Positions 1-64,000 of a stretch of 64,000 bases of DNA are shown here, piece by piece. The stretch's first letter is position 1. Every line of letters begins with the position of its first letter. Location of the stretch: the NCBI RefSeq assembly GCF_003073045.1, contig NC_037593.1, positions 24,299,868-24,363,867 on the forward strand. The letters are read 5' to 3'. The notes beneath the pieces are model-generated. The model was not told the DNA's origin. It saw only the letters and a program-made list of their open reading frames with translations, and made no database searches. Source of the stretch: Pomacea canaliculata (Eukaryota; Mollusca; Gastropoda; Architaenioglossa; Ampullariidae). Position numbers and translations under genes: made by a program.

Positions 1-74
1 CTTCTCTTCATACAAACGAATGGAAGTCGTCTGCTCCCTGATGTCTGTGAAAGCTTGAGACTGACTGCCAGAGC

Positions 75-1646
75 ATGATGGATGACAAACTGAGAAGAAT
101 AATTAGACAACATCGTTCACTGGTTCAGGACATTGTCATCAATGAGACGTTTCTCGCTCGGCTTCAAGACGAAGAGATCTTTCCGTCCGACCAGTTGGAA
201 AGTATCAGGGTTGGTTGTGCTTCTATGTGTGTGTTTAGGAGAGAAGAAGGGAGAGAGAATTCAATATTTATCTGCGTGGTATGAAGCACACAACGACAGC
301 GCTACCCGGATGATGACAAGTGCACTAAGTACATGGCTGCGAATACCAACCGCAAAGTTTTTCCCGGGGATCTCTGTGAATGTCAGGGTTAGTAAGCAGT
401 CTAGACTCTCCCCATGAACGGTGAAAGCTGTCGTGTAAGATTAAAGAGAAGCCATGGGACAACGTGCCTAGTCTAGTAAATAATGTAGACATCTGACCTC
501 GTAAATATGGCTTGACAACAGACGAGAAGCTCATGTTTTTAGTTGCCTTTCCTTTGTTTTAAATTTTAATATAAGTGGGTGTTACTCTCTCTCACTGACA
601 CACAGAGTAAATGTCTGTATTTTCATTTACCAAACCCTCATGGAGTCTCTTTGCGCCTTATTTCACGTGAACCAGTTTCCCGTAAATCGCTCAGTGATTG
701 ATAGTCAAGTTTAATCAGTCTTTTGGCATGACGCACGCATGAAATAGTCACACTTTTCTCAGTTGAAAGATTCTGCTTTGTATAAAAATACATTGCACTT
801 CATTTAAAAGCTAACTGGACCATACTTCAAAGGCCTTCTATTAATATATATATAAATAGATACATTATCTGATAAGAAGTGTCAGGGTAGCAGCAGTTAG
901 TGTTTCTCATTCTTTCCATCGTCATCATCAAACATCTTTTTCAGACTGATCAAGGTTACAAGATGCTGGAGCTGCTCCAAAGGCGTGGATTAAAGGCTTT
1001 TCATAAATTCATTTGAATACTTGAAACGGACTACGGCTGGCTGGCTGAACTTCTAAAAGGTGCTGAACTAAGAGAAATGTCAGGCCATAACAAAGCTGAA
1101 ATGCAAAGGAAGAAGATCATGAGCTCCACAAAGCCGGTCACACTGGCTGAATACAGTGAGCTTATCGCAAAAATCGTCGACGTGGACACGATCTTGAAGA
1201 CAGTAAAATACTCTTTGTCTTCTGATGAGAAGCAAGACATTAACTTAAAGTTAAGAGCAAGTTCGTTTGTGTGTGTGTGTGTGCATAGTATTCGAGAAAG
1301 AGACGAGAGAAAGGGAGAAGTGCGAGAATATCGTGTGTGTGCTTGTTATGTGTAATTCATTAAAATCTTAGCATTCAATATACGATTATTAATATATGCT
1401 TTTACACGTAGTCCTAAGACGACATATTATATTTGCTGATATTAATCGGGACAATAACATTTTCCCCAGAACCACCAAAGCGAAAAGGAAAAGATGGGTA
1501 AACTGCTGAATGTCATTTCGGCGAAAGAAGACAACACTTTCGATCTTCTGATAAGTGTTCTCCGAAAATACGACAAAGATCTCGCAAATCAACTGCAAGA
1601 ATACGTTGCTGATGTGGAAAAACGTTCGAAGCCACAGAACAAATGA
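75..1646 (+). pseudogene. Tandem-CARD gene copy, CARD-only type, broken
   Basis: Exons at 75-209, 945 to about 1,244 and 1,470-1,646 align closely, base for base, with the intact gene at 22,916-24,952. Exon 1 gives the first half of CARD 1 (MMDDKLRRIIRQH start, then VINETFLARL). Exon 2 gives the second half (LELLQRRG) and the start of CARD 2. Exon 3 completes CARD 2 (MGKLLNVISAKEDNTF) and ends in TGA. Compared with the intact copy, exon 2 lacks several codons at its start, a GGA codon has become TGA at 1,014-1,016, and the donor after exon 2 is lost (AAGGTAAG has become AACTTAAAG near 1,243). It cannot make the full protein; at most it could make a CARD half. Similarity runs through introns and flanks to about 1,880, so this is a segmental copy and not a retrocopy. 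Confidence 0.85.
781..840. repeat. 60-bp dispersed repeat, inverted partner at 5,427-5,487
   Basis: The stretch from TATAAAAATACATTGC to AAGGCCTTCTA is nearly the exact reverse complement of 5,427-5,487. Both lie next to AT-rich TATA runs. This may be one arm of a small foldback element or a dispersed repeat; no coding capacity is visible. Confidence 0.7.
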
Positions 1647-2117
1647 GGAGGAGCTACTAGAAGTGTGGTACTATAAACATTGTAGCCGACTAGGGATATG
1701 AGAGAGTATTTGTACATCCACATTTACAGTTTTATCAGATAATTAAGCAAGAGACGCTTAAATGCTAATTTAAGTAAAAGTACAATATTTTCGCTGTAAG
1801 ATTCTTCTCTGGGCATGGTTGTTCTCTTTGTGTTTAGAATTTCAAAGGCATCACGCCCAAGACTTTGTAAGTTGACCTGTTAATTGTGTAGTTACAGAAT
1901 TCATTCTAAAAGTAACTTCAGTGCATAATATCAATGAAATACGTTTTTACCGTTTTTCTCTCTCTAGCTACAGAATGAATTCTGTGCTTATAGAATAAAT
2001 TCTACAAGTATAAAATTAATTTTATTACTAGAAAGAAAATTCCAGTCGGTGCCCCATTCGCCTGGTGGGTTTGTTCGGAAGGTCATCATAGTCAGATGGT
2101 GCAGAACACATTAAAAA
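1647..2117. other. Downstream flank of the pseudogene, no gene seen
   Basis: Up to about 1,880 this matches 24,953-25,170 downstream of the intact copy, including the shared AATTTCAAAGGCATCA. The rest is AT-rich with repeated short ACAGAATGAATTCTG-like words and no supported gene. Confidence 0.6.
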
Positions 2118-2484
2118 GCTCAACCAGGATGTTTTAAGTGGATTGTTTGTCGTTACTAAGATCAACCGGGACGCTATGGGTGGTACTAAAACAACAGTGC
2201 ACCAAAATAAACCTACCAGATCTTGTGGCTGTAGTTTCCAGCATTTGTGTCTCTTTGGTGGATTTCAACAAACTCCCTCCAGGAGATTATTTGTAGAGAT
2301 AAGCACTCCTGTCCTTTCCGAAAAATCTCAAGCGAGCAGTTGTTCCTTGTTCTTGAGTGTAGAGGGACATGGCACTGATAATGATAGTCACTTGTATCAA
2401 CCTGCACGAATCGTGTACACGTCAGGTCGACACACAAGAGAAAGCAGAAGTACTACTGATGCTTCTATAACTACAACTAAAATA
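2118..2484. repeat. Non-coding duplicated block, copy 1
   Basis: From ACCAGGATGTTTTAA to TCTATAACTACAACT this aligns with 30,434-30,842 in the same orientation, with several small indels. Open frames on either strand are short and not conserved between the two copies, so I do not call a gene. In both places it lies downstream of CARD genes, so it is either part of the duplicated unit or a dispersed repeat. Confidence 0.75.
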
Positions 2485-3112
2485 AATTTCGGGTTTCTTC
2501 TCGATGTCGAGGCTATTAAAATGCGTGTAAGGAGGGTTGGGGTACTTAACGTCCAGCCAGCAACTGCTCCATCATGGTAAAGCATCTAGAAACTGGTGTT
2601 GTATGCAGAGAAACAACAGATATCTATTTTCAACAAAAACTCTATTGTGTGATGACATACTTTGTGAGGTTACTGTTTCATTTACAAACTATGAACTACT
2701 TTTTTGGTGCCATTCCAAGTTTGATACCAAACTCTTCAGTGTACCTTACTGCTCATTAGTAGATTTCTGTTTTATTCAACTAAGTTCCTCTTTTTTTCTC
2801 ATATTGAAAGACACACGTGTACATCACTGAATTGTCTGGACCAAAGACACAGATGTATGCGATGAGTTCATCCACTTCGAGACACACAGACCTATACACA
2901 CCTGCTGAAGATGCCTCTTTGTATCTTCTTGTACGCGTGCATATGTGTGTGTGTGTCAGAGAGAGAGAGAAGGGAGAGTAAGATGTGCTTCATGCACACG
3001 AACAGAAGATTCATTCATGTGCACATCATCTATTCCAATTGCACTGTACATTTAAACCACGTTTAAGAAAATCTATGCTGCCATGGTCCACTCCTCCACC
3101 ATCAACATCCAC
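2485..3112. other. Spacer with GT and GA microsatellites
   Basis: No gene is supported. Short GT and GA runs occur at about 2,944-2,975. Confidence 0.5.
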
Positions 3113-3187
3113 CGGTGACGCCGACATCCTACATAAGACTGTGGTGCACAGACAGTTCGGTCAGAGGAGGAGGATCAGCGAGAAGTG
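3113..3187 (+). pseudogene. Exon relic of the single-CARD/coiled-coil subfamily
   Basis: The + strand encodes DADILHKTVVHRQFGQ then RRRISEK. This matches the start of the middle region of the gene at 32,916-35,412 (DTDIKKLVGTFVHKQFGQ, then SKRINEK). Similarity stops on both sides and no CARD exon lies upstream. I read it as a leftover of a second-subfamily gene in the collapsed left copy of the array. Confidence 0.6.
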
Positions 3188-3646
3188 TTTTAAAACACAT
3201 GTAATAACTCATAACGAAGTTCTTTCTAAGAGCCTCATACATTTGCCCGACATTCTTGTGGAAAACCTACAAACACTTGGTAGTCAGCACCATGAGCATC
3301 TAACATTTTGATCAAGCTTGTATTCCATTTTCTGTGATTTCTTGTAATGTGTTTCTGTTGCACATTGTCTGAGCTTCTAAGTTTGATTGCTTAGTGCCTG
3401 CGTGTGCCAGTAGCTGTTATGAGACAGTCAACTGACCTACAGACATACGCTGTGTTTGACCTGACCTCTCTATCACACTGTAAGCGATCCTTGATAACGC
3501 ACAACTCCTGTCACCTTGAACTTACAGTTTCAATGGTTCATTCAAAAACAAATAAACTAGGGACACTTCCTTTCACAAAAGTTGATAATGACATGCCATT
3601 GACCTACTTGCAATATCTACCCAAGTTTTTGAAAAACCGTCTAATG

Positions 3647-3864
3647 CCGCGGTTCTCAAACGGTGGGGTGCGCCCCCCTGGGGGGGGGGTCGGGGGTGGG
3701 GCGACGTGCTTACAAGGTGCGAAGGTGGTCATTTTTTAAAAGTTTCTTATACCGGTATTAGTGAAATTATTTTTACATTGCTGGATAAGGGGACCGCGGC
3801 CACGAACCTTTGTTCGTCAGGGGGTCACAAAAAAAGAAATGTCACAAGTAAAGGTTGAGAACCG
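3647..3864. mobile_element. hAT-type MITE, copy 1
   Basis: Ends are inverted: CCGCGGTTCTCAAAC on the left and GGTTGAGAACCG on the right, a form common in hAT (Charlie-like) elements. Nearly matching 8-bp words (GTCTAATG at 3,639-3,646, CTCTAATG at 3,877-3,884) look like a target duplication, but about 12 extra bases sit between the right end and the duplicate. The interior matches the copy at 15,747-15,926 and adds a C/G-rich insertion. Non-autonomous. Confidence 0.8.
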
Positions 3865-4600
3865 TTTATCCGTTGACTCTAATGTGACACAGAGACCAGG
3901 AAACTTCCTTCTACAAAGGTCTGTACACTGGTAGATGGCTGGCATTTCAATCACGAGTTTGATCATCTATCGTACACTCTCGTGACAAAGTCCATTTGCA
4001 CGGCACCACACCATCTGACAGATTCTTGAGCAAAACTTTCACCATCTTGTTGAACAGATTACAGTCACGGTGGTTTCTTAGCAAATTTGTTTGTCTCCGC
4101 ATGGAGAGCGCATCTTTATCTCCTACGCTCTTTTGGTCTCAATACTATCAAGCTGAGTGTATCACCCTTATATATTCTTTCAAGGTGGAGGAGATGAACT
4201 ACTAAACTGGGTCCCGCTAAGTATCACTCCAGGCCTATACACGCGCATCGATGTCTCGTTGTGACTATCTGTGAAGCTATGATGCATGGACACGCCGAAC
4301 TTTCCGCTTTTTCCTTCTGCGTTCTGTTGACGATCAATGAAAACTAATAAAAACCGAAACGTCAGTCTCCTAATGGCCAAATAGAATAATTTAGAAAATA
4401 CGTGATTGAAATAAGTCATGCAACACCTTGCTCGTTCATCTCAATTCAGTCTGCAACAACGGAGATGGCCAATAGGGAAGTTTGAACCGATAAATTCTTC
4501 TGTGTTTATTCATAAACTATCAGACTGGTTAACGTGGACATTATAACCAAACCCGTGTGTAGAGACATCTTGATGACCGAACCGATTCTGTATTTTGCAG

Positions 4601-5824
4601 GTTGAAAATACTAATGATGAGAAAGTATTCAAGTTGATAAATCTCCTTCTTATAAGAGGACCAGATGCCTTCAAGAAGTTTATTTACATACTCAAAAAAG
4701 ACCACAAATGGCTTGCTTCAAGCTAATCAAAACGGAAGAAATATTCAATGAAGGCTTATATATGAGCTACCAGAAAAAATATCAACTGACTAGATATCGC
4801 CCTCTCATCGAGGAAACGGTGAGGTTGACGACATCTGGAACGACGTTGAACACATATTTAACCATTCCGAGAAGATGGAAATTCAAGTAAGTCTGAATAA
4901 AAACACATTGCAGTATACACAGCAAACAATATTCTGTGAGTGTGAGAAGTGCATTGCGAACAGTATACAGGCAGCAGCGTGTGATAACTTTTAGATAAAC
5001 TGTTTTGACTCTTTAGATACTAACATCATACGGACCTGTTTTCCTTGCTAGACATTTATTGAAATCACATAAAGACTTCAAACAAACCTCAGTTTAATAA
5101 TGAAACATAAATGCATGAGTTATGTCATAAAGAACATTTTACTCAAGATTTTGTTTTGTAGTCGAGCGTGAAAAATTTCGGATACGTTTCTTTTTGCCGT
5201 TAGAAGGTTTTATGCTTACGATGACTGTTCATGCTGAAAATACTGACAAGAGCATGAACTAATGTTCATCGGGATGTACCCAAGTTTGCGACAAATGTAA
5301 TGTTCTCCCTGAAAGTATTATAAAGTGCGAAGGATATGAAATCACAACAAAGAAAACAAGAATATTACATTCCCTACATGGATACTCTGACACTTCTTAT
5401 CATATATCTTATAATATATATCTATATAGAAGGCCTTTGAACTGTGGTCCAGTTAGCTTTTAAATGAAGTGCAATGTATTTTTATACTAAGCGGAAATTT
5501 TCGAAAAACTCGTCTCTTCCTTCTGGATTTCTACAAGCATGTCATGTAACATACTTCGCTATATATTTATATATCTATTTTCTGCACAATGAGTATCATG
5601 TAGACCTGGCTGTTAATTAAAACACAAGATACGTCGTTTAGTGTTCATGTTAATATAAATAAAATATTACACTTGATTACAGACACAGCCAAATTCACTT
5701 GAAGAAACTGAAGAAAATGCTGGATATATTAGTACATAAAAGCGATGCAGCTTTTCGTCATTTGGTTGATGCACTCCGACAAGTGGACAGAAGGCTGGCA
5801 GGTCTTCTAAGCATGGTACTTCTG
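4601..5824 (+). pseudogene. Tandem-CARD relic, exons 2 and 3 only
   Basis: Exon 2 (4,601-4,886, after TTTTGCAG) reads VENTNDEKVFKLINLLLIRG and PDAFKKFIYILKKDHKWLAS, the second half of CARD 1, and then meets TAA at 4,724. Coding resumes in other frames, and the end gives the start of CARD 2 (GEVDDIWNDVEHIF) before GTAAGT. Exon 3 (5,683-5,824) gives MLDILVHKSDAAFRHLVDAL, the rest of CARD 2, one base out of phase with exon 2, and a GTGAGT donor. No first exon was found upstream and no middle or coiled-coil exon downstream. Exon 3 is closest to that of the gene at 8,703-10,748. This is a decayed member of the tandem-CARD subfamily. Confidence 0.75.
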
Positions 5825-6507
5825 GTGAGTAGGAGCCAGGTAAAGTGGAAAGACTCCATAACAGTTTAAATGATTTACGATGGAGCTAGTCTCACCTGTA
5901 TGAACAGACCACAGAACTCCCACAATACACCTGTACAACGGGACTAAAACAGAAAGTAAGGAAGCAGGGTGGGTAGGGTGAGGGTTGACTCTGTGATCCA
6001 CTTGAATGTGTCATTGTGTATGCTTATATGTGTCATGTGTCAAATATGGTTAAAGTGTACTCATTTTATTATTCAGTACTTGAATATTTTAATATCTCTC
6101 AGGGTTCCTAACTCTTCTTGTGGTATTTTTTGATCCAGTGATCTCCAACCACTTACAATGCGGATTACATTGATCATGACAACCAACACAGACGGAATGC
6201 ACCTCTTGCCTTTGACCAGAATGGCAGAAATGAAGATTTTTTCAAGGGTATCAATCCATCCTGAGGCAAAGTGCGCTGAACAATCAGAACTTATTCTTAC
6301 AGAGACAAATAAATTGGAATATAAGGACGCAGCAAAGAAACAGCGCAAGAAATACCTTGGGAAAACACTTGTCTAGCTTTCTCGAGCAACATCCATGAGA
6401 ATTCTCCAGTCAAAAGTGGTTAACTGATCGTAATTGTCTTCTTTTTTCTTTTTTGCACCTTTTTGTAGCATCAAATCATTTGTCTCAATATATATTGCCT
6501 AACTCAG
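5825..6507. other. Spacer, nothing assignable
   Basis: Overlapping open frames of 60-90 codons occur on both strands around 6,073-6,376. They show no domain I recognise and no splice support. Confidence 0.4.
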
Positions 6508-6722
6508 GTTACTGGCGAAGTGGCTAAGGCGCCGGGTACTACCCTCTCTCAAGCTATGATATATAACTGTTACACTAGTTACAGGGTTGATCGTCTGTGG
6601 GCACTTACTCTGGTCTTCTCCATTTTCTCTCTCTCTCTCTGTGAGAAATGACTAGAAAACCTTTATAATAACAGCAATAATAATTACAATAATAATTGCA
6701 TAACATAATTACAACAATAACC
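6508..6722 (+). mobile_element. tRNA-derived SINE
   Basis: An A-box-like TGGCTAAGGCG is followed about 60 bases later by a B-box-like GGGTTGATCGTC, as in a tRNA-derived pol III promoter. A short body and an A/T-rich tail of AATAAT units (6,660-6,722) follow. Family not assigned. Confidence 0.55.
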
Positions 6723-7182
6723 TTTTACTATTAACACTTCATTTTTGTTATTTGTTGAAAGCACTCCATGTCGCCACGGCATACTGTGATACTGTTTTGA
6801 ATGACACTCCTTTATGGGAGAATATGCGATAAACCATTCATCTGTGTAAATTTGAAATCACTTAAGAAAAGGGGTATTAATAAATCAATGTGAACTTGAC
6901 TGACTTTTGTATGTAACTCTTGGTAGTATTGTCATTAGTCGGGTTCTGATATCTACGAGTTGCCATGTAGCTCCATTTGTGTTTGTCAGCGAAATTGCAT
7001 TCACCTAGATTTCAGTTGTTCTTCATGTCTGTTGTAAACGGTAAACCAATCTACAAAGCTTCATAATAACCACTCACTCACCAAAGAAAGAAACTTGGAA
7101 TAATAAGCTAGTGAAACAAGATAGAACAGAGAACAAAGGCAGCAAAGCAATTCCCACGGCAGGTCATGCTGTTAGTGTGTTT

Positions 7183-7270
7183 CTAACATCTCGTCAAAGT
7201 GTGCTACTAACATCTTGTCAAAGTGTGCTACTAACATCTTGTCAAAGTGTGCTACTAACATCTTGTCAAA
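7183..7270. repeat. 24-bp tandem repeat, about 3.7 units
   Basis: The unit is close to CTAACATCTTGTCAAAGTGT plus GCTA. Units are nearly identical, so the expansion is recent. It stays open in one frame but no gene is supported. Confidence 0.8.
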
Positions 7271-8563
7271 GATCTGTAGAAAGAAAGGTAAGTAAATTTG
7301 CATCGCGTGTCTTCGGATGTGTGGCACTGCGCATGTCAGACGAACTTTGTGCAATAAAAACTTCTGTCATGTTGTTTTCCGTGTGGCAGCTCCCTCTAGT
7401 CTGTCACAATAATTAAGAAAGTCTTCTGAAAGAAAAAAGTCTTGCCTGGTGCTAACTGTGTTATATTTGTGTACGGTACTCACACGGCAAAGAAGTGGAG
7501 TTTGTCATTTTTTTTTTTTTGGATTCGGCAACGAAAGAAGTTGAACCTCGAAAAGGAGCAATAGTGGCTGCCATTGTTATATTTTTTGTATCCTTATTTA
7601 CCACAGATATCTCGTACAAAATTACTAATTATCGGCCTTTTTCTTTAATAAAAAACTAATTTGGATGTATAATATTAATGCTTACCCAAACTTATTATAT
7701 TCAGTTATAAACTTGTTTATTTCCTGGTCAAATGTCAATTTGTTAGCCATGTTGTTTTGATCTGAACCGGAAGTGTAATTGCGAGCGGTCAACGGCTCTT
7801 GGCATCAGGCGAACTGTTAACTCTCTCTGGGAGCTCATCATTCTTTCTACAGATTTCTCGTTTTGCTCTTGAGTCATGTGCCCATTTTTTTTTTTTACAT
7901 TGATACACAGATCCTATAACATGAACATAAAGTAATTCAACAATTGAAAAATACACACACAGAATGTGAGCAAATAATAATAACAACAATAATAAAATCT
8001 TTTCCTATATAGCGCCATATCCTTTGCCCTATAGGCAAGCTACAGACGCACAAAGTACACAATTGACTACTGCACAAACACTTGAATACTATAAGAAGAG
8101 ATACATTTGTTCTTATAATACCAGCCAGACACAAGAGACAACTAATATCAGTTTCTAGGCTGATAGGAAAGTCTGTTACCAAAAGCATGACAAACATCCC
8201 AATGTTGACCCTTTAACAGAAATCTATGCCTGTTCAAACCATATATTAAAAACTACAATGGTGCTTCCTAAATGTGCCCAAAAATTCTAATTACATTAAA
8301 TGTAAGCAATTATATGCCTAATCACGAGAAAATGAAAAACAGACACAATACATACGTATACCTTACGGTCATCATGGAGCACAATACACTTCCTCGTAGT
8401 GAAAGAGAATGAAAGTAAGAACAGTAAGAACCGCGATTAAATTGTTATTTTGCTGAAACAAATTGTAAACATCTTTGCACATTCGATACGTTAAAATACG
8501 ATAAAAATAAATAAAGCTAAAACCAGTTAAATACATTTACAGGATTTCTAATTCGGGGGTGGC
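7271..8563. other. Spacer; one possible minus-strand first exon inside
   Basis: AT-rich, with poly-T runs at 7,509-7,521 and 7,886-7,896. Apart from the weak candidate exon at 7,686-7,750 I see no gene. From about 8,564 the sequence probably becomes 5' untranslated or promoter sequence of the CARD gene starting at 8,703. Confidence 0.4.
7686..7750 (-). CDS. Possible lone first coding exon, unknown gene
   Basis: On the minus strand an ATG opens MANKLTFDQEINKF and the frame continues to a GTAAGC donor. Immediately upstream is CACTTCCGGT, an ETS-type site common in promoters. No following exon could be tied to it further left. It may be the start of an unrecognised gene, a promoter remnant, or chance. 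Confidence 0.22.
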
Positions 8564-8702
8564 ATGGGTGCAAACGCTGCGCAAACTGATTGGTGCTGGT
8601 TCAATGTCCAGTCACCGATTTACTTCCCTGTACACCAAGACCTTTTATACCTTTGCTTGAGCGCTGGGTTCTGTCAGAGCCTAATCTCGGCATCACAGCA
8701 GA

Positions 8703-10748
8703 ATGAACAGAACACACCGAGAGATTTTACAGCGGCACAGCTATACACTGACCACTAGGTTGACACTTGACGAAAACTTCATTCGTTTGTGTGAGGCAAT
8801 GTCTCTCATTACTCCTGCCATGAAGATTTCTATCATGGTAAGTGACCGTCTGTATATAAGTGTATTTAAGGCCTGATATTGTTTTAGTTACTGGCGTGTA
8901 TGAGTAAGTACACATGCGTGTATATGTAAGTCTGCCTGTATCTTTTATGCATAAGATAGAAATTTGGATTATTTAGACTACAGGTGCACACGTACCTTTC
9001 CATTGTTATCTAAAGACGAACACGGAAGTCAACAAATGGATTTGTGGTTACAGAGATAAATATATACTCTGTAGTGTGAAGTGAATAGATAGCGGCAACA
9101 GCTTGAGTAGAAAGTTAATATGTGACGAATGTACATGTAGTGAAATAATTCAGTTTTTCTCCCGCACGTCTAGCTGTAAACACTAGACAATGCAAAGACC
9201 TCTAGATCATCAACAACCAGATTCTCAGGTCTGCAACTGTTTTCAATGAAAGACCCCGCAACCTTAGTAGCTAACCATATAACTATAGCTAACCCCTAGG
9301 TAACGTTAACTACAAACGAGGTGATGTGATTGCAGCTTTTTGTATGTGAAATTAAGTTGCATAAACATTTGTTTACTAAAGAGGTACTTTAGAACTTAGT
9401 TGGTCTTTGTTGGTACTTTGTCACGAATATAAATGTCAAATGACCAAAGATGTAACCTCTGACGACACCGTGACTGACACAAACAGCTAGTATAAGGCCT
9501 CCCCCCTAAGTCCTAAGGGATGCACCCCCCCCCACCTGTATATAAACACAATCTTTTACACAACGGAACTCACCTCACAGAGGAGCACCCAGCTGACATA
9601 GGAGTATTACTTAAATCTTAATTACTAACCAAGATCACACTCATAAACAATCATTTTTTGAAAACACACACACACACGTGGAACTGTCCCCTGAGGATGG
9701 AGGTAAGATGTCCTATCATTAAGTGCTAGGTCACAGTATTGTTAATTAAAGGGACAACTATTACACGAGGAATAGTGAAAAATGTTGATTGCAACCAAAT
9801 TTTTATTTCCTAGGCTGAGAAAAGCGACTCTGAGAAAACATCGAGGTTACTGGACTACTTGCGACGAGGAGGGCCAAACACATTCAGGACTTTTGTTTAC
9901 GTGCTTCAACAAACTGAACGTGGTTGGCTCGCTTGCAAGCTAAACAATGCCGTAGAAATAGCTAATGCAGAGGGAGAGATGAGTCCCGAGAGAACAGCCA
10001 AACTGCAGCAATGCCGTCAGGAAATTACGATCATTCCATTAGATACGATTTGGGATGAAGTAGATCATATTTTCTCTCCTGATGAAGAAGTACAAATTAA
10101 GGTAACTGTCCTTTAAAAGCACGTGACCACAATTACTACAATTTAACTGAGGAATCTCAATTGTCTTCTACAGGTATCTACTTTGGGTAGCTTTGACAAC
10201 AGCAGCTTCATGCAACTAATTTTCAAATCGCTTTGATCATTATCATTAGCACAACTGTTCCATCACTTGATGTAGATATTTATTGTCTACTAACTCCACT
10301 ATTGCTGGTTTACATGTAATAGTCCTCGTGTCAGTGCCTTAGCGCACAACTGTTCAAAAATTAAGACGGACTTAGCCATCGCTTAATGTCATAACATCTT
10401 AATGTCTCTTTAGAACCATCACGCAGTCTATTCAGTTTTCATAACTGTACTTTTGTAATGTATTTTCAGCATGTTCTATACATCAATATACTTATTGAAT
10501 GATCTGTATCTCATTTGAGAAGAAGACGGAGCGCAGACTGTTTATTTGTGCCAAACTGACAATAACACCTATTTACAGGACGCAAAGCAGTAACGAAATG
10601 AAAATGGCGACACTACTGTATATATTATCAAGTAAAAGCGACATGGCATTCGACCATCTGGTTAGAGCTCTAAGAACGGTCAAGCCAGAGTTGGCAGGTC
10701 GTTTGGAGCACGGCGCGCACGAGGAAGAAAGAAGACCTGAAAATCAAG
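8703..10748 (+). CDS. Tandem-CARD protein, middle and coiled-coil exons absent
   Basis: Exon 1 (8,703-8,837) starts at ATG and encodes the first half of CARD 1 (MNRTHREILQRH, then LTLDENFIRLCEAM), ending at GTAAGT in phase 0. Exon 2 (9,814-10,101) carries the second half (LLDYLRRGGPNTFRTF), a linker, and the start of CARD 2 (DTIWDEVDHIFSPDEEVQIK). Exon 3 (10,579-10,748) gives LLYILSSKSDMAFDHLVRAL and ends at GTTAGT, phase 1, as in the full gene at 26,153. The acceptor of exon 3 is one base out of phase; read literally it meets TAA after four codons. No middle or coiled-coil exon appears before the next duplicated block at 11,459. It is either a short CARD-CARD protein with an assembly indel or a decaying copy. 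CARDs mediate homotypic assembly in apoptotic and innate signalling. Confidence 0.65.
8838..9813. other. Intron 1 of the CARD gene at 8,703
   Basis: No other gene is seen. It contains C-rich runs (about 9,502-9,532) and a short CA run (about 9,665-9,676). Confidence 0.55.
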
Positions 10749-11458
10749 GTTAGTTAGATTGTCTGATGCTTTTTTTACTTGATGTCCACTCTCACTTCTG
10801 TTTATCTGTCGTTAGACACTAACCCTGCCAAACCCACGACAGCTTGTTTTATCCACTTATCGTAAGCAAAAGCATTTTAACTAACAACATATCTGAATGG
10901 CTAGAATTATAAATGCTTTGAAGATGTAATTGTCCTGCAGTTGCGGGTATACATTAGTGTCTACATTTCCTTGTTACTAATATTTTTGTTAAAAGAAAAG
11001 ATACATTGTAATTTGTGCGGTTATACAATTTTCATCCTTTAATTTCAGTTCGTGTGTTACAGCCTGCCTTTTTACATTCATTTCATAATTGTGTGCATTG
11101 TTTTCATGCGCATTTGTTATTTTAGTGGTACGCATTTGGCACCTTAAATAATGTTATGCAGTTCAACTGTTATAGTAAAATAGTCTTAACAGCCTTACAA
11201 AAACCTGTGGCTTTGCTAAACATTTTTAAAAGATTTTCTAGTTTATACTAAAATTCGTCTTGCAGATTAGTAACTTTTAGTCTGTGGTTCATTCGCGGTA
11301 CTTTTTCTCCTTCGTTATATCTCGTCCCTTTTATACACTGATAATACAGCTTCGTTTACTTGCAAACTCAAAAAAAAAAACCTTTATCATGAACGACTAA
11401 TTATTTTTGATTCTAAATGTTTAAAGAGATCAGCAACACGCCTATAACAGACTCGACA
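10749..11458. other. Spacer where middle and coiled-coil exons would be expected
   Basis: In the paralogue at 26,153 the next exon follows about 540 bases after exon 3. Here I find no similarity to it on either strand, only AT-rich sequence. Confidence 0.5.
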
Positions 11459-12700
11459 GAAGATGAAGAACTAGTTCATCGACCAGAAAAAGTGTTGGAA
11501 GCAGCAAGGATTCAGAGAATATCAACGGAGTGTTAAAAAGGCAAAAAGAACATCATAGTGAGCTACAAGTCTGTTGACAACGTCAACGTACAGCCTCCTA
11601 CGTCACGTGTCTTATGAAGAGGAGAGCAACACAGACTGTACTGGAGAACAGTATGAGTGATACGAGAACTTTGGCTATGCATGGCATGATGTGAACCTTC
11701 GTCTTTCTGATTAAAAAAGCTGATAACATTTTAAGGAGGGGAAATGGACTGCTTGTAAGTGAAGAGTGTATACATGGTATTCTAGAGGGATATAGGGAGG
11801 TGTAGATGGTATACAAATGGGAGAACAGTATGTGTGGTATGGAGTGAGAACAGTGGGTATAGTATGGACAGAGAGACAGAAGAGTCAGCAACTACAATAG
11901 TTTTTTTCCTAATATTACCTCTTTTAAGTTACACTCGATTTCCTCCTTCGTATTTTCATCAATTCAATCATCTTAAACTTTTTTCCTTTCTCCTCTTCGT
12001 TGTGTCCAGTTTAAGATTCGCAAAATAAAATATTCTGCAATAAATTTAATCTCTTGAAACCGTTTGTTGCTTTGTCATGATGTTTTTATTAGCGACTGAA
12101 GGACACACATGTAAAAGAAAACAATTTATACTTACGATAACTTAACAAGTAATAACACTCTTCTTTTTCTTGGTCCTGTGGTGCAACAGCTAGCACCTGT
12201 CACCATGCAAATCTGTGAAGACTGGATGTCCTACGTTCAGCTCTTGTCTCGGGCACACAGTTTTTTTTTCTGTCTACATGTGGCATCTGTTTACAGGGCT
12301 GGTTGCTAGGCGTGATACAGGCTTAGTTGCTGGCTCTGTATTAAAATTATCCCACCGCACGCGTCTTCTCGTTATTCTTGCTGACAAAAATACCACCAAA
12401 AAATACTGATTTTGAGTGAAAACAATGTTACTGTTACAGCTAGGCTCAAACCCGTCATGTTCCTGCCCATTACACCACATAACTCACACTTTGAAAAGGA
12501 AACTAAAGAGATAAGATAAAAGAGGAGAAAAGGACTGACAAGAAATGTCATGTTAGTTTTATTTAGATTACTAAGATTCTCTCATGCTGAAATCATGAAC
12601 ACACGACAATAAAAAGTCAAAGCACGAGGGAAGATCCGTTGTCAAGTCGATCACAGTGACGTAAACTGTCATGGCGACCATGGTGCGTCACTAACGACAG
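11459..12700. repeat. Non-coding duplicated block with a CRE-like end, copy 1
   Basis: Beginning AGAAGATGAAGAACTAGTTC, this aligns with 31,220-32,236 in the same orientation over nearly its whole length. The main difference is an extra segment at about 12,174-12,440 here. Near the right end both copies keep AGTGACGTA followed by GTCATGGCG and CCATGGTG, a CRE-like word in a less diverged patch. Open frames are short and differ between copies, so no gene is called. Confidence 0.8.
12174..12480. mobile_element. SINE-like insertion with tRNA-like sequences at both ends
   Basis: On the + strand TGGTGCAACAG (A-box-like) is followed by ACGTTCAGCTCTTG (B-box-like) and a T run. On the minus strand at 12,441-12,480 TGGTGTAATGG and GGGTTTGAGCC give a second tRNA-like head. 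The second head is also present at 31,975-32,013 in the duplicate block, but the intervening body is not. The body therefore entered this copy after duplication, or was lost from the other. Exact ends are uncertain. Confidence 0.55.
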
Positions 12701-12899
12701 TCAGCGGTCACGTCACTCACACACTGATGGCGTCACTCGCGTCTAGTAGACCTCCCACGGAAAGCAAATGGTGTAGAGCCCTCAGATTTCTGGAAAACGA
12801 CCGGCTAGCAATGACGTTCGGTCACGGGTCAATTCACGCGCGAAAGGAGTAGCGCTGCTCAGGTGTCGGAGAAAACGACAAAGATGTTGTGACAGGTGT

Positions 12900-13350
12900 T
12901 TCGCCTTGTTATCAAGACCAGCCGACACCTTACAAGCTCGTGTAAGGCTTTCTTCGGAAATAGACCCAGCACACTAAGAACAATTAATTCACAAAGGAAA
13001 ACCCAAAGCTTGTGGCTGCTATACTTCCTTCATTGGTCCTGAATCGTTCTCGTCATTGGCATACGACAGAAAGTATGAGCAAGCAGAAAAGGACATACAG
13101 CGTGCACTGACCCATGTTACCCCAGTTGCCAGAAGAAAAAAAAAAAGCAAGCACTATACTGACTTTGTCATTACATGCAGCACTTGACAAGTCAAGACAC
13201 GCGCATGGTCCTTGTTAAGGTATGTGTACCTCAAGTCGAACTACAAGCACAAGGGTAGGAAGCTTTGAACTGGATCACGCCCTGGCTAAATGATTTGTTG
13301 TGCAATGGTATTGAGTAGGCGTAGAAGCACTACTAATAAAAAGCATCATC
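12900..13350. repeat. Non-coding duplicated block, copy 1 (intron-derived)
   Basis: From TTATCAAGACCA through GAAATAGACCCAGCACAC to AGAAGCACTACTAATAAAA this aligns with 33,236-33,690. The partner lies inside intron 1 of the CARD gene at 32,916-35,412. This copy is therefore probably intronic sequence left after a second-subfamily gene was lost here. Confidence 0.8.
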
Positions 13351-13802
13351 ATCATTGTCACCTGAACATCACAATATGAAGGGAAAGAGAAGTGAGGGTA
13401 GTGCCTTGTGAAGGGTTGTGCTGTTTTTTAAGTGCTTTGATGTATGGTGCATGTGTTGTCCCACGTTGAATGTGGGAAGGGAGAATGGTAAATATGATTA
13501 TTCCACCTATCAACACCAACACAGGATTACTGCGCAACTTTATGCAGATACAATCGCAATTCATGCCACAACAAATATTTATTTAACACAAAATGTGGTC
13601 CACTATAAAGATGTCTATATGCAGATACGCTTTTTTGGTTCCTCTGCAGCCTTTCTACATTTTTTCCTTGTGAAAATGTTTATTATTGCATTATTTCACT
13701 GTCACTTGCTCATAGATCTTCACGTATAAAGATCACAGGTCAATGGTAATCAAAGAGAATGAACAGCTGATAAACTGATTTTATTTTAAAAACAAATAGT
13801 TT

Positions 13803-14010
13803 GCACAGTAAACATCACTCAGTTGTAGGTAATGTCAAATTGCAACACTATAAAAAAAAACCCAGCACATTTACAGATTCCCAGTATCTGTACACACTAG
13901 TGACCTAAATCACCATAGTAAGCATCACTCAAATGTAGGTACTGCCAAACTGCAACACACTATAAAAAACAGCACATTTACAAACTGCCCACAATCTGTA
14001 CACATTGTTA
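13803..14010. repeat. Imperfect tandem duplication, unit about 112 bp
   Basis: Two units share CAGTAAACATCACTCA-like starts, TGCAACAC followed by TATAAAAAA, and ends with ATCTGTACACA. No coding capacity. Confidence 0.7.
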
Positions 14011-14632
14011 TAAATTAAATCAACACCACAGAGAAAGAGCTATCCAATAGCAGTATAGGTATTGTTATGTTATATGCCTAGACAATACTCTGTGAACATA
14101 AAGTTACAAACTTTCTCCCCTGCTAACGCAGCATATTTAAGATGAGGCTGTTAGCTTGAGAAAGTGTGCTCAGCCTACTTGCATCCTGGTGCCTCATATT
14201 TATATATATGTATACAATCTACAAGCTTTTTATCCTTTTATTGAGGACATTTGTTCTGCTTTTGTTTTGAGGGTTTTCTTTAGGAAGTTGGGGGGTGAAA
14301 CATACAGAGATCTTGAAGCTTGACTGAATTAATGTGTGCAGGTAGGTATGGTTGTAGCCAGAAGCCACAAACAAGATGAGTGGTGGGCTTTTTGGGTGGA
14401 ATGTAAGATCAATAGTTCTGTGTTGATTCTGAATCCTGAAAGAGAAAAAAGACATCATTATTTCAAGCATCAAGGAGCAGTTAGGGATGTCAGTATGTGT
14501 CGTGGTTTCCTGATCACTTTTTAAGCTGCATTTTTGGATTGTTTAGAAGGTAATGTACAAGAGAGGGAGAGATTGAGGGAGGTTTCCTTGCTTGTGTATA
14601 TGCGCATGAGTGTTTATATATACAGTGTAGGG
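14011..14632. other. Spacer, nothing assignable
   Basis: Short frames on both strands only; no domain or splice support. Confidence 0.4.
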
Positions 14633-15090
14633 CCATTAAGACACGTTGATTGCAGTTCAAACTGCTTAACCGCGACTTAAATATTTATCAGCTGCTGTTC
14701 TATGAATTGTTAAAATTTGGGAATCAACTCTTCTGCTGCTACAGTGTCTGCTGACTTAACCTTGCCATTGATTTTACTTGTGAAATGCCATGTCGCTGTT
14801 TCCACTTTTTCAACCACCCACTTGAAACTGTAAACTCAGGATCTGCATTGGGACCATGGATTTCCTTGTATTATTTTCCTGCTTGCACTTGGATGACTGG
14901 ACCAGAAATAGGGATACCATTGTTTCTAGCCTCACAAAATGCATTAAAAGTTGCTATGTCTAATTCTGGATCTTTTTCTGTTCTGGGTTTCTTGCGTCTT
15001 AAACCACCTTCATCAAGAAACATTCCCAATTTTTGTCATCTTTGATCCTGTTCTCAATTTTTGTCATCTTGGATCCCCCCACACAGTGTT
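14633..15090 (-). mobile_element. pogo/Tigger-like DNA transposon relic
   Basis: On the minus strand, in broken frames, the sequence reads LDEGGLRRKKPRTEKDPELD, then FNAFCEARNNGIPISGP and later VSSGWLKKWKQRHGIS. These are hallmarks of the CENP-B/pogo DNA-binding region of Tigger-type transposases (GIPISGP, GWL.+.K.RHGI). The left edge TA-CAGTGTAGGGCCATTAAG looks like a terminal inverted repeat after a TA target. The catalytic DDE part and the other end were not found. It is disabled by frameshifts and stops. Confidence 0.7.
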
Positions 15091-15746
15091 CTAGTAAATC
15101 TAATTTACTTTTATGCAAGTTTCGGCATTTTATATTTTTTCGATGACATCCAGCTTTTGCGGAAAGTCATATAAGGTGTGTTTACATTTATTTCTCATGG
15201 CATAAAATTTCTAAAAGCAAATATGATAATGCGCTCACTATAAATTCAGAAACTGAAGTGATTTACCTTGGGTTTGTGACTCACATTTATACATTTCAAG
15301 TTTTATCAGATTATGGAATTGAAGATAATGGTTTAAACACGAGTTGAATTTTTGCGTATGAACTTTGTAGCATTGTAAGGTGTGAATCGGTTGCAATGGC
15401 AGCCTCAGCGTGGATAAAACAGATTATGTGAATTTCATTGTAAGTTATTTTATCGTTTATTGATAAATAAAAGACGAATCTTCTATAAATAGCTATTTGA
15501 AGTTATAAACCAGCATTTAAATATTTAATCTGCAATTGTGTATAGCATGTTAATCACGGACATTCAAAATACCAAAATGACAGCTGTCAACACATCACAA
15601 ATGTTTGAGAGCCACGTCCAGGTCCCTACAATCAATAGTGTCTTTAAAAAAAAAAGAAAAAAAAAAAAAAAGATTCAAGTATTTTGAGTGGCTTAAACAA
15701 GTTCACAGATTACTAGACCGTAGCTTAATGGCTCTACAGTCTACAC
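15091..15746. other. AT-rich spacer, nothing assignable
   Basis: No gene is supported. An A run (15,647-15,671) precedes the MITE. Confidence 0.4.
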
Positions 15747-15926
15747 CATCGGTTCTCAACCTGTGGGGCGCGACGTGCTTACAAGGGGGGTGCGAAGGTG
15801 GTCATTTTTTTAAAATTTCTTATACCAGTATTAGTGAAATTAGCTTACATTGCTGGCTAAGGGGGGCACATGGGCGTACCTTTGTTCGTCATGGGGGCAT
15901 CACAAGTAAAAGGTTGAGAACCGCCG
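15747..15926. mobile_element. hAT-type MITE, copy 2
   Basis: Inverted ends CATCGGTTCTCAACC and GGTTGAGAACCGCCG are flanked by GTCTACAC (15,739-15,746) and CTCTACAC (15,927-15,934), an 8-bp target duplication with one mismatch, as hAT transposases make. The interior matches copy 1 at 3,647-3,864. It has no coding capacity. Confidence 0.85.
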
Positions 15927-16384
15927 CTCTACACTATATGTGAATGCGTTGGAGAGAGACAAAGAAAAAGGGACTGTCACTGTTATAATTAAGTAAACTG
16001 TATAATTGTATCTAATTGTATTGTTAGGGACTGTAATGTAAAATGAATGTAAAAAACAAAAACAGCAAAGTTAGACTGCCCCACGTGGTGTAAATTACGT
16101 TAAAATCACAAAATTTCTCACAGACCATTGCAAGTCAGACTCAAACTTAATATGTTATAAGCTGTTCTAACTGAGCAGGGAGAAATGAGACGTCCAATAT
16201 TAGATTTAAATTCTCTTAAATTTTCAGACCCACTGTCCTAAATCATTGGCTGGTTTAGGTAACTCAGAAATCACTTAAGCAATGATAATTAAATAGTACT
16301 GAATAATAAGGCAACCATAAAAAGTGAAGTCTCTAACACTTACCTCCCTTATGGCATAACAAAGGTAAGGAGACAACCTTTACC

Positions 16385-19300
16385 TTAATTGCCTTTGGTA
16401 ATGTTCTCTTTCCTGAAAAGTGAAACAAATTAAAAGCAAAAATTAATATTACCAACTACATTTTAAAAACCTGAAGCCAAAAAATTATTTTAAAACTTTA
16501 AGGGAGTATATCCTTTACTTTCAAAACAAGTTTCCCTGCTAATCATTTTTGTTCTGGTTGCACATGCATGTGTGCAAGTAAAAGAAAAAAAGTGTATTTT
16601 ACTACATCTGTGTCGCATCTTTAACAGGTGATGTTGTTAAGGTGCTAGAATGTCTTGCACTTACCTTTTTCTTAACAAGTAGTTCTGGACAGCAGAAGGT
16701 GTCCTTTGGAAATTAGAACTTCTTATAAATGTTAATATGTTGTCCATGCGGATAGTTTTCTTTCCATGTAACTCATCTCCAAATTGTTCATAAATAGTTT
16801 TAATCTCTTCAGAAGACCATATGATTCTTGGTGTTTCTGCACAAGAAATCAACAAGCATCATATTCCATAGTCAACCAAGTCAAAACATCTTTTAATCTA
16901 CAAAGGACATATAGATCCTAATCTAGCACATAAACGAATGTCAAAACATTGTCAATTAACCCATGTGTGATTAAAGATGCTGCATGGTAATTGACCAACT
17001 AACAAAAGATCAGATCAATAAATTATTTTTTAAAAATGTCCATTACCATAACCAGCTTTAGCAATTCCATCCAGTGGTCTTTTCTGTATGACTGTAAAGA
17101 AAGAGAGAAAATCAAACTATAAACTCCATGAAATAATTTAACATAAAATATCCATTGCAAAGCTCCAGAAGGATTTCATGCTCCATGATCATAACTAATG
17201 AAATTATGAGATCTTATTCTGTCAAGGTTTTTAAAGCAACTTTGCAAGAATATCAAACGCACAATTCTAAATAACTTGCACACGAGAGAAATCTCTGTAT
17301 ACTGACCAGGGATGCGGTCCTATGCTCCTCAAAGGAGCAACAAGGAATAAACTAAACTAAACTAAACTAAACTGACCAGGGACATCAAGCACTCCAGATG
17401 CCTCTTCAGTGTGCTGATCCAAAGGGTGCACCACATTTCTGAGCAAAAATAAAGAAAAACATTTAATGTACTAAACATGATCCTCACTAACTTTGACAGC
17501 AGTTACTATTTCTATAAAACTGTGGGTGTATTTTTAGACTTGGCTGTTCCATGCTATGAGTATAATACATACACATTAGCAGGGACATCTGCACTCTCCT
17601 GTGGAGGTGGGGCAACAATGTCCTCTCCTCCAACTGGGGTGATGTCCACAACCTCACTGAGGAGAGATAAAGAAAAGATGATTTAGTCCTAAGTGAACAA
17701 AACTTTCGTTTTGTAATAATGTATAGTATGACACAATAAATAAATCACATATACCACACATCATGACCTGAGTGCATGCATACACGTAAACACATTTTCT
17801 AAAGTGATACTGCCACCTATCAAGCTTCAGGTAAAAAGCTGGACCAAATCATGCTCATTCTCATAGTTATCACAAGTAACAGACTGAGATTCGCAAGCCA
17901 GCATGATATTGTGTTCAAGTTGCACTGTATGAAAATAGACAACAATGAGGTCACTAGATAAACAAAATTTATCTCACATAGTACAACCACTGCTCTTCAT
18001 AATTAATATTGTGTTCCAAGTTCTAATTGAGACTGTTGCTGCAAGAAACTAAAAACACGAGCAGTTCTTTCACTAAATTCTACAAGCTCTTGTGGCTTAG
18101 ACACATTGGGTGAATGCCACCAGCATATCAGTCAACCACTTAAAAAATACCCTAGAGGTATTTTATCATTCCCACAAATGCAGTCTTCTCATAGTTATAT
18201 TGGTTGATGACACAGCCATATCAGTTTGTAGCAACTGCTCTGATCCTTAAGATCTAATGTCGTTAGTGTCAGTTAATGCTTTGCTAAAATCTTCAGCACA
18301 TTTTAAGTGTGGACAGGTAAATGTTTTACTAAATCTAAATACATACGCAATAACAGCAACATCTCCACTCCCATGTGAGGACAGGGCAACACTGTGATCT
18401 CCTTCAGGCAGGCTGGAGACAACACCAGTGAACTCCTCCTGCAGAGGCACTTGTCTGAGCAGATAAAGAAATAAAACTTTCTTCACATACAATTCCATAA
18501 CACATATCTTGCTACATTAAAAATATACATATCACAAAAAGTTTAAATTTATTTTTATTTTATTATCTAGCTCTGCAGCTCAACACATGAGTCAATAAAG
18601 GAATAAAAGTAGGACCCATTAGGACTTATGTTTACAAATTGTGCATAGGAATACAGTAAAATTAAAATTAAGAAAAATTTGTTCGCAAAAATCAAAGTTT
18701 CTATATGTTAATTTCATGCTCATGGGAGTTAAAGGTACAACAAGAAAAAAAATGCAATAGTGAATCACCTTTGATTAAGAGGTACCATTTTGATATGGTT
18801 GCTGTTATTCAGTATTGCCTGCAGTGCAGGAAACCCATAGCTAAAAGGTTCCTTGAACGGAACTCCATGTGGCATGCCAATCACAGCCAGCTGTGGATTT
18901 TCCTTATGTCGTTTGTATGGGAAGTTTTCGTAATTTCCTGTGGCTTCATCTGGAAACAAAGTAACCAATTACAACCAAAAAAACCCACAAACTAGTTTAT
19001 CTTCAGCAATACTACAAACTTACATACAACCAAATAAAGTAAATAAAAGCATCATCAGTAATACTACAAACTTACGATACAATCCATTAAATAGTTTTTG
19101 AACGCGTCGCCGCAGGTTTCTTTTTTCCTCATATGAATGTTTTGGGCAGGCTAGGGATACGGGGTCTGATGAGGCAGTTTGGGCAGATGTAGCAGTAGGG
19201 ACAGATGGTGACTCTATTGTAGCAGCTGGGACATATGGTGACTCTATTGTAGCAGCTGGGACATATGGTGACTCTATAACAGAGTCTGTTGTTAAGATCT

Positions 19301-20927
19301 TGAAGTAAAATGTCCACCCCAGCTGCTTCATGAAATCAGTCTAAAAATGAGAGAGAGAAAAAAAAACAACAAAGCAGTTTCATGTCATTTTTTCCACTTC
19401 TGAAATTACCTGCAATTATAAAATACTGTATAATGAGCATCATAAGACAATATGTTTGATATCAATATGTTACATACCAGGTCTTGTAATTCAATGCATA
19501 CTCTGCGCAGATAGGCTTCCTTTTCTTCTTCTGTATCAGGAACCTGCTGCTTTTCCAGGAGAGCTTTCCTTTGGTAACTTCTCCTGCCCTCCTCCCCTAA
19601 GTCGCTCCACTCCTTCCTCATTCGTTTAAGAAAAGCGGATTGCTCTGAAAATTAACATAATCCACATAGTGTAAGCAATACAGTATTCAACAATACATAT
19701 TTTTAATGGAGCAATTATGATTAACTGGGGGATCTCACACTCAAACTATCTGAGTTTGGCATTTACACACACCATAAACATCTCACCAGTTTATTCAGTA
19801 GCTTGGCTGCTTTTATTTTCAACAATACATGTATGTTAGTGTTTTGATCAACAGAAATGTCTACATTAACATGCCATATACTGGAGGAAACTTAAGCCAT
19901 AACTATGACCATCGTTTGAACCCAGCTACATGACACTGCAAATAAATGAACTACTGAAGATATCGCTTTTACACATGAAAGAGTTTCATATTAAAGTGAA
20001 AAGTAAAAGCATACATAACAGAATAAGGATCCATTGACACATTAACTTACCTTCATCAGGTAGAATGTTTCCATTTTTTGTAAATACACTGAGAGAGGTC
20101 ATTCTCTTTTGTCCAATGATCTGAAAACAAACGCCCCAATGCATTGAAGATGCTACTGCGTTACATCCAATCTTATCACAATGTCTACATTGGTAATGCT
20201 ATATATATATATGAATGTAAATGCTTTTAAATCAATGTAAAACACAGCAAAAGGCACTATTTGGGATGCCATGTACCATAATTATAATGAGCATTTATAT
20301 GGTGCCTTTCCAAAACAGAGGTACCAAGGACTGGTACCAGAAACCGTAGAGTAAGTCAGAGTGGAAAGTTTGTAGGCTATATGGTCCACAATTAGCAGCT
20401 AGTAAAGAAAGCGAATAATAGAAGAAATATGTTTGTATCGTTAGGGTCTACAGATGAAGCGAGCAGCGTTATTCTGGATCCTTTGAAGTCTCAAGAAGAT
20501 ACTTTGGAATTTCAGCTAAAAGAGAATTACAATAGTTCATTCTTGATAGCACAAAGGCACACATTAGAATTTTAATTGCATCGTTTGTGAGATAATGTCG
20601 AATGGTACTAATCCTACGAAGTTCAAGGGAAGCATTTCCGCAGACTTGAGAAATATACTGATGAAAAGTCAAACGCTGATTGAGGACACCCAAGTTGCGG
20701 GCAGAAATGGAGAAAAGAATAGCAGAGTTGTTTATAGACAGCGACCGAGGGAAAAAAGGACGACTTGGACATTTCTCACATGTGACATGGCATGGCGTGG
20801 TGTAACATCAGAAAGTATATAACACGATGCCTAGATTTAACCCATACAAAAATCTCCAAATAATGGATCAAACAAAACTTACTCGTCGAAATGACTTCGA
20901 TGATTTATCATCAGTTGGTCCTGGCAT
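16385..20927 (-). CDS. 11-exon protein with HMG-like and GTF2I-repeat-like regions
   Basis: Coding exons, in order: 20927-20883, 20120-20051, 19644-19478, 19340-19076, 18949-18769, 18454-18347, 17656-17573, 17438-17377, 17091-17047, 16836-16665 and 16412-16385. All phases agree and give a 408-residue frame from MPGPTDDKSSKSF to TAA. Residues about 39-93 resemble the second half of an HMG box (RMRKEWSDLGEEGRRSYQRK). Residues about 110-140 hold three tandem IESPYVPAAT units. Residues about 170-240 (YEEKRNLRRRVQKLF, then IGMPHGVPFKEPFSYG and LQAILNNSNHIKM) resemble the TFII-I/GTF2I repeat. Residues about 345-400 (IWSSEEIKTIYEQFGDEL, then RTPSAVQNYLL) look like a helical SANT-like DNA-binding end. 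I infer a nuclear regulator. It is unrelated to, and opposite in strand to, the CARD genes. The GTF2I match is from memory of the family, not a search. Confidence 0.75.
17346..17373. repeat. (TAAAC)n next to a splice donor
   Basis: About five units of TAAAC lie directly against the donor (GTCAGT on the minus strand) of the eighth exon of the gene above. Changes in length could affect donor use. Confidence 0.7.
20262..20800 (-). mobile_element. LINE fragment (CR1/L2/Jockey-like reverse transcriptase end)
   Basis: The minus strand reads LGVLNQRLTFHQYISQVCGN and RRISTIRHYLTNDAIKILMC, then VLSRMNYCNSLLAEIPKYLL. This is the conserved end of reverse transcriptase in CR1/L2/Jockey LINEs. Similarity continues in another frame after 20,470 and ends near 20,262 with an ATAAATGCTCATTATAAT-like 3' tail. 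It is 5'-truncated and frame-broken, and lies in the first intron of the 11-exon gene in the same orientation. Confidence 0.85.
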
Positions 20928-22807
20928 CTTTGACTTAAAAGGGTTGGTGGTTAGGAAACAACGAAAGCAAAACTTCCCGCTGGCGCCGACAATCCAGAAA
21001 GACTCCTGGCAGAGTAGCCGTTCTTGGCCTTAATGAAGAAAACGAGACAATTATTTATCTTCGTATAATTTGTTCTATAGTATAAGTGCATTCATATATT
21101 GAATTTCAAAACGTAACCTCCAACTTATTTTTTAGTCCTAAAGGTATACCGCTAAGGGAAAGACTATATAATTATATAAATTCTTGAAACTCGCATTTTA
21201 CCTTAAATGGACAAAAATTCACAACTGTCAATTAAAATCTATTTAATTCACCGTATTAAACACATTTAAAGGTATATTAATTAAAAGAGCACATTTAGCT
21301 CATACTTCTAAAGCAGCATTTTTGATTTTTAAGTATGCAGAACCAACTGAAAACTAAAGCTGTCTGTATTATCAATTTATATAGTGGCTTTTAAAAATTG
21401 ATCCGAATTTTCGAAAATGTGATACCACGAACTTGTATTACTGGACTGCTGGCAGACGATTTTTTTTCCAGTTAATTCCTAAAACGAGGCATGATATTAA
21501 AGCTTTCGGTTCATTCACATTTCAGATTATAACTACTAAAACCAGGCATGATACTACAAAGCTTCCGGTTTAGTCACATTCTTTGTTTACGCTCGCCGAG
21601 ACTAACAGCGGAGAACTTCGCAAGAGGCTATAGTGTTTTATTTACTTTATAATTTCGACAAACAGTTTTATCTTGAATAATGTACGTACGTATAGTTCAA
21701 ATGTTTTATAGTGCTATAAAGAATTTAACTTTAGTCGTCACAGTTGCATGCGAATGTTTGGTTGACTAGCGTTTATAACGTTTTGCACACAGCCCAACTG
21801 GCGGTTTGTACGAAAAGGAGATAAATATTTTGTGGGAGAGACCTCTAGAGAGTATATATATAGTACGTACAGTATCTGTACGTGGTTGAGTAACTGAATG
21901 TTGCCATTGTTGACACAATGTGTTCTCTAAAATTAACTTAAGTATTTTTACTGCTGATCGAGACTCGTTTAAAGAAAAGAATCTGATATACAATCTCCAA
22001 GAAGGCGATTAAAATGGCTCATGATGAATAAGAGAATGGCCGTGTTATCTATAAAACTAAAAGTACGTGCCTCTGCGGATACTACGTGTTAGCAGTTGTT
22101 TCTCGGTTGAAGGTTAGGCTAAAGTGGGATTTAGGCTTAGGGTTTAATTTAGGCTAGTTATATGTTAAGGGTTTGGGTTAGGATAATGGCTAATTAGGTT
22201 TGGGAAAAATGAGCTGACGATCGAAACGGACGCAGAAATGTGAAAGTACTGGAGCACTTTCGCGATAAAAAGCATCCAACATAATGTTAGCTACAGTCAA
22301 CTTTATTTGTAATAATCTTTAACAAATGTAAGAAAACTATAAGTCACATTTTTGCTTTAGCTACTGCGTTTCAAGCGAGAACAATTATTACCAAAAGCAG
22401 ACGATCCTCCCCCCAACCCCAACAAAACCCCCCCAAAACTACAAAAACAAAACCAATTTTATCTTAAAATATAAAAAAGTCAAAGTAATCGACAAATTTA
22501 AGTGAAGAGTGTTTTTGTCATCATTTATTTTCATTAACTGCGGACAGAGAATTAACTGTATGTACTATAATCTGTACGTGGTTCTGAACAGGGTGTCATT
22601 TGTCTCAGCCAGAATCCACCATCCTTATGGCCACTGTCAGATCGGTGTCGTGGGTATGTGGTCAGCACAAGCTTTTATGATTCTGTAAGTCTGTGGGGGT
22701 CAGAGTCGCTCATTTTGTTTGTTTGTTTTTTTGTTTTGTTTTTTTTTTGAAAGTGGAGAACAGTCAAGGGGAGCAACTCACGCGGACGACAGATTTCTTA
22801 CCTGAAT
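20928..22807. other. Probable promoter side of the minus-strand gene, then spacer
   Basis: Just upstream of the 20,927 ATG (minus strand) lies GGCGCCAGCGGGAAGT, an E2F-like and GC-rich stretch. Around 21,485-21,575 there is an imperfect repeat with GAGGCATGAT / CAGGCATGAT and AAGCTTTCGGTT / AAGCTTCCGGTT, the second an ETS-like core. At 22,120-22,205 there are degenerate TTAGGG-like words. No gene is seen. The last part is probably upstream sequence of the CARD gene at 22,916. Confidence 0.4.
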
Positions 22808-22915
22808 TGTCTTCTCTTCATGAAACCATATCGCGGTTATCGTCAGGAACGAACAACTCTGCGGAAGACGTCTGGTCCTTGATGTCTGTGAAAGTTTGAG
22901 ACTGACTGCCAGAGC

Positions 22916-24952
22916 ATGATGGAGGACAAACACAGAAGAATGATTAGACAACATCATCACTTACTGGTTCAGGACATTGTCATCAATGAGACGTTTCTCG
23001 CTCGGCTTCAAGAAGAAGGGATCTTTCCGTCCGACCAGTTGGAAAGTATCAGGGTTGGTTGTGCTTCTATGTGTGTGTTTAGGAGAGAGGAAGGGAGAGA
23101 GAATTCAGTATTTATCTGCGTGGTATGAAGCACACAACGACCAGCGCTACCCGGAAGATAGCAAGTGCACTATAAGTACATGGCTACCCCGGGATCTCTC
23201 TGAATGTCAGTGCTCAGTAAGCAGTCTAGACTGTCGTGTAAGATTAAAGAGAAGCCTTGTGACAACGTGCCTAGTCTAGTAAATAATGTAGACATCTGAC
23301 CTCGTGAAAGTGGCTTGACAACAGACGAGAAGCTCACGTTTTCAGTTGCCTTAATAAAATTGGGTATTAAACAAATCCAGTCAATGTCAGTATTTCCGTG
23401 TACTAGTCATGATGAAGTATTTGGGTATTATTTCACGTGAACCAGTTCCGGTAAATGGATCAGTGATTGATAGTCAAGATTAATCAATCTTTTGTCATGA
23501 CACGCGCACGAAATAGTCACACTTTTCTCAGTTGAAAGATTTTCTATTTTCAATCTTTAGCCGTTAGTGTTTGTTATCCTTACCATCGTCATCATCAAAC
23601 ATTTTTTTTTTCAGGCTGTGACGGACAAGTATGATCAAGGTTACAAAATGCTGGAGCTGCTCCAAAAGCGTGGACCAAAGGCATTTCATAAATTCGTTGG
23701 AATACTTGAAACGGACTACGACTGGCTGGCTGAACTTCTAAAAGGTGCTGAAGTAACAGAAATGTCAGGCCATAACACAGCTGAAATGCCATGCAGATCT
23801 CAACCTACACAAGAGGAAGACCAGACTACTGCCGAGCTGCCAGCCATGGCTGCGTCCACTCAAAAGACAAGGAAGAAGATCATGAGCTCCGCGAAGCAGG
23901 ACGCACTGGCTAAACACAGTGAGCTTATCGCAAAAATCGTCGACGTGGACACTGTCTTGAAGACAGTAAAATCTTCTTTGTCTTCTGATGAGAAGCAAGA
24001 CATTAAGGTAAGTTTAAGAGCGTGTTTATGTGTGTGCATGGTATTTGAGAGAGAGAGAGAGAGGTGCGAGAATCTTGATGCATCTATCTAATAACTACTG
24101 AAATCTAAGAGAATTGTTTGAACTCAGATGGACTTATCTTCGTTTAATAGAAATGTAGAAGGCGCTACGAAAGCACAAAACTTACCATTGATAAGGTCAT
24201 AGTTACCCGTGCTCCAAGCTCGGAGAAAGACATTATGCCATGATTATGATTAACCTAAGATATGGTTTCCAAAACAAATTGAGCATTAAGCAATGTATTA
24301 TTATTATTGCAAAAGTCTTGTAAAAACTTGTCAGCATTTTTTTCCCTCGGCTCGAGTCTCTCAAAGACATAATTTGCATTTTCTCAACGAAAGCAATTCA
24401 AAAGAAGTAAGGCTTATAAACAAAACTAAACACGCAGAAGGTAAAAGACTAAGAAATACAAGCCAAGGTACCAAAATAATATTTTAAATCCAAATTTGTG
24501 TTATCCTACAATAGGGTTGCACTTTGACTCGCCCGTCAAACAGCAATCGCTTGATAGCTATTTTGTAAATCTGCATTTTTTTTTTTTAATGTAAGGGCCT
24601 TCGAAGTGCGTGCATGCGTATGAGTGTGTGTAAGTGCGTTTGCTGTGTATAATTCACGAACACTCTCAGCATTCAAGATTCATTAATATATGCTTTTACC
24701 CGTAGTCCTAAGACAACACATTGTATTTGCTGATATTAATCGGGACAATAACATTTTCCTCAGAGCCAGCAAAGCAAAAAGGGAAAGATGGGTAAGCTGC
24801 TGAATGTCATATCGGCGAAAGAAGACAACACTTTCAATCTTGTGATAAATCTTCTCCGACAATGCGACAAAGATCTCGCAAATCAACTGGAAGAATACGT
24901 TGCTGGTGTGGAAAAACGTTGTAAACAACAGGACAACTGTAAAAACATTTGA
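22916..24952 (+). CDS. CARD-only protein with two CARDs (239 aa)
   Basis: Exons 22,916-23,053, 23,615-24,007 and 24,764-24,952 join in phase 0 to one open frame of 239 residues. CARD 1 is split by the first intron: MEDKHRRMIRQHHHLL and DIVINETFLARL, then YKMLELLQKRGPKAFHKFVG. The core LLQKRGPKAF is the helix 4-5 signature of caspase-2/CRADD-type CARDs. A charged linker of about 60 residues (QPTQEEDQTTAEL) follows. CARD 2 is KIVDVDTVLKTVKSSLSSDE plus MGKLLNVISAKEDNTFNLVI. The frame ends in TGA with no usable donor, so this member lacks the middle region and coiled coil of its paralogue at 26,153. Human CARD-only proteins act as decoys; that role here is inference. Donor 1 (AGG|GTTGGT) is weak, so retention of intron 1 is possible. 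Confidence 0.8.
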
Positions 24953-26152
24953 GAGGGAGCCACTGTGGCACTGTGCCGACTAGGGAAATGAGATATAGCA
25001 TTTTTGTCTCCACATTTTTAACTATGTAAGCAAGAGACGCTAAAATACTAATTTAAGTTGAAATAGAATGTCTTCGCTTCAAGATTTGCTTCTGGGGAAA
25101 AAACTGGCATGGTTGTACACCTTTTGTTTAGAATTTCAAAGGCATCATGTCCTAGAATTTGTCAGTTGACTTTTTGAACAGCGTGTTTCCAAAATCAGTT
25201 TTTAGCGTGCTAGCCTTTGAGAATGATGTTACTGGCTTGTTTAAGAATTACAAAAAGAAATTGTTGCTTAAGTCATGATTTAAGTCATCATCATCATGAT
25301 GCAAATTTTCATAACAATGACTGTTGCACACCTTCACAAATAAATAACAAACTAAAGGGGAAGAGCTTCACAAACATTTTTGTGCCTGATAAGTGTTTTA
25401 GTGGAATAAGAGTATCGAATGGTTTTGATAGCAGAAACGTCGTCTTTGATGACAAAATCAAAACCAAACACAGCAAACTGCAGTGACGAGATACCGACCT
25501 AAGCATGATAAATCTCAATACAATAATATCAAGGGTAGAGAAGTTATAGACAGGATTTTTCGAGAAAGCCATCTTTTGTCTGAAGATGTACCCTTATTAG
25601 AGGTGACCGCAGAGTAGGACCAACAAGACTTTTTGTAAACAATAAACCAACAATGTAAAAATCGCAGGTTAGCAATGCTACTAAAATCTCTGCTTAAAAC
25701 ATGGATAGTTTGTGACAAAATGTTGTGTTTGGCGATGACCAATGACCTATACACAATTGTGAGGATCTGAGAGTGTTCTCGACTGGGATTTAAACGGTCG
25801 CGAATTCGAGACCTTTGCGGGGATACAACTGAAACACAGTCCCTTACGCAGTAGGTATCCAGCAGAAGTGGTTGACTAGATTTATTAAGTAGAGACTGGC
25901 CTTACAAAGAACAGATATCTGCACGCGGAAGTATCGTCGATAACCACGTTATCTCACGTCAGTCGGACGCGCAGCCTGACTACGAGATCTGACTGCAACA
26001 ACCACCTGAAAGTCGGGTAACACCATAAATCGCGGTGTGCAGACAAGGGAGCTTCATTCCAGACATTTTTTTTTATAATCGGCGAACACCTCTGACCCCC
26101 TATTGGCAAGGTGCAGACTGTAGGCATCGACATACGATAGTGTGGAGAAAAC
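24953..26152. other. Spacer between two CARD genes
   Basis: To about 25,170 this matches the flank of the pseudogene copy near position 1,660-1,880. The remainder shows no gene. About 25,757-25,870 has a weak tRNA-like appearance. The part just before 26,153 is probably 5' untranslated sequence. Confidence 0.4.
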
Positions 26153-26616
26153 ATGGAGGAGAGACACAGAGCCATTATCAAAGAGCATACCCAACAACTG
26201 GTGAAGGATATCGTCGTCAATGAGGCGTTCCTCGCCGCCCTTTCAACAGAAGAAATCTTTCCGCCTGATATGGAGGAAACTATCAGGGTATGTACATGTG
26301 TGTGTGTGAGAGTGTGTAACTACGAACACATGCGCGAGCTCACAAGTACGTAGCTGTGAATGTTCGGTGAAATAGACTGAAAGACGCATGCATATCTAGC
26401 TTAATCTTTAACCTATTAAATGAGACCATCCGTGGGGAGTACAACACCATAGTCAGCGGTGGGTTGAAGGTGTAGAGTGTGTTGTTATCAATGGTTACCG
26501 AGACGACGGTTAAACTGCTCTAATCCACGTGAGATGCACGTTCGTCTTTCTGTCAAATCAGTTTTACTACTCTGTGAGACATCAGTAGACATCGAGTTAA
26601 AGAATCAAAGGTCTGA

Positions 26617-26664
<48 letters not shown>

Positions 26665-29600
26665 AAATAGTTTTATTCATTTTTAATTTGCTATGTGTCT
26701 ATGAACGAAATCTTAAAAAATTATTTGGAAATGGGCAAGATCGTACATGTTGCAGGCAAAGAAAGCTAACCACAAGAAAATCTACAAATTGCTAGAGCTC
26801 TTACCAAGACGAGGACCGACTGCTTTCAAGAAATTTGTGAGGGTGCTGAGGGAAAGCTATGCCTGGATTGCCGACATGCTCACAGCTGCTGATGAAAGGC
26901 CGACGAAAGACCAGTTCATGAGCCCAGTGAGACAAGTCGCACTGCACAACTGTCGTCTCGACAAACCGGAAGATATCGACTTCAACATAATCTGGAGCGA
27001 AGTTCAGTCTCAATTTTCTTCAGAAGAACAACGAGAAATCAAGGTAAGTTAATGTAACTATAACACACACACATATATGCACGCGCAAGCACACACATAC
27101 ACACATTTACACACACTCTCTCTCACACATAAATTATCTAACGGTATTTACTACGAAGCCACCTTTCTCCTTATTGTTACACTGTGCTCATTATTAGCTC
27201 ACATATCTCCCTGTTGTTACCCCGTGATTAGAGGCTAACTTGGTAGTTTTCACTAAGAAAATGAATGCTCCTACACAGAGCAAACCTAGCGGAAAAGAAA
27301 TGGAGAAACTGCTGGATGTCTTAGCGAGAAAAGATGACATGGCCTTCGATGACGTGCTGGCTGTTCTTCAAAGTCACTGCCAATGGTTAGCAGACGAAAT
27401 AGAGCACCAGGTTTCTGAGGAGGAAAAGCGCTGGACGAAACATGGTAATGCTAGACAACTAAAATTGTCTCACTCTTGTTTCCATAGATACAATGCGATG
27501 CCCAGACCTCGCGGACACTACGTCACGTTTCTCTACCCCAGGGCATCTTTGCCACCGTTGTATAACTACAGCCCCAGGGACAAAACATCTGCGAGGTGTG
27601 GACACTGCTTTATAAGTCTGGAAACAAGTCGCTTGTACTTAAATCCTCGACTTAAACCTCAGAGAAACGACTTATGTTCGTTACAGAACTACAGTCTCAT
27701 CAACATTAAAATACAAATAGTCTTATTTTCTTTCTTGTGTGCAAGTTTGTGCTTGGTAGTTGGGGCTCACACACACGCATTCACATGTCTGTGTGCGAGG
27801 TGTGTGTTTGCGTATGCCAATGTGTCTTTTTGTGTGTTTATTTATTCACTAACCATGTTGCTTTGTCCTTGCTAAAGACACGTGACAAAAGGTTTCATTC
27901 GCCAACACTTTTTTGACTATAATGACTCTAATGTCAATCGTATGATCTGAAAATAATTACTCATGTCTTTTGTGGGTGTTTCAAGACATCAGAACAAAGC
28001 TGTCTCAGGCTCTTCGGGCGTCAAGAATCCCAGACAAGCAGAAAGATAATATCATTGAAAGGCTGACGGAAGTAGTGGAAAAGGAGATTGCCAAGTCCAA
28101 GCGAGGAAGCGTCCTTAATCATAAAATGGAAGCTCAGATGAACACTGTCACCAAAAAGATTCAGCTCCTTATACTGAAAGATGTAAATCCACTCATCTAC
28201 GGCTCAGTGGACACAGACTTGCCGACGACAGATGATGATCAGGACGCAATCGAAGCGTTGAGGAACAAGCTGGATAGTCTGAAGGTGCTACAGAAATGTT
28301 ACGAAGCCATGAACGTAAGTGACCTCCACAAGGTAACGAAGCTTATGCTAAAGTACAAACCTATTTTCAGTAGTATGATACGACTGGTGTCCAGTCACTT
28401 AATCCCCAGACACTTCATCCCCGACACTTCATCCCCTAGACTTTTAATCCTCAGACACTTCATCCCCGACACTTCATCCCCTCCGATCATTAGCTTACCT
28501 TTCATATTAACAGCAATTACCTCGCGAACACTCAAGAACAATTTTCATATCATATTGTTGAAGAACATTAAATTTACTAGCTTATATCAATTTTAACTAA
28601 TGTTGTAGATGTTCAAATGACGTTGAAGTTAATAGCATGATTTGAATTTGAATTCTTTGAATTTCAATTAAATTTTTCGCTGACTTCATAATTTTTATAG
28701 TTAAGGATTTAGTTTAGGGATTAAGTGTCTGGGGATGAAGTGTCTGGGGATTAAAAGTCTAGGGGATGAAGTGTCGGGGATGAAGTGTCGGGGATGAAGT
28801 GTCTGGGGATTAAGTGACTGGGAACCGATACGACTGATTTCCTCCGGATAAGAAACAGAAAGAGGGAAAATACCAGTCAGGTATACTGGTAATAGTCCGG
28901 TACCCCAGTGGTAAGATTCGCTTCTCGTTGCTTCATTGAGAGTCATGGTGTAGGGTTCAGCCCTCGTCTCGAGAAACACGTCATCCTGGACGCAGCACTT
29001 AATAAATAGTGCTAGACCATCAGGGAATTTCTCTTGTACCTCCCCTTTGTTGCCCCTTTCCCTTAAAGTGTGTTATGACACCACTTTAAAACCCTTTCTT
29101 GGCCAAATAATCCAAACTGACCGTAATATCAGTCACGCATGAGTCGAATAAGTAAGCGCTCAAAATCTATTCTGATCATGCTTAATTAACAGATACTCTA
29201 TGCCCTTCGTTTGTTTGTGGCAATGTAAATACTACGTACCAATACAGTATCACAGTTTTGACCCCTTCTGTGAGGCGTATTGACGCTTTGAGGATTGTAT
29301 TTAATGAAATCTTTATGTATGTATATTTAAATCTCATTGTAGTAAACTATAAAGTATATGTCGCAGATCACATACAGAAGAGGCGGCGACACACTCCCTG
29401 TCCTCCTAATGCAGAAGATAGATGAGGTTCAGGCTATTGTCGAAAATAATAAGCTGGGCAGAGAAGGTGAACATCGCGAGTTGCAGGAGCTGAACAAAAA
29501 GAACAAAGAACTGGAAAGGGAGTTAATCAGACTCAAAGAACTTGAAGGCGAAAATAAAAGACTGGGAAATTTAAGGAAGCAAGCAAAGAAAGCAGTTCGT

Positions 29601-30023
29601 ACACTGAAAGACGAAAATTTGACGATGGAAAAAAACAAAATGAAAACTGACGAAGAAAATGAACGGCTTCAATCCCAGCTGCAGATAATGGAGGATAGAA
29701 TGTTGATATTGATCAAAGGGAACGACAACCTGAACATTCAGAATAGTAAACTCCAAAGGGATAACCAAAAGCTTTCTGCAACAATTGCCCAACTCAGACT
29801 GGAATCTGGAACAAACTATATATCCTTTGTTGACCGGTTAAAATCTGTAAATAAAACAATCATAAATGAAAACCTCAGGCTAAGGACAAAATACAACAAG
29901 CTGGAGGAAAGCAAGCGACAGAAAAATATACGTCTGCAAAAAGTCCTTGTTGAGAACGAGTTTCTCCGACAGCAGATACAGAAATTAAAGCGCATTGGTG
30001 CACACAACTCAACCACACGATGA
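26153..30023 (+). CDS. Tandem-CARD, middle-domain, coiled-coil protein (524 aa), intact
   Basis: Five exons (26,153-26,287; 26,756-27,043; 27,279-27,444; 27,986-28,314; 29,367-30,023) join in consistent phases (0,0,1,0) to 524 residues without a break. CARD 1 (about 1-85): MEERHRAIIKEHTQQLV, then YKLLELLPRRGPTAFKKFVR. CARD 2 (about 115-190): IIWSEVQSQFSSEEQREIK, then MEKLLDVLARKDDMAFDDVL. A helical middle region (about 197-305) follows, with IIERLTEVVEKEIAKSK, QMNTVTKKIQLLI and IEALRNKLDSLKVLQKCYEA. The last exon is a long heptad-rich coiled coil. The fourth exon uses an AAG acceptor instead of CAG. By analogy with CARD9/CARMA, an assembly-forming signalling adaptor is likely; the partner is unknown. 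This is the best reference copy of its subfamily. Confidence 0.88.
26616..26664. repeat. (AAC)n microsatellite in intron 1
   Basis: An uninterrupted run of about 16 AAC units. Confidence 0.9.
28387..28826. mobile_element. Foldback element with long inverted arms and 10-bp target duplication
   Basis: The arms start GTGTCCAGTCACTTAATCCC on the left and, reversed, GGTTCCCAGTCACTTAATCC on the right. Each is over 80 bp and built of short units such as CACTTCATCCCCGA. The core is AT-rich and non-coding. GATACGACTG occurs exactly on both sides (28,377-28,386 and 28,827-28,836). Long inverted arms with a 9-11 bp duplication are typical of Mutator-like (MULE) elements, so I assign it tentatively to a MULE-derived MITE. 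It lies in intron 4 of the 26,153 gene. Confidence 0.8.
28891..29100 (+). mobile_element. tRNA-derived SINE
   Basis: CCAGTGGTAAGATTCGC resembles the A-box part of a tRNA-Glu/Gly type gene, and about 45 bases on GTAGGGTTCAGCCCTCG gives a B box. A body and T/C-rich 3' part follow. It also lies in intron 4 of the 26,153 gene. Confidence 0.65.
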
Positions 30024-30433
30024 ACTGTACATGAACCATTACCTCCACTTACTCCTTAAAAGTGGGACGTTTGAAGCAAACATTAAACTGCCTGCTTCAT
30101 AAATGAATGATGAGGGCTGGAAGAGCTGTGTCGTCTTCATGAGTTTTGGATTTTAAAGAGATAGCTGAACTTTGAACTTCTGGATATTCTGGAGCAAATA
30201 CAGACGCCTCGCTGATGTGAAATGTGACACCAGAAGCGTAGTAATATTAGGTTTATTATATTCATAGCATTTCACGGCTTCCGCAAGTGAAAAGATGCCA
30301 GGAGAGTTGTTTGGGTAAGTGCTGGATGGTGTATGTGGAGAAAGGACAGCCTAAGGGTTTGCATGCTGTTTGGGCATGATATCTTGGCACAAACAGGCTT
30401 CACACTAACAACAATGGTAAAGATCGTTCCTTA

Positions 30434-30842
30434 GGCTTAACCAGGATGTTTTAATTGGTTGTTTTGTCGTTACTAAGATCAACCAGGACGCTATGAGTGG
30501 TACAGAGAGTACTAACACAGTTTGTACTAACACAATGGTGCACCAAAATAAACCTACCAGATCTTGTGGCTGTAGTTTCCAGGTGTACAGTATTTGTGTC
30601 TCGGTGTTGGGTTTCAACAAACTCTCTCCAGGTAATTATTTGCGGAGCAGATGTGACGACAAACATTCCTGTGCTTAACGAAAAATCTCAAGCGAGCAGT
30701 TGTTCCTTGTTCTTGAGTGTAGAGGAACATGGCACTGATAATGATAGTCACTTGTATCAACCTGCACGAAACGTGTGCACGTCACGTCGACACACAAGAG
30801 GAAGTAGAAATATTACTGCTCTTCTATAACTACAACTCTAAC
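30434..30842. repeat. Non-coding duplicated block, copy 2
   Basis: Partner of 2,118-2,484, beginning TTAACCAGGATGTTTTAA. It has an extra short internal repeat (AGTACTAACACAGTTTGT) not found in copy 1. Confidence 0.75.
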
Positions 30843-31219
30843 ATTATATGCAATTAAAGTAGCACTGTAACAAAACCAACGTACACTTACCTTGCACACG
30901 CACAGCGCACTACACACACAACACAACGCTGACAAGCCCCCGCAGATGACGATGATGATGAAGAGATTTGTAGGTGAATCGAGTCGAAGATTTACAGTTT
31001 CAGAGGAATGTCATTGAAGATGGCGGACGAAGACCGCTGGGGTTTTTTTTTCCCGCTCACTCGGCCATTAGAGAAAAACTCCATTTCTCATGTGTGACGT
31101 CTTTTTCTGCTTCAAGTGACGTAGAACAAATGACGCACACAAAACGTCAGACACAAGACACAATTCATACGCAAAACAATATGAGACCTACGCAACTCAT
31201 TGCAAGGAATACAATAGAC

Positions 31220-32236
31220 TAGAAGATGAAGAACTAGTTCATCGACCAGAAAAGTGTTGGAAGCAGCAAGGATTCAGAGAATATCAAGGAGTGTTAAAAA
31301 GGCAAAGGAACACAACATCATGGTGAGCTACAAGTCTGTCGAAGTGCCTTATGAAGGGGAGAACACCACAGATTTTACAGGAGAATGGTATGAGTGATAT
31401 GAAAACATTGCCTATGCAAGGCATGATGTGGATGATATGATGATGTAGACCCTCGTTTTTCTGATTAAAAAAATAATTAGATAACATTTCAAAGAAGGAG
31501 GAAATGGGCCGCTTGTAAAGTGAAGAAAAGTATATATGGTATGCTAGAGGGTAATGGAACGGATATAAGGAGAAGGTGTAGATGGTATGCAAATAGGAGA
31601 ACAGTATGTGTGGTATGAAGTGAGAACAGTGGGTAGGGTATGGTATAGACTATAGAGAGTTTTAGTGTCACACATACAGAGAAGAGTTAGCAACTACAAT
31701 AAAGTTTTTACCTAAAATTGCCCCTTTTAATCACACTCGTTTTCCCTCATTTATATTTTCATCAATTTAATCATCTTAAACTTCTTTCCTTTCTTCTCTT
31801 TGTTGTGCCTAGTTTAAGATTCGCAAAAAAAATTTTCTGCAATAAATTTTATCTTTTGAAACCGTTTGCTGCTTTTCATGATGTTTTTATAAGCGATTGA
31901 AGAAAATAAAAGAAAACAATTTTACTTACGATAACTAATTAACACGTAAAAACACTTTCCTTCTTGTTCTTGGTGTAGGCTCAAGCCCGTCATGTTCCTG
32001 CCTTTTACACCAGAACTCACACTTTAAAAGGAAACTAAAGAGATAAGACAAAAAAGAAGATAAGAACTGAAAAGAAATGTAATGTTATTTAGATTACTAA
32101 GATTTTCTCAAGTTGAAATCCTGAACACACGATAAAAAAAGTCGAAGCACGAGGGAAGATCAGTTGTAAAGTCGATCAGACAACCCTTGCAGTTACAGTG
32201 ACGTAGCCGGTGTCATGGCGGCCATGGTGTGTCACT
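31220..32236. repeat. Non-coding duplicated block, copy 2
   Basis: Partner of 11,459-12,700. It lacks the SINE body but keeps the minus-strand tRNA-like head (31,975-32,013) and the CRE-like AGTGACGTA with GTCATGGCGG near its right end. Confidence 0.8.
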
Positions 32237-32915
32237 AACGAGTGTCCGATATCGTTAGATGATTATTTTAGTAAAATAAGGCTACTTCTCTAATCCTACA
32301 ATAGTTGGCGAGTTGTTACTCCATGTCCTGTACTGTGCTGATATGGCAAGGTTCTGTCCCGCAGATCTGAGTGGTCTTGGCACGTGACCAAACAGGTGAG
32401 AAACACACTTCCCCAACTGAGACAAGCGTTCATGAGAGTTAAAATGGGTTTTGACATGGAGCTATTCTCCCCACCGACTGAGTGAATGTGATGTAACATT
32501 TTAACGTCCACACAACGATAATCACAACAACAGTCACCAATGTGGGTGACGAATAAGGTTTTCGGTTCGACTGCAATTTGTGAGTACTACCTCAAGTTGA
32601 TCTTTGTGTTTACGATGGACTTTTCTCCAGTTCGCATTCATCGCCTTCATTTGAATGTACATTTGAAATCTACAGGAGGAATATTTGTCAGTTCACTTAT
32701 AAGCTCAGGAAAATATTTACATAACTGTACAAGGACTACAAGCATGGCCTTCACTTTGAATTAATTACCAGACTGCCTGCCTAACACTTCGACTGTCTTT
32801 TGTGTCTTGCAGACAGGGTGTAGTCTTGTGGTCTGTTAACGACCTCGCAGAGACCTTTGACCCCTGACCCTACATTTCAGCGCATGACATTACGTCAGAC
32901 ACTGGGGACCACAGT

Positions 32916-35412
32916 ATGGACGACACACACCGACTCATCTTACACGCTACCGTCGGAGACTGGCTGACGACATCATCATCACTGAGAGGTTTCTGGCACA
33001 GCTTGAGGAGGAAGGCATCTTTGAACGGGGCATGGTGAATGTCATCAAGGTAAGTAATAGAAACTTGTGAAGTGCATACATGTCTTTGTACCTTTGTTTC
33101 CATATTTGGTCATCTCTTTGGTCACTGCAATGCTTCCGTCCTTTATCGTCGTCGTTGTTGTCGTCGTCCTCACTTTTCTTCTGAGACCATTCTTCCTGCC
33201 GAAAATAATATTGCCGATAGGCGCTACCCAGATATTTCGCTTGGTTATCAAGACCACGCTACACGCTACACGGGGGAATGTGGGGTAGTGGGCTATCGTC
33301 CGATTTTTTGGAAATAGACCCAGCACACAAAGAAAAGGAAAACCCCAAACTTGGGCTGTTACTTCCTTCATTGGTCCTGAACCGTTCTCGTCATTGGCAT
33401 ACGACAGAAAGTATGAGCAAGCAGAAAATGATATACAGTGTGCACTGACCCATGTTATCCCAGTCGCCACCAACAAGCATTATACTGACTTTGAGTCATT
33501 ACATGCATTTGACAAGCCAAGACACGCGCATGGTCCTTGTTAAGATGTGTACCTCGAAATACAAGCACAAGGGTAGGAAGCTTTGAACTGGACCATGCCC
33601 TGCGTAAACTGATTTGTTGTGAAAAGGCATTAAGTAAACATATAAACATAGAAGCACTACTAATAAAATGCATCATCATCAGCATCATCAACCGTAGTAG
33701 TCAAAGTCGATGCTATTGTCTTTGCAATAAAGTGATCCAGGGGATGTACATCCATAATTTTTGTTTATACTTGCCTGCACTTCTATTTGACCGTCGGAAC
33801 CGTCGTCCATATCCTTTTAGCAAAGAGCACAAGTATAAAATCTTGAGTAAATGCCAACACATGATGTTTTCTCATTTTATTTTATAAATTGTCTTACGGA
33901 GTTATTTCTGTGATAAAGCCACTTCTATCCTCGGGGTAGAGTAGGTGAGAATTAAACCTCAACAATGTGTGCAGGGGAAAAACCGAATCTGAGCAGATCT
34001 ACAAGCTGTTGGAATTGCTTCCAAAGCGAGGACCAGAAGCTTTCCACAAGTTTGTGTCGGTGTTGGAGGACGACTACTTTTGGCTTGCTGAGCTGCTGAC
34101 CAAGGCGGAACCAGCGAGACGCAGAAGTCACAACGAGTCTGTGGCTGCTGATGCATCTCAAAATGACGGTCAGTAGTCAAGATGTTTTGTCTGCTCACCC
34201 TTCGAACCAGCGTGCATTTGTGTCCATGTGATGGATACAATCACATATTCAATGCGTTTTGGAAGCGAGAAAGTATTTTCGAGTAGGCTGAGTGTAAGAC
34301 TTTACTAAAGTTCTTTTTTCTTTTCCGCCCCTCAAGGCTTGAAATACTTTGCCTTTATTATTTGCACAAAGACATGAAGACTTACATGCCGAAGAGTGTA
34401 CAGTGTACAAATTTCTTTAGTGTTCGTGTGCGATTGAAGAGGGAGTTATAAGGTGTGATACATGGACACAAGTAAAAAATTATGACTGTATAATCCTCTA
34501 GGAAAGATGTGTCGTAAGAAGTTCTATACTACCATGTTTTTGCCCACAGAAATGCCCAGAGAACGAATGACCTGTGACACTGACATCAAGAAACTAGTTG
34601 GAACTTTCGTGCACAAACAGTTCGGCCAGAGCAAGAGGATCAACGAGAAGGACAAGAAGATGATGGAGAAGTTCCTGACGGAGCAGATTCAGACAGAACG
34701 AGACCAATATCAGGCAATGCTTCGCTCGGTTACACCTGCATCCTCCGATATGTCTCGCGAGGATGGGGACGATGAAGTCTTTCGAAACATCGAGATTCAG
34801 GAACATCTGGTCCGCATGTACATTAAGATCAACATCCACCTCAACGCAGACGACCTACACGAGGGCAGCATTCTTCCAGAGGATCTCAGTTTCGATGTCA
34901 TTGTCGAGAAATTAGATAAGCTGAGTGAGAAGATAAGGAGATTGGAAAGTCAGACAGCGAAATGTTTGGGCTACTTCGAGAACTCTCCACAGGGCGCGTC
35001 CTTGCCGCAGCTGGTGGCAGAACTGCATTCAACGAATGTCAGAAATCAGAAGGAGCTGAAATTGAAAAAAGATGAAATGGACAAACTTTCGAAGGAAGTA
35101 AACCACTTCGCTGATGTTATTAACAGATTGGAGATCGATAGAGGTAGCGTACGCCGTGAACGTCAACAAGAAAAGAACCAACACCAGCAGGACATGGCAG
35201 TCCTGTTGGAGAAAATCTCGCAGCTCGAGAAAATCAACAGAAAACTTGTCGAGGAGAAAATGTCGGCAGTTGCCTCTCAGATGGCGCGGAACTCGGTGCT
35301 TCAGGAGCCTGTGATAGACGTGAGTAACAGGAGGCGTAGAACTAACTACAGAAAGCAATCCCAGGTCAGAAATGCACCCAAGAAAAAAGGAAAACCCGGA
35401 TTTAACATTTAA
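32916..35412 (+). CDS. Single-CARD, middle-domain, coiled-coil protein (about 396 aa)
   Basis: Exon 1 (32,916-33,049) begins MDDTHRLILH, then one base is missing; the next frame continues YRRRLADDIIITERFLAQLE to VNVIK and GTAAGT. Exon 2 (33,975-34,168) holds IYKLLELLPKRGPEAFHKFV, one base out of the expected phase beside a G4A5 run, and ends at a phase-1 donor. Exon 3 (34,550-35,412) is open throughout: DTDIKKLVGTFVHKQFGQSK, QEHLVRMYIKINIHLNADDL and FDVIVEKLDKLSEKIRRLES (middle region), then a coiled coil (about 265-365) and a basic tail (RRRRTNYRK, PKKKGKP). The two one-base anomalies cancel in phase, but most of exon 1 would be misread as written. Assembly error or early decay are both possible. 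It is the sister of the gene at 38,773. Confidence 0.75.
33236..33690. repeat. Duplicated block inside intron 1, copy 2
   Basis: Partner of 12,900-13,350. Open frames on both strands here are not kept in the other copy. Confidence 0.8.
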
Positions 35413-38400
35413 ATCAGCAGCAAAAGTTATTTGTAGAATTTTCCTTATCAGTAAATTATGAATCAGCATCTCATAGTGTTATCAATTACCACTGGGACTC
35501 GAAAGCTTGGAAACAAAAGCAATCGAGAAGTTTGTGGTGGCGTTATGATTTTAAACATTTTCTCTAAAATTTACATACATCAGTTACTGGAGGACTTTCA
35601 ACGAAAAAGTAATGTTTGGGCTTTTATCATTATGATAGAATATTGTTAAGTGATTATGTAATTTAACACGTCCTTTCAAGGAAAAGAATGAAAATATTTC
35701 TAAAATCGTTATTTCGTATATACATTAATCTCACATCTTAGTCTTAATGAGTACATTTGTCATTGTTGTCATCTGACGATAGCTTTTCATTGCTGAAAGC
35801 TTATGCTGTTTAGGTGGATGATTTGTACGAAATGTTTTATAATATTATCATACGATGATATAGTTTGTAGACAAATTGTGTGTAAATTTATTTATTCGCT
35901 CACTCATTAACCTATTCACCCCCCTTCCCTATCCACAGAATTTTGATCGTTCGTACGTGGCCCCTCTCTCTCTCTTACAAGCGTATCTGAAATCTTATAA
36001 TTGAGCAACTTTTAAAATTTCCGTTAAAAGTGCAAAAAAAACCAAAAACCACTCTATGCTTCCTCTAGAAAGTTACGGGGTGGGTGTGGGAGTGGGTGAG
36101 AGGTACTACCCTATAGACACAGTGTTTAAAAACCGCTGCCGACCGCAAGGGCACGACAGTCAAACCGATAAAGGGAGAGAACCAACTACTGCAGGCACTT
36201 TGGTTGTAGGAGAGTTGCTTTTCTTGATTTCGTTCCTGGGTAAAGACATCGCATAGCACGAAACTCGTGTCCACCGATCTTCATTCTGAAATTCATGATT
36301 AACTATTTATGGATGATGAGTGGGGAAGAGTGGAAGTCATTAAAACCGAAAAAAAGAAGTTTGTTAGACCTCGGATAACTTTGCCCCACTTGTCATTATC
36401 TGTCTTTCACTGTTACAAATATTACATGCGACTGGTGACCAATGACCTCCCACAAATGCATGCACAGCACGTGTGGACACTCCTCGTGTAGAGTTGTTAT
36501 TAATGTACTATAGATACATCTCGCTGAGCAGTGGCCACATGTCGACACGAACTCAGTGTCAGACGACATATTGTAAAAGTGTTAACAAAATTGGTTGATT
36601 TGCTGGGAAATTCCTTAAAGTTCATGGTGTCATGATGGTCTGTCTGTGTGCGCGCGTGCTTGTTATGGGGTAAACATTAATATACACTATGGAAAATGTT
36701 AATATATAAAACAAACTTACTGACTAATCAATTAAATAGAATTTAATTGATTAAATAGAATTTAATTGATTAAATTGCTTCAACCTGTTGGTGTCATGGT
36801 GATCTATCTCTCTGTGTGTTCTTGTGCGTTGTACAAATGTCTGGGCAGAAAATTAATTGTGATTTTTTATGTGAAATGTTAGAAATAAAAAATAAAGAAT
36901 TTACATTTTGTTAAATAAAATCACGTTAGAATCTTACAACAAACCATTTAAAACATTTCATTTGCCGAACTTTATAATATCTCTGCCTTGAAATGCGTCG
37001 TAAAGACTACGTTGGAAAATGTGTCTGTCTGTCTGTCTGTCTGTCTGTCTAACACACACACACATTCGCATACGACGTACACATGCTCAATCCCCACTCC
37101 CAAGGCGCGCGCCTAAAGAACAAGGTCTGTTCCGAGAGTTATACCAAATAATCACTGAAGCTGTGTTCTTATAGTGTACATATTTGTACCACCAGGAGTT
37201 AGCACACAGACTTCCTTGACAACCAGGTACACGAACATTCAGAGCCTAACTTTTGTATTTGTTTCGGTCTTCATGCAACCGAATCTCTAATGGAGCACAC
37301 CTTTTCTGAAAGAAAAAAAACAACAAAAAATGTACAGCTTGGGCACTGTGTCTACAAACGTCTGCACATTCGAAACAGGATCTGTCCAGCACCCTCGAAG
37401 CTTAACAGCTCTAATGATGCGCATCGTGAGCACGTGACGGGCTCAAGACAGCTCCAAGCTCGGGTACAATGGCAACAAAGGTGGTCTGGGGCTGCGACTG
37501 ATCGCGAGGTCAGATTGAAAGGTTCCTCCGTCGCCGGTGTACGGTTATCCCCTGGGGAAACTTTCTGATCGTGAGAAAATGTTTGAAAACCGTTCAGTTA
37601 AAATCAGCAGGCCAGTTCAGGACGAGTTGTTTATGTATTTTCATAAGAAGGTTTGTTGTTATTTAGTCACACGTCACCTTTACGTTCTACAATGAAGGTG
37701 CAACATAGGTTATTCAGTTTGGAGATGTGCAGGTCTGTTTGGTGTACGTGTATGTAATTCACACCTCTAACAGATATTCACAAGTGTTACAGTGTTCAGT
37801 GTTTCAAACGCTACAAGTAAAATGTGACGAGAGAGTGAGAAAGAGAGAAAGAGAAACAAAAAGTGACTTTAAAGAAAGAAATAGGAAGAAGGAGGGACAA
37901 AATGAGGAGAAAAAGAGATAAAGGGAGAGAAGTGAAGTAAAGGATTGCTCAGATAGAATACCGTGTTCACGTACTCATCTATATAATAAGATATTAGATT
38001 ACTCAGTGTATTAGACCATCACATCTTGATACGAAAAGACTCACATAAAACATAGCTTTCAGAATTTACATTTCGGAAAGTCTTCTCAGAAACTATTATT
38101 AAAATAATAATAAAGTTCTGAAATCTGCAGCACAATCAAAAGAAGAAAAACAGAGCTCACGCCGCCTGGTATTATAAGCAAGGAATGATTAAAAGCGGAT
38201 TAATTAGCCATCAACACAAACAACACAAAATGTCGTTGCTGTGAGCGGAGCAGAAGATTTCATTGTATTTCAAATGATCTTTTAGAAGTAGTTTCCCTGG
38301 GGGCTGACATCGAGTCTTAAAAACGCAATGACTAAAAACCTGGCTACACGTTTAATTATTTTATTTTAAATATGTTTGCCAGACATGTTTCGCGATAAGC

Positions 38401-38772
38401 CTTGCGTGATTCGAACCCAGATGGTAGGATCTGGTGACTCCTCTTGTATTTATCGCGATATGATGCACGCAAGGTCTTGCTTGGCTATCCCCTGGACTAT
38501 CTATCCACAGGTCTTTGAAGACAAACAGTCTCTAGGCGAGGAGAAAATACCTGAAGTATCTTACACAAGTTGTGACTATTGGTTGTTGTTAACAGCAGTG
38601 TTTTCGGTTGCTGTTCCGCCTGTGAACAAACTTTTCTGTACTGATCATCAGCGTTCTTCACAAGTTGTTCAGCAAGGATATGTAGAAAGTGTACAACTAA
38701 ATCTGTGTTTCTTACAACAAAAATCCTACGATAAATAACAAAATTTCAAAGTTGTAAAGGGTGCTGTCAACA
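35413..38772. other. Spacer between CARD genes, nothing assignable
   Basis: About 3.4 kb, mostly AT-rich. It holds a direct repeat of AATAGAATTTAATTGATTAA (about 36,735-36,775), a TGTC tetranucleotide run (37,020-37,050) followed by a CA run, and a G+C-richer part at 37,370-37,570. The open frame at 38,376-38,738 has no domain and no splice support. No gene is called. Confidence 0.45.
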
Positions 38773-41255
38773 ATGGAGGAATCGGAAAAAAGGGTCTTGA
38801 GTCAGTTCAGGACACGACTAGCAAATGAAATTGTTGTGACGGGCAGTTTTCTAACGGCTTTCTGCAACAATTCCGTCCTAGACGATGAGATGTCTAGATT
38901 AATGAAGGTAAGTTCGATGCTGTTCACTGAATTACCTCTGATAGATTCTAGTTTACTACGTTATGTTTGTTCATAGTGTTTGTCTTTCTAATGAGAAAAA
39001 TGTTCACTCTATGAACCATCAAGTAAACATCAAAACTTAGTCATCCGGAGTGAGGAAAAAAAAATCAGTGACAAATCTTCATTCAAGGGATTAACACACG
39101 CACGCCAGGAAGACGGGTAGAAGGGGAAAAAACAGAGGAGGAGAAAAATGGAGGGAGGGAGACATAGGTCTGATAAAGCTGAGATTTTTTATAATAATTT
39201 TATGTAAATAGCCAGATTTCTTGGTCTGCTGGCATCATCAGGGGACTGAGTGCAGGGTACAGGGACAGCAAAAAAAGGTTAACATTTCCTATATAACGGC
39301 TTTTCTCTATACAGTCAGATGAGAGCTATGTGGCCAAAGCGCACAAGCTGTTAGATCTTCTGCCCAAAAGGGGCTCCAGGGCCTTCAGCACCTTCCTGGA
39401 GATCCTGGGCATCACCAACCCCTGGATCGCAGAGAAGATGAAGAGCGCGCTGCACGAGGAGAGAACGAAGGAGGCCAAGCTCAAGATCAACTCGCACATG
39501 GGAGAATCAGGTGAGACTGAAATACCGGTCATTCTTTTCTCTCGATGGCCTTGCGGCTGGACCTCCTATTCATGCTGCAAGTGGTGGAACTATATATATA
39601 TATTAATATTCTGAGGTAGTCAAATAAAACATAGCGGTCACCACCAAATAGAAACCAAAATTCACTGTTTCATTTGACTAAAACTTAATTATTAATTTTT
39701 TTTTGCTGCATGTGTGTTTCTGACAACCGAGCATAAATAACTTTTCAATCAAATAGGTGTAGCTCGGTAGAATTCACTAAACAATAAGCATAGTTTTCTT
39801 GTATCAAGCGTCCATAGAAGGCTACTGTGCCTCCTCCTTGCGCCACGTAGACATGGACATCAAAGCCACGGCGAACCGCTTTGTGAGCAGCACTTTGCAT
39901 CAGCTGACGGAATCTGAGCAGCGAAACATCGAGAAATGGCTGAGTGAAGAACTACAAAGGGAGAGACGACGGCAACAGTATCTTCTGCCAAACAACATAC
40001 ATCGACACCCACAGGTAGTCAGTCTTCGCGTGACACAGTAACAACACAGACCTGGGTGTAGGAGCTCTCTGCTTTGCACACACACCAAACATACCTCACA
40101 ACACACACACACACACCTGTGAGTGACAACAGTAAGCATGTTTCTTATGAACAGAATCCTTAGGACAAGAGAGGATTTGACTCTTTCTGGTGAAGCTTTG
40201 TGCAAAAGGCGTTTCTTAAATGAAAATAGTCCTTCCTATTGTTTTATTCGAACGAAGTGAGAGTGTATTTGGTGAATCTTATACAGGAGTTCCAGTCTAC
40301 CAAAGAGGTCCAGACAGAGACCACAGGTATGGAGATGCAGGAACTCTGCGAGGACCTGATAGTGCAGCTCTACGGAGTGGACTACGTCAAAATGAACTCT
40401 GACCTGAGCTTTAAAGCTCTTCAGAGACAGGTGAGGTCCTTCTGACTGCTCTCATCGTCGTCGTTATCTCGGCATCTCCAGAATGTGAAGTATCGCTAGG
40501 GTTGTAATCATTATCATCTATCTCTATCCACCTCTTACACCACTTCAACTTTACGGTTAAGAAAAGCTAAATACTCGTATTCAAGTGCATACCCACCCCT
40601 AAAAAAGCAGTGATTTGTAACTAGGGTATGATGTGAAAGAGACGGACCTCGACTTATTTCTTCTGTCTTTCATAGTCCTTGATACATCAGATATCATTTG
40701 TTGTGGTGTGGATGGAAGAACTTTTCCAAATTCTTATACGAGGGAGCTTTGATCTCACGACTTCTGGTTCAAAGTCGAGCGTATTACCAAAGATAAGACA
40801 TAGAGAAGGTGCCAGCAACACGATGATTAGTAAACAATACAATAAGAATAAAACCATTCTTTTGCTGCCAGATCTCAGAACTGCTGGCGAGGGTTCACAA
40901 AATGGACTTCCTATTTCTGGAGTGCATGGACAAGTTTGACGATAGGGACCGATACACTCGGACCCTTCCGGAGCTGATCGACAGCACCATCCACCATCAA
41001 AAGGAACTTCGCAACGCTCTCATGGAAAGCCACCGCAAGATCCAGCGGCTAACAGACGAAAAAGACAGTTTGGAGCGACATACCCACAGGCTAGAGGAGG
41101 AATACGAGCATCTGGTGAAGAAGCAAGGACAGTCAGTGGTGTACCCTCAGCAGCTGTACCTCAAGAAGAGGCGCGAAGTTCAGATGAAGTACACCGCCAT
41201 GTCGAGACCGGCCAGAAGCCAGCAGCAGAGCCAGCCAGCGCACGTGGCGCGATGA
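38773..41255 (+). CDS. Single-CARD, middle-domain, coiled-coil protein (354 aa)
   Basis: Five exons (38,773-38,907; 39,315-39,510; 39,809-40,014; 40,287-40,430; 40,872-41,255) join in consistent phases (0,1,0,0) to 354 residues. CARD: MEESEKRVLSQFRTRLANEI, then AHKLLDLLPKRGSRAFSTFL. Middle region: DIKATANRFVSSTLHQLTES, WLSEELQRERRRQQ and QELCEDLIVQLYGVDY; the same helices occur in the 32,916 paralogue but are spread over more exons here. Coiled coil: about 255-325 (RKIQRLTDEKDSLERHTHRL). The tail is basic. Base composition is more G+C-rich than in neighbours, which suits sustained expression and constraint. The stop overlaps the ATG of a further open frame (next entry), so the real C terminus may be longer. 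Confidence 0.82.
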
Positions 41256-41485
41256 CGGAGTCTTCATCGGATTTTTCGACGACGATGAAGACGACGTCTG
41301 TGGAAGACGCACCTCCTCTGGTAGAAGAGCAGACGGACAAAAGCCCTCCAGCCTCCCCCAAGGCTCGTGTAAGGTTCACGAATTCTGTGACTAGCAGGTC
41401 GGTGTCTGCAGCCCCGAGTCAGTACAGGAGGAGGACAGGAACTGCGAGGTTACAGAAAGGAGGGATAAAGACACCTGGGAACTGA
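41252..41485 (+). CDS. Overlapping open frame, probable C-terminal tail of the CARD gene
   Basis: An ATG overlaps the TGA of the gene above (ATGA). It opens MTESSSDFSTTMKTTSVED, continues with DKSPPASPKARVRFTNS and ends in GIKTPGN. Composition is coding-like and resembles the Ser/Pro/Arg-rich tail of the 43,472 paralogue. A one-base error would fuse it to the upstream frame; reinitiation at ATGA is a less likely alternative. Confidence 0.45.
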   Translation: MTESSSDFSTTMKTTSVEDAPPLVEEQTDKSPPASPKARVRFTNSVTSRSVSAAPSQYRRRTGTARLQKGGIKTPGN

Positions 41486-43471
41486 GATAATCACTCTGTC
41501 CCTCTCTCTAACACAGACTCACACTAGCTCGCTCGCGCGCACACACACATCAATACATAAATGCGCTTGCGCAGTCAAAACAATTTTTTCCAAAAAGTGC
41601 CTAAGTTTAAGAAAAGTAAAAGAATGGAAATTTCCTTGGCAGTTACAGACACTTGGTGCCGAGTGTTACACACCATTTCACACCAGATCCGCAGCAACTG
41701 TAACACAACATGAACATATTATCCGTATCTCTGGTGTTTGTGTGTTAGCGCTCCTGTCAGCGAGGGACACACAGAATTACCCGAGTTTTTCAATAGGACT
41801 CTTTGTGTTTGAGGTACATCGCAGTGATATCACCATGTCATTATGTTTGCACACCCCGAGTGAGATTCTCAACTGTGAAAGATATCAAGCGTGCTAGAGA
41901 GTGCATGGGCGGATCTGAAAGTGAATGAAGGAATCAGTTGATCGTTGGGTGGGTGTTGGACGGACGAGTGGACTGATGCTTGACTTAGAAAACAACTCTA
42001 CGCAAGATTCGTAAACTTTATATATTTACATACGAAATCAACAGAAATGTTAAAAGTGAATAAATTACTATTTGTTATATATATATATCTGTCATGGGTG
42101 TAATAATGTGTGTGTGAGTGTGAGAGGGAGAGAGTGAGGTATACTCTGGTAATTTCTTACATACACAAGGAACAGTTGAGAATTACCATATTAAATTTTC
42201 TGTCAAGTAAATAATGCTGCATACATTTACCCAAGTCTGACATTCTAGTAAAATATCAGTTTCACGTTGGTACATTCCATTAAAATTCTCAACTTTAAAT
42301 ACTCATTTTTCAAAATCCCTTTTTATTTACTTATTTATCCTTTCTGTCATCTCTTTTTACCTTCGTCTTGCACAAGCCCGACAACTGTTAAAAGCCTCAC
42401 AGGTCTTAATAAAACTGATAACAGACCGCGAGTAAGGCAAAGTCAGCTTAAATAGACATTAAAATATCAAAGGAATGAGATCAAACGGTCCACACAGACA
42501 TAGAAGTCAACTTTATATCCGGTATAAAATATAAAATTTGCTGCCACACCTTCAGAGAAAGCTCCCGACAAAATTCTTCCACCAGGCTCCATTAACAGTT
42601 GGAGCCATTTAGTTTCTTCTCATTAATCATTTTGCACAACTCAGGTACATGACACCGCCAATGTTAACAGTAAGTCTGACTATACTCAGGTCAGGAGCGA
42701 GAACTGAATGTTTGTGAACCTCTTGTAATTTTCTGTCCTGCTTACTAGGGGCTGAAGATAGATTGGCAATAAAGCTCGGACACTAAATGCTTGTTTGTAC
42801 CTGTCGCCAAGCACGCGGAACACACCGGTCCTTTGACACCACACCTTACCTCCATTCCAGGTGTGCAGGAGCCTCGCAAAAATATTGACTGGCACGAAAA
42901 AGTGTTTTATAAAAGGAGCTGAGATAGTGGACATAAACGGTGGAAATGCTTTCACGGAGTTTAAAAAGATTCTTCAATAGACAAGAAAAAAAATGTTGGA
43001 AGTGTGTTCGATAGCAACGGACCTTCAAACACTAATTTAGAGACAAGGAACACTCAGACCGTCCCTTGCACATGTCAGAGGGCCTGGCTTACTTCAACAT
43101 GTCATTTAATACCGGTTGATAGTTTATTTTTCGAGAGAAGGTGTTAGACACAGTGTTCACTGTTCAGCTCAAAGTCCAGAGATCCGTGCGCGTGCTGCAG
43201 GTACCGGTCCTCCGTACACGCCCACCCTGATGTTCTGTACACAGAAGGATTCTTGGTATTCAAGAGTCGACAACTGTTTGGTATTCATGCTTGATAACCA
43301 TTTTGTAAAAAGACTATAACTTGAGGAAAACCGATTTGGCCATCCCACCATCGTTTGGAGGACGAAGACCACAGACCGAGATGGGGTTCAAAGCTTTCGC
43401 TGTTATCGGTTTGACAAAAAGTTTCAGTAGAATTCATTAAACACAGTTGATCGTGTTTTCATTCTGTAACC
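41486..43471. other. Spacer; expected first CARD exon not found
   Basis: I looked here for the exon for the first half of CARD 1 of the next gene and saw none. A TA run (42,080-42,090) and GT/GA runs (42,108-42,135) are present. Confidence 0.45.
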
Positions 43472-46326
43472 ATGGAGACAACAAGAGAAGAACCGCAGCA
43501 TCAGCAGGAATCTGATGGCAACATCACGGACCGTCACTTCCGCTCGCGACACACGGCGGCCATGAGCCCGTGAAACAAGCGACACTCCTCAACTACCACC
43601 TGGCCATCGAGGACAGCGTCGACGTGGACAAGATCTGGACTCAAGTAGAACCCGTGTTTTCTTCTGAGGAACGGCTGGAAATTAAGGTAAAGAAGTGCTC
43701 GCATGTGTGTGTGTGTGTGAGAGAGGGAGATGATTGTGTGTGCGCGAGTTCGAGAAATGATGAGCTGTAAGTCACTCGCCATAATTTTTCTTTTACTAGC
43801 AGATCAGACACGTCTTAACCCTTTACATCTAACATCTAACGACTGTTGCTATCACTGGGAAACTAAAGAAATAACATTATCTTACAGACCGTGGACAATG
43901 GCAAAGATTCCATGAAAAGAATGTTGGATATTTTATCGACGAAAGGACGACGCAGCTTCGATCACCTGGTGCGGCTCTGCGAGCAGACTACAAATGGCTG
44001 GCAGATCGACTAGAGCAAGGTGTTGCCGATGAAGAAAACCGTTTGAACAAGTTGGGCAAAGGTAATTTCATTTGGACCAACGTGTTTGCTAGATGACATT
44101 TTTCAAAAAACTCTACATCCATCGTCCTTTTAACGCAGGTTGACACAGCATAAATATGTATGTGATTATGAAAGACAGAGGAAGAGAGAGAGAGTGACTG
44201 TTGGAAGTGCTCAAATTTATGTATATAAAGTAATATATGCGTATAAAGTAAATATAAGATGTAACCAATCCTGTAAAGTGTTAAAGATCGCAAGCTTTTT
44301 GTAAGTCAGTTCCCCCTATCTCTTTCTTTTCCCCTCTCTTTCTTCGTTCTCTCTGCCTTTCCGTCCTCAACCCTGCAAGGTGTCAGACATCCGTTACAAT
44401 ACTCAATACTCATTGCTTTAACCAAAATAATCGCCACTAACTTTTCTCATTTGTTCCTTCACTGGAGTCAGGCATCAAGCGCAAGCTGGCTCTGGCTCTA
44501 CTGACAGCAAGGATCTCCGACAGACAGAAGGACAGCATCCTCGAAAGGCTGACGGAAGTCGTGGAGGGCGAGATTTCCCAGAAGTCCGTGCGAGTCAGCA
44601 TTCCAGATCATCGTGTGGCGGCTCAGATGGATACGATCACCAAGAAGATTCAGTTTATTGTTCACGAAGAGGTGAACCCAGTCCTCTACGGCAAAGGTGC
44701 CACGTCCACCTGGGAGACAGACGACCCTGACAGCGCCATTGAAATGTTGAGAAACAAGCTGAATGAAATGAAGGTGCTTCAGGACTGTTATAAGGCTATG
44801 AAGGTAGGTGAAATCAGTCATGTCATACTGTTATAAGGCTATGAATGGAAGTGAAATCAGTTGTCATACTGCCATCACGTGGAGTGGCACCATGCATGCA
44901 ATGTTATTATTTCTTTGCCTCAGTTTCTCATTCTCCTTCTTTTCTGTTTTTGTCATGTACTGTCGAATACTGGTTGCTTTTATCTCTATGTTTGTATGTC
45001 TGCGTGTGTGAGCGTGTGTGTGTGTGAATAAGAGATAAAAAAAAGGGGTGGAGGGAGAGAGATAGCAGACCGAGTACTCAAGTTTACATTAAACCATTCA
45101 TGTGGTAGGGTGCGTTCGTATTTCCTTGTCAAAATATCGACTTCTGAACTTTTATCCATGTTAAGATATTTTAATCCCTGTAATCTCAACAAGCCATTGC
45201 AAAGAAGGAAAGAGGGATTTACTCTTGTCATTCTAAAAAAACAACCTGGGCGTTTTTCAGATCACGACCAAAACAAGTGAAACCCTTCCTTCTCTCCTGC
45301 GACAGAAGATTGACGAGGTGCAGGTCGCGATGGGAATTCTTCAACAGGAGAAACAAACCGCCGAGAAAGAAATGAAAAGGGTGAATAAAGAAAACGAAGA
45401 CCTTGCAATATCGCTGTCCAGGACTGAACAGAACAACAGACAGCTGGAGGTTGAAAACCACTCACTGCAGGCTGAAAACAAACAGATGGAAGAGTCGCTA
45501 CGGCGTCTGCAATCTGGCAAATGGGAGTCGGAGAAAGATCGAGAGAAAGGTGGAGGATGAGAACGAGAAGTTAAAATCGCAGATACAGGTACAACATGAC
45601 AAAATATCAGAGCTCGTCGTCTGGAACAAGGATCTCGACATCCAGAACACGAAGCTGACGAGGGACATCCAGAAATTTTCCACCGCCAACGCCAAGCTGC
45701 GAAAGGAGTGCAAGCCTGGCAGTGGCAAGATGGTTGCCAAGCTAAAATCCGAGCACAAAAAGCTGACAGAGGAACGTTTGAGACTAAAGAAGGACGTTCA
45801 GAAGCTGGACGAAGACAAGCGGAAGTTGACCATTCGTATGCAAAAGCTCACTTCCGAGAACCAACACCTTCGAGATCAGAAGAAGAAGCTGGCCTCCGAA
45901 AAAAAGAAAGCTGTAGCCGAGAACAAGGAGCTGAAAAAGGAGGCCAAGAGGTTAGCGCTGGGCAAGCAAGTGGTCCTGCCACCTATTTCAGATAAAAAAG
46001 ACAGAGATCGAGCTAAGGTCAAGGATGGGATGACTGTACAGAGTAGAAGCGAGAGGTCCAGGTCACCCAACAGAGAAGACCAATCAACCCACCTCTTAGA
46101 TGATGGCGCGAGAAAGAAAGCAGACGACTCGCCGTGGAACAAGTACAAGGAGGATACAAGACGACACGGATCTGGCGACCAAGAAAATGACATCTTCGAT
46201 GACAGCGACAAGGCGTCGAAGAAGCAGCCATCATACATGGTGTCCACCGCCAGCTCCAGAAGGAAAGATTATCTCAGCAGCAGCTTCAGGGAGGAGTCGC
46301 CCACACCAACCGCTGCTCATAAGTAG
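43472..46326 (+). CDS. CARD-2, middle-domain, coiled-coil protein, first CARD lost
   Basis: The order is exon 43,472-43,686, exon 43,888-44,061, exon 44,472-44,803 and exon 45,261-46,326. The first exon has a new N terminus (METTREEPQHQQES), then MSP and, one base shifted, VKQATLLNYHLAIEDSVDVD and FSSEERLEIK, the start of CARD 2. The second exon completes CARD 2 (MKRMLDILS, then YKWLADRLEQGVADEEN) but three small indels interrupt it at 43,935-43,985. The third is an intact middle region (ILERLTEVVEGEISQKS, MDTITKKIQFIVHEEVNP, IEMLRNKLNEMKVLQDCYKA). The last is a long coiled coil with one frame change near 45,525, then a Ser/Arg-rich tail (RSERSRSPNRED). Exon ends and phases match the gene at 26,153. 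About five one-base breaks sit in well-conserved sequence; assembly error or recent decay cannot be told apart here. Confidence 0.7.
44784..44868. repeat. 43-bp tandem duplication across a splice donor
   Basis: The stretch ACTGTTATAAGGCTATGAAG plus GTAGGT and 17 following bases is repeated directly after itself. The second unit reads AATGGAAG at the donor position, so only the first donor is usable. Confidence 0.85.
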
Positions 46327-47224
46327 ATGTGACACAGTATGATGGCAATCAGTTGGTTGTCATGGCTACTAACAAATAGCTGGCTGTTATCAGACAGTGT
46401 GTCGATTATTATGAGTGGAAAAAGGCGTTTTTTAAAACCAGCTTATTAGACTCTGTTAATGAGCACAAGAACAAAGGTTCTAATATGCAGTCAGTGAAGA
46501 CTTCAAAGTTTGTTTGTTTGTTTTTGTTTACGGGCAGTGCTTGCTGTACAGCACAGGTCCAACTGACGCCAGTGCTGATATTTAGTCTGTAACAAACTCA
46601 AAGTGGTATTAGTGTTAACATCTGTCTAACAGGTCAGTAATGAGAGTCAAAGTCCACTTTTCTGAACATGTAACTTTTAAAAAATAAAACATATTTTTCA
46701 AAAGAATGAGTATCTTGCTAAATTTTTAAGGCTAGTTCGACTGCATCAGTGGGAGCCTTTGGGAATTGTGATGGGTTGATAGAAGACAGAGTTTAGGTCG
46801 ATGCACGTACGTGTGCTTTGCTAAAATAGGAAATTAAAAATGAATAATATTATTTTGCAATAAACTAATGATATCATTATCTTTTTATGCCAGAAACTTA
46901 GAACCTAATTTCATATTTGACTCAAAATAACTTTTAAATTGGGAATAAGAGTGTTATTTGATACACATACTTACATACCTATATTGTTTTTGAAAGTTCC
47001 ACTATGTGAGAATGGACTAGTTTTGCAGAAGATTCTCAAGCTATTCCCAGAAAGAAAGGAAGAGTGAGAGTCAGACAGACAAACGCACAGACGTAAAGAT
47101 AGAGAGAGAGAAGGCAACAGGGAAAGGATGATAATGGGAGTGGGGAAATTATGATGGGGTGAGGAAAGGTGTGTAGGCTAGGAAAATAGTATCAAGCTAT
47201 GAAAGCGACCTCTGTATGGACGCG
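46327..47224. other. Spacer between CARD array and receptor gene
   Basis: 3' flank of the last CARD gene (AATAAAACAT near 46,684 may be its poly-A signal) and AT-rich sequence. No gene is seen. Confidence 0.5.
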
Positions 47225-47350
47225 ATCACTGTCACGTGACGTAGCAGTGGGCGGAGCCTGCACGACAGGAGGGCGGGGCTTTGTCTGTCACTGAGGACGA
47301 CGACAGCATTGATGTGCGCACCGTTCCCCGCGACAACATCGTAACGAGTG
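47225..47350 (+). promoter_or_regulatory. GC-box/E-box promoter and non-coding first exon of the receptor gene
   Basis: A compact G+C-rich island in AT-rich surroundings holds TCACGTGACGTA (E-box plus CRE-like core), GGGCGGAGCC and GGGCGGGGCT (Sp1-type GC boxes). It is followed by ACATCGTAACGA and a GTGAGT donor near 47,348. The next acceptor (TTTAG, about 47,957) leads into the exon with the signal peptide ATG. I infer a TATA-less promoter and an untranslated first exon; the start site itself cannot be fixed. Confidence 0.6.
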
Positions 47351-48002
47351 AGTTCTGCTAAACTTATTCACAGTACTTCACCTTGTTATTTTGTTATTGT
47401 GTTTATTGAGAGTTTTATATGTTCTGTTATTGTTCTCTCTCTCTCCATTTTTTTCTCATGTTTCTTGTACGTACATCTATACTTGTTTTGTTTATATGTA
47501 TGTGTCTGTGTGTGTATGTGTGCAACTGGATTGAAATAATCTCATTGATTAGCATATACCAACAGACAAAGAAGAAAAAGAGGTAAAGGGGATAAGACAA
47601 ACAAACAAACCAACAAACAAACAAACAAACAAACAAACAGACAAACAAAAATTAAAGGCCGTAAATTTTTTAATTAGCCTAAAAAAGCTCACGTTAATGG
47701 ACGAACCGATCAAGATGCTGATAAAACACTGTGAGTGAGAGAGAGAGAGTGAATAGTTATGAGTCCACCTCTGTTGGTGTGGTAAATATTATTATTGCTG
47801 TTGCTGCTGCTGATGATGATAATGATGATGATAATTTACAAAATAAAGTATCCTTTATATTATTGCTGTTTAGAATTTCACTAGAAGGAGTATGTTGCAC
47901 CCGATAACTTGGGTGTGTAAAGAGACCCACATTTTAATGTCGCTTGCTACCCTTTAGGTACCGCCTACCCTCTAGACCTGCTGGTGGAAGTACCCGGATG
48001 AC

Positions 48003-51000
48003 ATGAAGTACGCCGAGCTCATGTTCGCCCTCGGTGTCATCATGACTCTCGTTCCTCCTCAAAGCTGGTCTGTGATGTCTGGGATATCAGCACTACCACC
48101 ACAACCGCCTCCCTCACCACCACCCTCAACTCCACCCTGGGTAAGTCTATTCAACCACAGAATGAAGCAAACTGTTCGCAAGAGGTCCAGGGGCAAATTT
48201 TGATGTTTATTGTTAGACTGGGATGGACGAACGTGTGAATTAAAACTGCGTCTAGAATGAATGAATGAATGTATGAATAAATAAATAAATAAATAAATAA
48301 AGTCATGATCTACAATACGAAATATACTGACCAAGAGAGCTAGCTCCTGGTAAAACTTTTCAAAACGTGGGGGAATTTTAACTCAGACTCATAGAAATGA
48401 TGACAGAATTTAGGGCTAATGTGTCTTATTTTCACAAGCCACTTCGCATTTCAAGGCGACGGATTTCTTTTCTATTAAAATATCTATCAGCTAAGACTAC
48501 TGATGCCTGATGCTGTAGGAAATTATAATTATCATAATGTCTATTGGCATATTTTTATACTAGACCATTAGATTTAGGAATTTACATTTTCCCAGGTTCC
48601 TATTCATCTTCAAGTACATCAGTAAATGATCTCACTACATCAGACCTGATGGAAGCGAACTCTTCAGCCTGCCAGAAGCCTGCGATTCCTGTCAACATGG
48701 AGTTAGTGGATGACAGAGAGGAATATGGCATCAACACCACCATAGAGTGGTCCTGTCTCAACACTTCTCTCTGCCAGGTTCTGGAAGGGAACAGCACCCA
48801 AGTGTGTCTGGAAACAGGCAACTGGTCCGGCACCGTGCCTTCTTGTATCTGTAATTTGACTTTTACTGTCGTGACAACGTTCATGTTCATACAACTGTTG
48901 GTGCGTGTGTACGAGAGGAATGGAGCTTGCTCGTATATCAAATATTACTTATTATCATATGTCACCGGCATCCGGCTCAAATATGGCTCTTGACCAACTG
49001 ATTCACTGATTATTTTGAAATATAACAAAAATGACTGATTATCTGATTATTTTTTTAGCTCCTTATACGAAATAATTCCTCATAAAAACAATCCCCGAAG
49101 AAGCCAACAGTGGATCCTCTCAGTAGACGCAGGATTGCACTCGTTGGCTTCTCCGCTGATTCACAGGGCAAAGTTGGTCTGACCCTTCGTGCAACATGTC
49201 TCACTGTTCACATGCATGTGAAAGGTCAGTATGCCAAGTGCTGTTCTGTTACTGAACGTTTCAAATGACCTTCCCTTGTCAACAGACAGTGAGGTCAGTC
49301 GCTGCTCGCCATTGAACAGCTTGCTGAATACGTCCATGATCTTCACCAGCCCCGTGGACGATGACCCCAGCGCGTGCGGGGCGACAGTCACCTACTGGTG
49401 CGAACCTGACTCCGAGGTTGAGCAGCAACAGATGATGACGACTACCTGTATCTACCCTGGCAAGTGGTCTGAAAAACCCTGGAATGTCTCGTGCACACGT
49501 AAGTCCAGCTCGTGGATACGAGATTTGGAAGAGGGAGAAAAGAGAGTCTAGAAAATGAGACTGAACAAGTCAGGGTAAAGCAGGCTATACATAAAACCAG
49601 AGAGAGGACTGAATTATTTATGGTGATACAAGAAACATGTGGTGCTGACATTATTCTGTGTTCGATTCTCTACAGGAAAAGTTCATTTCATCGGGTGTAT
49701 GATGTTCAACATAACTTCACAGGACGACAAAGTGAACAGCACCAGTCTCCAGCCAAACGGAGAGCAGGAGTGTCGGAACTATTGCCAAGAGCTCGCTTAT
49801 TATTACTCGGTGTTGGTTGAAAGCAGCAAGTGCTTCTGTACCAACAACTACATCATAAACGTCACTGCAAAATCTGTCAACAACAACTACTGCAACATGT
49901 TCTGCACGGGACAGAAAAACCAGTTTTGCGGAGGGACACCCGTAGATGCGTCTTGGCCCTGGCTTGGCGCCTTTTACTTCACAATAGGTACAAACTGAAT
50001 GATTTATTTATGTATTTATTTATTTATGAATTACCCTAATTTGAGCAAGCCCTGCGTTTTAGTGGTTGTTAATACGAATACTTGAATCTTCACTAAGCTT
50101 ATGAAACACATTTTATCTGTTCATTCAAGACCTAATTTTTTCAATCAGAGACTGTTTTTCAATAATTAGAAAAAAATATTTTTTTTTATTCTCCACGAGC
50201 CATTAATAAAGTTCTCAATTATCAGATGTATTTGCTCCTTTCTCTGTCCCTCCCCGCTTGCCATTCTGGACTACCTCCACATCATTTTCGATGAAAAACA
50301 TTCATCAACCCCCTCGTCGAGATGACCCTGAACTCTTTCCTCACCAGGTGGTTGCTATGCGACTGAAGACATCCTGAGCCTGGTCAACAGTTCTGGGGTC
50401 ACGTGGGTGAGTGATGACAGAATGACCCCAGTGGCCTGCAGACAAACGTGTGACATGAGCAACTTTCAGTACGCGGGTCTGCGTGGGACTCGGTGCGTGT
50501 GCTTCAACCATCAGCACGTGACACCCACCTTCACCTCGGTGGAGCGCGTGAAAAATTCTCTGTGTTCCTCGAGCTGCGCCGAGAGTTCGTACCTGTCGTG
50601 TGGAGGCTACAATGCTACCTCAGTCTACAACCTCGGCAAGTGTCGCATAGTATGTTCACCAGAGGTTAAACTTCACCTTGCAATCATTTTGTTTATCGGA
50701 TTGCCAAACACCAAATTTTGTAATCAACATGGTCACATTATTGTACCTTTGAACTCAAAATAAGCCAGAAATATCGGTTTAAAATGTTTCACAATTTACA
50801 TAAAAGAAACAACAAACGTTCGTGTGTGACCCGTTATGTCAAAATGTTGTAGAAAACTCCAAAGTAAAAATTTGCGAGACACATATCTGACAATCTTTCC
50901 TAGTAAGAACGTCGTTTACCTGGTCGTCACTTCAATTATCAACAGTGTTGTATCCTATAATTTCTTTAGGTATTAAGTTTGAAGACCCAAAGGAATGCAT

Positions 51001-54000
51001 GGATCTGTACAAACTGGGGGTCAGAAGTCATGGCATCTACAAACTCGGAAAAGAAATGAAGAGGTGCTACTTTGCGGGTGAGTAAACGAGAAAGCATTTT
51101 TGTGTGTGTGTGAGATGTTAACCCTATTTAACTGATTTTTTAAAATACATTTACATCGTAACAGGACAGTCCTGTTTTACATTCATCGACTAGTCAAAAC
51201 GACAGTTTAGTTAATCACTACCCCCCCCCCCAAAGAAAAAGAAAACAACAAACAAAACAAAAACAAACAAAGCTTCAGAACATCACTTGGCGCAAAAAAG
51301 TCAACCACAAACTCGAGGAACGAGTTGACCTGAAGTTTAGGGGGTGGATGATTCCGGAGGCAAAAAAAAAAAAGGTTTCAATGTTACATGCATCATAATA
51401 ACTTACTCAACGTTGAAACTACTTACAATCGAGGATAACAATGAAACAAATAAAAGAAAAGAAACTTTGAAGCACTCTGGTGAGCAAAGAGAGAGGACAA
51501 AGCAAGCCATGGTCACCGCCTGTTGGCATGACAGAAGAGGAAGGGACGAGCACGCTCCATCATGTTCTCACATGTTCTTGCATTTCAGAAAAAAATTTTT
51601 CCTGCTGTTCACTGTTGTAGTGTTCAGACAATGACTTCCATTGTTGGCGCAGTAGAATCGATCAGTTCCTCCCGTCTGACCTGCTCCCTCACTGAAAGTT
51701 ACTTTATTGTCTTGCTTTTTGAGCTTTTAGCGTGGAATTTTAGGGAGGAAAAAATATAGATGAAGTCATTGTTGGTTTTCAGACGTGGTTGACAGACCTC
51801 AGTCGACTTCAAACATGTATTGTCCAGGGTATAAAGAAAGTGTTTGAGGACCTGCTGAATTCTAGAAAAGAGCGTTTAACGGTAAATTTACTTTTGATGG
51901 CGAGCAGAATCTTTTGTTTTAGTCCAGGTCATGAAGAAACAGCGAGGATAGCAATTTGTTGTTATGGTTAGCAAATATTCCAGTAGTAAGAGTGGTGAGG
52001 TTGTTGTTAGCAACCGCTGACGAGGCACGAGGAGTACCTTTGACAGATTGGTGTACATCATGTTCACACACACAAGAACATCTACACATGCGTCTCTGAC
52101 TTTATTTTATGTGACTCCGACTCCTCCCTCTCCCATCTTCTTTATCATTCACTACTTTTTCTCTTCCTTTGTTTGTCTTCGTTCCTCTCCCTGCTTCCGT
52201 CTTTCCTCCGATTTTGTTTGAAGGCACTGCGTGACTTCAGTGTATTGTTCGATCTTGAAGTGGCTGAGTGATTTCCGCATCTCTAAAAGCTCAGTGAAGC
52301 AGTATCTACAGCCATCGAGTCCTTTTGTCTCAGTCACACACACGATCATTACACAGTCAGCCCCACGAGTCTTGCTTTTTACTGGCCAGACGCTTGTCCA
52401 AAAGGTTCTGCACCCAATGATCAATGCTCCTCCCTTTACCTGCATCGTGGACCTGTTTGAAAACAACTTTGTTATTTTTACACTTCAAAATAAAAGCCCG
52501 TGATGCATAAAAAATTGTCCTACCATATAAACATATGTACATTGTTCCGTTTGTGATGAACTTGCCATCAATGGTACATTTACTTTGTCAAATAACTTTT
52601 ACTCAGCCATGTTGTTTTTATTTCCACATTTTCTTTCCTCGCACAGACAACACGACGTGTGCCGACGACTGGATAGGTTATAAAGGTCAGTGCTACCGCT
52701 TTGTCACTGAGGCGGCAGACATCAAAGACGCCATCAGCAGGTGTGGCAGCCTGGGAGCTTACCTGGCGTCAGTGACGTCAGTGGAGGAGAAAGAGTTTTT
52801 AACGTTGACATCAAACGGTAGGCGCACGTGCTCCTCAGACTCGTAGTCCTCTCAGGTCATCGCTGCTTTGATTATCGCCCTCATCCATGTCAAGTCCTTC
52901 AACATTATATACATGTATCTCAATACAATAAGCACAAGAAATCAAAACAACAGCTCTTTCTTTCTCTCCCTGTGTGAATGTATGTGTGTGTGAGAATGTG
53001 TGTGCGCACGTGTGTGTAAACATTCCTTGCTGAGTTCATATCTAAATGTTTACCTGTGTTTACCTGTTCCCTGGCAAAGTCTTTCAGCCGATAAACATCA
53101 CAAAAAGCTGGATGCTGGGTTACTGTGACCCGGACACCTCGGGGCGCTTCGTGTGGTCGGATGGCTCTCTGTCCATCCTCAACACCTTCCTGCCGGAAGA
53201 CCCGTCGCCCAGCGACCTATGACGTCACAGTGCGCTGTGGCCTTGGAGGGGTTCATGACCTCGACCCTCAGTGCCAAGGCCATAGGTCCTGGCGGCTTCG
53301 TGTGCAAGATGGCTGTAGGCAAGTCCTGTTTACTTTTGCATCTCAACCTTCCTACACCTGACAAAAACAAAGACCGTAATTTAACCACACTAACAACTTT
53401 TGCTGTTCAGTTCGCAAGTACTGAATAGTATCACATGATTAAAGTTTATGATATATTTTTATTTATTTTATAATAAAGATAATCAGCAGGGCGTTTTGAG
53501 ATACCTGAGTTCACTGGCACTGGACGAACAAATACAAGACGACAGAGTTCGCCATCAGTCCAGGCTCGGAGTGGTGGTGATTGTCAGACTAAGACAAGGT
53601 CTAACACTACTGTGAATGTTTCAGGTTACGAGGCCTGTGTCAGTGTGACAGTGAGTGTTGCTCACGCGTCTTGTTCTCAGTGCCCAGGCCATGACAGCCA
53701 CACTCTGTCGCCAGCGATGTCGGGTGATGTCCCCCACCATGTCCGCCATTCTGAACGGAAATGTAACTATTTGGGGTATTTATGTTATGTATGTGTGTAT
53801 CCGCAAGTGATCTATTTGTATGTTTGTGTGTAAATTGCTAATTAAAGAATATCTGTGTACTAAAATGATGCACTTAATGTAACTAATGCCACAATTCTCT
53901 GTCATATTCGAAACCAAACATGTTCTTCTTCTAAACACTTGTCTGGACATCCTTATATGTTAGAGAGTTATATAATAAAATATCCTTACAAGAATGTTGA

Positions 54001-57000
54001 CATGTGAACACCTATTAAGATTAGGACCTGTATACGGTGTTTTTAGACATATTTCAACACTAAAACACATCGAGGCATGCAAACAGTGTCAGACGTTTTG
54101 TTAACGGAAAGGTGTTCAGGAGTGGAACACTTTTGGTTTAGAATGTAAAAATACATTGACAACTACGAATTTATTTTGTTTATTTCTTTAGAACTGCTCT
54201 TGTATAAACGAAACAGTCAGGACTTCCTCTACAAAGGACGCCACGGGCATGTGTGACTCTCCATGTCCAGGAAACAAGTTTCAGTTGTGTGGAAGCTCCA
54301 CTGACTCCCAGATCTTCAGTCACTATCCTCCACGTGTGTAAAGGTTTCACTCTTGGGGAGTTCTCATCCTTTGGGGGCTCTCTTTAGAAAAGGAATTCTT
54401 GGCTTGCATTGACTTAACTAACTGTAAATAAAAAAGAACAAAAAGATGTCCACCATGGACCGACCACTTGAAATGTAAATGTGAGAAAAAGTTTAAAGAA
54501 TCAGACTGAAAACAAAACAAAACTGCATCATGCATTAAAAAAATTCTTTTCTCTTTGGGTTCTTTTTAAATGTTTTTTTTCCTTCAAGATAAGAGTTCAA
54601 TGAGAATTTGTTTGATGTAGTAATAAAAAATATTAACTCTCATTTAAATTATAACATTATTAAAATATAAACAATCAGTTATAGTATTAGTTATTATTAT
54701 GACACATTATTATGATTTCATCTGTCATTTTTTACATTAATTGCGGTTCTACATTCATGAAATTATTATTGTGTAGGCTGTAGCAAGATTGTGGTCCTCT
54801 TCACTTTCAATGTCAATGAACTGAAATTGTTTTATCTTTCTGCTCCGATATAAGTTGAAGATAAGGATCTGGCAGTCTCCTGTGAAGAACTTTACTGGAG
54901 TGGTATAAACAGTTCTGACACTTACCAGCTGCTGGTTGATGATCAGATTATAGAGCGGTTCTGTAACTTCTCCTACCACGGTAATTATCTCAAATATTGT
55001 CAAACAATTGATATGCATCCCTATGTTCTGGTATTTATAGAAAATCGTCTTGTTTAACCATAGTCACCATAGTACGTCCATAGCTTGCGCATGCGTGGTC
55101 GTGCTGTTGCTTACCAAGGATGTTTCTGTCAGTGACCATGTGTCCCTCCTCCTGGTTCTTCTCCAACGGTTCCTGCTTCCGCCCGAACACAGCTTTGGCC
55201 AACTTCTTCGAAGCGAGAACCTTCTGCAACCATTATGGCGGTCACGTGATTACTGACTTGTCCAGGATAAACGGTTTCTTCGTGAACACTGTGCGAGAAT
55301 TCAGGTATGCGCTGTTTCTGCCATCTGCTAGGAAAGTTTATTTAGTATTTAATGATAATTAATTAAACGTGTAAATGTAAGTTACGCAGTCAATAATTAT
55401 TTTGAAGAAAGCGAAACAGCGTAGAGTATTAAATCTGAGAAGAAAAGTTTTCAGTGAATGTTCCTAAGCTGTTGAACTGTTGTTTCCAGTGGTCGCATGA
55501 CAAGTATTTTGACTGGTCTGGTGGACTCGCTGGACAGTGGCATGTTCCGGTGGGTGGACGGGTCAATTCTCACTGACGACAGCTTCGTTGAGAGAGGAGT
55601 GGTTGGTGGGCTTCAGTGCGTGGAGAAAAGTTACATCACTGGACTCTGGTCAACCATAGACTGTTCCTCACGAGTGGCGCCCTCCTTCGTTTGTGAAAAG
55701 AACGTACGGGAGGAATCTGCTGGCGGTCAGTTGTGTGTGCGTGTGCGTGTGATGTCTAAGTCAAGACCCAATAAGTGTATTCATTTTCATTAATTTGGAT
55801 TCTTCTTTACCTTTGCCAATATCTGACATATTGTTAGTCTTTTTTATGCAGCATCATCGCCCACCCAAGACTCACAGATAAAGAGGGTAAATCATTAAAA
55901 GACGAGCTTTGGGTGACAGATGACTGCCTACTTTTGTCACTTCCAGCCAACGGGCGTCGAATGTTGGTGAGGAAACTTCAGTGTGTGACAGTCACGGGCA
56001 TGCAAGTACAAAGCCCACGTCAGACAACAAGCATGGCCGACACCTGGCTGAGGTGGAAGGATGGGGACATGACGGTGACAGTGTGTGTGCAGCTGTGCAG
56101 GGGCTCTGACACCACGTGGGCAGTGGTCAACGGCAGCGAGTGCGCGTGCGCACAGGTCATCGACACCAGTTCATTGGCACACGTCGTTGACAACGACAAC
56201 TGTGGTGACCTTTGCCCTGGTGACCCCTTTCAGTTCTGTGGCGGTGGGGCCGTAGTTGTTTACGCCAGGGTAGGTAAGCATCACTGAGTCTTTGTTTTTC
56301 TACATCGGGTAAACAGTTGCTACATTAGTTCATTTTTTTATTTCTCAATATTGGAGACTTACTTCGCCTCTGATTTTGCCAGCGCTTAATTTCTCTAATC
56401 TATTAATTTCCACAAAAGTTTGTGTCGCCTCTTAATGCTTCTAAGATGTTTATTTTCACACACTGGAATGAATTCATCAACAGTGAACGTCTTATTAAAA
56501 AAGGAAATGGGAAGACGCATATTCCCTCATATTGTACTGAACCCTTGGACTGTATGTCACTGTATTTTCTATAAGACAGTACATCAAGATTTTGTCGGAT
56601 ACTTTTGTTCACAGACATGTACACAGAGTACCCCACAGGCTGCGAAAATCTGTACAAACAAGGTGTTCGCATACACGGAAGGTACTACATCAAAAGTCAA
56701 CAGGACGATGAGCCCATCAACGTCTTCTGTCACTTCTTGGGTATGTACCTGTACTCAGGTGTGTAGCAGGTGTCTTGCACAGGTGGGTGCCTCGAGTAGA
56801 TACTATTTTGCAAAAGCTACTTGTAATTGCTATTCATGGTTCGAGGTAGTTCTGATCACGTGTACGATACATATTCAAGTCTCCACCCCTCACAATCTAC
56901 TTGTAGACCTATGGTGTACTCAGAATTAGCCTGATCTGTACTTAACACGCGCGTGCTAAAACAATAAGCGCTCAACAATAATGGAACAGACAGCAAACAT

Positions 57001-59516
57001 AATTCTAATAAGAAGAAAGCAAGCTAGATATATTTAGTTCAGGAAAAGCAAGTAAATACAATCATTTATGTGCGATTGTTTGCTCACTTCCCTTGCCCCG
57101 TGCTTCTCTCATTTATTGTTTCCGCTTCACACACACACACACTGTAAGTTCATAGAAGTACAGTTTTCACTGTAAAATGCCATGTTTTGGGTTCAGATAC
57201 AGGAGCTACTACTCCTTATCCTGATGACTGGATCCACTTCAATAATTCCCTTCTTGACAACATCTACAAATTTCACGTGGGATTCACGGACATAGAGAGT
57301 GCAGAGGATACCTGCTGGAACACCACCGGGGGCTACCTCCTTTCTCTCTCTGACCCCAGTGAAGAGGAGTTCTTACGTTACAGTCTGGGAGGTAAACACC
57401 TGCAGGTAGACAGGTAGACAGGTAGACAGGTAGACAGGTGGGGTCACGTGCACGTTTGCTTGAACTACACGTGTGTCCGCTTTTCCACCACCTTTACGGT
57501 TATCACAGTCACTTTTCCCACACCGTAGTCATCATCCTCATCTTTGTCACCATTTGAGATTCATCATGACCGCCGCAGTCGTTGCTATGTCAAACTGATG
57601 CACGTGCATTTCTTCATTTGAAAATCTGAGCGGTTTACAAATGTCACATATACTGACGGTGACCTCAAGTCTTTCCAAGAGTACCTCCTCCTCCTCCTCC
57701 TCCTCCTCCTCCTCAAAAAAAAAAATTAAAATAAAATAAATAAATAAATAAATATAGGTAACATGACACCGCTGTGTGAGGCAAAGACCAGATGAGGATG
57801 GAGAGTCCTGTTACCTGTCTTGTCTGTCCTATCACCCAGCCGTCAGACCATGTAGATCAAGAGACTAACGTTTGATGACGTCATGTTACAGGACTGGCAA
57901 GTCTTCGTGCCGTCGATTACTGGTTGATCGGGTACGTGTCAGACGCACAAGTCGCCCGCCCGGGGTGGGCTGCTCCATATTTGTTTACTCACAAGCCTGG
58001 GTACGACTTCAGATGCTCCGGGTCATGGCCACAAGGTCAGAGGAGGTAATGTTATCAAAAGATCGCCTTTGTTTGTTTGTTTGTTTTTTTTGTTTTTAGT
58101 ACAGTGGAAGTTTTGTATAAAATAACATCAATGTATGTTTTTGACATTTGTCAGACAGTTTTTTTTTAAAGAAACACGAGCAAAAGAAATCACAAACTGA
58201 AATAAATCAGGATGACAGACGTCCTCTGATAAATGTAAAGTTTATTTTTTGTCAAAGGATGATGAGATTAAGACAGAAACACACATACACATCCACGCAA
58301 GCAAAGAGAGAGAGAGAAAGGGAGAAAGAGAGAAAGAGAGAAAGAGAGAGAGACATAAAGTGCAGGAGAGAGAGAGAGAGCAAGAAACAAAAGGAGGTAG
58401 GAGAGAAAGGGTGTGATAGAGAAAAATTATGTGTATATGTAAGCATGCGTTTGTATGAACTTCTATTTGCGTAATGTAACACAAAGATACAGAAACCACA
58501 AATGCATAGAGCTCGTACACTAACAACAACAACGACGAAGACGACAACAACACCCACATTACTATAGAGAAAGAGGACACTACTTTCCATGGTATAGTAC
58601 TGTAGACATTGCTAACCACAGAGAAGTGATCAGCAGGACATTTGATAAAGCATTTCGCATTTTTCAGTTGGTGTTGTATGTCGGCGTCATTCTGGGATCC
58701 GTTGTCCAGCTGGTCTTTGACATCTGCAGCTCCGTTGCCATCAAAGGGTTTATATGCAAAGCCAGCACAAGCAAGAGTGAGAACATATTACAAGAACCCG
58801 AGTTGGCATCTCTATGAACACACAGTGCAGTTTGTTCAAGAGAATTGAATTTTATGTTATTTTATGTGTATGTAGTTCATAGTTCTTGATTTAATTAGTG
58901 ACTTAAATAAGCAAATAAATACTGGGAGCCACTCTTTTGTTTATTAGTCTTCCTTTTTAACAGCTACTACTACTCAAGCAATATTTCTACATATATTTCA
59001 ATAAAGTCACCCTAAATGTACTCAGTAAATGTACTTCCATCTGATGTGACAGACTTCCGTGGGTGCTACAGCAGTGTGCCGCCTGCCAGCGACCTCTTCT
59101 TGAGCGACGATCCCGACATGTCGGTACTTCTGTGCAAGCAGGCGTGTCTGGGACAGGGCAGTGCTGCCTTTGTGGTATCCGGGGTGGATTGCTACTGCAC
59201 CAACAGCTCCAACGTCTCCGCTGCCTCCCTCGCCCCTCACTTCTGCTCGGCCCCTTGTGTCGCGCATGCGCACCAGGCGTGCGGCAGCAAAGGTTTCGCG
59301 CTGTGGTATACGACAGGTAAGTGGACAGCTGCTGAAATGTTTACCGTTGTGTACCCAGGATCTCTTATGTACACTTTGATCGACTGAAACCAGAAGATCC
59401 AAAGGATCTGATTTCATTACTACTTCTAGTGTTGAGAGAGAAAAAAATAGTCCGACAGGCATTTTAGACTGTAAGGAAGGGGGAAAGAAAACTGTTTCCT
59501 TCAAATTGAAGGCTTC

Positions 59517-59575
<59 letters not shown>

Positions 59576-61971
59576 CCAAACAACCAACCAAACAACCAAT
59601 CAAACAACCAATCAAACAACCAACCAACCAACCAACCAACCTACCAACCAACCAACCAACCAACCAAGCAACCAAGCAAGCAAGCAAGCAAGCAACCAAC
59701 CAACCAAGCAAGCAAGCAAACAAACAAACAAACAAAATTTATGATTTATGTATGAATTTTATGGTATTTTCGTTCTTCTTCACTTATTAATTTTTGTTGC
59801 AGGTGTTTCCCCTCTAGAAATAGCCCAGTCCTGCGCAGACATTATTAACAACGGGTTACTACTTAATTTGACCTATGTACTAACTAACAACTCGGGGTCC
59901 AGTTTGTTTACCAGAAACTGTTGTGAGTTGCATTGTGTCAAAGTATTCATGACTGTGAACATCCTCCAGCTGACTCAATCACATATGCTCGGATATATTG
60001 CTCACCAAAAAATAAATATTTCGGCTAATCATTGTATCATTTTCTTAACGAAAGATCTTACAACAATGTATACAGGTTATTTTTCTTTGTGAAAATGTCA
60101 CGAAAATAATACAATTTACTAACAAGCAAAAAGTGGTAAAATAGTGGAATCTTTGTAAAGACAACATTTGTAAATATATCTTTCTGTACTTAATTTTGTC
60201 GAAGAAAGGTGATTTCCTAAATTTCCTAATAACCCAGGACTCGCTGATTCAGGCTTTGCTCATTAGATAATTCAGAGAGGTAAGCGTCGATGTTACATTG
60301 TAACCCGACAGGCCCTCGTTGGGACTATCGTTTCTCGCAGACTTCGACTGCGGACCCTTGATGCTGGCGGATGCCGTGACGTCGGGTGACGCAAGCAACA
60401 CCATCTACCGTGCAAACGTCACGGTCACGTGTCCGGAGGGTCAGACACTGGCCAGCGGCCACCCGGAATACGCTGTGTGTACTCGAGATGGATGGAGTGA
60501 AACCAACTTTACGTGTGATGGTAAGATCTTCATTATACAGGTAGATATTGACAGCTTCCATAAACGTCAGAGACAGCTGCTGACGTCATGGAAAAGCTGG
60601 TGTTAGTGGCTTCGTGATGACTCTGATGACGATAACGAACGACAACTGCGATGATTGATCATTATAACAGACATTTATGTTTAATTCGGTTTGGATAACA
60701 CTCGCTCTTCTCTTGTGTGTGTTCCTCAGTGGGATCGTGCCCGGAAGTGACGCTTCTCAACGCTAACCTCAGCGATCCCAGCAGAACCTACTCCAGCACC
60801 GTCACCGTGACCTGTGACCCCGGCACCATGGTCATGGATGGTGCTCGGAGCTACACCATCACGTGCACCGAGACGTTAGAGTGGTCGCCCACGCCAGTGG
60901 ACTGTTATGGTCTTGTGAGCTCCCTGAGTCACTCTCACCCTTTCCTTGCAAGTCGCTAAAAAAAAAAAATCATTCCATCTAAGCAGATGAAGTACCCTTT
61001 CTCTGTCAGCCACCCAGATCTTAACTTTTGAAATGAATTAAAATAGTCATAAATATACAATACTACAATCTATCATACATATTTAAGTTATTTTATTATG
61101 AAATAAGGCAGTAACAATATTGCTGCACATTTATTGTCCAATATATCAAATTATATTGATAGTATAATATATTATTGGAACAGTAAATATGTAGCAGATG
61201 TCGTTAATACCTTGTCAATAATAACAAGATGAACTGTACTGTTTCAGTAAGTAGTTGCAGCTCTCCACAGACTACACAACACAGCCCCCAGTAATGATGT
61301 AACATTCAACTACAATACCACCCTGACCTTGCTGTGTGAAGACGGGTGGATGACGAGTAGCGGAAGCAGTGTTCAGTTTGTGACATGTGATCTCTCCCAC
61401 TCCTGGACACCACAACCTCAAAACTGTGACGGTAGGTGAATCGATGTGATTCTGAACATCACACCTGTCCTGTTTGTTCTATAAAACAGTCTCTAGAACG
61501 ACTTGCATAAAGAAAGAAGTCTGGATTTCTGTGGGTTAGACACCACACAAAATCAAGTAGCTTACAATGTCCAGTCATCTGTCTGGCCATCCTTTTCCTA
61601 ATTTCACCTCATGTTGAGACATGCGCCACATTCATGTTGACACTTTACAGTACGAGTGACATGCAAAGGACAGGAGTACATCAACCAGCAAACAACTTTC
61701 GTGAAGGGACAGGACAGTCTGGTCGGCGCCACAGTTAGCCTCGGGTGTATCAACAGTGATGATGCTTTCAGCGATGAAAGAACGATAATGACGACAGTCT
61801 GCCGCAGTGACGGGACCTGGGATCCGCCATTACAGAACTGTTCAGGCAAGTCTGTCTGTCATTCTCCCTCCCTGCGCTGTTGTAGTGGCTCACAGAACTA
61901 GAAAAGATCACTTTTTATTTTATTCCTTTGTTTGTTTGTTTGTTTGTTTGTTTGTTTGTTTGTTTGTTTAA

Positions 61972-62021
<50 letters not shown>

Positions 62022-63761
62022 TTTTTCTTTGTTTCTTACTTTCCTTTTCTCCATGAACTATTGTATTGTCCGACAGGACTAGAAAATACCATGATAAGTT
62101 AGGAGGTGAAAATTCGTGGTCTTTTATCTCGGGTACATCGAGAAAGATGGATTTCCTCTCCTTATGGTAACGGTAGAGGTTTTGATCGCAAAAAAGAATA
62201 AGGAGTTGTAAATAAACACTGACGCAAAAATGATGAGAATATTTTGTCTTTCGGTTACTCATTTTGCAGAGATCTAACATTCAGTGGTTATAATGTTAAC
62301 ACTGGATGAATAAATGGAACAAACTTAATGCTCGTTACCTGCTTATAACTGATCATACCCACTTTACCCACATCTTGTAAAATATGCACTAAATATTGTA
62401 GTGTGTATGATAAAACAAAAATCTACTGTGTCCTTCATAAAACTGGTGACAGGTTTTCTCCCTTTTTATAATTTTGTAATACGTCTCTGCGCGTTCTGTT
62501 CATAACGGACCAACAGATGCTTGCAAAATTATTTCCGTTATGCTTTATTATTCAGTATTATATTTTCTCTCTTTTCCCATTTTGTACCGCTTCAGTCAAG
62601 TGTCCTAAGCTTACTGTCCCACACGCAACTGTTGTCATCGACACATCAGACCCTTACAAGGCAAACGTCACCTGTTACCATGGACACCGTCTTCCCGATG
62701 GTAACGTGTCTGCTGTAGCCATCTGCACGAACCGAAGCTGGACAGCGCTGGACTGTCATCTCCGTGAGTATTTTATTTATTTGATAAGTTTCTTCTGTCT
62801 GTATATAAAAGAGTGGATATTACATCTCTGTGAGTAGGACACAGGAGAAAAATAGAAAGGGGTTGGAAGTCAAGGGAAATAAGTTTATCACGTAAGTAGT
62901 TAGCGATGGAAGAAATAAATGCAACACGTGGTTCTTTACAAAAAAATTTTTTCAACAGCTGTATGTGATGACATCACACTACAAAATGCTACCGTGGAGC
63001 TGACATACGTGGATGAAGTTGCCATAGCAACGATAAGGTGTAATGGATCCAATCTTTTCTTGGATCACAGCACAGAGCGAGTTCACGTGTGTGTGGGAGG
63101 AGCCTGGACACCCAGTCTGCAGGACTGTGCAGGTGAGTGACAGAAGGGTTCATTTTTCGATGACTTTTGCCTCTTTCTCCTTTGACTGAGTTGACGAATG
63201 AATTTATTAGCCCATGAAAACTTGCTTCTTTTTCAGGAATATGTGACGTCACCCGGTTGACTTCTCTTTACAAGGTGAACGTCACCAACCTAACATCATC
63301 TGAACGAAGCTTTTCTATTCAGCGTAGACTGTGAAGCCGGGATATGAATTTCCTGACCAGTCACAGTCGAAGGTGTTTGTCTGTCAGGAAGACATTTGGT
63401 ACCCTGAACCTGTCAACTGCTCTGGTATGTCTGGTTTCAAAGCACATAAGAAAAAACTTCAGAAGTCGTAGTCATGGAAATAATTAACGTTTTATTTAAT
63501 AGACTAAGTATATTTTTTCAATAAAAAAACACACAGTAAATAACACACAGAGTAAACACATATTCATCTGTTGTGTAGGAAAGCAATGTTCTCCGTTGTA
63601 CGGTGCTACTAATGCAATCTCCAGCAACTCACACCCGATCTACCCTGCCACTGTCACCATTCAGTGTAAAGACGGGTGGATCTTCAAGAACGGGAACAGA
63701 TTGATGGAGGTTGCTTGCCAGCCTGACGGCTCTTGGTCGCCATCACCGGAATTCTGTTTTC
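48003..63761 (+). CDS. Giant secreted/surface receptor: sushi, WSC, fibrinogen-like, C-type lectin modules (partial at right edge)
   Basis: Twenty-eight coding exons were traced, most ending in phase 1, so modules can be shuffled without breaking frame. The first (48,003-48,140) encodes a signal peptide (MKYAELMFALGVIMTLVPP). Its reading must shift by one base to join the next exon through a Thr-rich linker (STTTTTASLTTTLNS). Then come sushi (48,596-48,850; 49,286-49,498), WSC (49,676-49,987; 50,348-50,635), repeated cassettes to 59,922, and eight sushi exons from 60,341. One-base frame breaks were seen in seven places: the first coding exon, 53,080-53,318, 53,625-53,762, 58,668-58,776, 61,248-61,431, and two in 63,237-63,424. 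No stop inside a module is otherwise present. No membrane anchor or cytoplasmic tail lies in the window. The families suggest extracellular glycan or microbe recognition; the ligand is unknown. Confidence 0.8.
48596..49498 (+). other. N-terminal sushi (CCP) pair
   Basis: Module 1: ACQKPAIPVN, TIEWSCLN, TQVCLETGNWSG, PSC. It has an extra Cys pair. Its donor is best placed at 48,851 so that the last Cys is kept. Module 2: SRCSPLNSLLNT, VTYWCEP, TTTCIYPGKWSE, NVSC. Both have the CCP pattern of four cysteines with Trp between the third and fourth. Confidence 0.75.
49676..50635 (+). other. Two WSC modules
   Basis: Exon 49,676-49,987: FIGCMMFN, QECRNYCQELAYYY, KCFCTNNY, YCNMFCTGQKNQFCGG. Exon 50,348-50,635: GGCYATED, ACRQTCDMSNFQYAGL, RCVCFNHQ, LCSSSCAESSYLSCGGYNA. 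The Cys pattern and the final CGG match the WSC family (putative carbohydrate-binding). The second ends with a GC donor (G|GCAAGT). Confidence 0.85.
50970..53318 (+). other. Cassette 1: fibrinogen-like mini-module and C-type lectin domain
   Basis: The mini-module (50,970-51,077) reads ECMDLYKLGVRSHGIYKL then KRCYFAG, like the first strands of a fibrinogen-related domain. The lectin domain is split: 52,647-52,817 (CADDWIGYKGQCYRF, SLGAYLASVTSVEEKEFL) and 53,080-53,318 (WMLGYCDPDTSGRFVWSDGS, QCAVALEGF, GGFVCKM). A one-base shift lies near 53,219. The usual EPN/QPD and WND sugar-binding motifs are not visible, so sugar binding is doubtful. The second exon ends at a GC donor. Confidence 0.75.
51078..52646. 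other. Largest intron of the receptor gene
   Basis: Purine-rich and pyrimidine-rich runs (C run at about 51,221-51,231, A run at 51,363-51,373) and short open frames without domain support. I see no hidden exon. Confidence 0.45.
53625..55725 (+). other. Cassette 2: WSC, fibrinogen-like mini-module, C-type lectin
   Basis: WSC is split over 53,625-53,762 (MTATLCRQRCRVMSPTMSA, after a one-base shift) and 54,192-54,333 (NCSCINE, MCDSPCPGNKFQLCGSS). Mini-module 54,861-54,980: SCEELYWSGINSSDTYQLLV then RFCNFSYHG. Lectin 55,133-55,304 (MCPSSWFFSNGSCFRP, FCNHYGGHVITDLSRI) and 55,490-55,725 (GMFRWVDGS, LQCVEKSYITGLWSTIDC, PSFVCEK). Both lectin introns sit inside the fold, as in cassette 1. Confidence 0.75.
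57403..57440. repeat. (AGGTAGAC)n just after a splice donor
   Basis: About four 8-bp units, recently expanded. Each carries a GTAGAC word that could mimic a weak donor. Confidence 0.75.
57688..57755. repeat. (CCT)n, A run and (AAAT)n
   Basis: Adjacent simple repeats in the intron between the two lectin exons of cassette 3. Confidence 0.85.
59053..59922 (+). other. Half cassette 4: WSC and fibrinogen-like mini-module
   Basis: WSC 59,053-59,316 (RGCYSSVPPASDLFL, LLCKQACLGQGSAAFVV, DCYCTNSS, FCSAPCVAHAHQACGSKG). Mini-module 59,803-59,922 (SCADIINNGLLLNLTYVL, LFTRNC). The exon after it is a sushi exon in matching phase, so no lectin domain follows. Confidence 0.75.
59516..59735. repeat. (AAC)n grading into (CCAA)n and (GCAA)n
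   Basis: Over 200 bp of related repeats in one intron. The successive one-base changes of the unit suggest stepwise conversion of one microsatellite into the next. The long frame on the opposite strand is an artefact of this. Confidence 0.9.
60341..63761 (+). other. Run of eight sushi (CCP) modules, continuing beyond the window
   Basis: One exon per module: 60,341-60,520; 60,730-60,909; 61,248-61,431; 61,651-61,845; 62,596-62,763; 62,959-63,132; 63,237-63,424; 63,579-63,761. Each keeps four Cys and a Trp (for example SCPEVTLLNANL, VTVTCDPGT, YTITCTE, LEWSPTPVDC). All start in phase 1 and end in phase 1. The last has a GTAAGA donor, so the gene goes on. The module at 61,248 has a one-base break at a C5 run (61,285-61,289). 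The one at 63,237 has two, near 63,315 and at GGG 63,339-63,341. Confidence 0.85.
61926..62040. repeat. (TTTG)n and (TTTC)n
   Basis: About eleven TTTG units followed by alternating TTTC and TTTG units in a sushi-sushi intron. Confidence 0.9.
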
Positions 63762-64000
63762 GTAAGACATCCTGGCTGGTAATCAAAACTTCATCGATCT
63801 TCACCAAGTGAAGGTCAATGAATTTGTTTGATCACAACCAATATTTATAATAAAAGGGTATTTTTTTCTTTATGAGTTGTAAGGGATATTGTGAGAGCAT
63901 TTCGATGAAGTAGTTAAAATGACCGTTAGTTATCGTATAGTCCCGTTGCCTGTGGAACCCTCGGCTCCGTATCACCGTTATGAGGTTTCCACCAGTAGTA

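What the first reader, a model, noticed from the sequence alone, without database searches (positions are those of the whole stretch)
75..46326. Array of CARD / helical-middle / coiled-coil genes
Eight CARD loci plus one exon relic lie in one orientation. CARD cores (LLPRRGPTAF, LLPKRGSRAF, LLPKRGPEAF) are seen directly. Members combine two, one or part of a CARD with the same middle region and a coiled coil. CARD plus coiled coil is the known plan of CARD9/CARMA adaptors, but tandem caspase-2/CRADD-type CARDs ahead of a coiled coil are not a family I can name. This is the strongest candidate for an undescribed signalling system.
Basis: partly seen in the sequence, partly recalled or inferred. 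Interest (0 to 1): 0.8.

Follow-up and report, generated by a model that had tools for sequence, protein, structure and literature searches.

The report
Snail cluster of CARD–coiled-coil genes
A cluster of eight related gene copies in the golden apple snail, two of them complete and most of the rest broken, encodes proteins that join cell-signalling CARD domains to a coiled-coil rod, probably a variant of known immune and cell-death scaffold proteins.

Summary
The array is real. The window lies in Pomacea canaliculata (one contig length equals the published scaffold N50). Eight loci on the + strand carry CARD exons. Two are complete gene models: 26153-30023 (CARD, CARD, middle, coil; 524 aa) and 38773-41255 (CARD, middle, coil; 354 aa). 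22919-24952 is an open CARD-CARD frame without middle or coil. The other five (A, B, C, F, H) have a stop, a frame or phase break, or missing exons.

The first CARD is genuine (Pfam 9e-17 and 3.1e-8) and closest to human RAIDD/CRADD. Its phase-0 intron lies where the CARD of a snail CARD-caspase locus has one. The only genome match to human CARD9's CARD lies elsewhere, so this does not pass as the CARD9/CARMA family. All 13 matches to E-middle, F-middle and G queries, and 8 of 9 to exon 2, lie in this array; other animals could not be searched.

"The same middle region" holds clearly only within pairs E-H and F-G. Best reading: a birth-and-death family of coiled-coil CARD adaptors; function inferred. 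New variant of a known kind.

The parts
78..1625 (+). Locus A: exons 78-209, 945-1241, 1473-1625 (CARD-CARD); in-frame TGA near 1014 and exon-2 donor lost; no middle or coil found: pseudogene
   Evidence: 79-85% DNA identity to locus D; A-D exons 1-2 dN 0.087, dS 0.076
4604..5809 (+). Locus B: decayed pieces of exon 2 (4604-4720, 4824-4883, different frames) and exon 3 (5702-5809)
   Evidence: E 7.8e-21, 0.0026, 1.2e-9; TAA inside
9814..10735 (+). Locus C: exon 2 (9814-10101) and exon 3 (10583-10735); exon 3 one base out of phase; no exon 1, middle or coil found
22919..24952 (+). Locus D: open three-exon CARD-CARD frame, 238 aa, no middle or coil found (22919-23053, 23615-24007, 24764-24952)
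   Evidence: Pfam CARD 3.3e-17 in two stretches and CARD_2 1.9e-10
26153..30023 (+). Locus E: complete five-exon gene, 524 aa: CARD1, CARD2, middle region, coil (26153-26287, 26756-27043, 27279-27444, 27986-28314, 29367-30023)
26153..27043 (+). Locus E exons 1-2: CARD1, cut by a phase-0 intron after residue 45, and the first half of CARD2
   Evidence: Pfam best stretch residues 7-88; RAIDD 3crd, query residues 1-94, E 4.8e-6
27279..27444 (+). Locus E exon 3: second half of CARD2
   Evidence: Pfam CARD 4.2e-4 for CARD2 alone, below cut-off; CARD2 clade 92/94 with D and C
27986..28314 (+). Locus E middle-region exon, five predicted helices at low confidence, no Pfam match over cut-off
29367..30023 (+). 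Locus E coil exon
32939..35412 (+). Locus F: single CARD (32939-33049, 33976-34168) with frame and phase breaks, then an open middle+coil exon 34550-35412
38773..41255 (+). Locus G: complete five-exon gene, 354 aa: one CARD, middle, short coil (38773-38907, 39315-39510, 39809-40014, 40287-40430, 40872-41255)
   Evidence: open frame, GT-AG introns; Pfam CARD 3.1e-8; RAIDD 1.3e-10
43564..46326 (+). Locus H: CARD2 first half (43564-43686), CARD2 second half in two frames (43900-44042), middle exon (44474-44803), coil about 45261-46326 with a frame break near 45547

Best explanation
This is a tandem family of oligomerising CARD adaptors, confined to this array within its genome as far as the searches see. 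The coil and helical middle region would multimerise the protein and hold several CARD1 domains (CRADD/caspase-2 type) together, so that they seed a CARD-CARD assembly with a CARD partner, most likely one of the snail's own CARD-caspases or another CARD adaptor. CARD2, found only in some members, is a diverged second CARD, perhaps an internal copy, that either extends the assembly surface or regulates CARD1 within the molecule. The CARD-only member D, if expressed, would act as a cap or decoy. Shown: the gene models, CARD identity, RAIDD as nearest solved relative, an intron position shared with a snail CARD-caspase locus, the separate CARD9-type locus, tandem duplication and decay. Inferred: multimerisation, partner, decoy role, immune or cell-death setting.
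For: CARD1: Pfam 9e-17 in E, 3.1e-8 in G, 3.3e-17 for the whole D product. RAIDD is the best solved relative of E and G; human RAIDD searched against the whole genome hits locus G first of 12 (E 1.2e-4), a C8 CARD being close behind (6.2e-4). CARD1s form a clade (89/84), CARD2s another (92/94). The phase-0 intron in both CARDs matches, within about two residues, that of the CARD at C2:1162720, with a caspase-domain match 3 kb downstream on the same strand; oyster caspase-2 CARDs are also two-exon (PMC7836458, passages). F coil: helix 151-249, pLDDT 66 in its first ten residues and 78-92 after. E-H middle dN 0.32, dS 0.85. Duplicated blocks A~D, 11458-13354~31221-33681 and 2118-2478~30435-30837.
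Against: No expression, interaction or structure data. CARD2 of E alone is under Pfam's cut-off. RAIDD does not group with CARD1 in the tree, 16 of whose 20 inner branches are unresolved. CARD2 of D is nearer to CARDs elsewhere in the genome than to array CARD1, against a simple internal copy. Most copies are broken. Heptad signal is modest in E and F. Middle models are weak (pTM 0.28 and 0.54).
Confidence: 0.5

Rival explanations
1. A divergent branch of the CARD-CC (CARD9/10/11/14) family that signals through Bcl10 and the MALT1-like paracaspase.
For: Same plan of CARD then coiled coil; [quoted passage not shown]). CARD9 is the second solved relative of G's CARD, though at E 0.06.
Against: CARD1 of G: RAIDD 7.2e-11 against CARD9 0.06. 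Human CARD9's CARD finds only one place in the genome up to E 10, C11:9191377 (8.4e-6), and pairs with it in the tree (93/86). The C11 CARD is open in one frame where array CARDs have an intron.
Confidence: 0.12
2. A decaying family with little present function: most copies are pseudogenes, and E and G are survivors by chance or in the course of loss.
For: Five of eight loci are broken or partial; A and D diverge with dN about dS.
Against: E and G keep five exons, all splice sites and open frames; E-H middle dN/dS about 0.4. Some frame breaks could be assembly errors.
Confidence: 0.22
3. CARD-bearing inhibitors: proteins that cap or sequester CARD-caspases rather than activate them, as CARD-only proteins do in vertebrates (recalled).
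For: D is CARD-CARD only; no catalytic domain matched in D, E, F or G; intron position shared with a snail CARD-caspase locus.
Against: Coil and middle in E and G argue for multimerisation, which usually promotes assembly (inference).
Confidence: 0.16

Closest known systems
CRADD/RAIDD (CARD + death domain adaptor)
   Same: Nearest solved relative of the first CARD
   Different: No death domain in E, D, F or G; coil instead. The snail has CARD and Death matches 1.3 kb apart on one strand at C9:25580234-25581891, with another intron position and phase in the CARD
CARD-CC family (CARD9/10/11/14)
   Same: CARD followed by coiled coil
   Different: CARD type, intron in the CARD, extra CARD2, unassigned middle region; the snail's CARD9-type CARD is elsewhere
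Caspase-2-type initiator caspases of molluscs
   Same: CARD on two exons (PMC7836458, passages); phase-0 intron at the equivalent place in C2:1162720
   Different: None of 28 genome-wide caspase-domain matches lies in the window
Tandem-CARD receptors NOD2 and RIG-I (architecture recalled)
   Same: Two CARDs in a row; CARD2 of D is the best stretch for the Pfam CARD_2 model
   Different: No other receptor domain matched in the E, D, F or G products; the rest of the array was not scanned for them

Membership tests
CARD (Pfam PF00619) | Match over the curated cut-off across the whole domain | tested here: met
   E 61.3 bits, G 34.0, D 62.7 against 23.9; F from exon 2 on only 19.9; CARD2 of E alone 20.7
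CARD (Pfam PF00619) | Six-helix death fold | not testable with these tools
   Every CARD is split by an intron and the folding tool takes contiguous translations of the DNA; spliced products were not sent
CARD-CC (CARD9/10/11/14) | CARD of the CARD9/CARMA type | tested here: not met
CARD-CC (CARD9/10/11/14) | Coiled coil after the CARD | tested here: inconclusive
   Long predicted helix in F; heptad contrast reached by 13, 31, 9, 0 of 500 shuffles for E, F, G, H
CARD-CC (CARD9/10/11/14) | Binds Bcl10 | not testable with these tools
   Needs a binding experiment
CRADD/RAIDD | RAIDD-type CARD | tested here: inconclusive
   Best solved match but not grouped in the tree
CRADD/RAIDD | C-terminal death domain | tested here: not met
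   No Death match in E, D, F or G products; none of 19 genome-wide matches lies in the window
CARD-caspase | Peptidase C14 domain | tested here: not met
   None of 28 genome-wide matches lies in the window

The most novel reading that the evidence does not exclude
A separate snail signalosome: a tandem family in which RAIDD-type CARDs were joined to a new helical domain and a coiled coil, some members then gaining a second CARD, making a scaffold that activates initiator caspases without a death-domain platform. Distribution outside this genome is untested.
Probability: 0.25. Interest if true: 0.6.

Novelty: new variant of a known kind. Interest (0 to 1): 0.42.

Why it matters
Coupling of a CARD to a coiled coil is a core plan of immune signalling and is known from the CARD9/CARMA line. 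A snail family that reaches the same plan with a different CARD type, plus a middle region for which no relative was found here, would be an independent solution and a small, testable case of how CARD scaffolds arise, gain a second CARD and decay.

Tried and rejected
Rejected: membership in CARD-CC (CARD type and separate CARD9-type locus); membership in CRADD (no death domain). Led nowhere: searches for a relative of the middle region. Pfam gave only sub-threshold matches; NCBIfam was tried with the E product only; a PDB profile search gave E 0.18 at best; Foldseek gave no match at E up to 0.001 for either model, the E model's most probable one being 5wp3_B (probability 0.90, E 0.70, TM 0.55), which I do not credit on a weak model. 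Profile comparison of the two middle types was not above shuffles. A six-row exon alignment misaligned fragments (not used further). In one search minus-strand loci were translated in the wrong orientation; redid them. PHROGs and PADLOC were not searched. Relatives in other animals could not be searched: the collections offered hold prokaryotes, viruses and plasmids, besides this genome. Papers: searches listed none on this gene family by title or abstract start; they cover open-licence PMC only. I saw passages of PMC6129957, PMC9334734 and PMC7836458, and the outline, abstract, passages and section 5 of PMC5978004; the rest only as search listings. The coil exon was not searched genome-wide, nor was exon 1 or exon 3.
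Full report
Where it is. The window is G000:C4:24299868-24363867 of a 440,159,624-base genome in 24 contigs. One contig is 31,531,291 bases long, exactly the scaffold N50 that the golden apple snail genome paper gives for Pomacea canaliculata (PMC6129957, passages). I take the species as P. canaliculata.

What is there. Gene E has five exons with GT-AG introns in phases 0, 0, 1, 0. Gene G has five exons in an open frame of 354 residues with GT-AG introns. D is an open CARD-CARD frame of 238 residues that ends soon after the second CARD. The remaining five are broken or partial, as set out in the observation check. Some one-base breaks (C, F, H) could be assembly errors; I could not test that. 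A genome-wide Pfam CARD search exon by exon gave 17 matches and none in the window, since each array CARD is cut by an intron.

CARDs. Pfam's best CARD stretch in E is residues 7-88 (whole protein E 9e-17, two stretches; CARD2 alone 4.2e-4, under cut-off). G has 3.1e-8, D 3.3e-17 in two stretches and CARD_2 1.9e-10. Among solved structures RAIDD is first: 4.8e-6 for E, with caspase-9 next at 0.15, 1.3e-10 for G, 7.2e-11 for the CARD of G alone, where CARD9 has 0.06. In reverse, the human RAIDD CARD finds locus G first of 12 genome-wide matches at 1.2e-4, a CARD on C8 following at 6.2e-4. In a 23-row tree CARD1 of D, E, F and G group (89/84), CARD2 of C, D and E group (92/94), and human CARD9 groups with the snail C11 CARD (93/86); 16 of 20 inner branches are unresolved, RAIDD's place included.

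Introns. CARD1 and CARD2 of E are each cut by a phase-0 intron at corresponding places, roughly after helix 3 (helix numbering recalled). The CARD at C2:1162720 has a phase-0 intron at the equivalent place, within about two residues, and a caspase-domain match 3 kb downstream (C2:1165750); a second such pair lies at C2:1178750 and 1181034. That each pair is one gene was not shown. The CARD near the Death match at C9 is cut elsewhere and in another phase. Oyster caspase-2 CARDs are two-exon (PMC7836458, passages). CARD2 of E and of C is nearest, outside the CARD2 group, to CARD1 of E, which fits an internal duplication, but CARD2 of D is not.

Middle and coil. The E middle exon finds 2 places in the genome, E and H; the F middle finds 1, itself; the G query finds 10 places, all in the array, five of them G's own exons. 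Exon 2 of E finds 9 places, 8 in the array and one weak match at C9 (E 0.34). So the family is confined to this array as far as these searches see. E-H and F-G are clearly homologous pairs; between pairs the signal is weak or absent, though in E, F and G alike a phase-1 intron joins the last CARD exon to the middle. Models of the middle are all-helical and of low confidence (pTM 0.54 for E, 0.28 for F with coil), without PDB matches at E up to 0.001.

History. A and D are 79-85% alike in four pieces over 22-1876 and 22863-25170; 11458-13354 matches 31221-33681 in three pieces (77-81%); 2118-2478 matches 30435-30837, downstream of E. A tandem block duplication followed by decay of one copy explains this. 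A-D, exons 1-2, dN 0.087 and dS 0.076 suggest no constraint on at least one of the two. E-H middle dN 0.32 and dS 0.85 suggest past constraint, as do, on few codons, E-D exon 1 (0.32, 0.79) and exon 3 (0.54, 0.94); dS was above 2 or undefined for the other E, C, D, F, G and H comparisons.

Context. The same genome holds a single-exon CARD + coil-like gene (C5, L033 3733-4935, Pfam CARD 2.3e-7) and a two-CARD stretch at C8 (second CARD 30.9 bits over cut-off; first 2.5e-4, below cut-off). CARD plus coil, and CARDs in tandem, are therefore not unique to this array.

Mechanism. The plan (homotypic interaction domain plus multimerising rod, no enzyme matched) points to a scaffold. By the known behaviour of CARD9-type scaffolds (recalled) I propose that multimerised CARD1s nucleate a CARD assembly, with a CARD-caspase as the likeliest partner because of CARD type and intron. 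None of this has been shown.

Verdict. Real, mostly decayed, with two complete genes; a new variant of the CARD-scaffold kind, not a member of CARD-CC or CRADD by the tests made.

Noticed in passing
48538-63811: Downstream of the array, + strand exons with sushi (3 of 10 ORFs scanned), WSC (4 of 10) and sub-threshold C-type-lectin-like (2 of 10) matches, probably one or more secreted or membrane receptors.
   Followed up: partly
L033 3733-4935 (G000:C5:18155232-18156434, - strand): Single-exon CARD + long coil-like gene elsewhere in the same genome, with a different CARD.
   Followed up: partly
G000:C8:29102809-29103858 (L037): Two CARDs in a row elsewhere in the genome, the first weakly RAIDD-like.
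   Followed up: partly
G000:C2:1162720-1166028 and 1178750-1181258: Two neighbouring CARD and caspase-domain pairs, candidates for tandem initiator caspases.
   Followed up: partly
28391-28481 and 28717-28822: In the fourth intron of gene E, two arrays of a 14-15 base repeat whose units are reverse complements of each other, about 240 bases apart: a possible foldback element.
   Followed up: no
11458-13354 and 31221-33681: Duplicated block (77-81% identity in three pieces); exon 1 of locus F falls in a stretch present in the second copy only.
   Followed up: no
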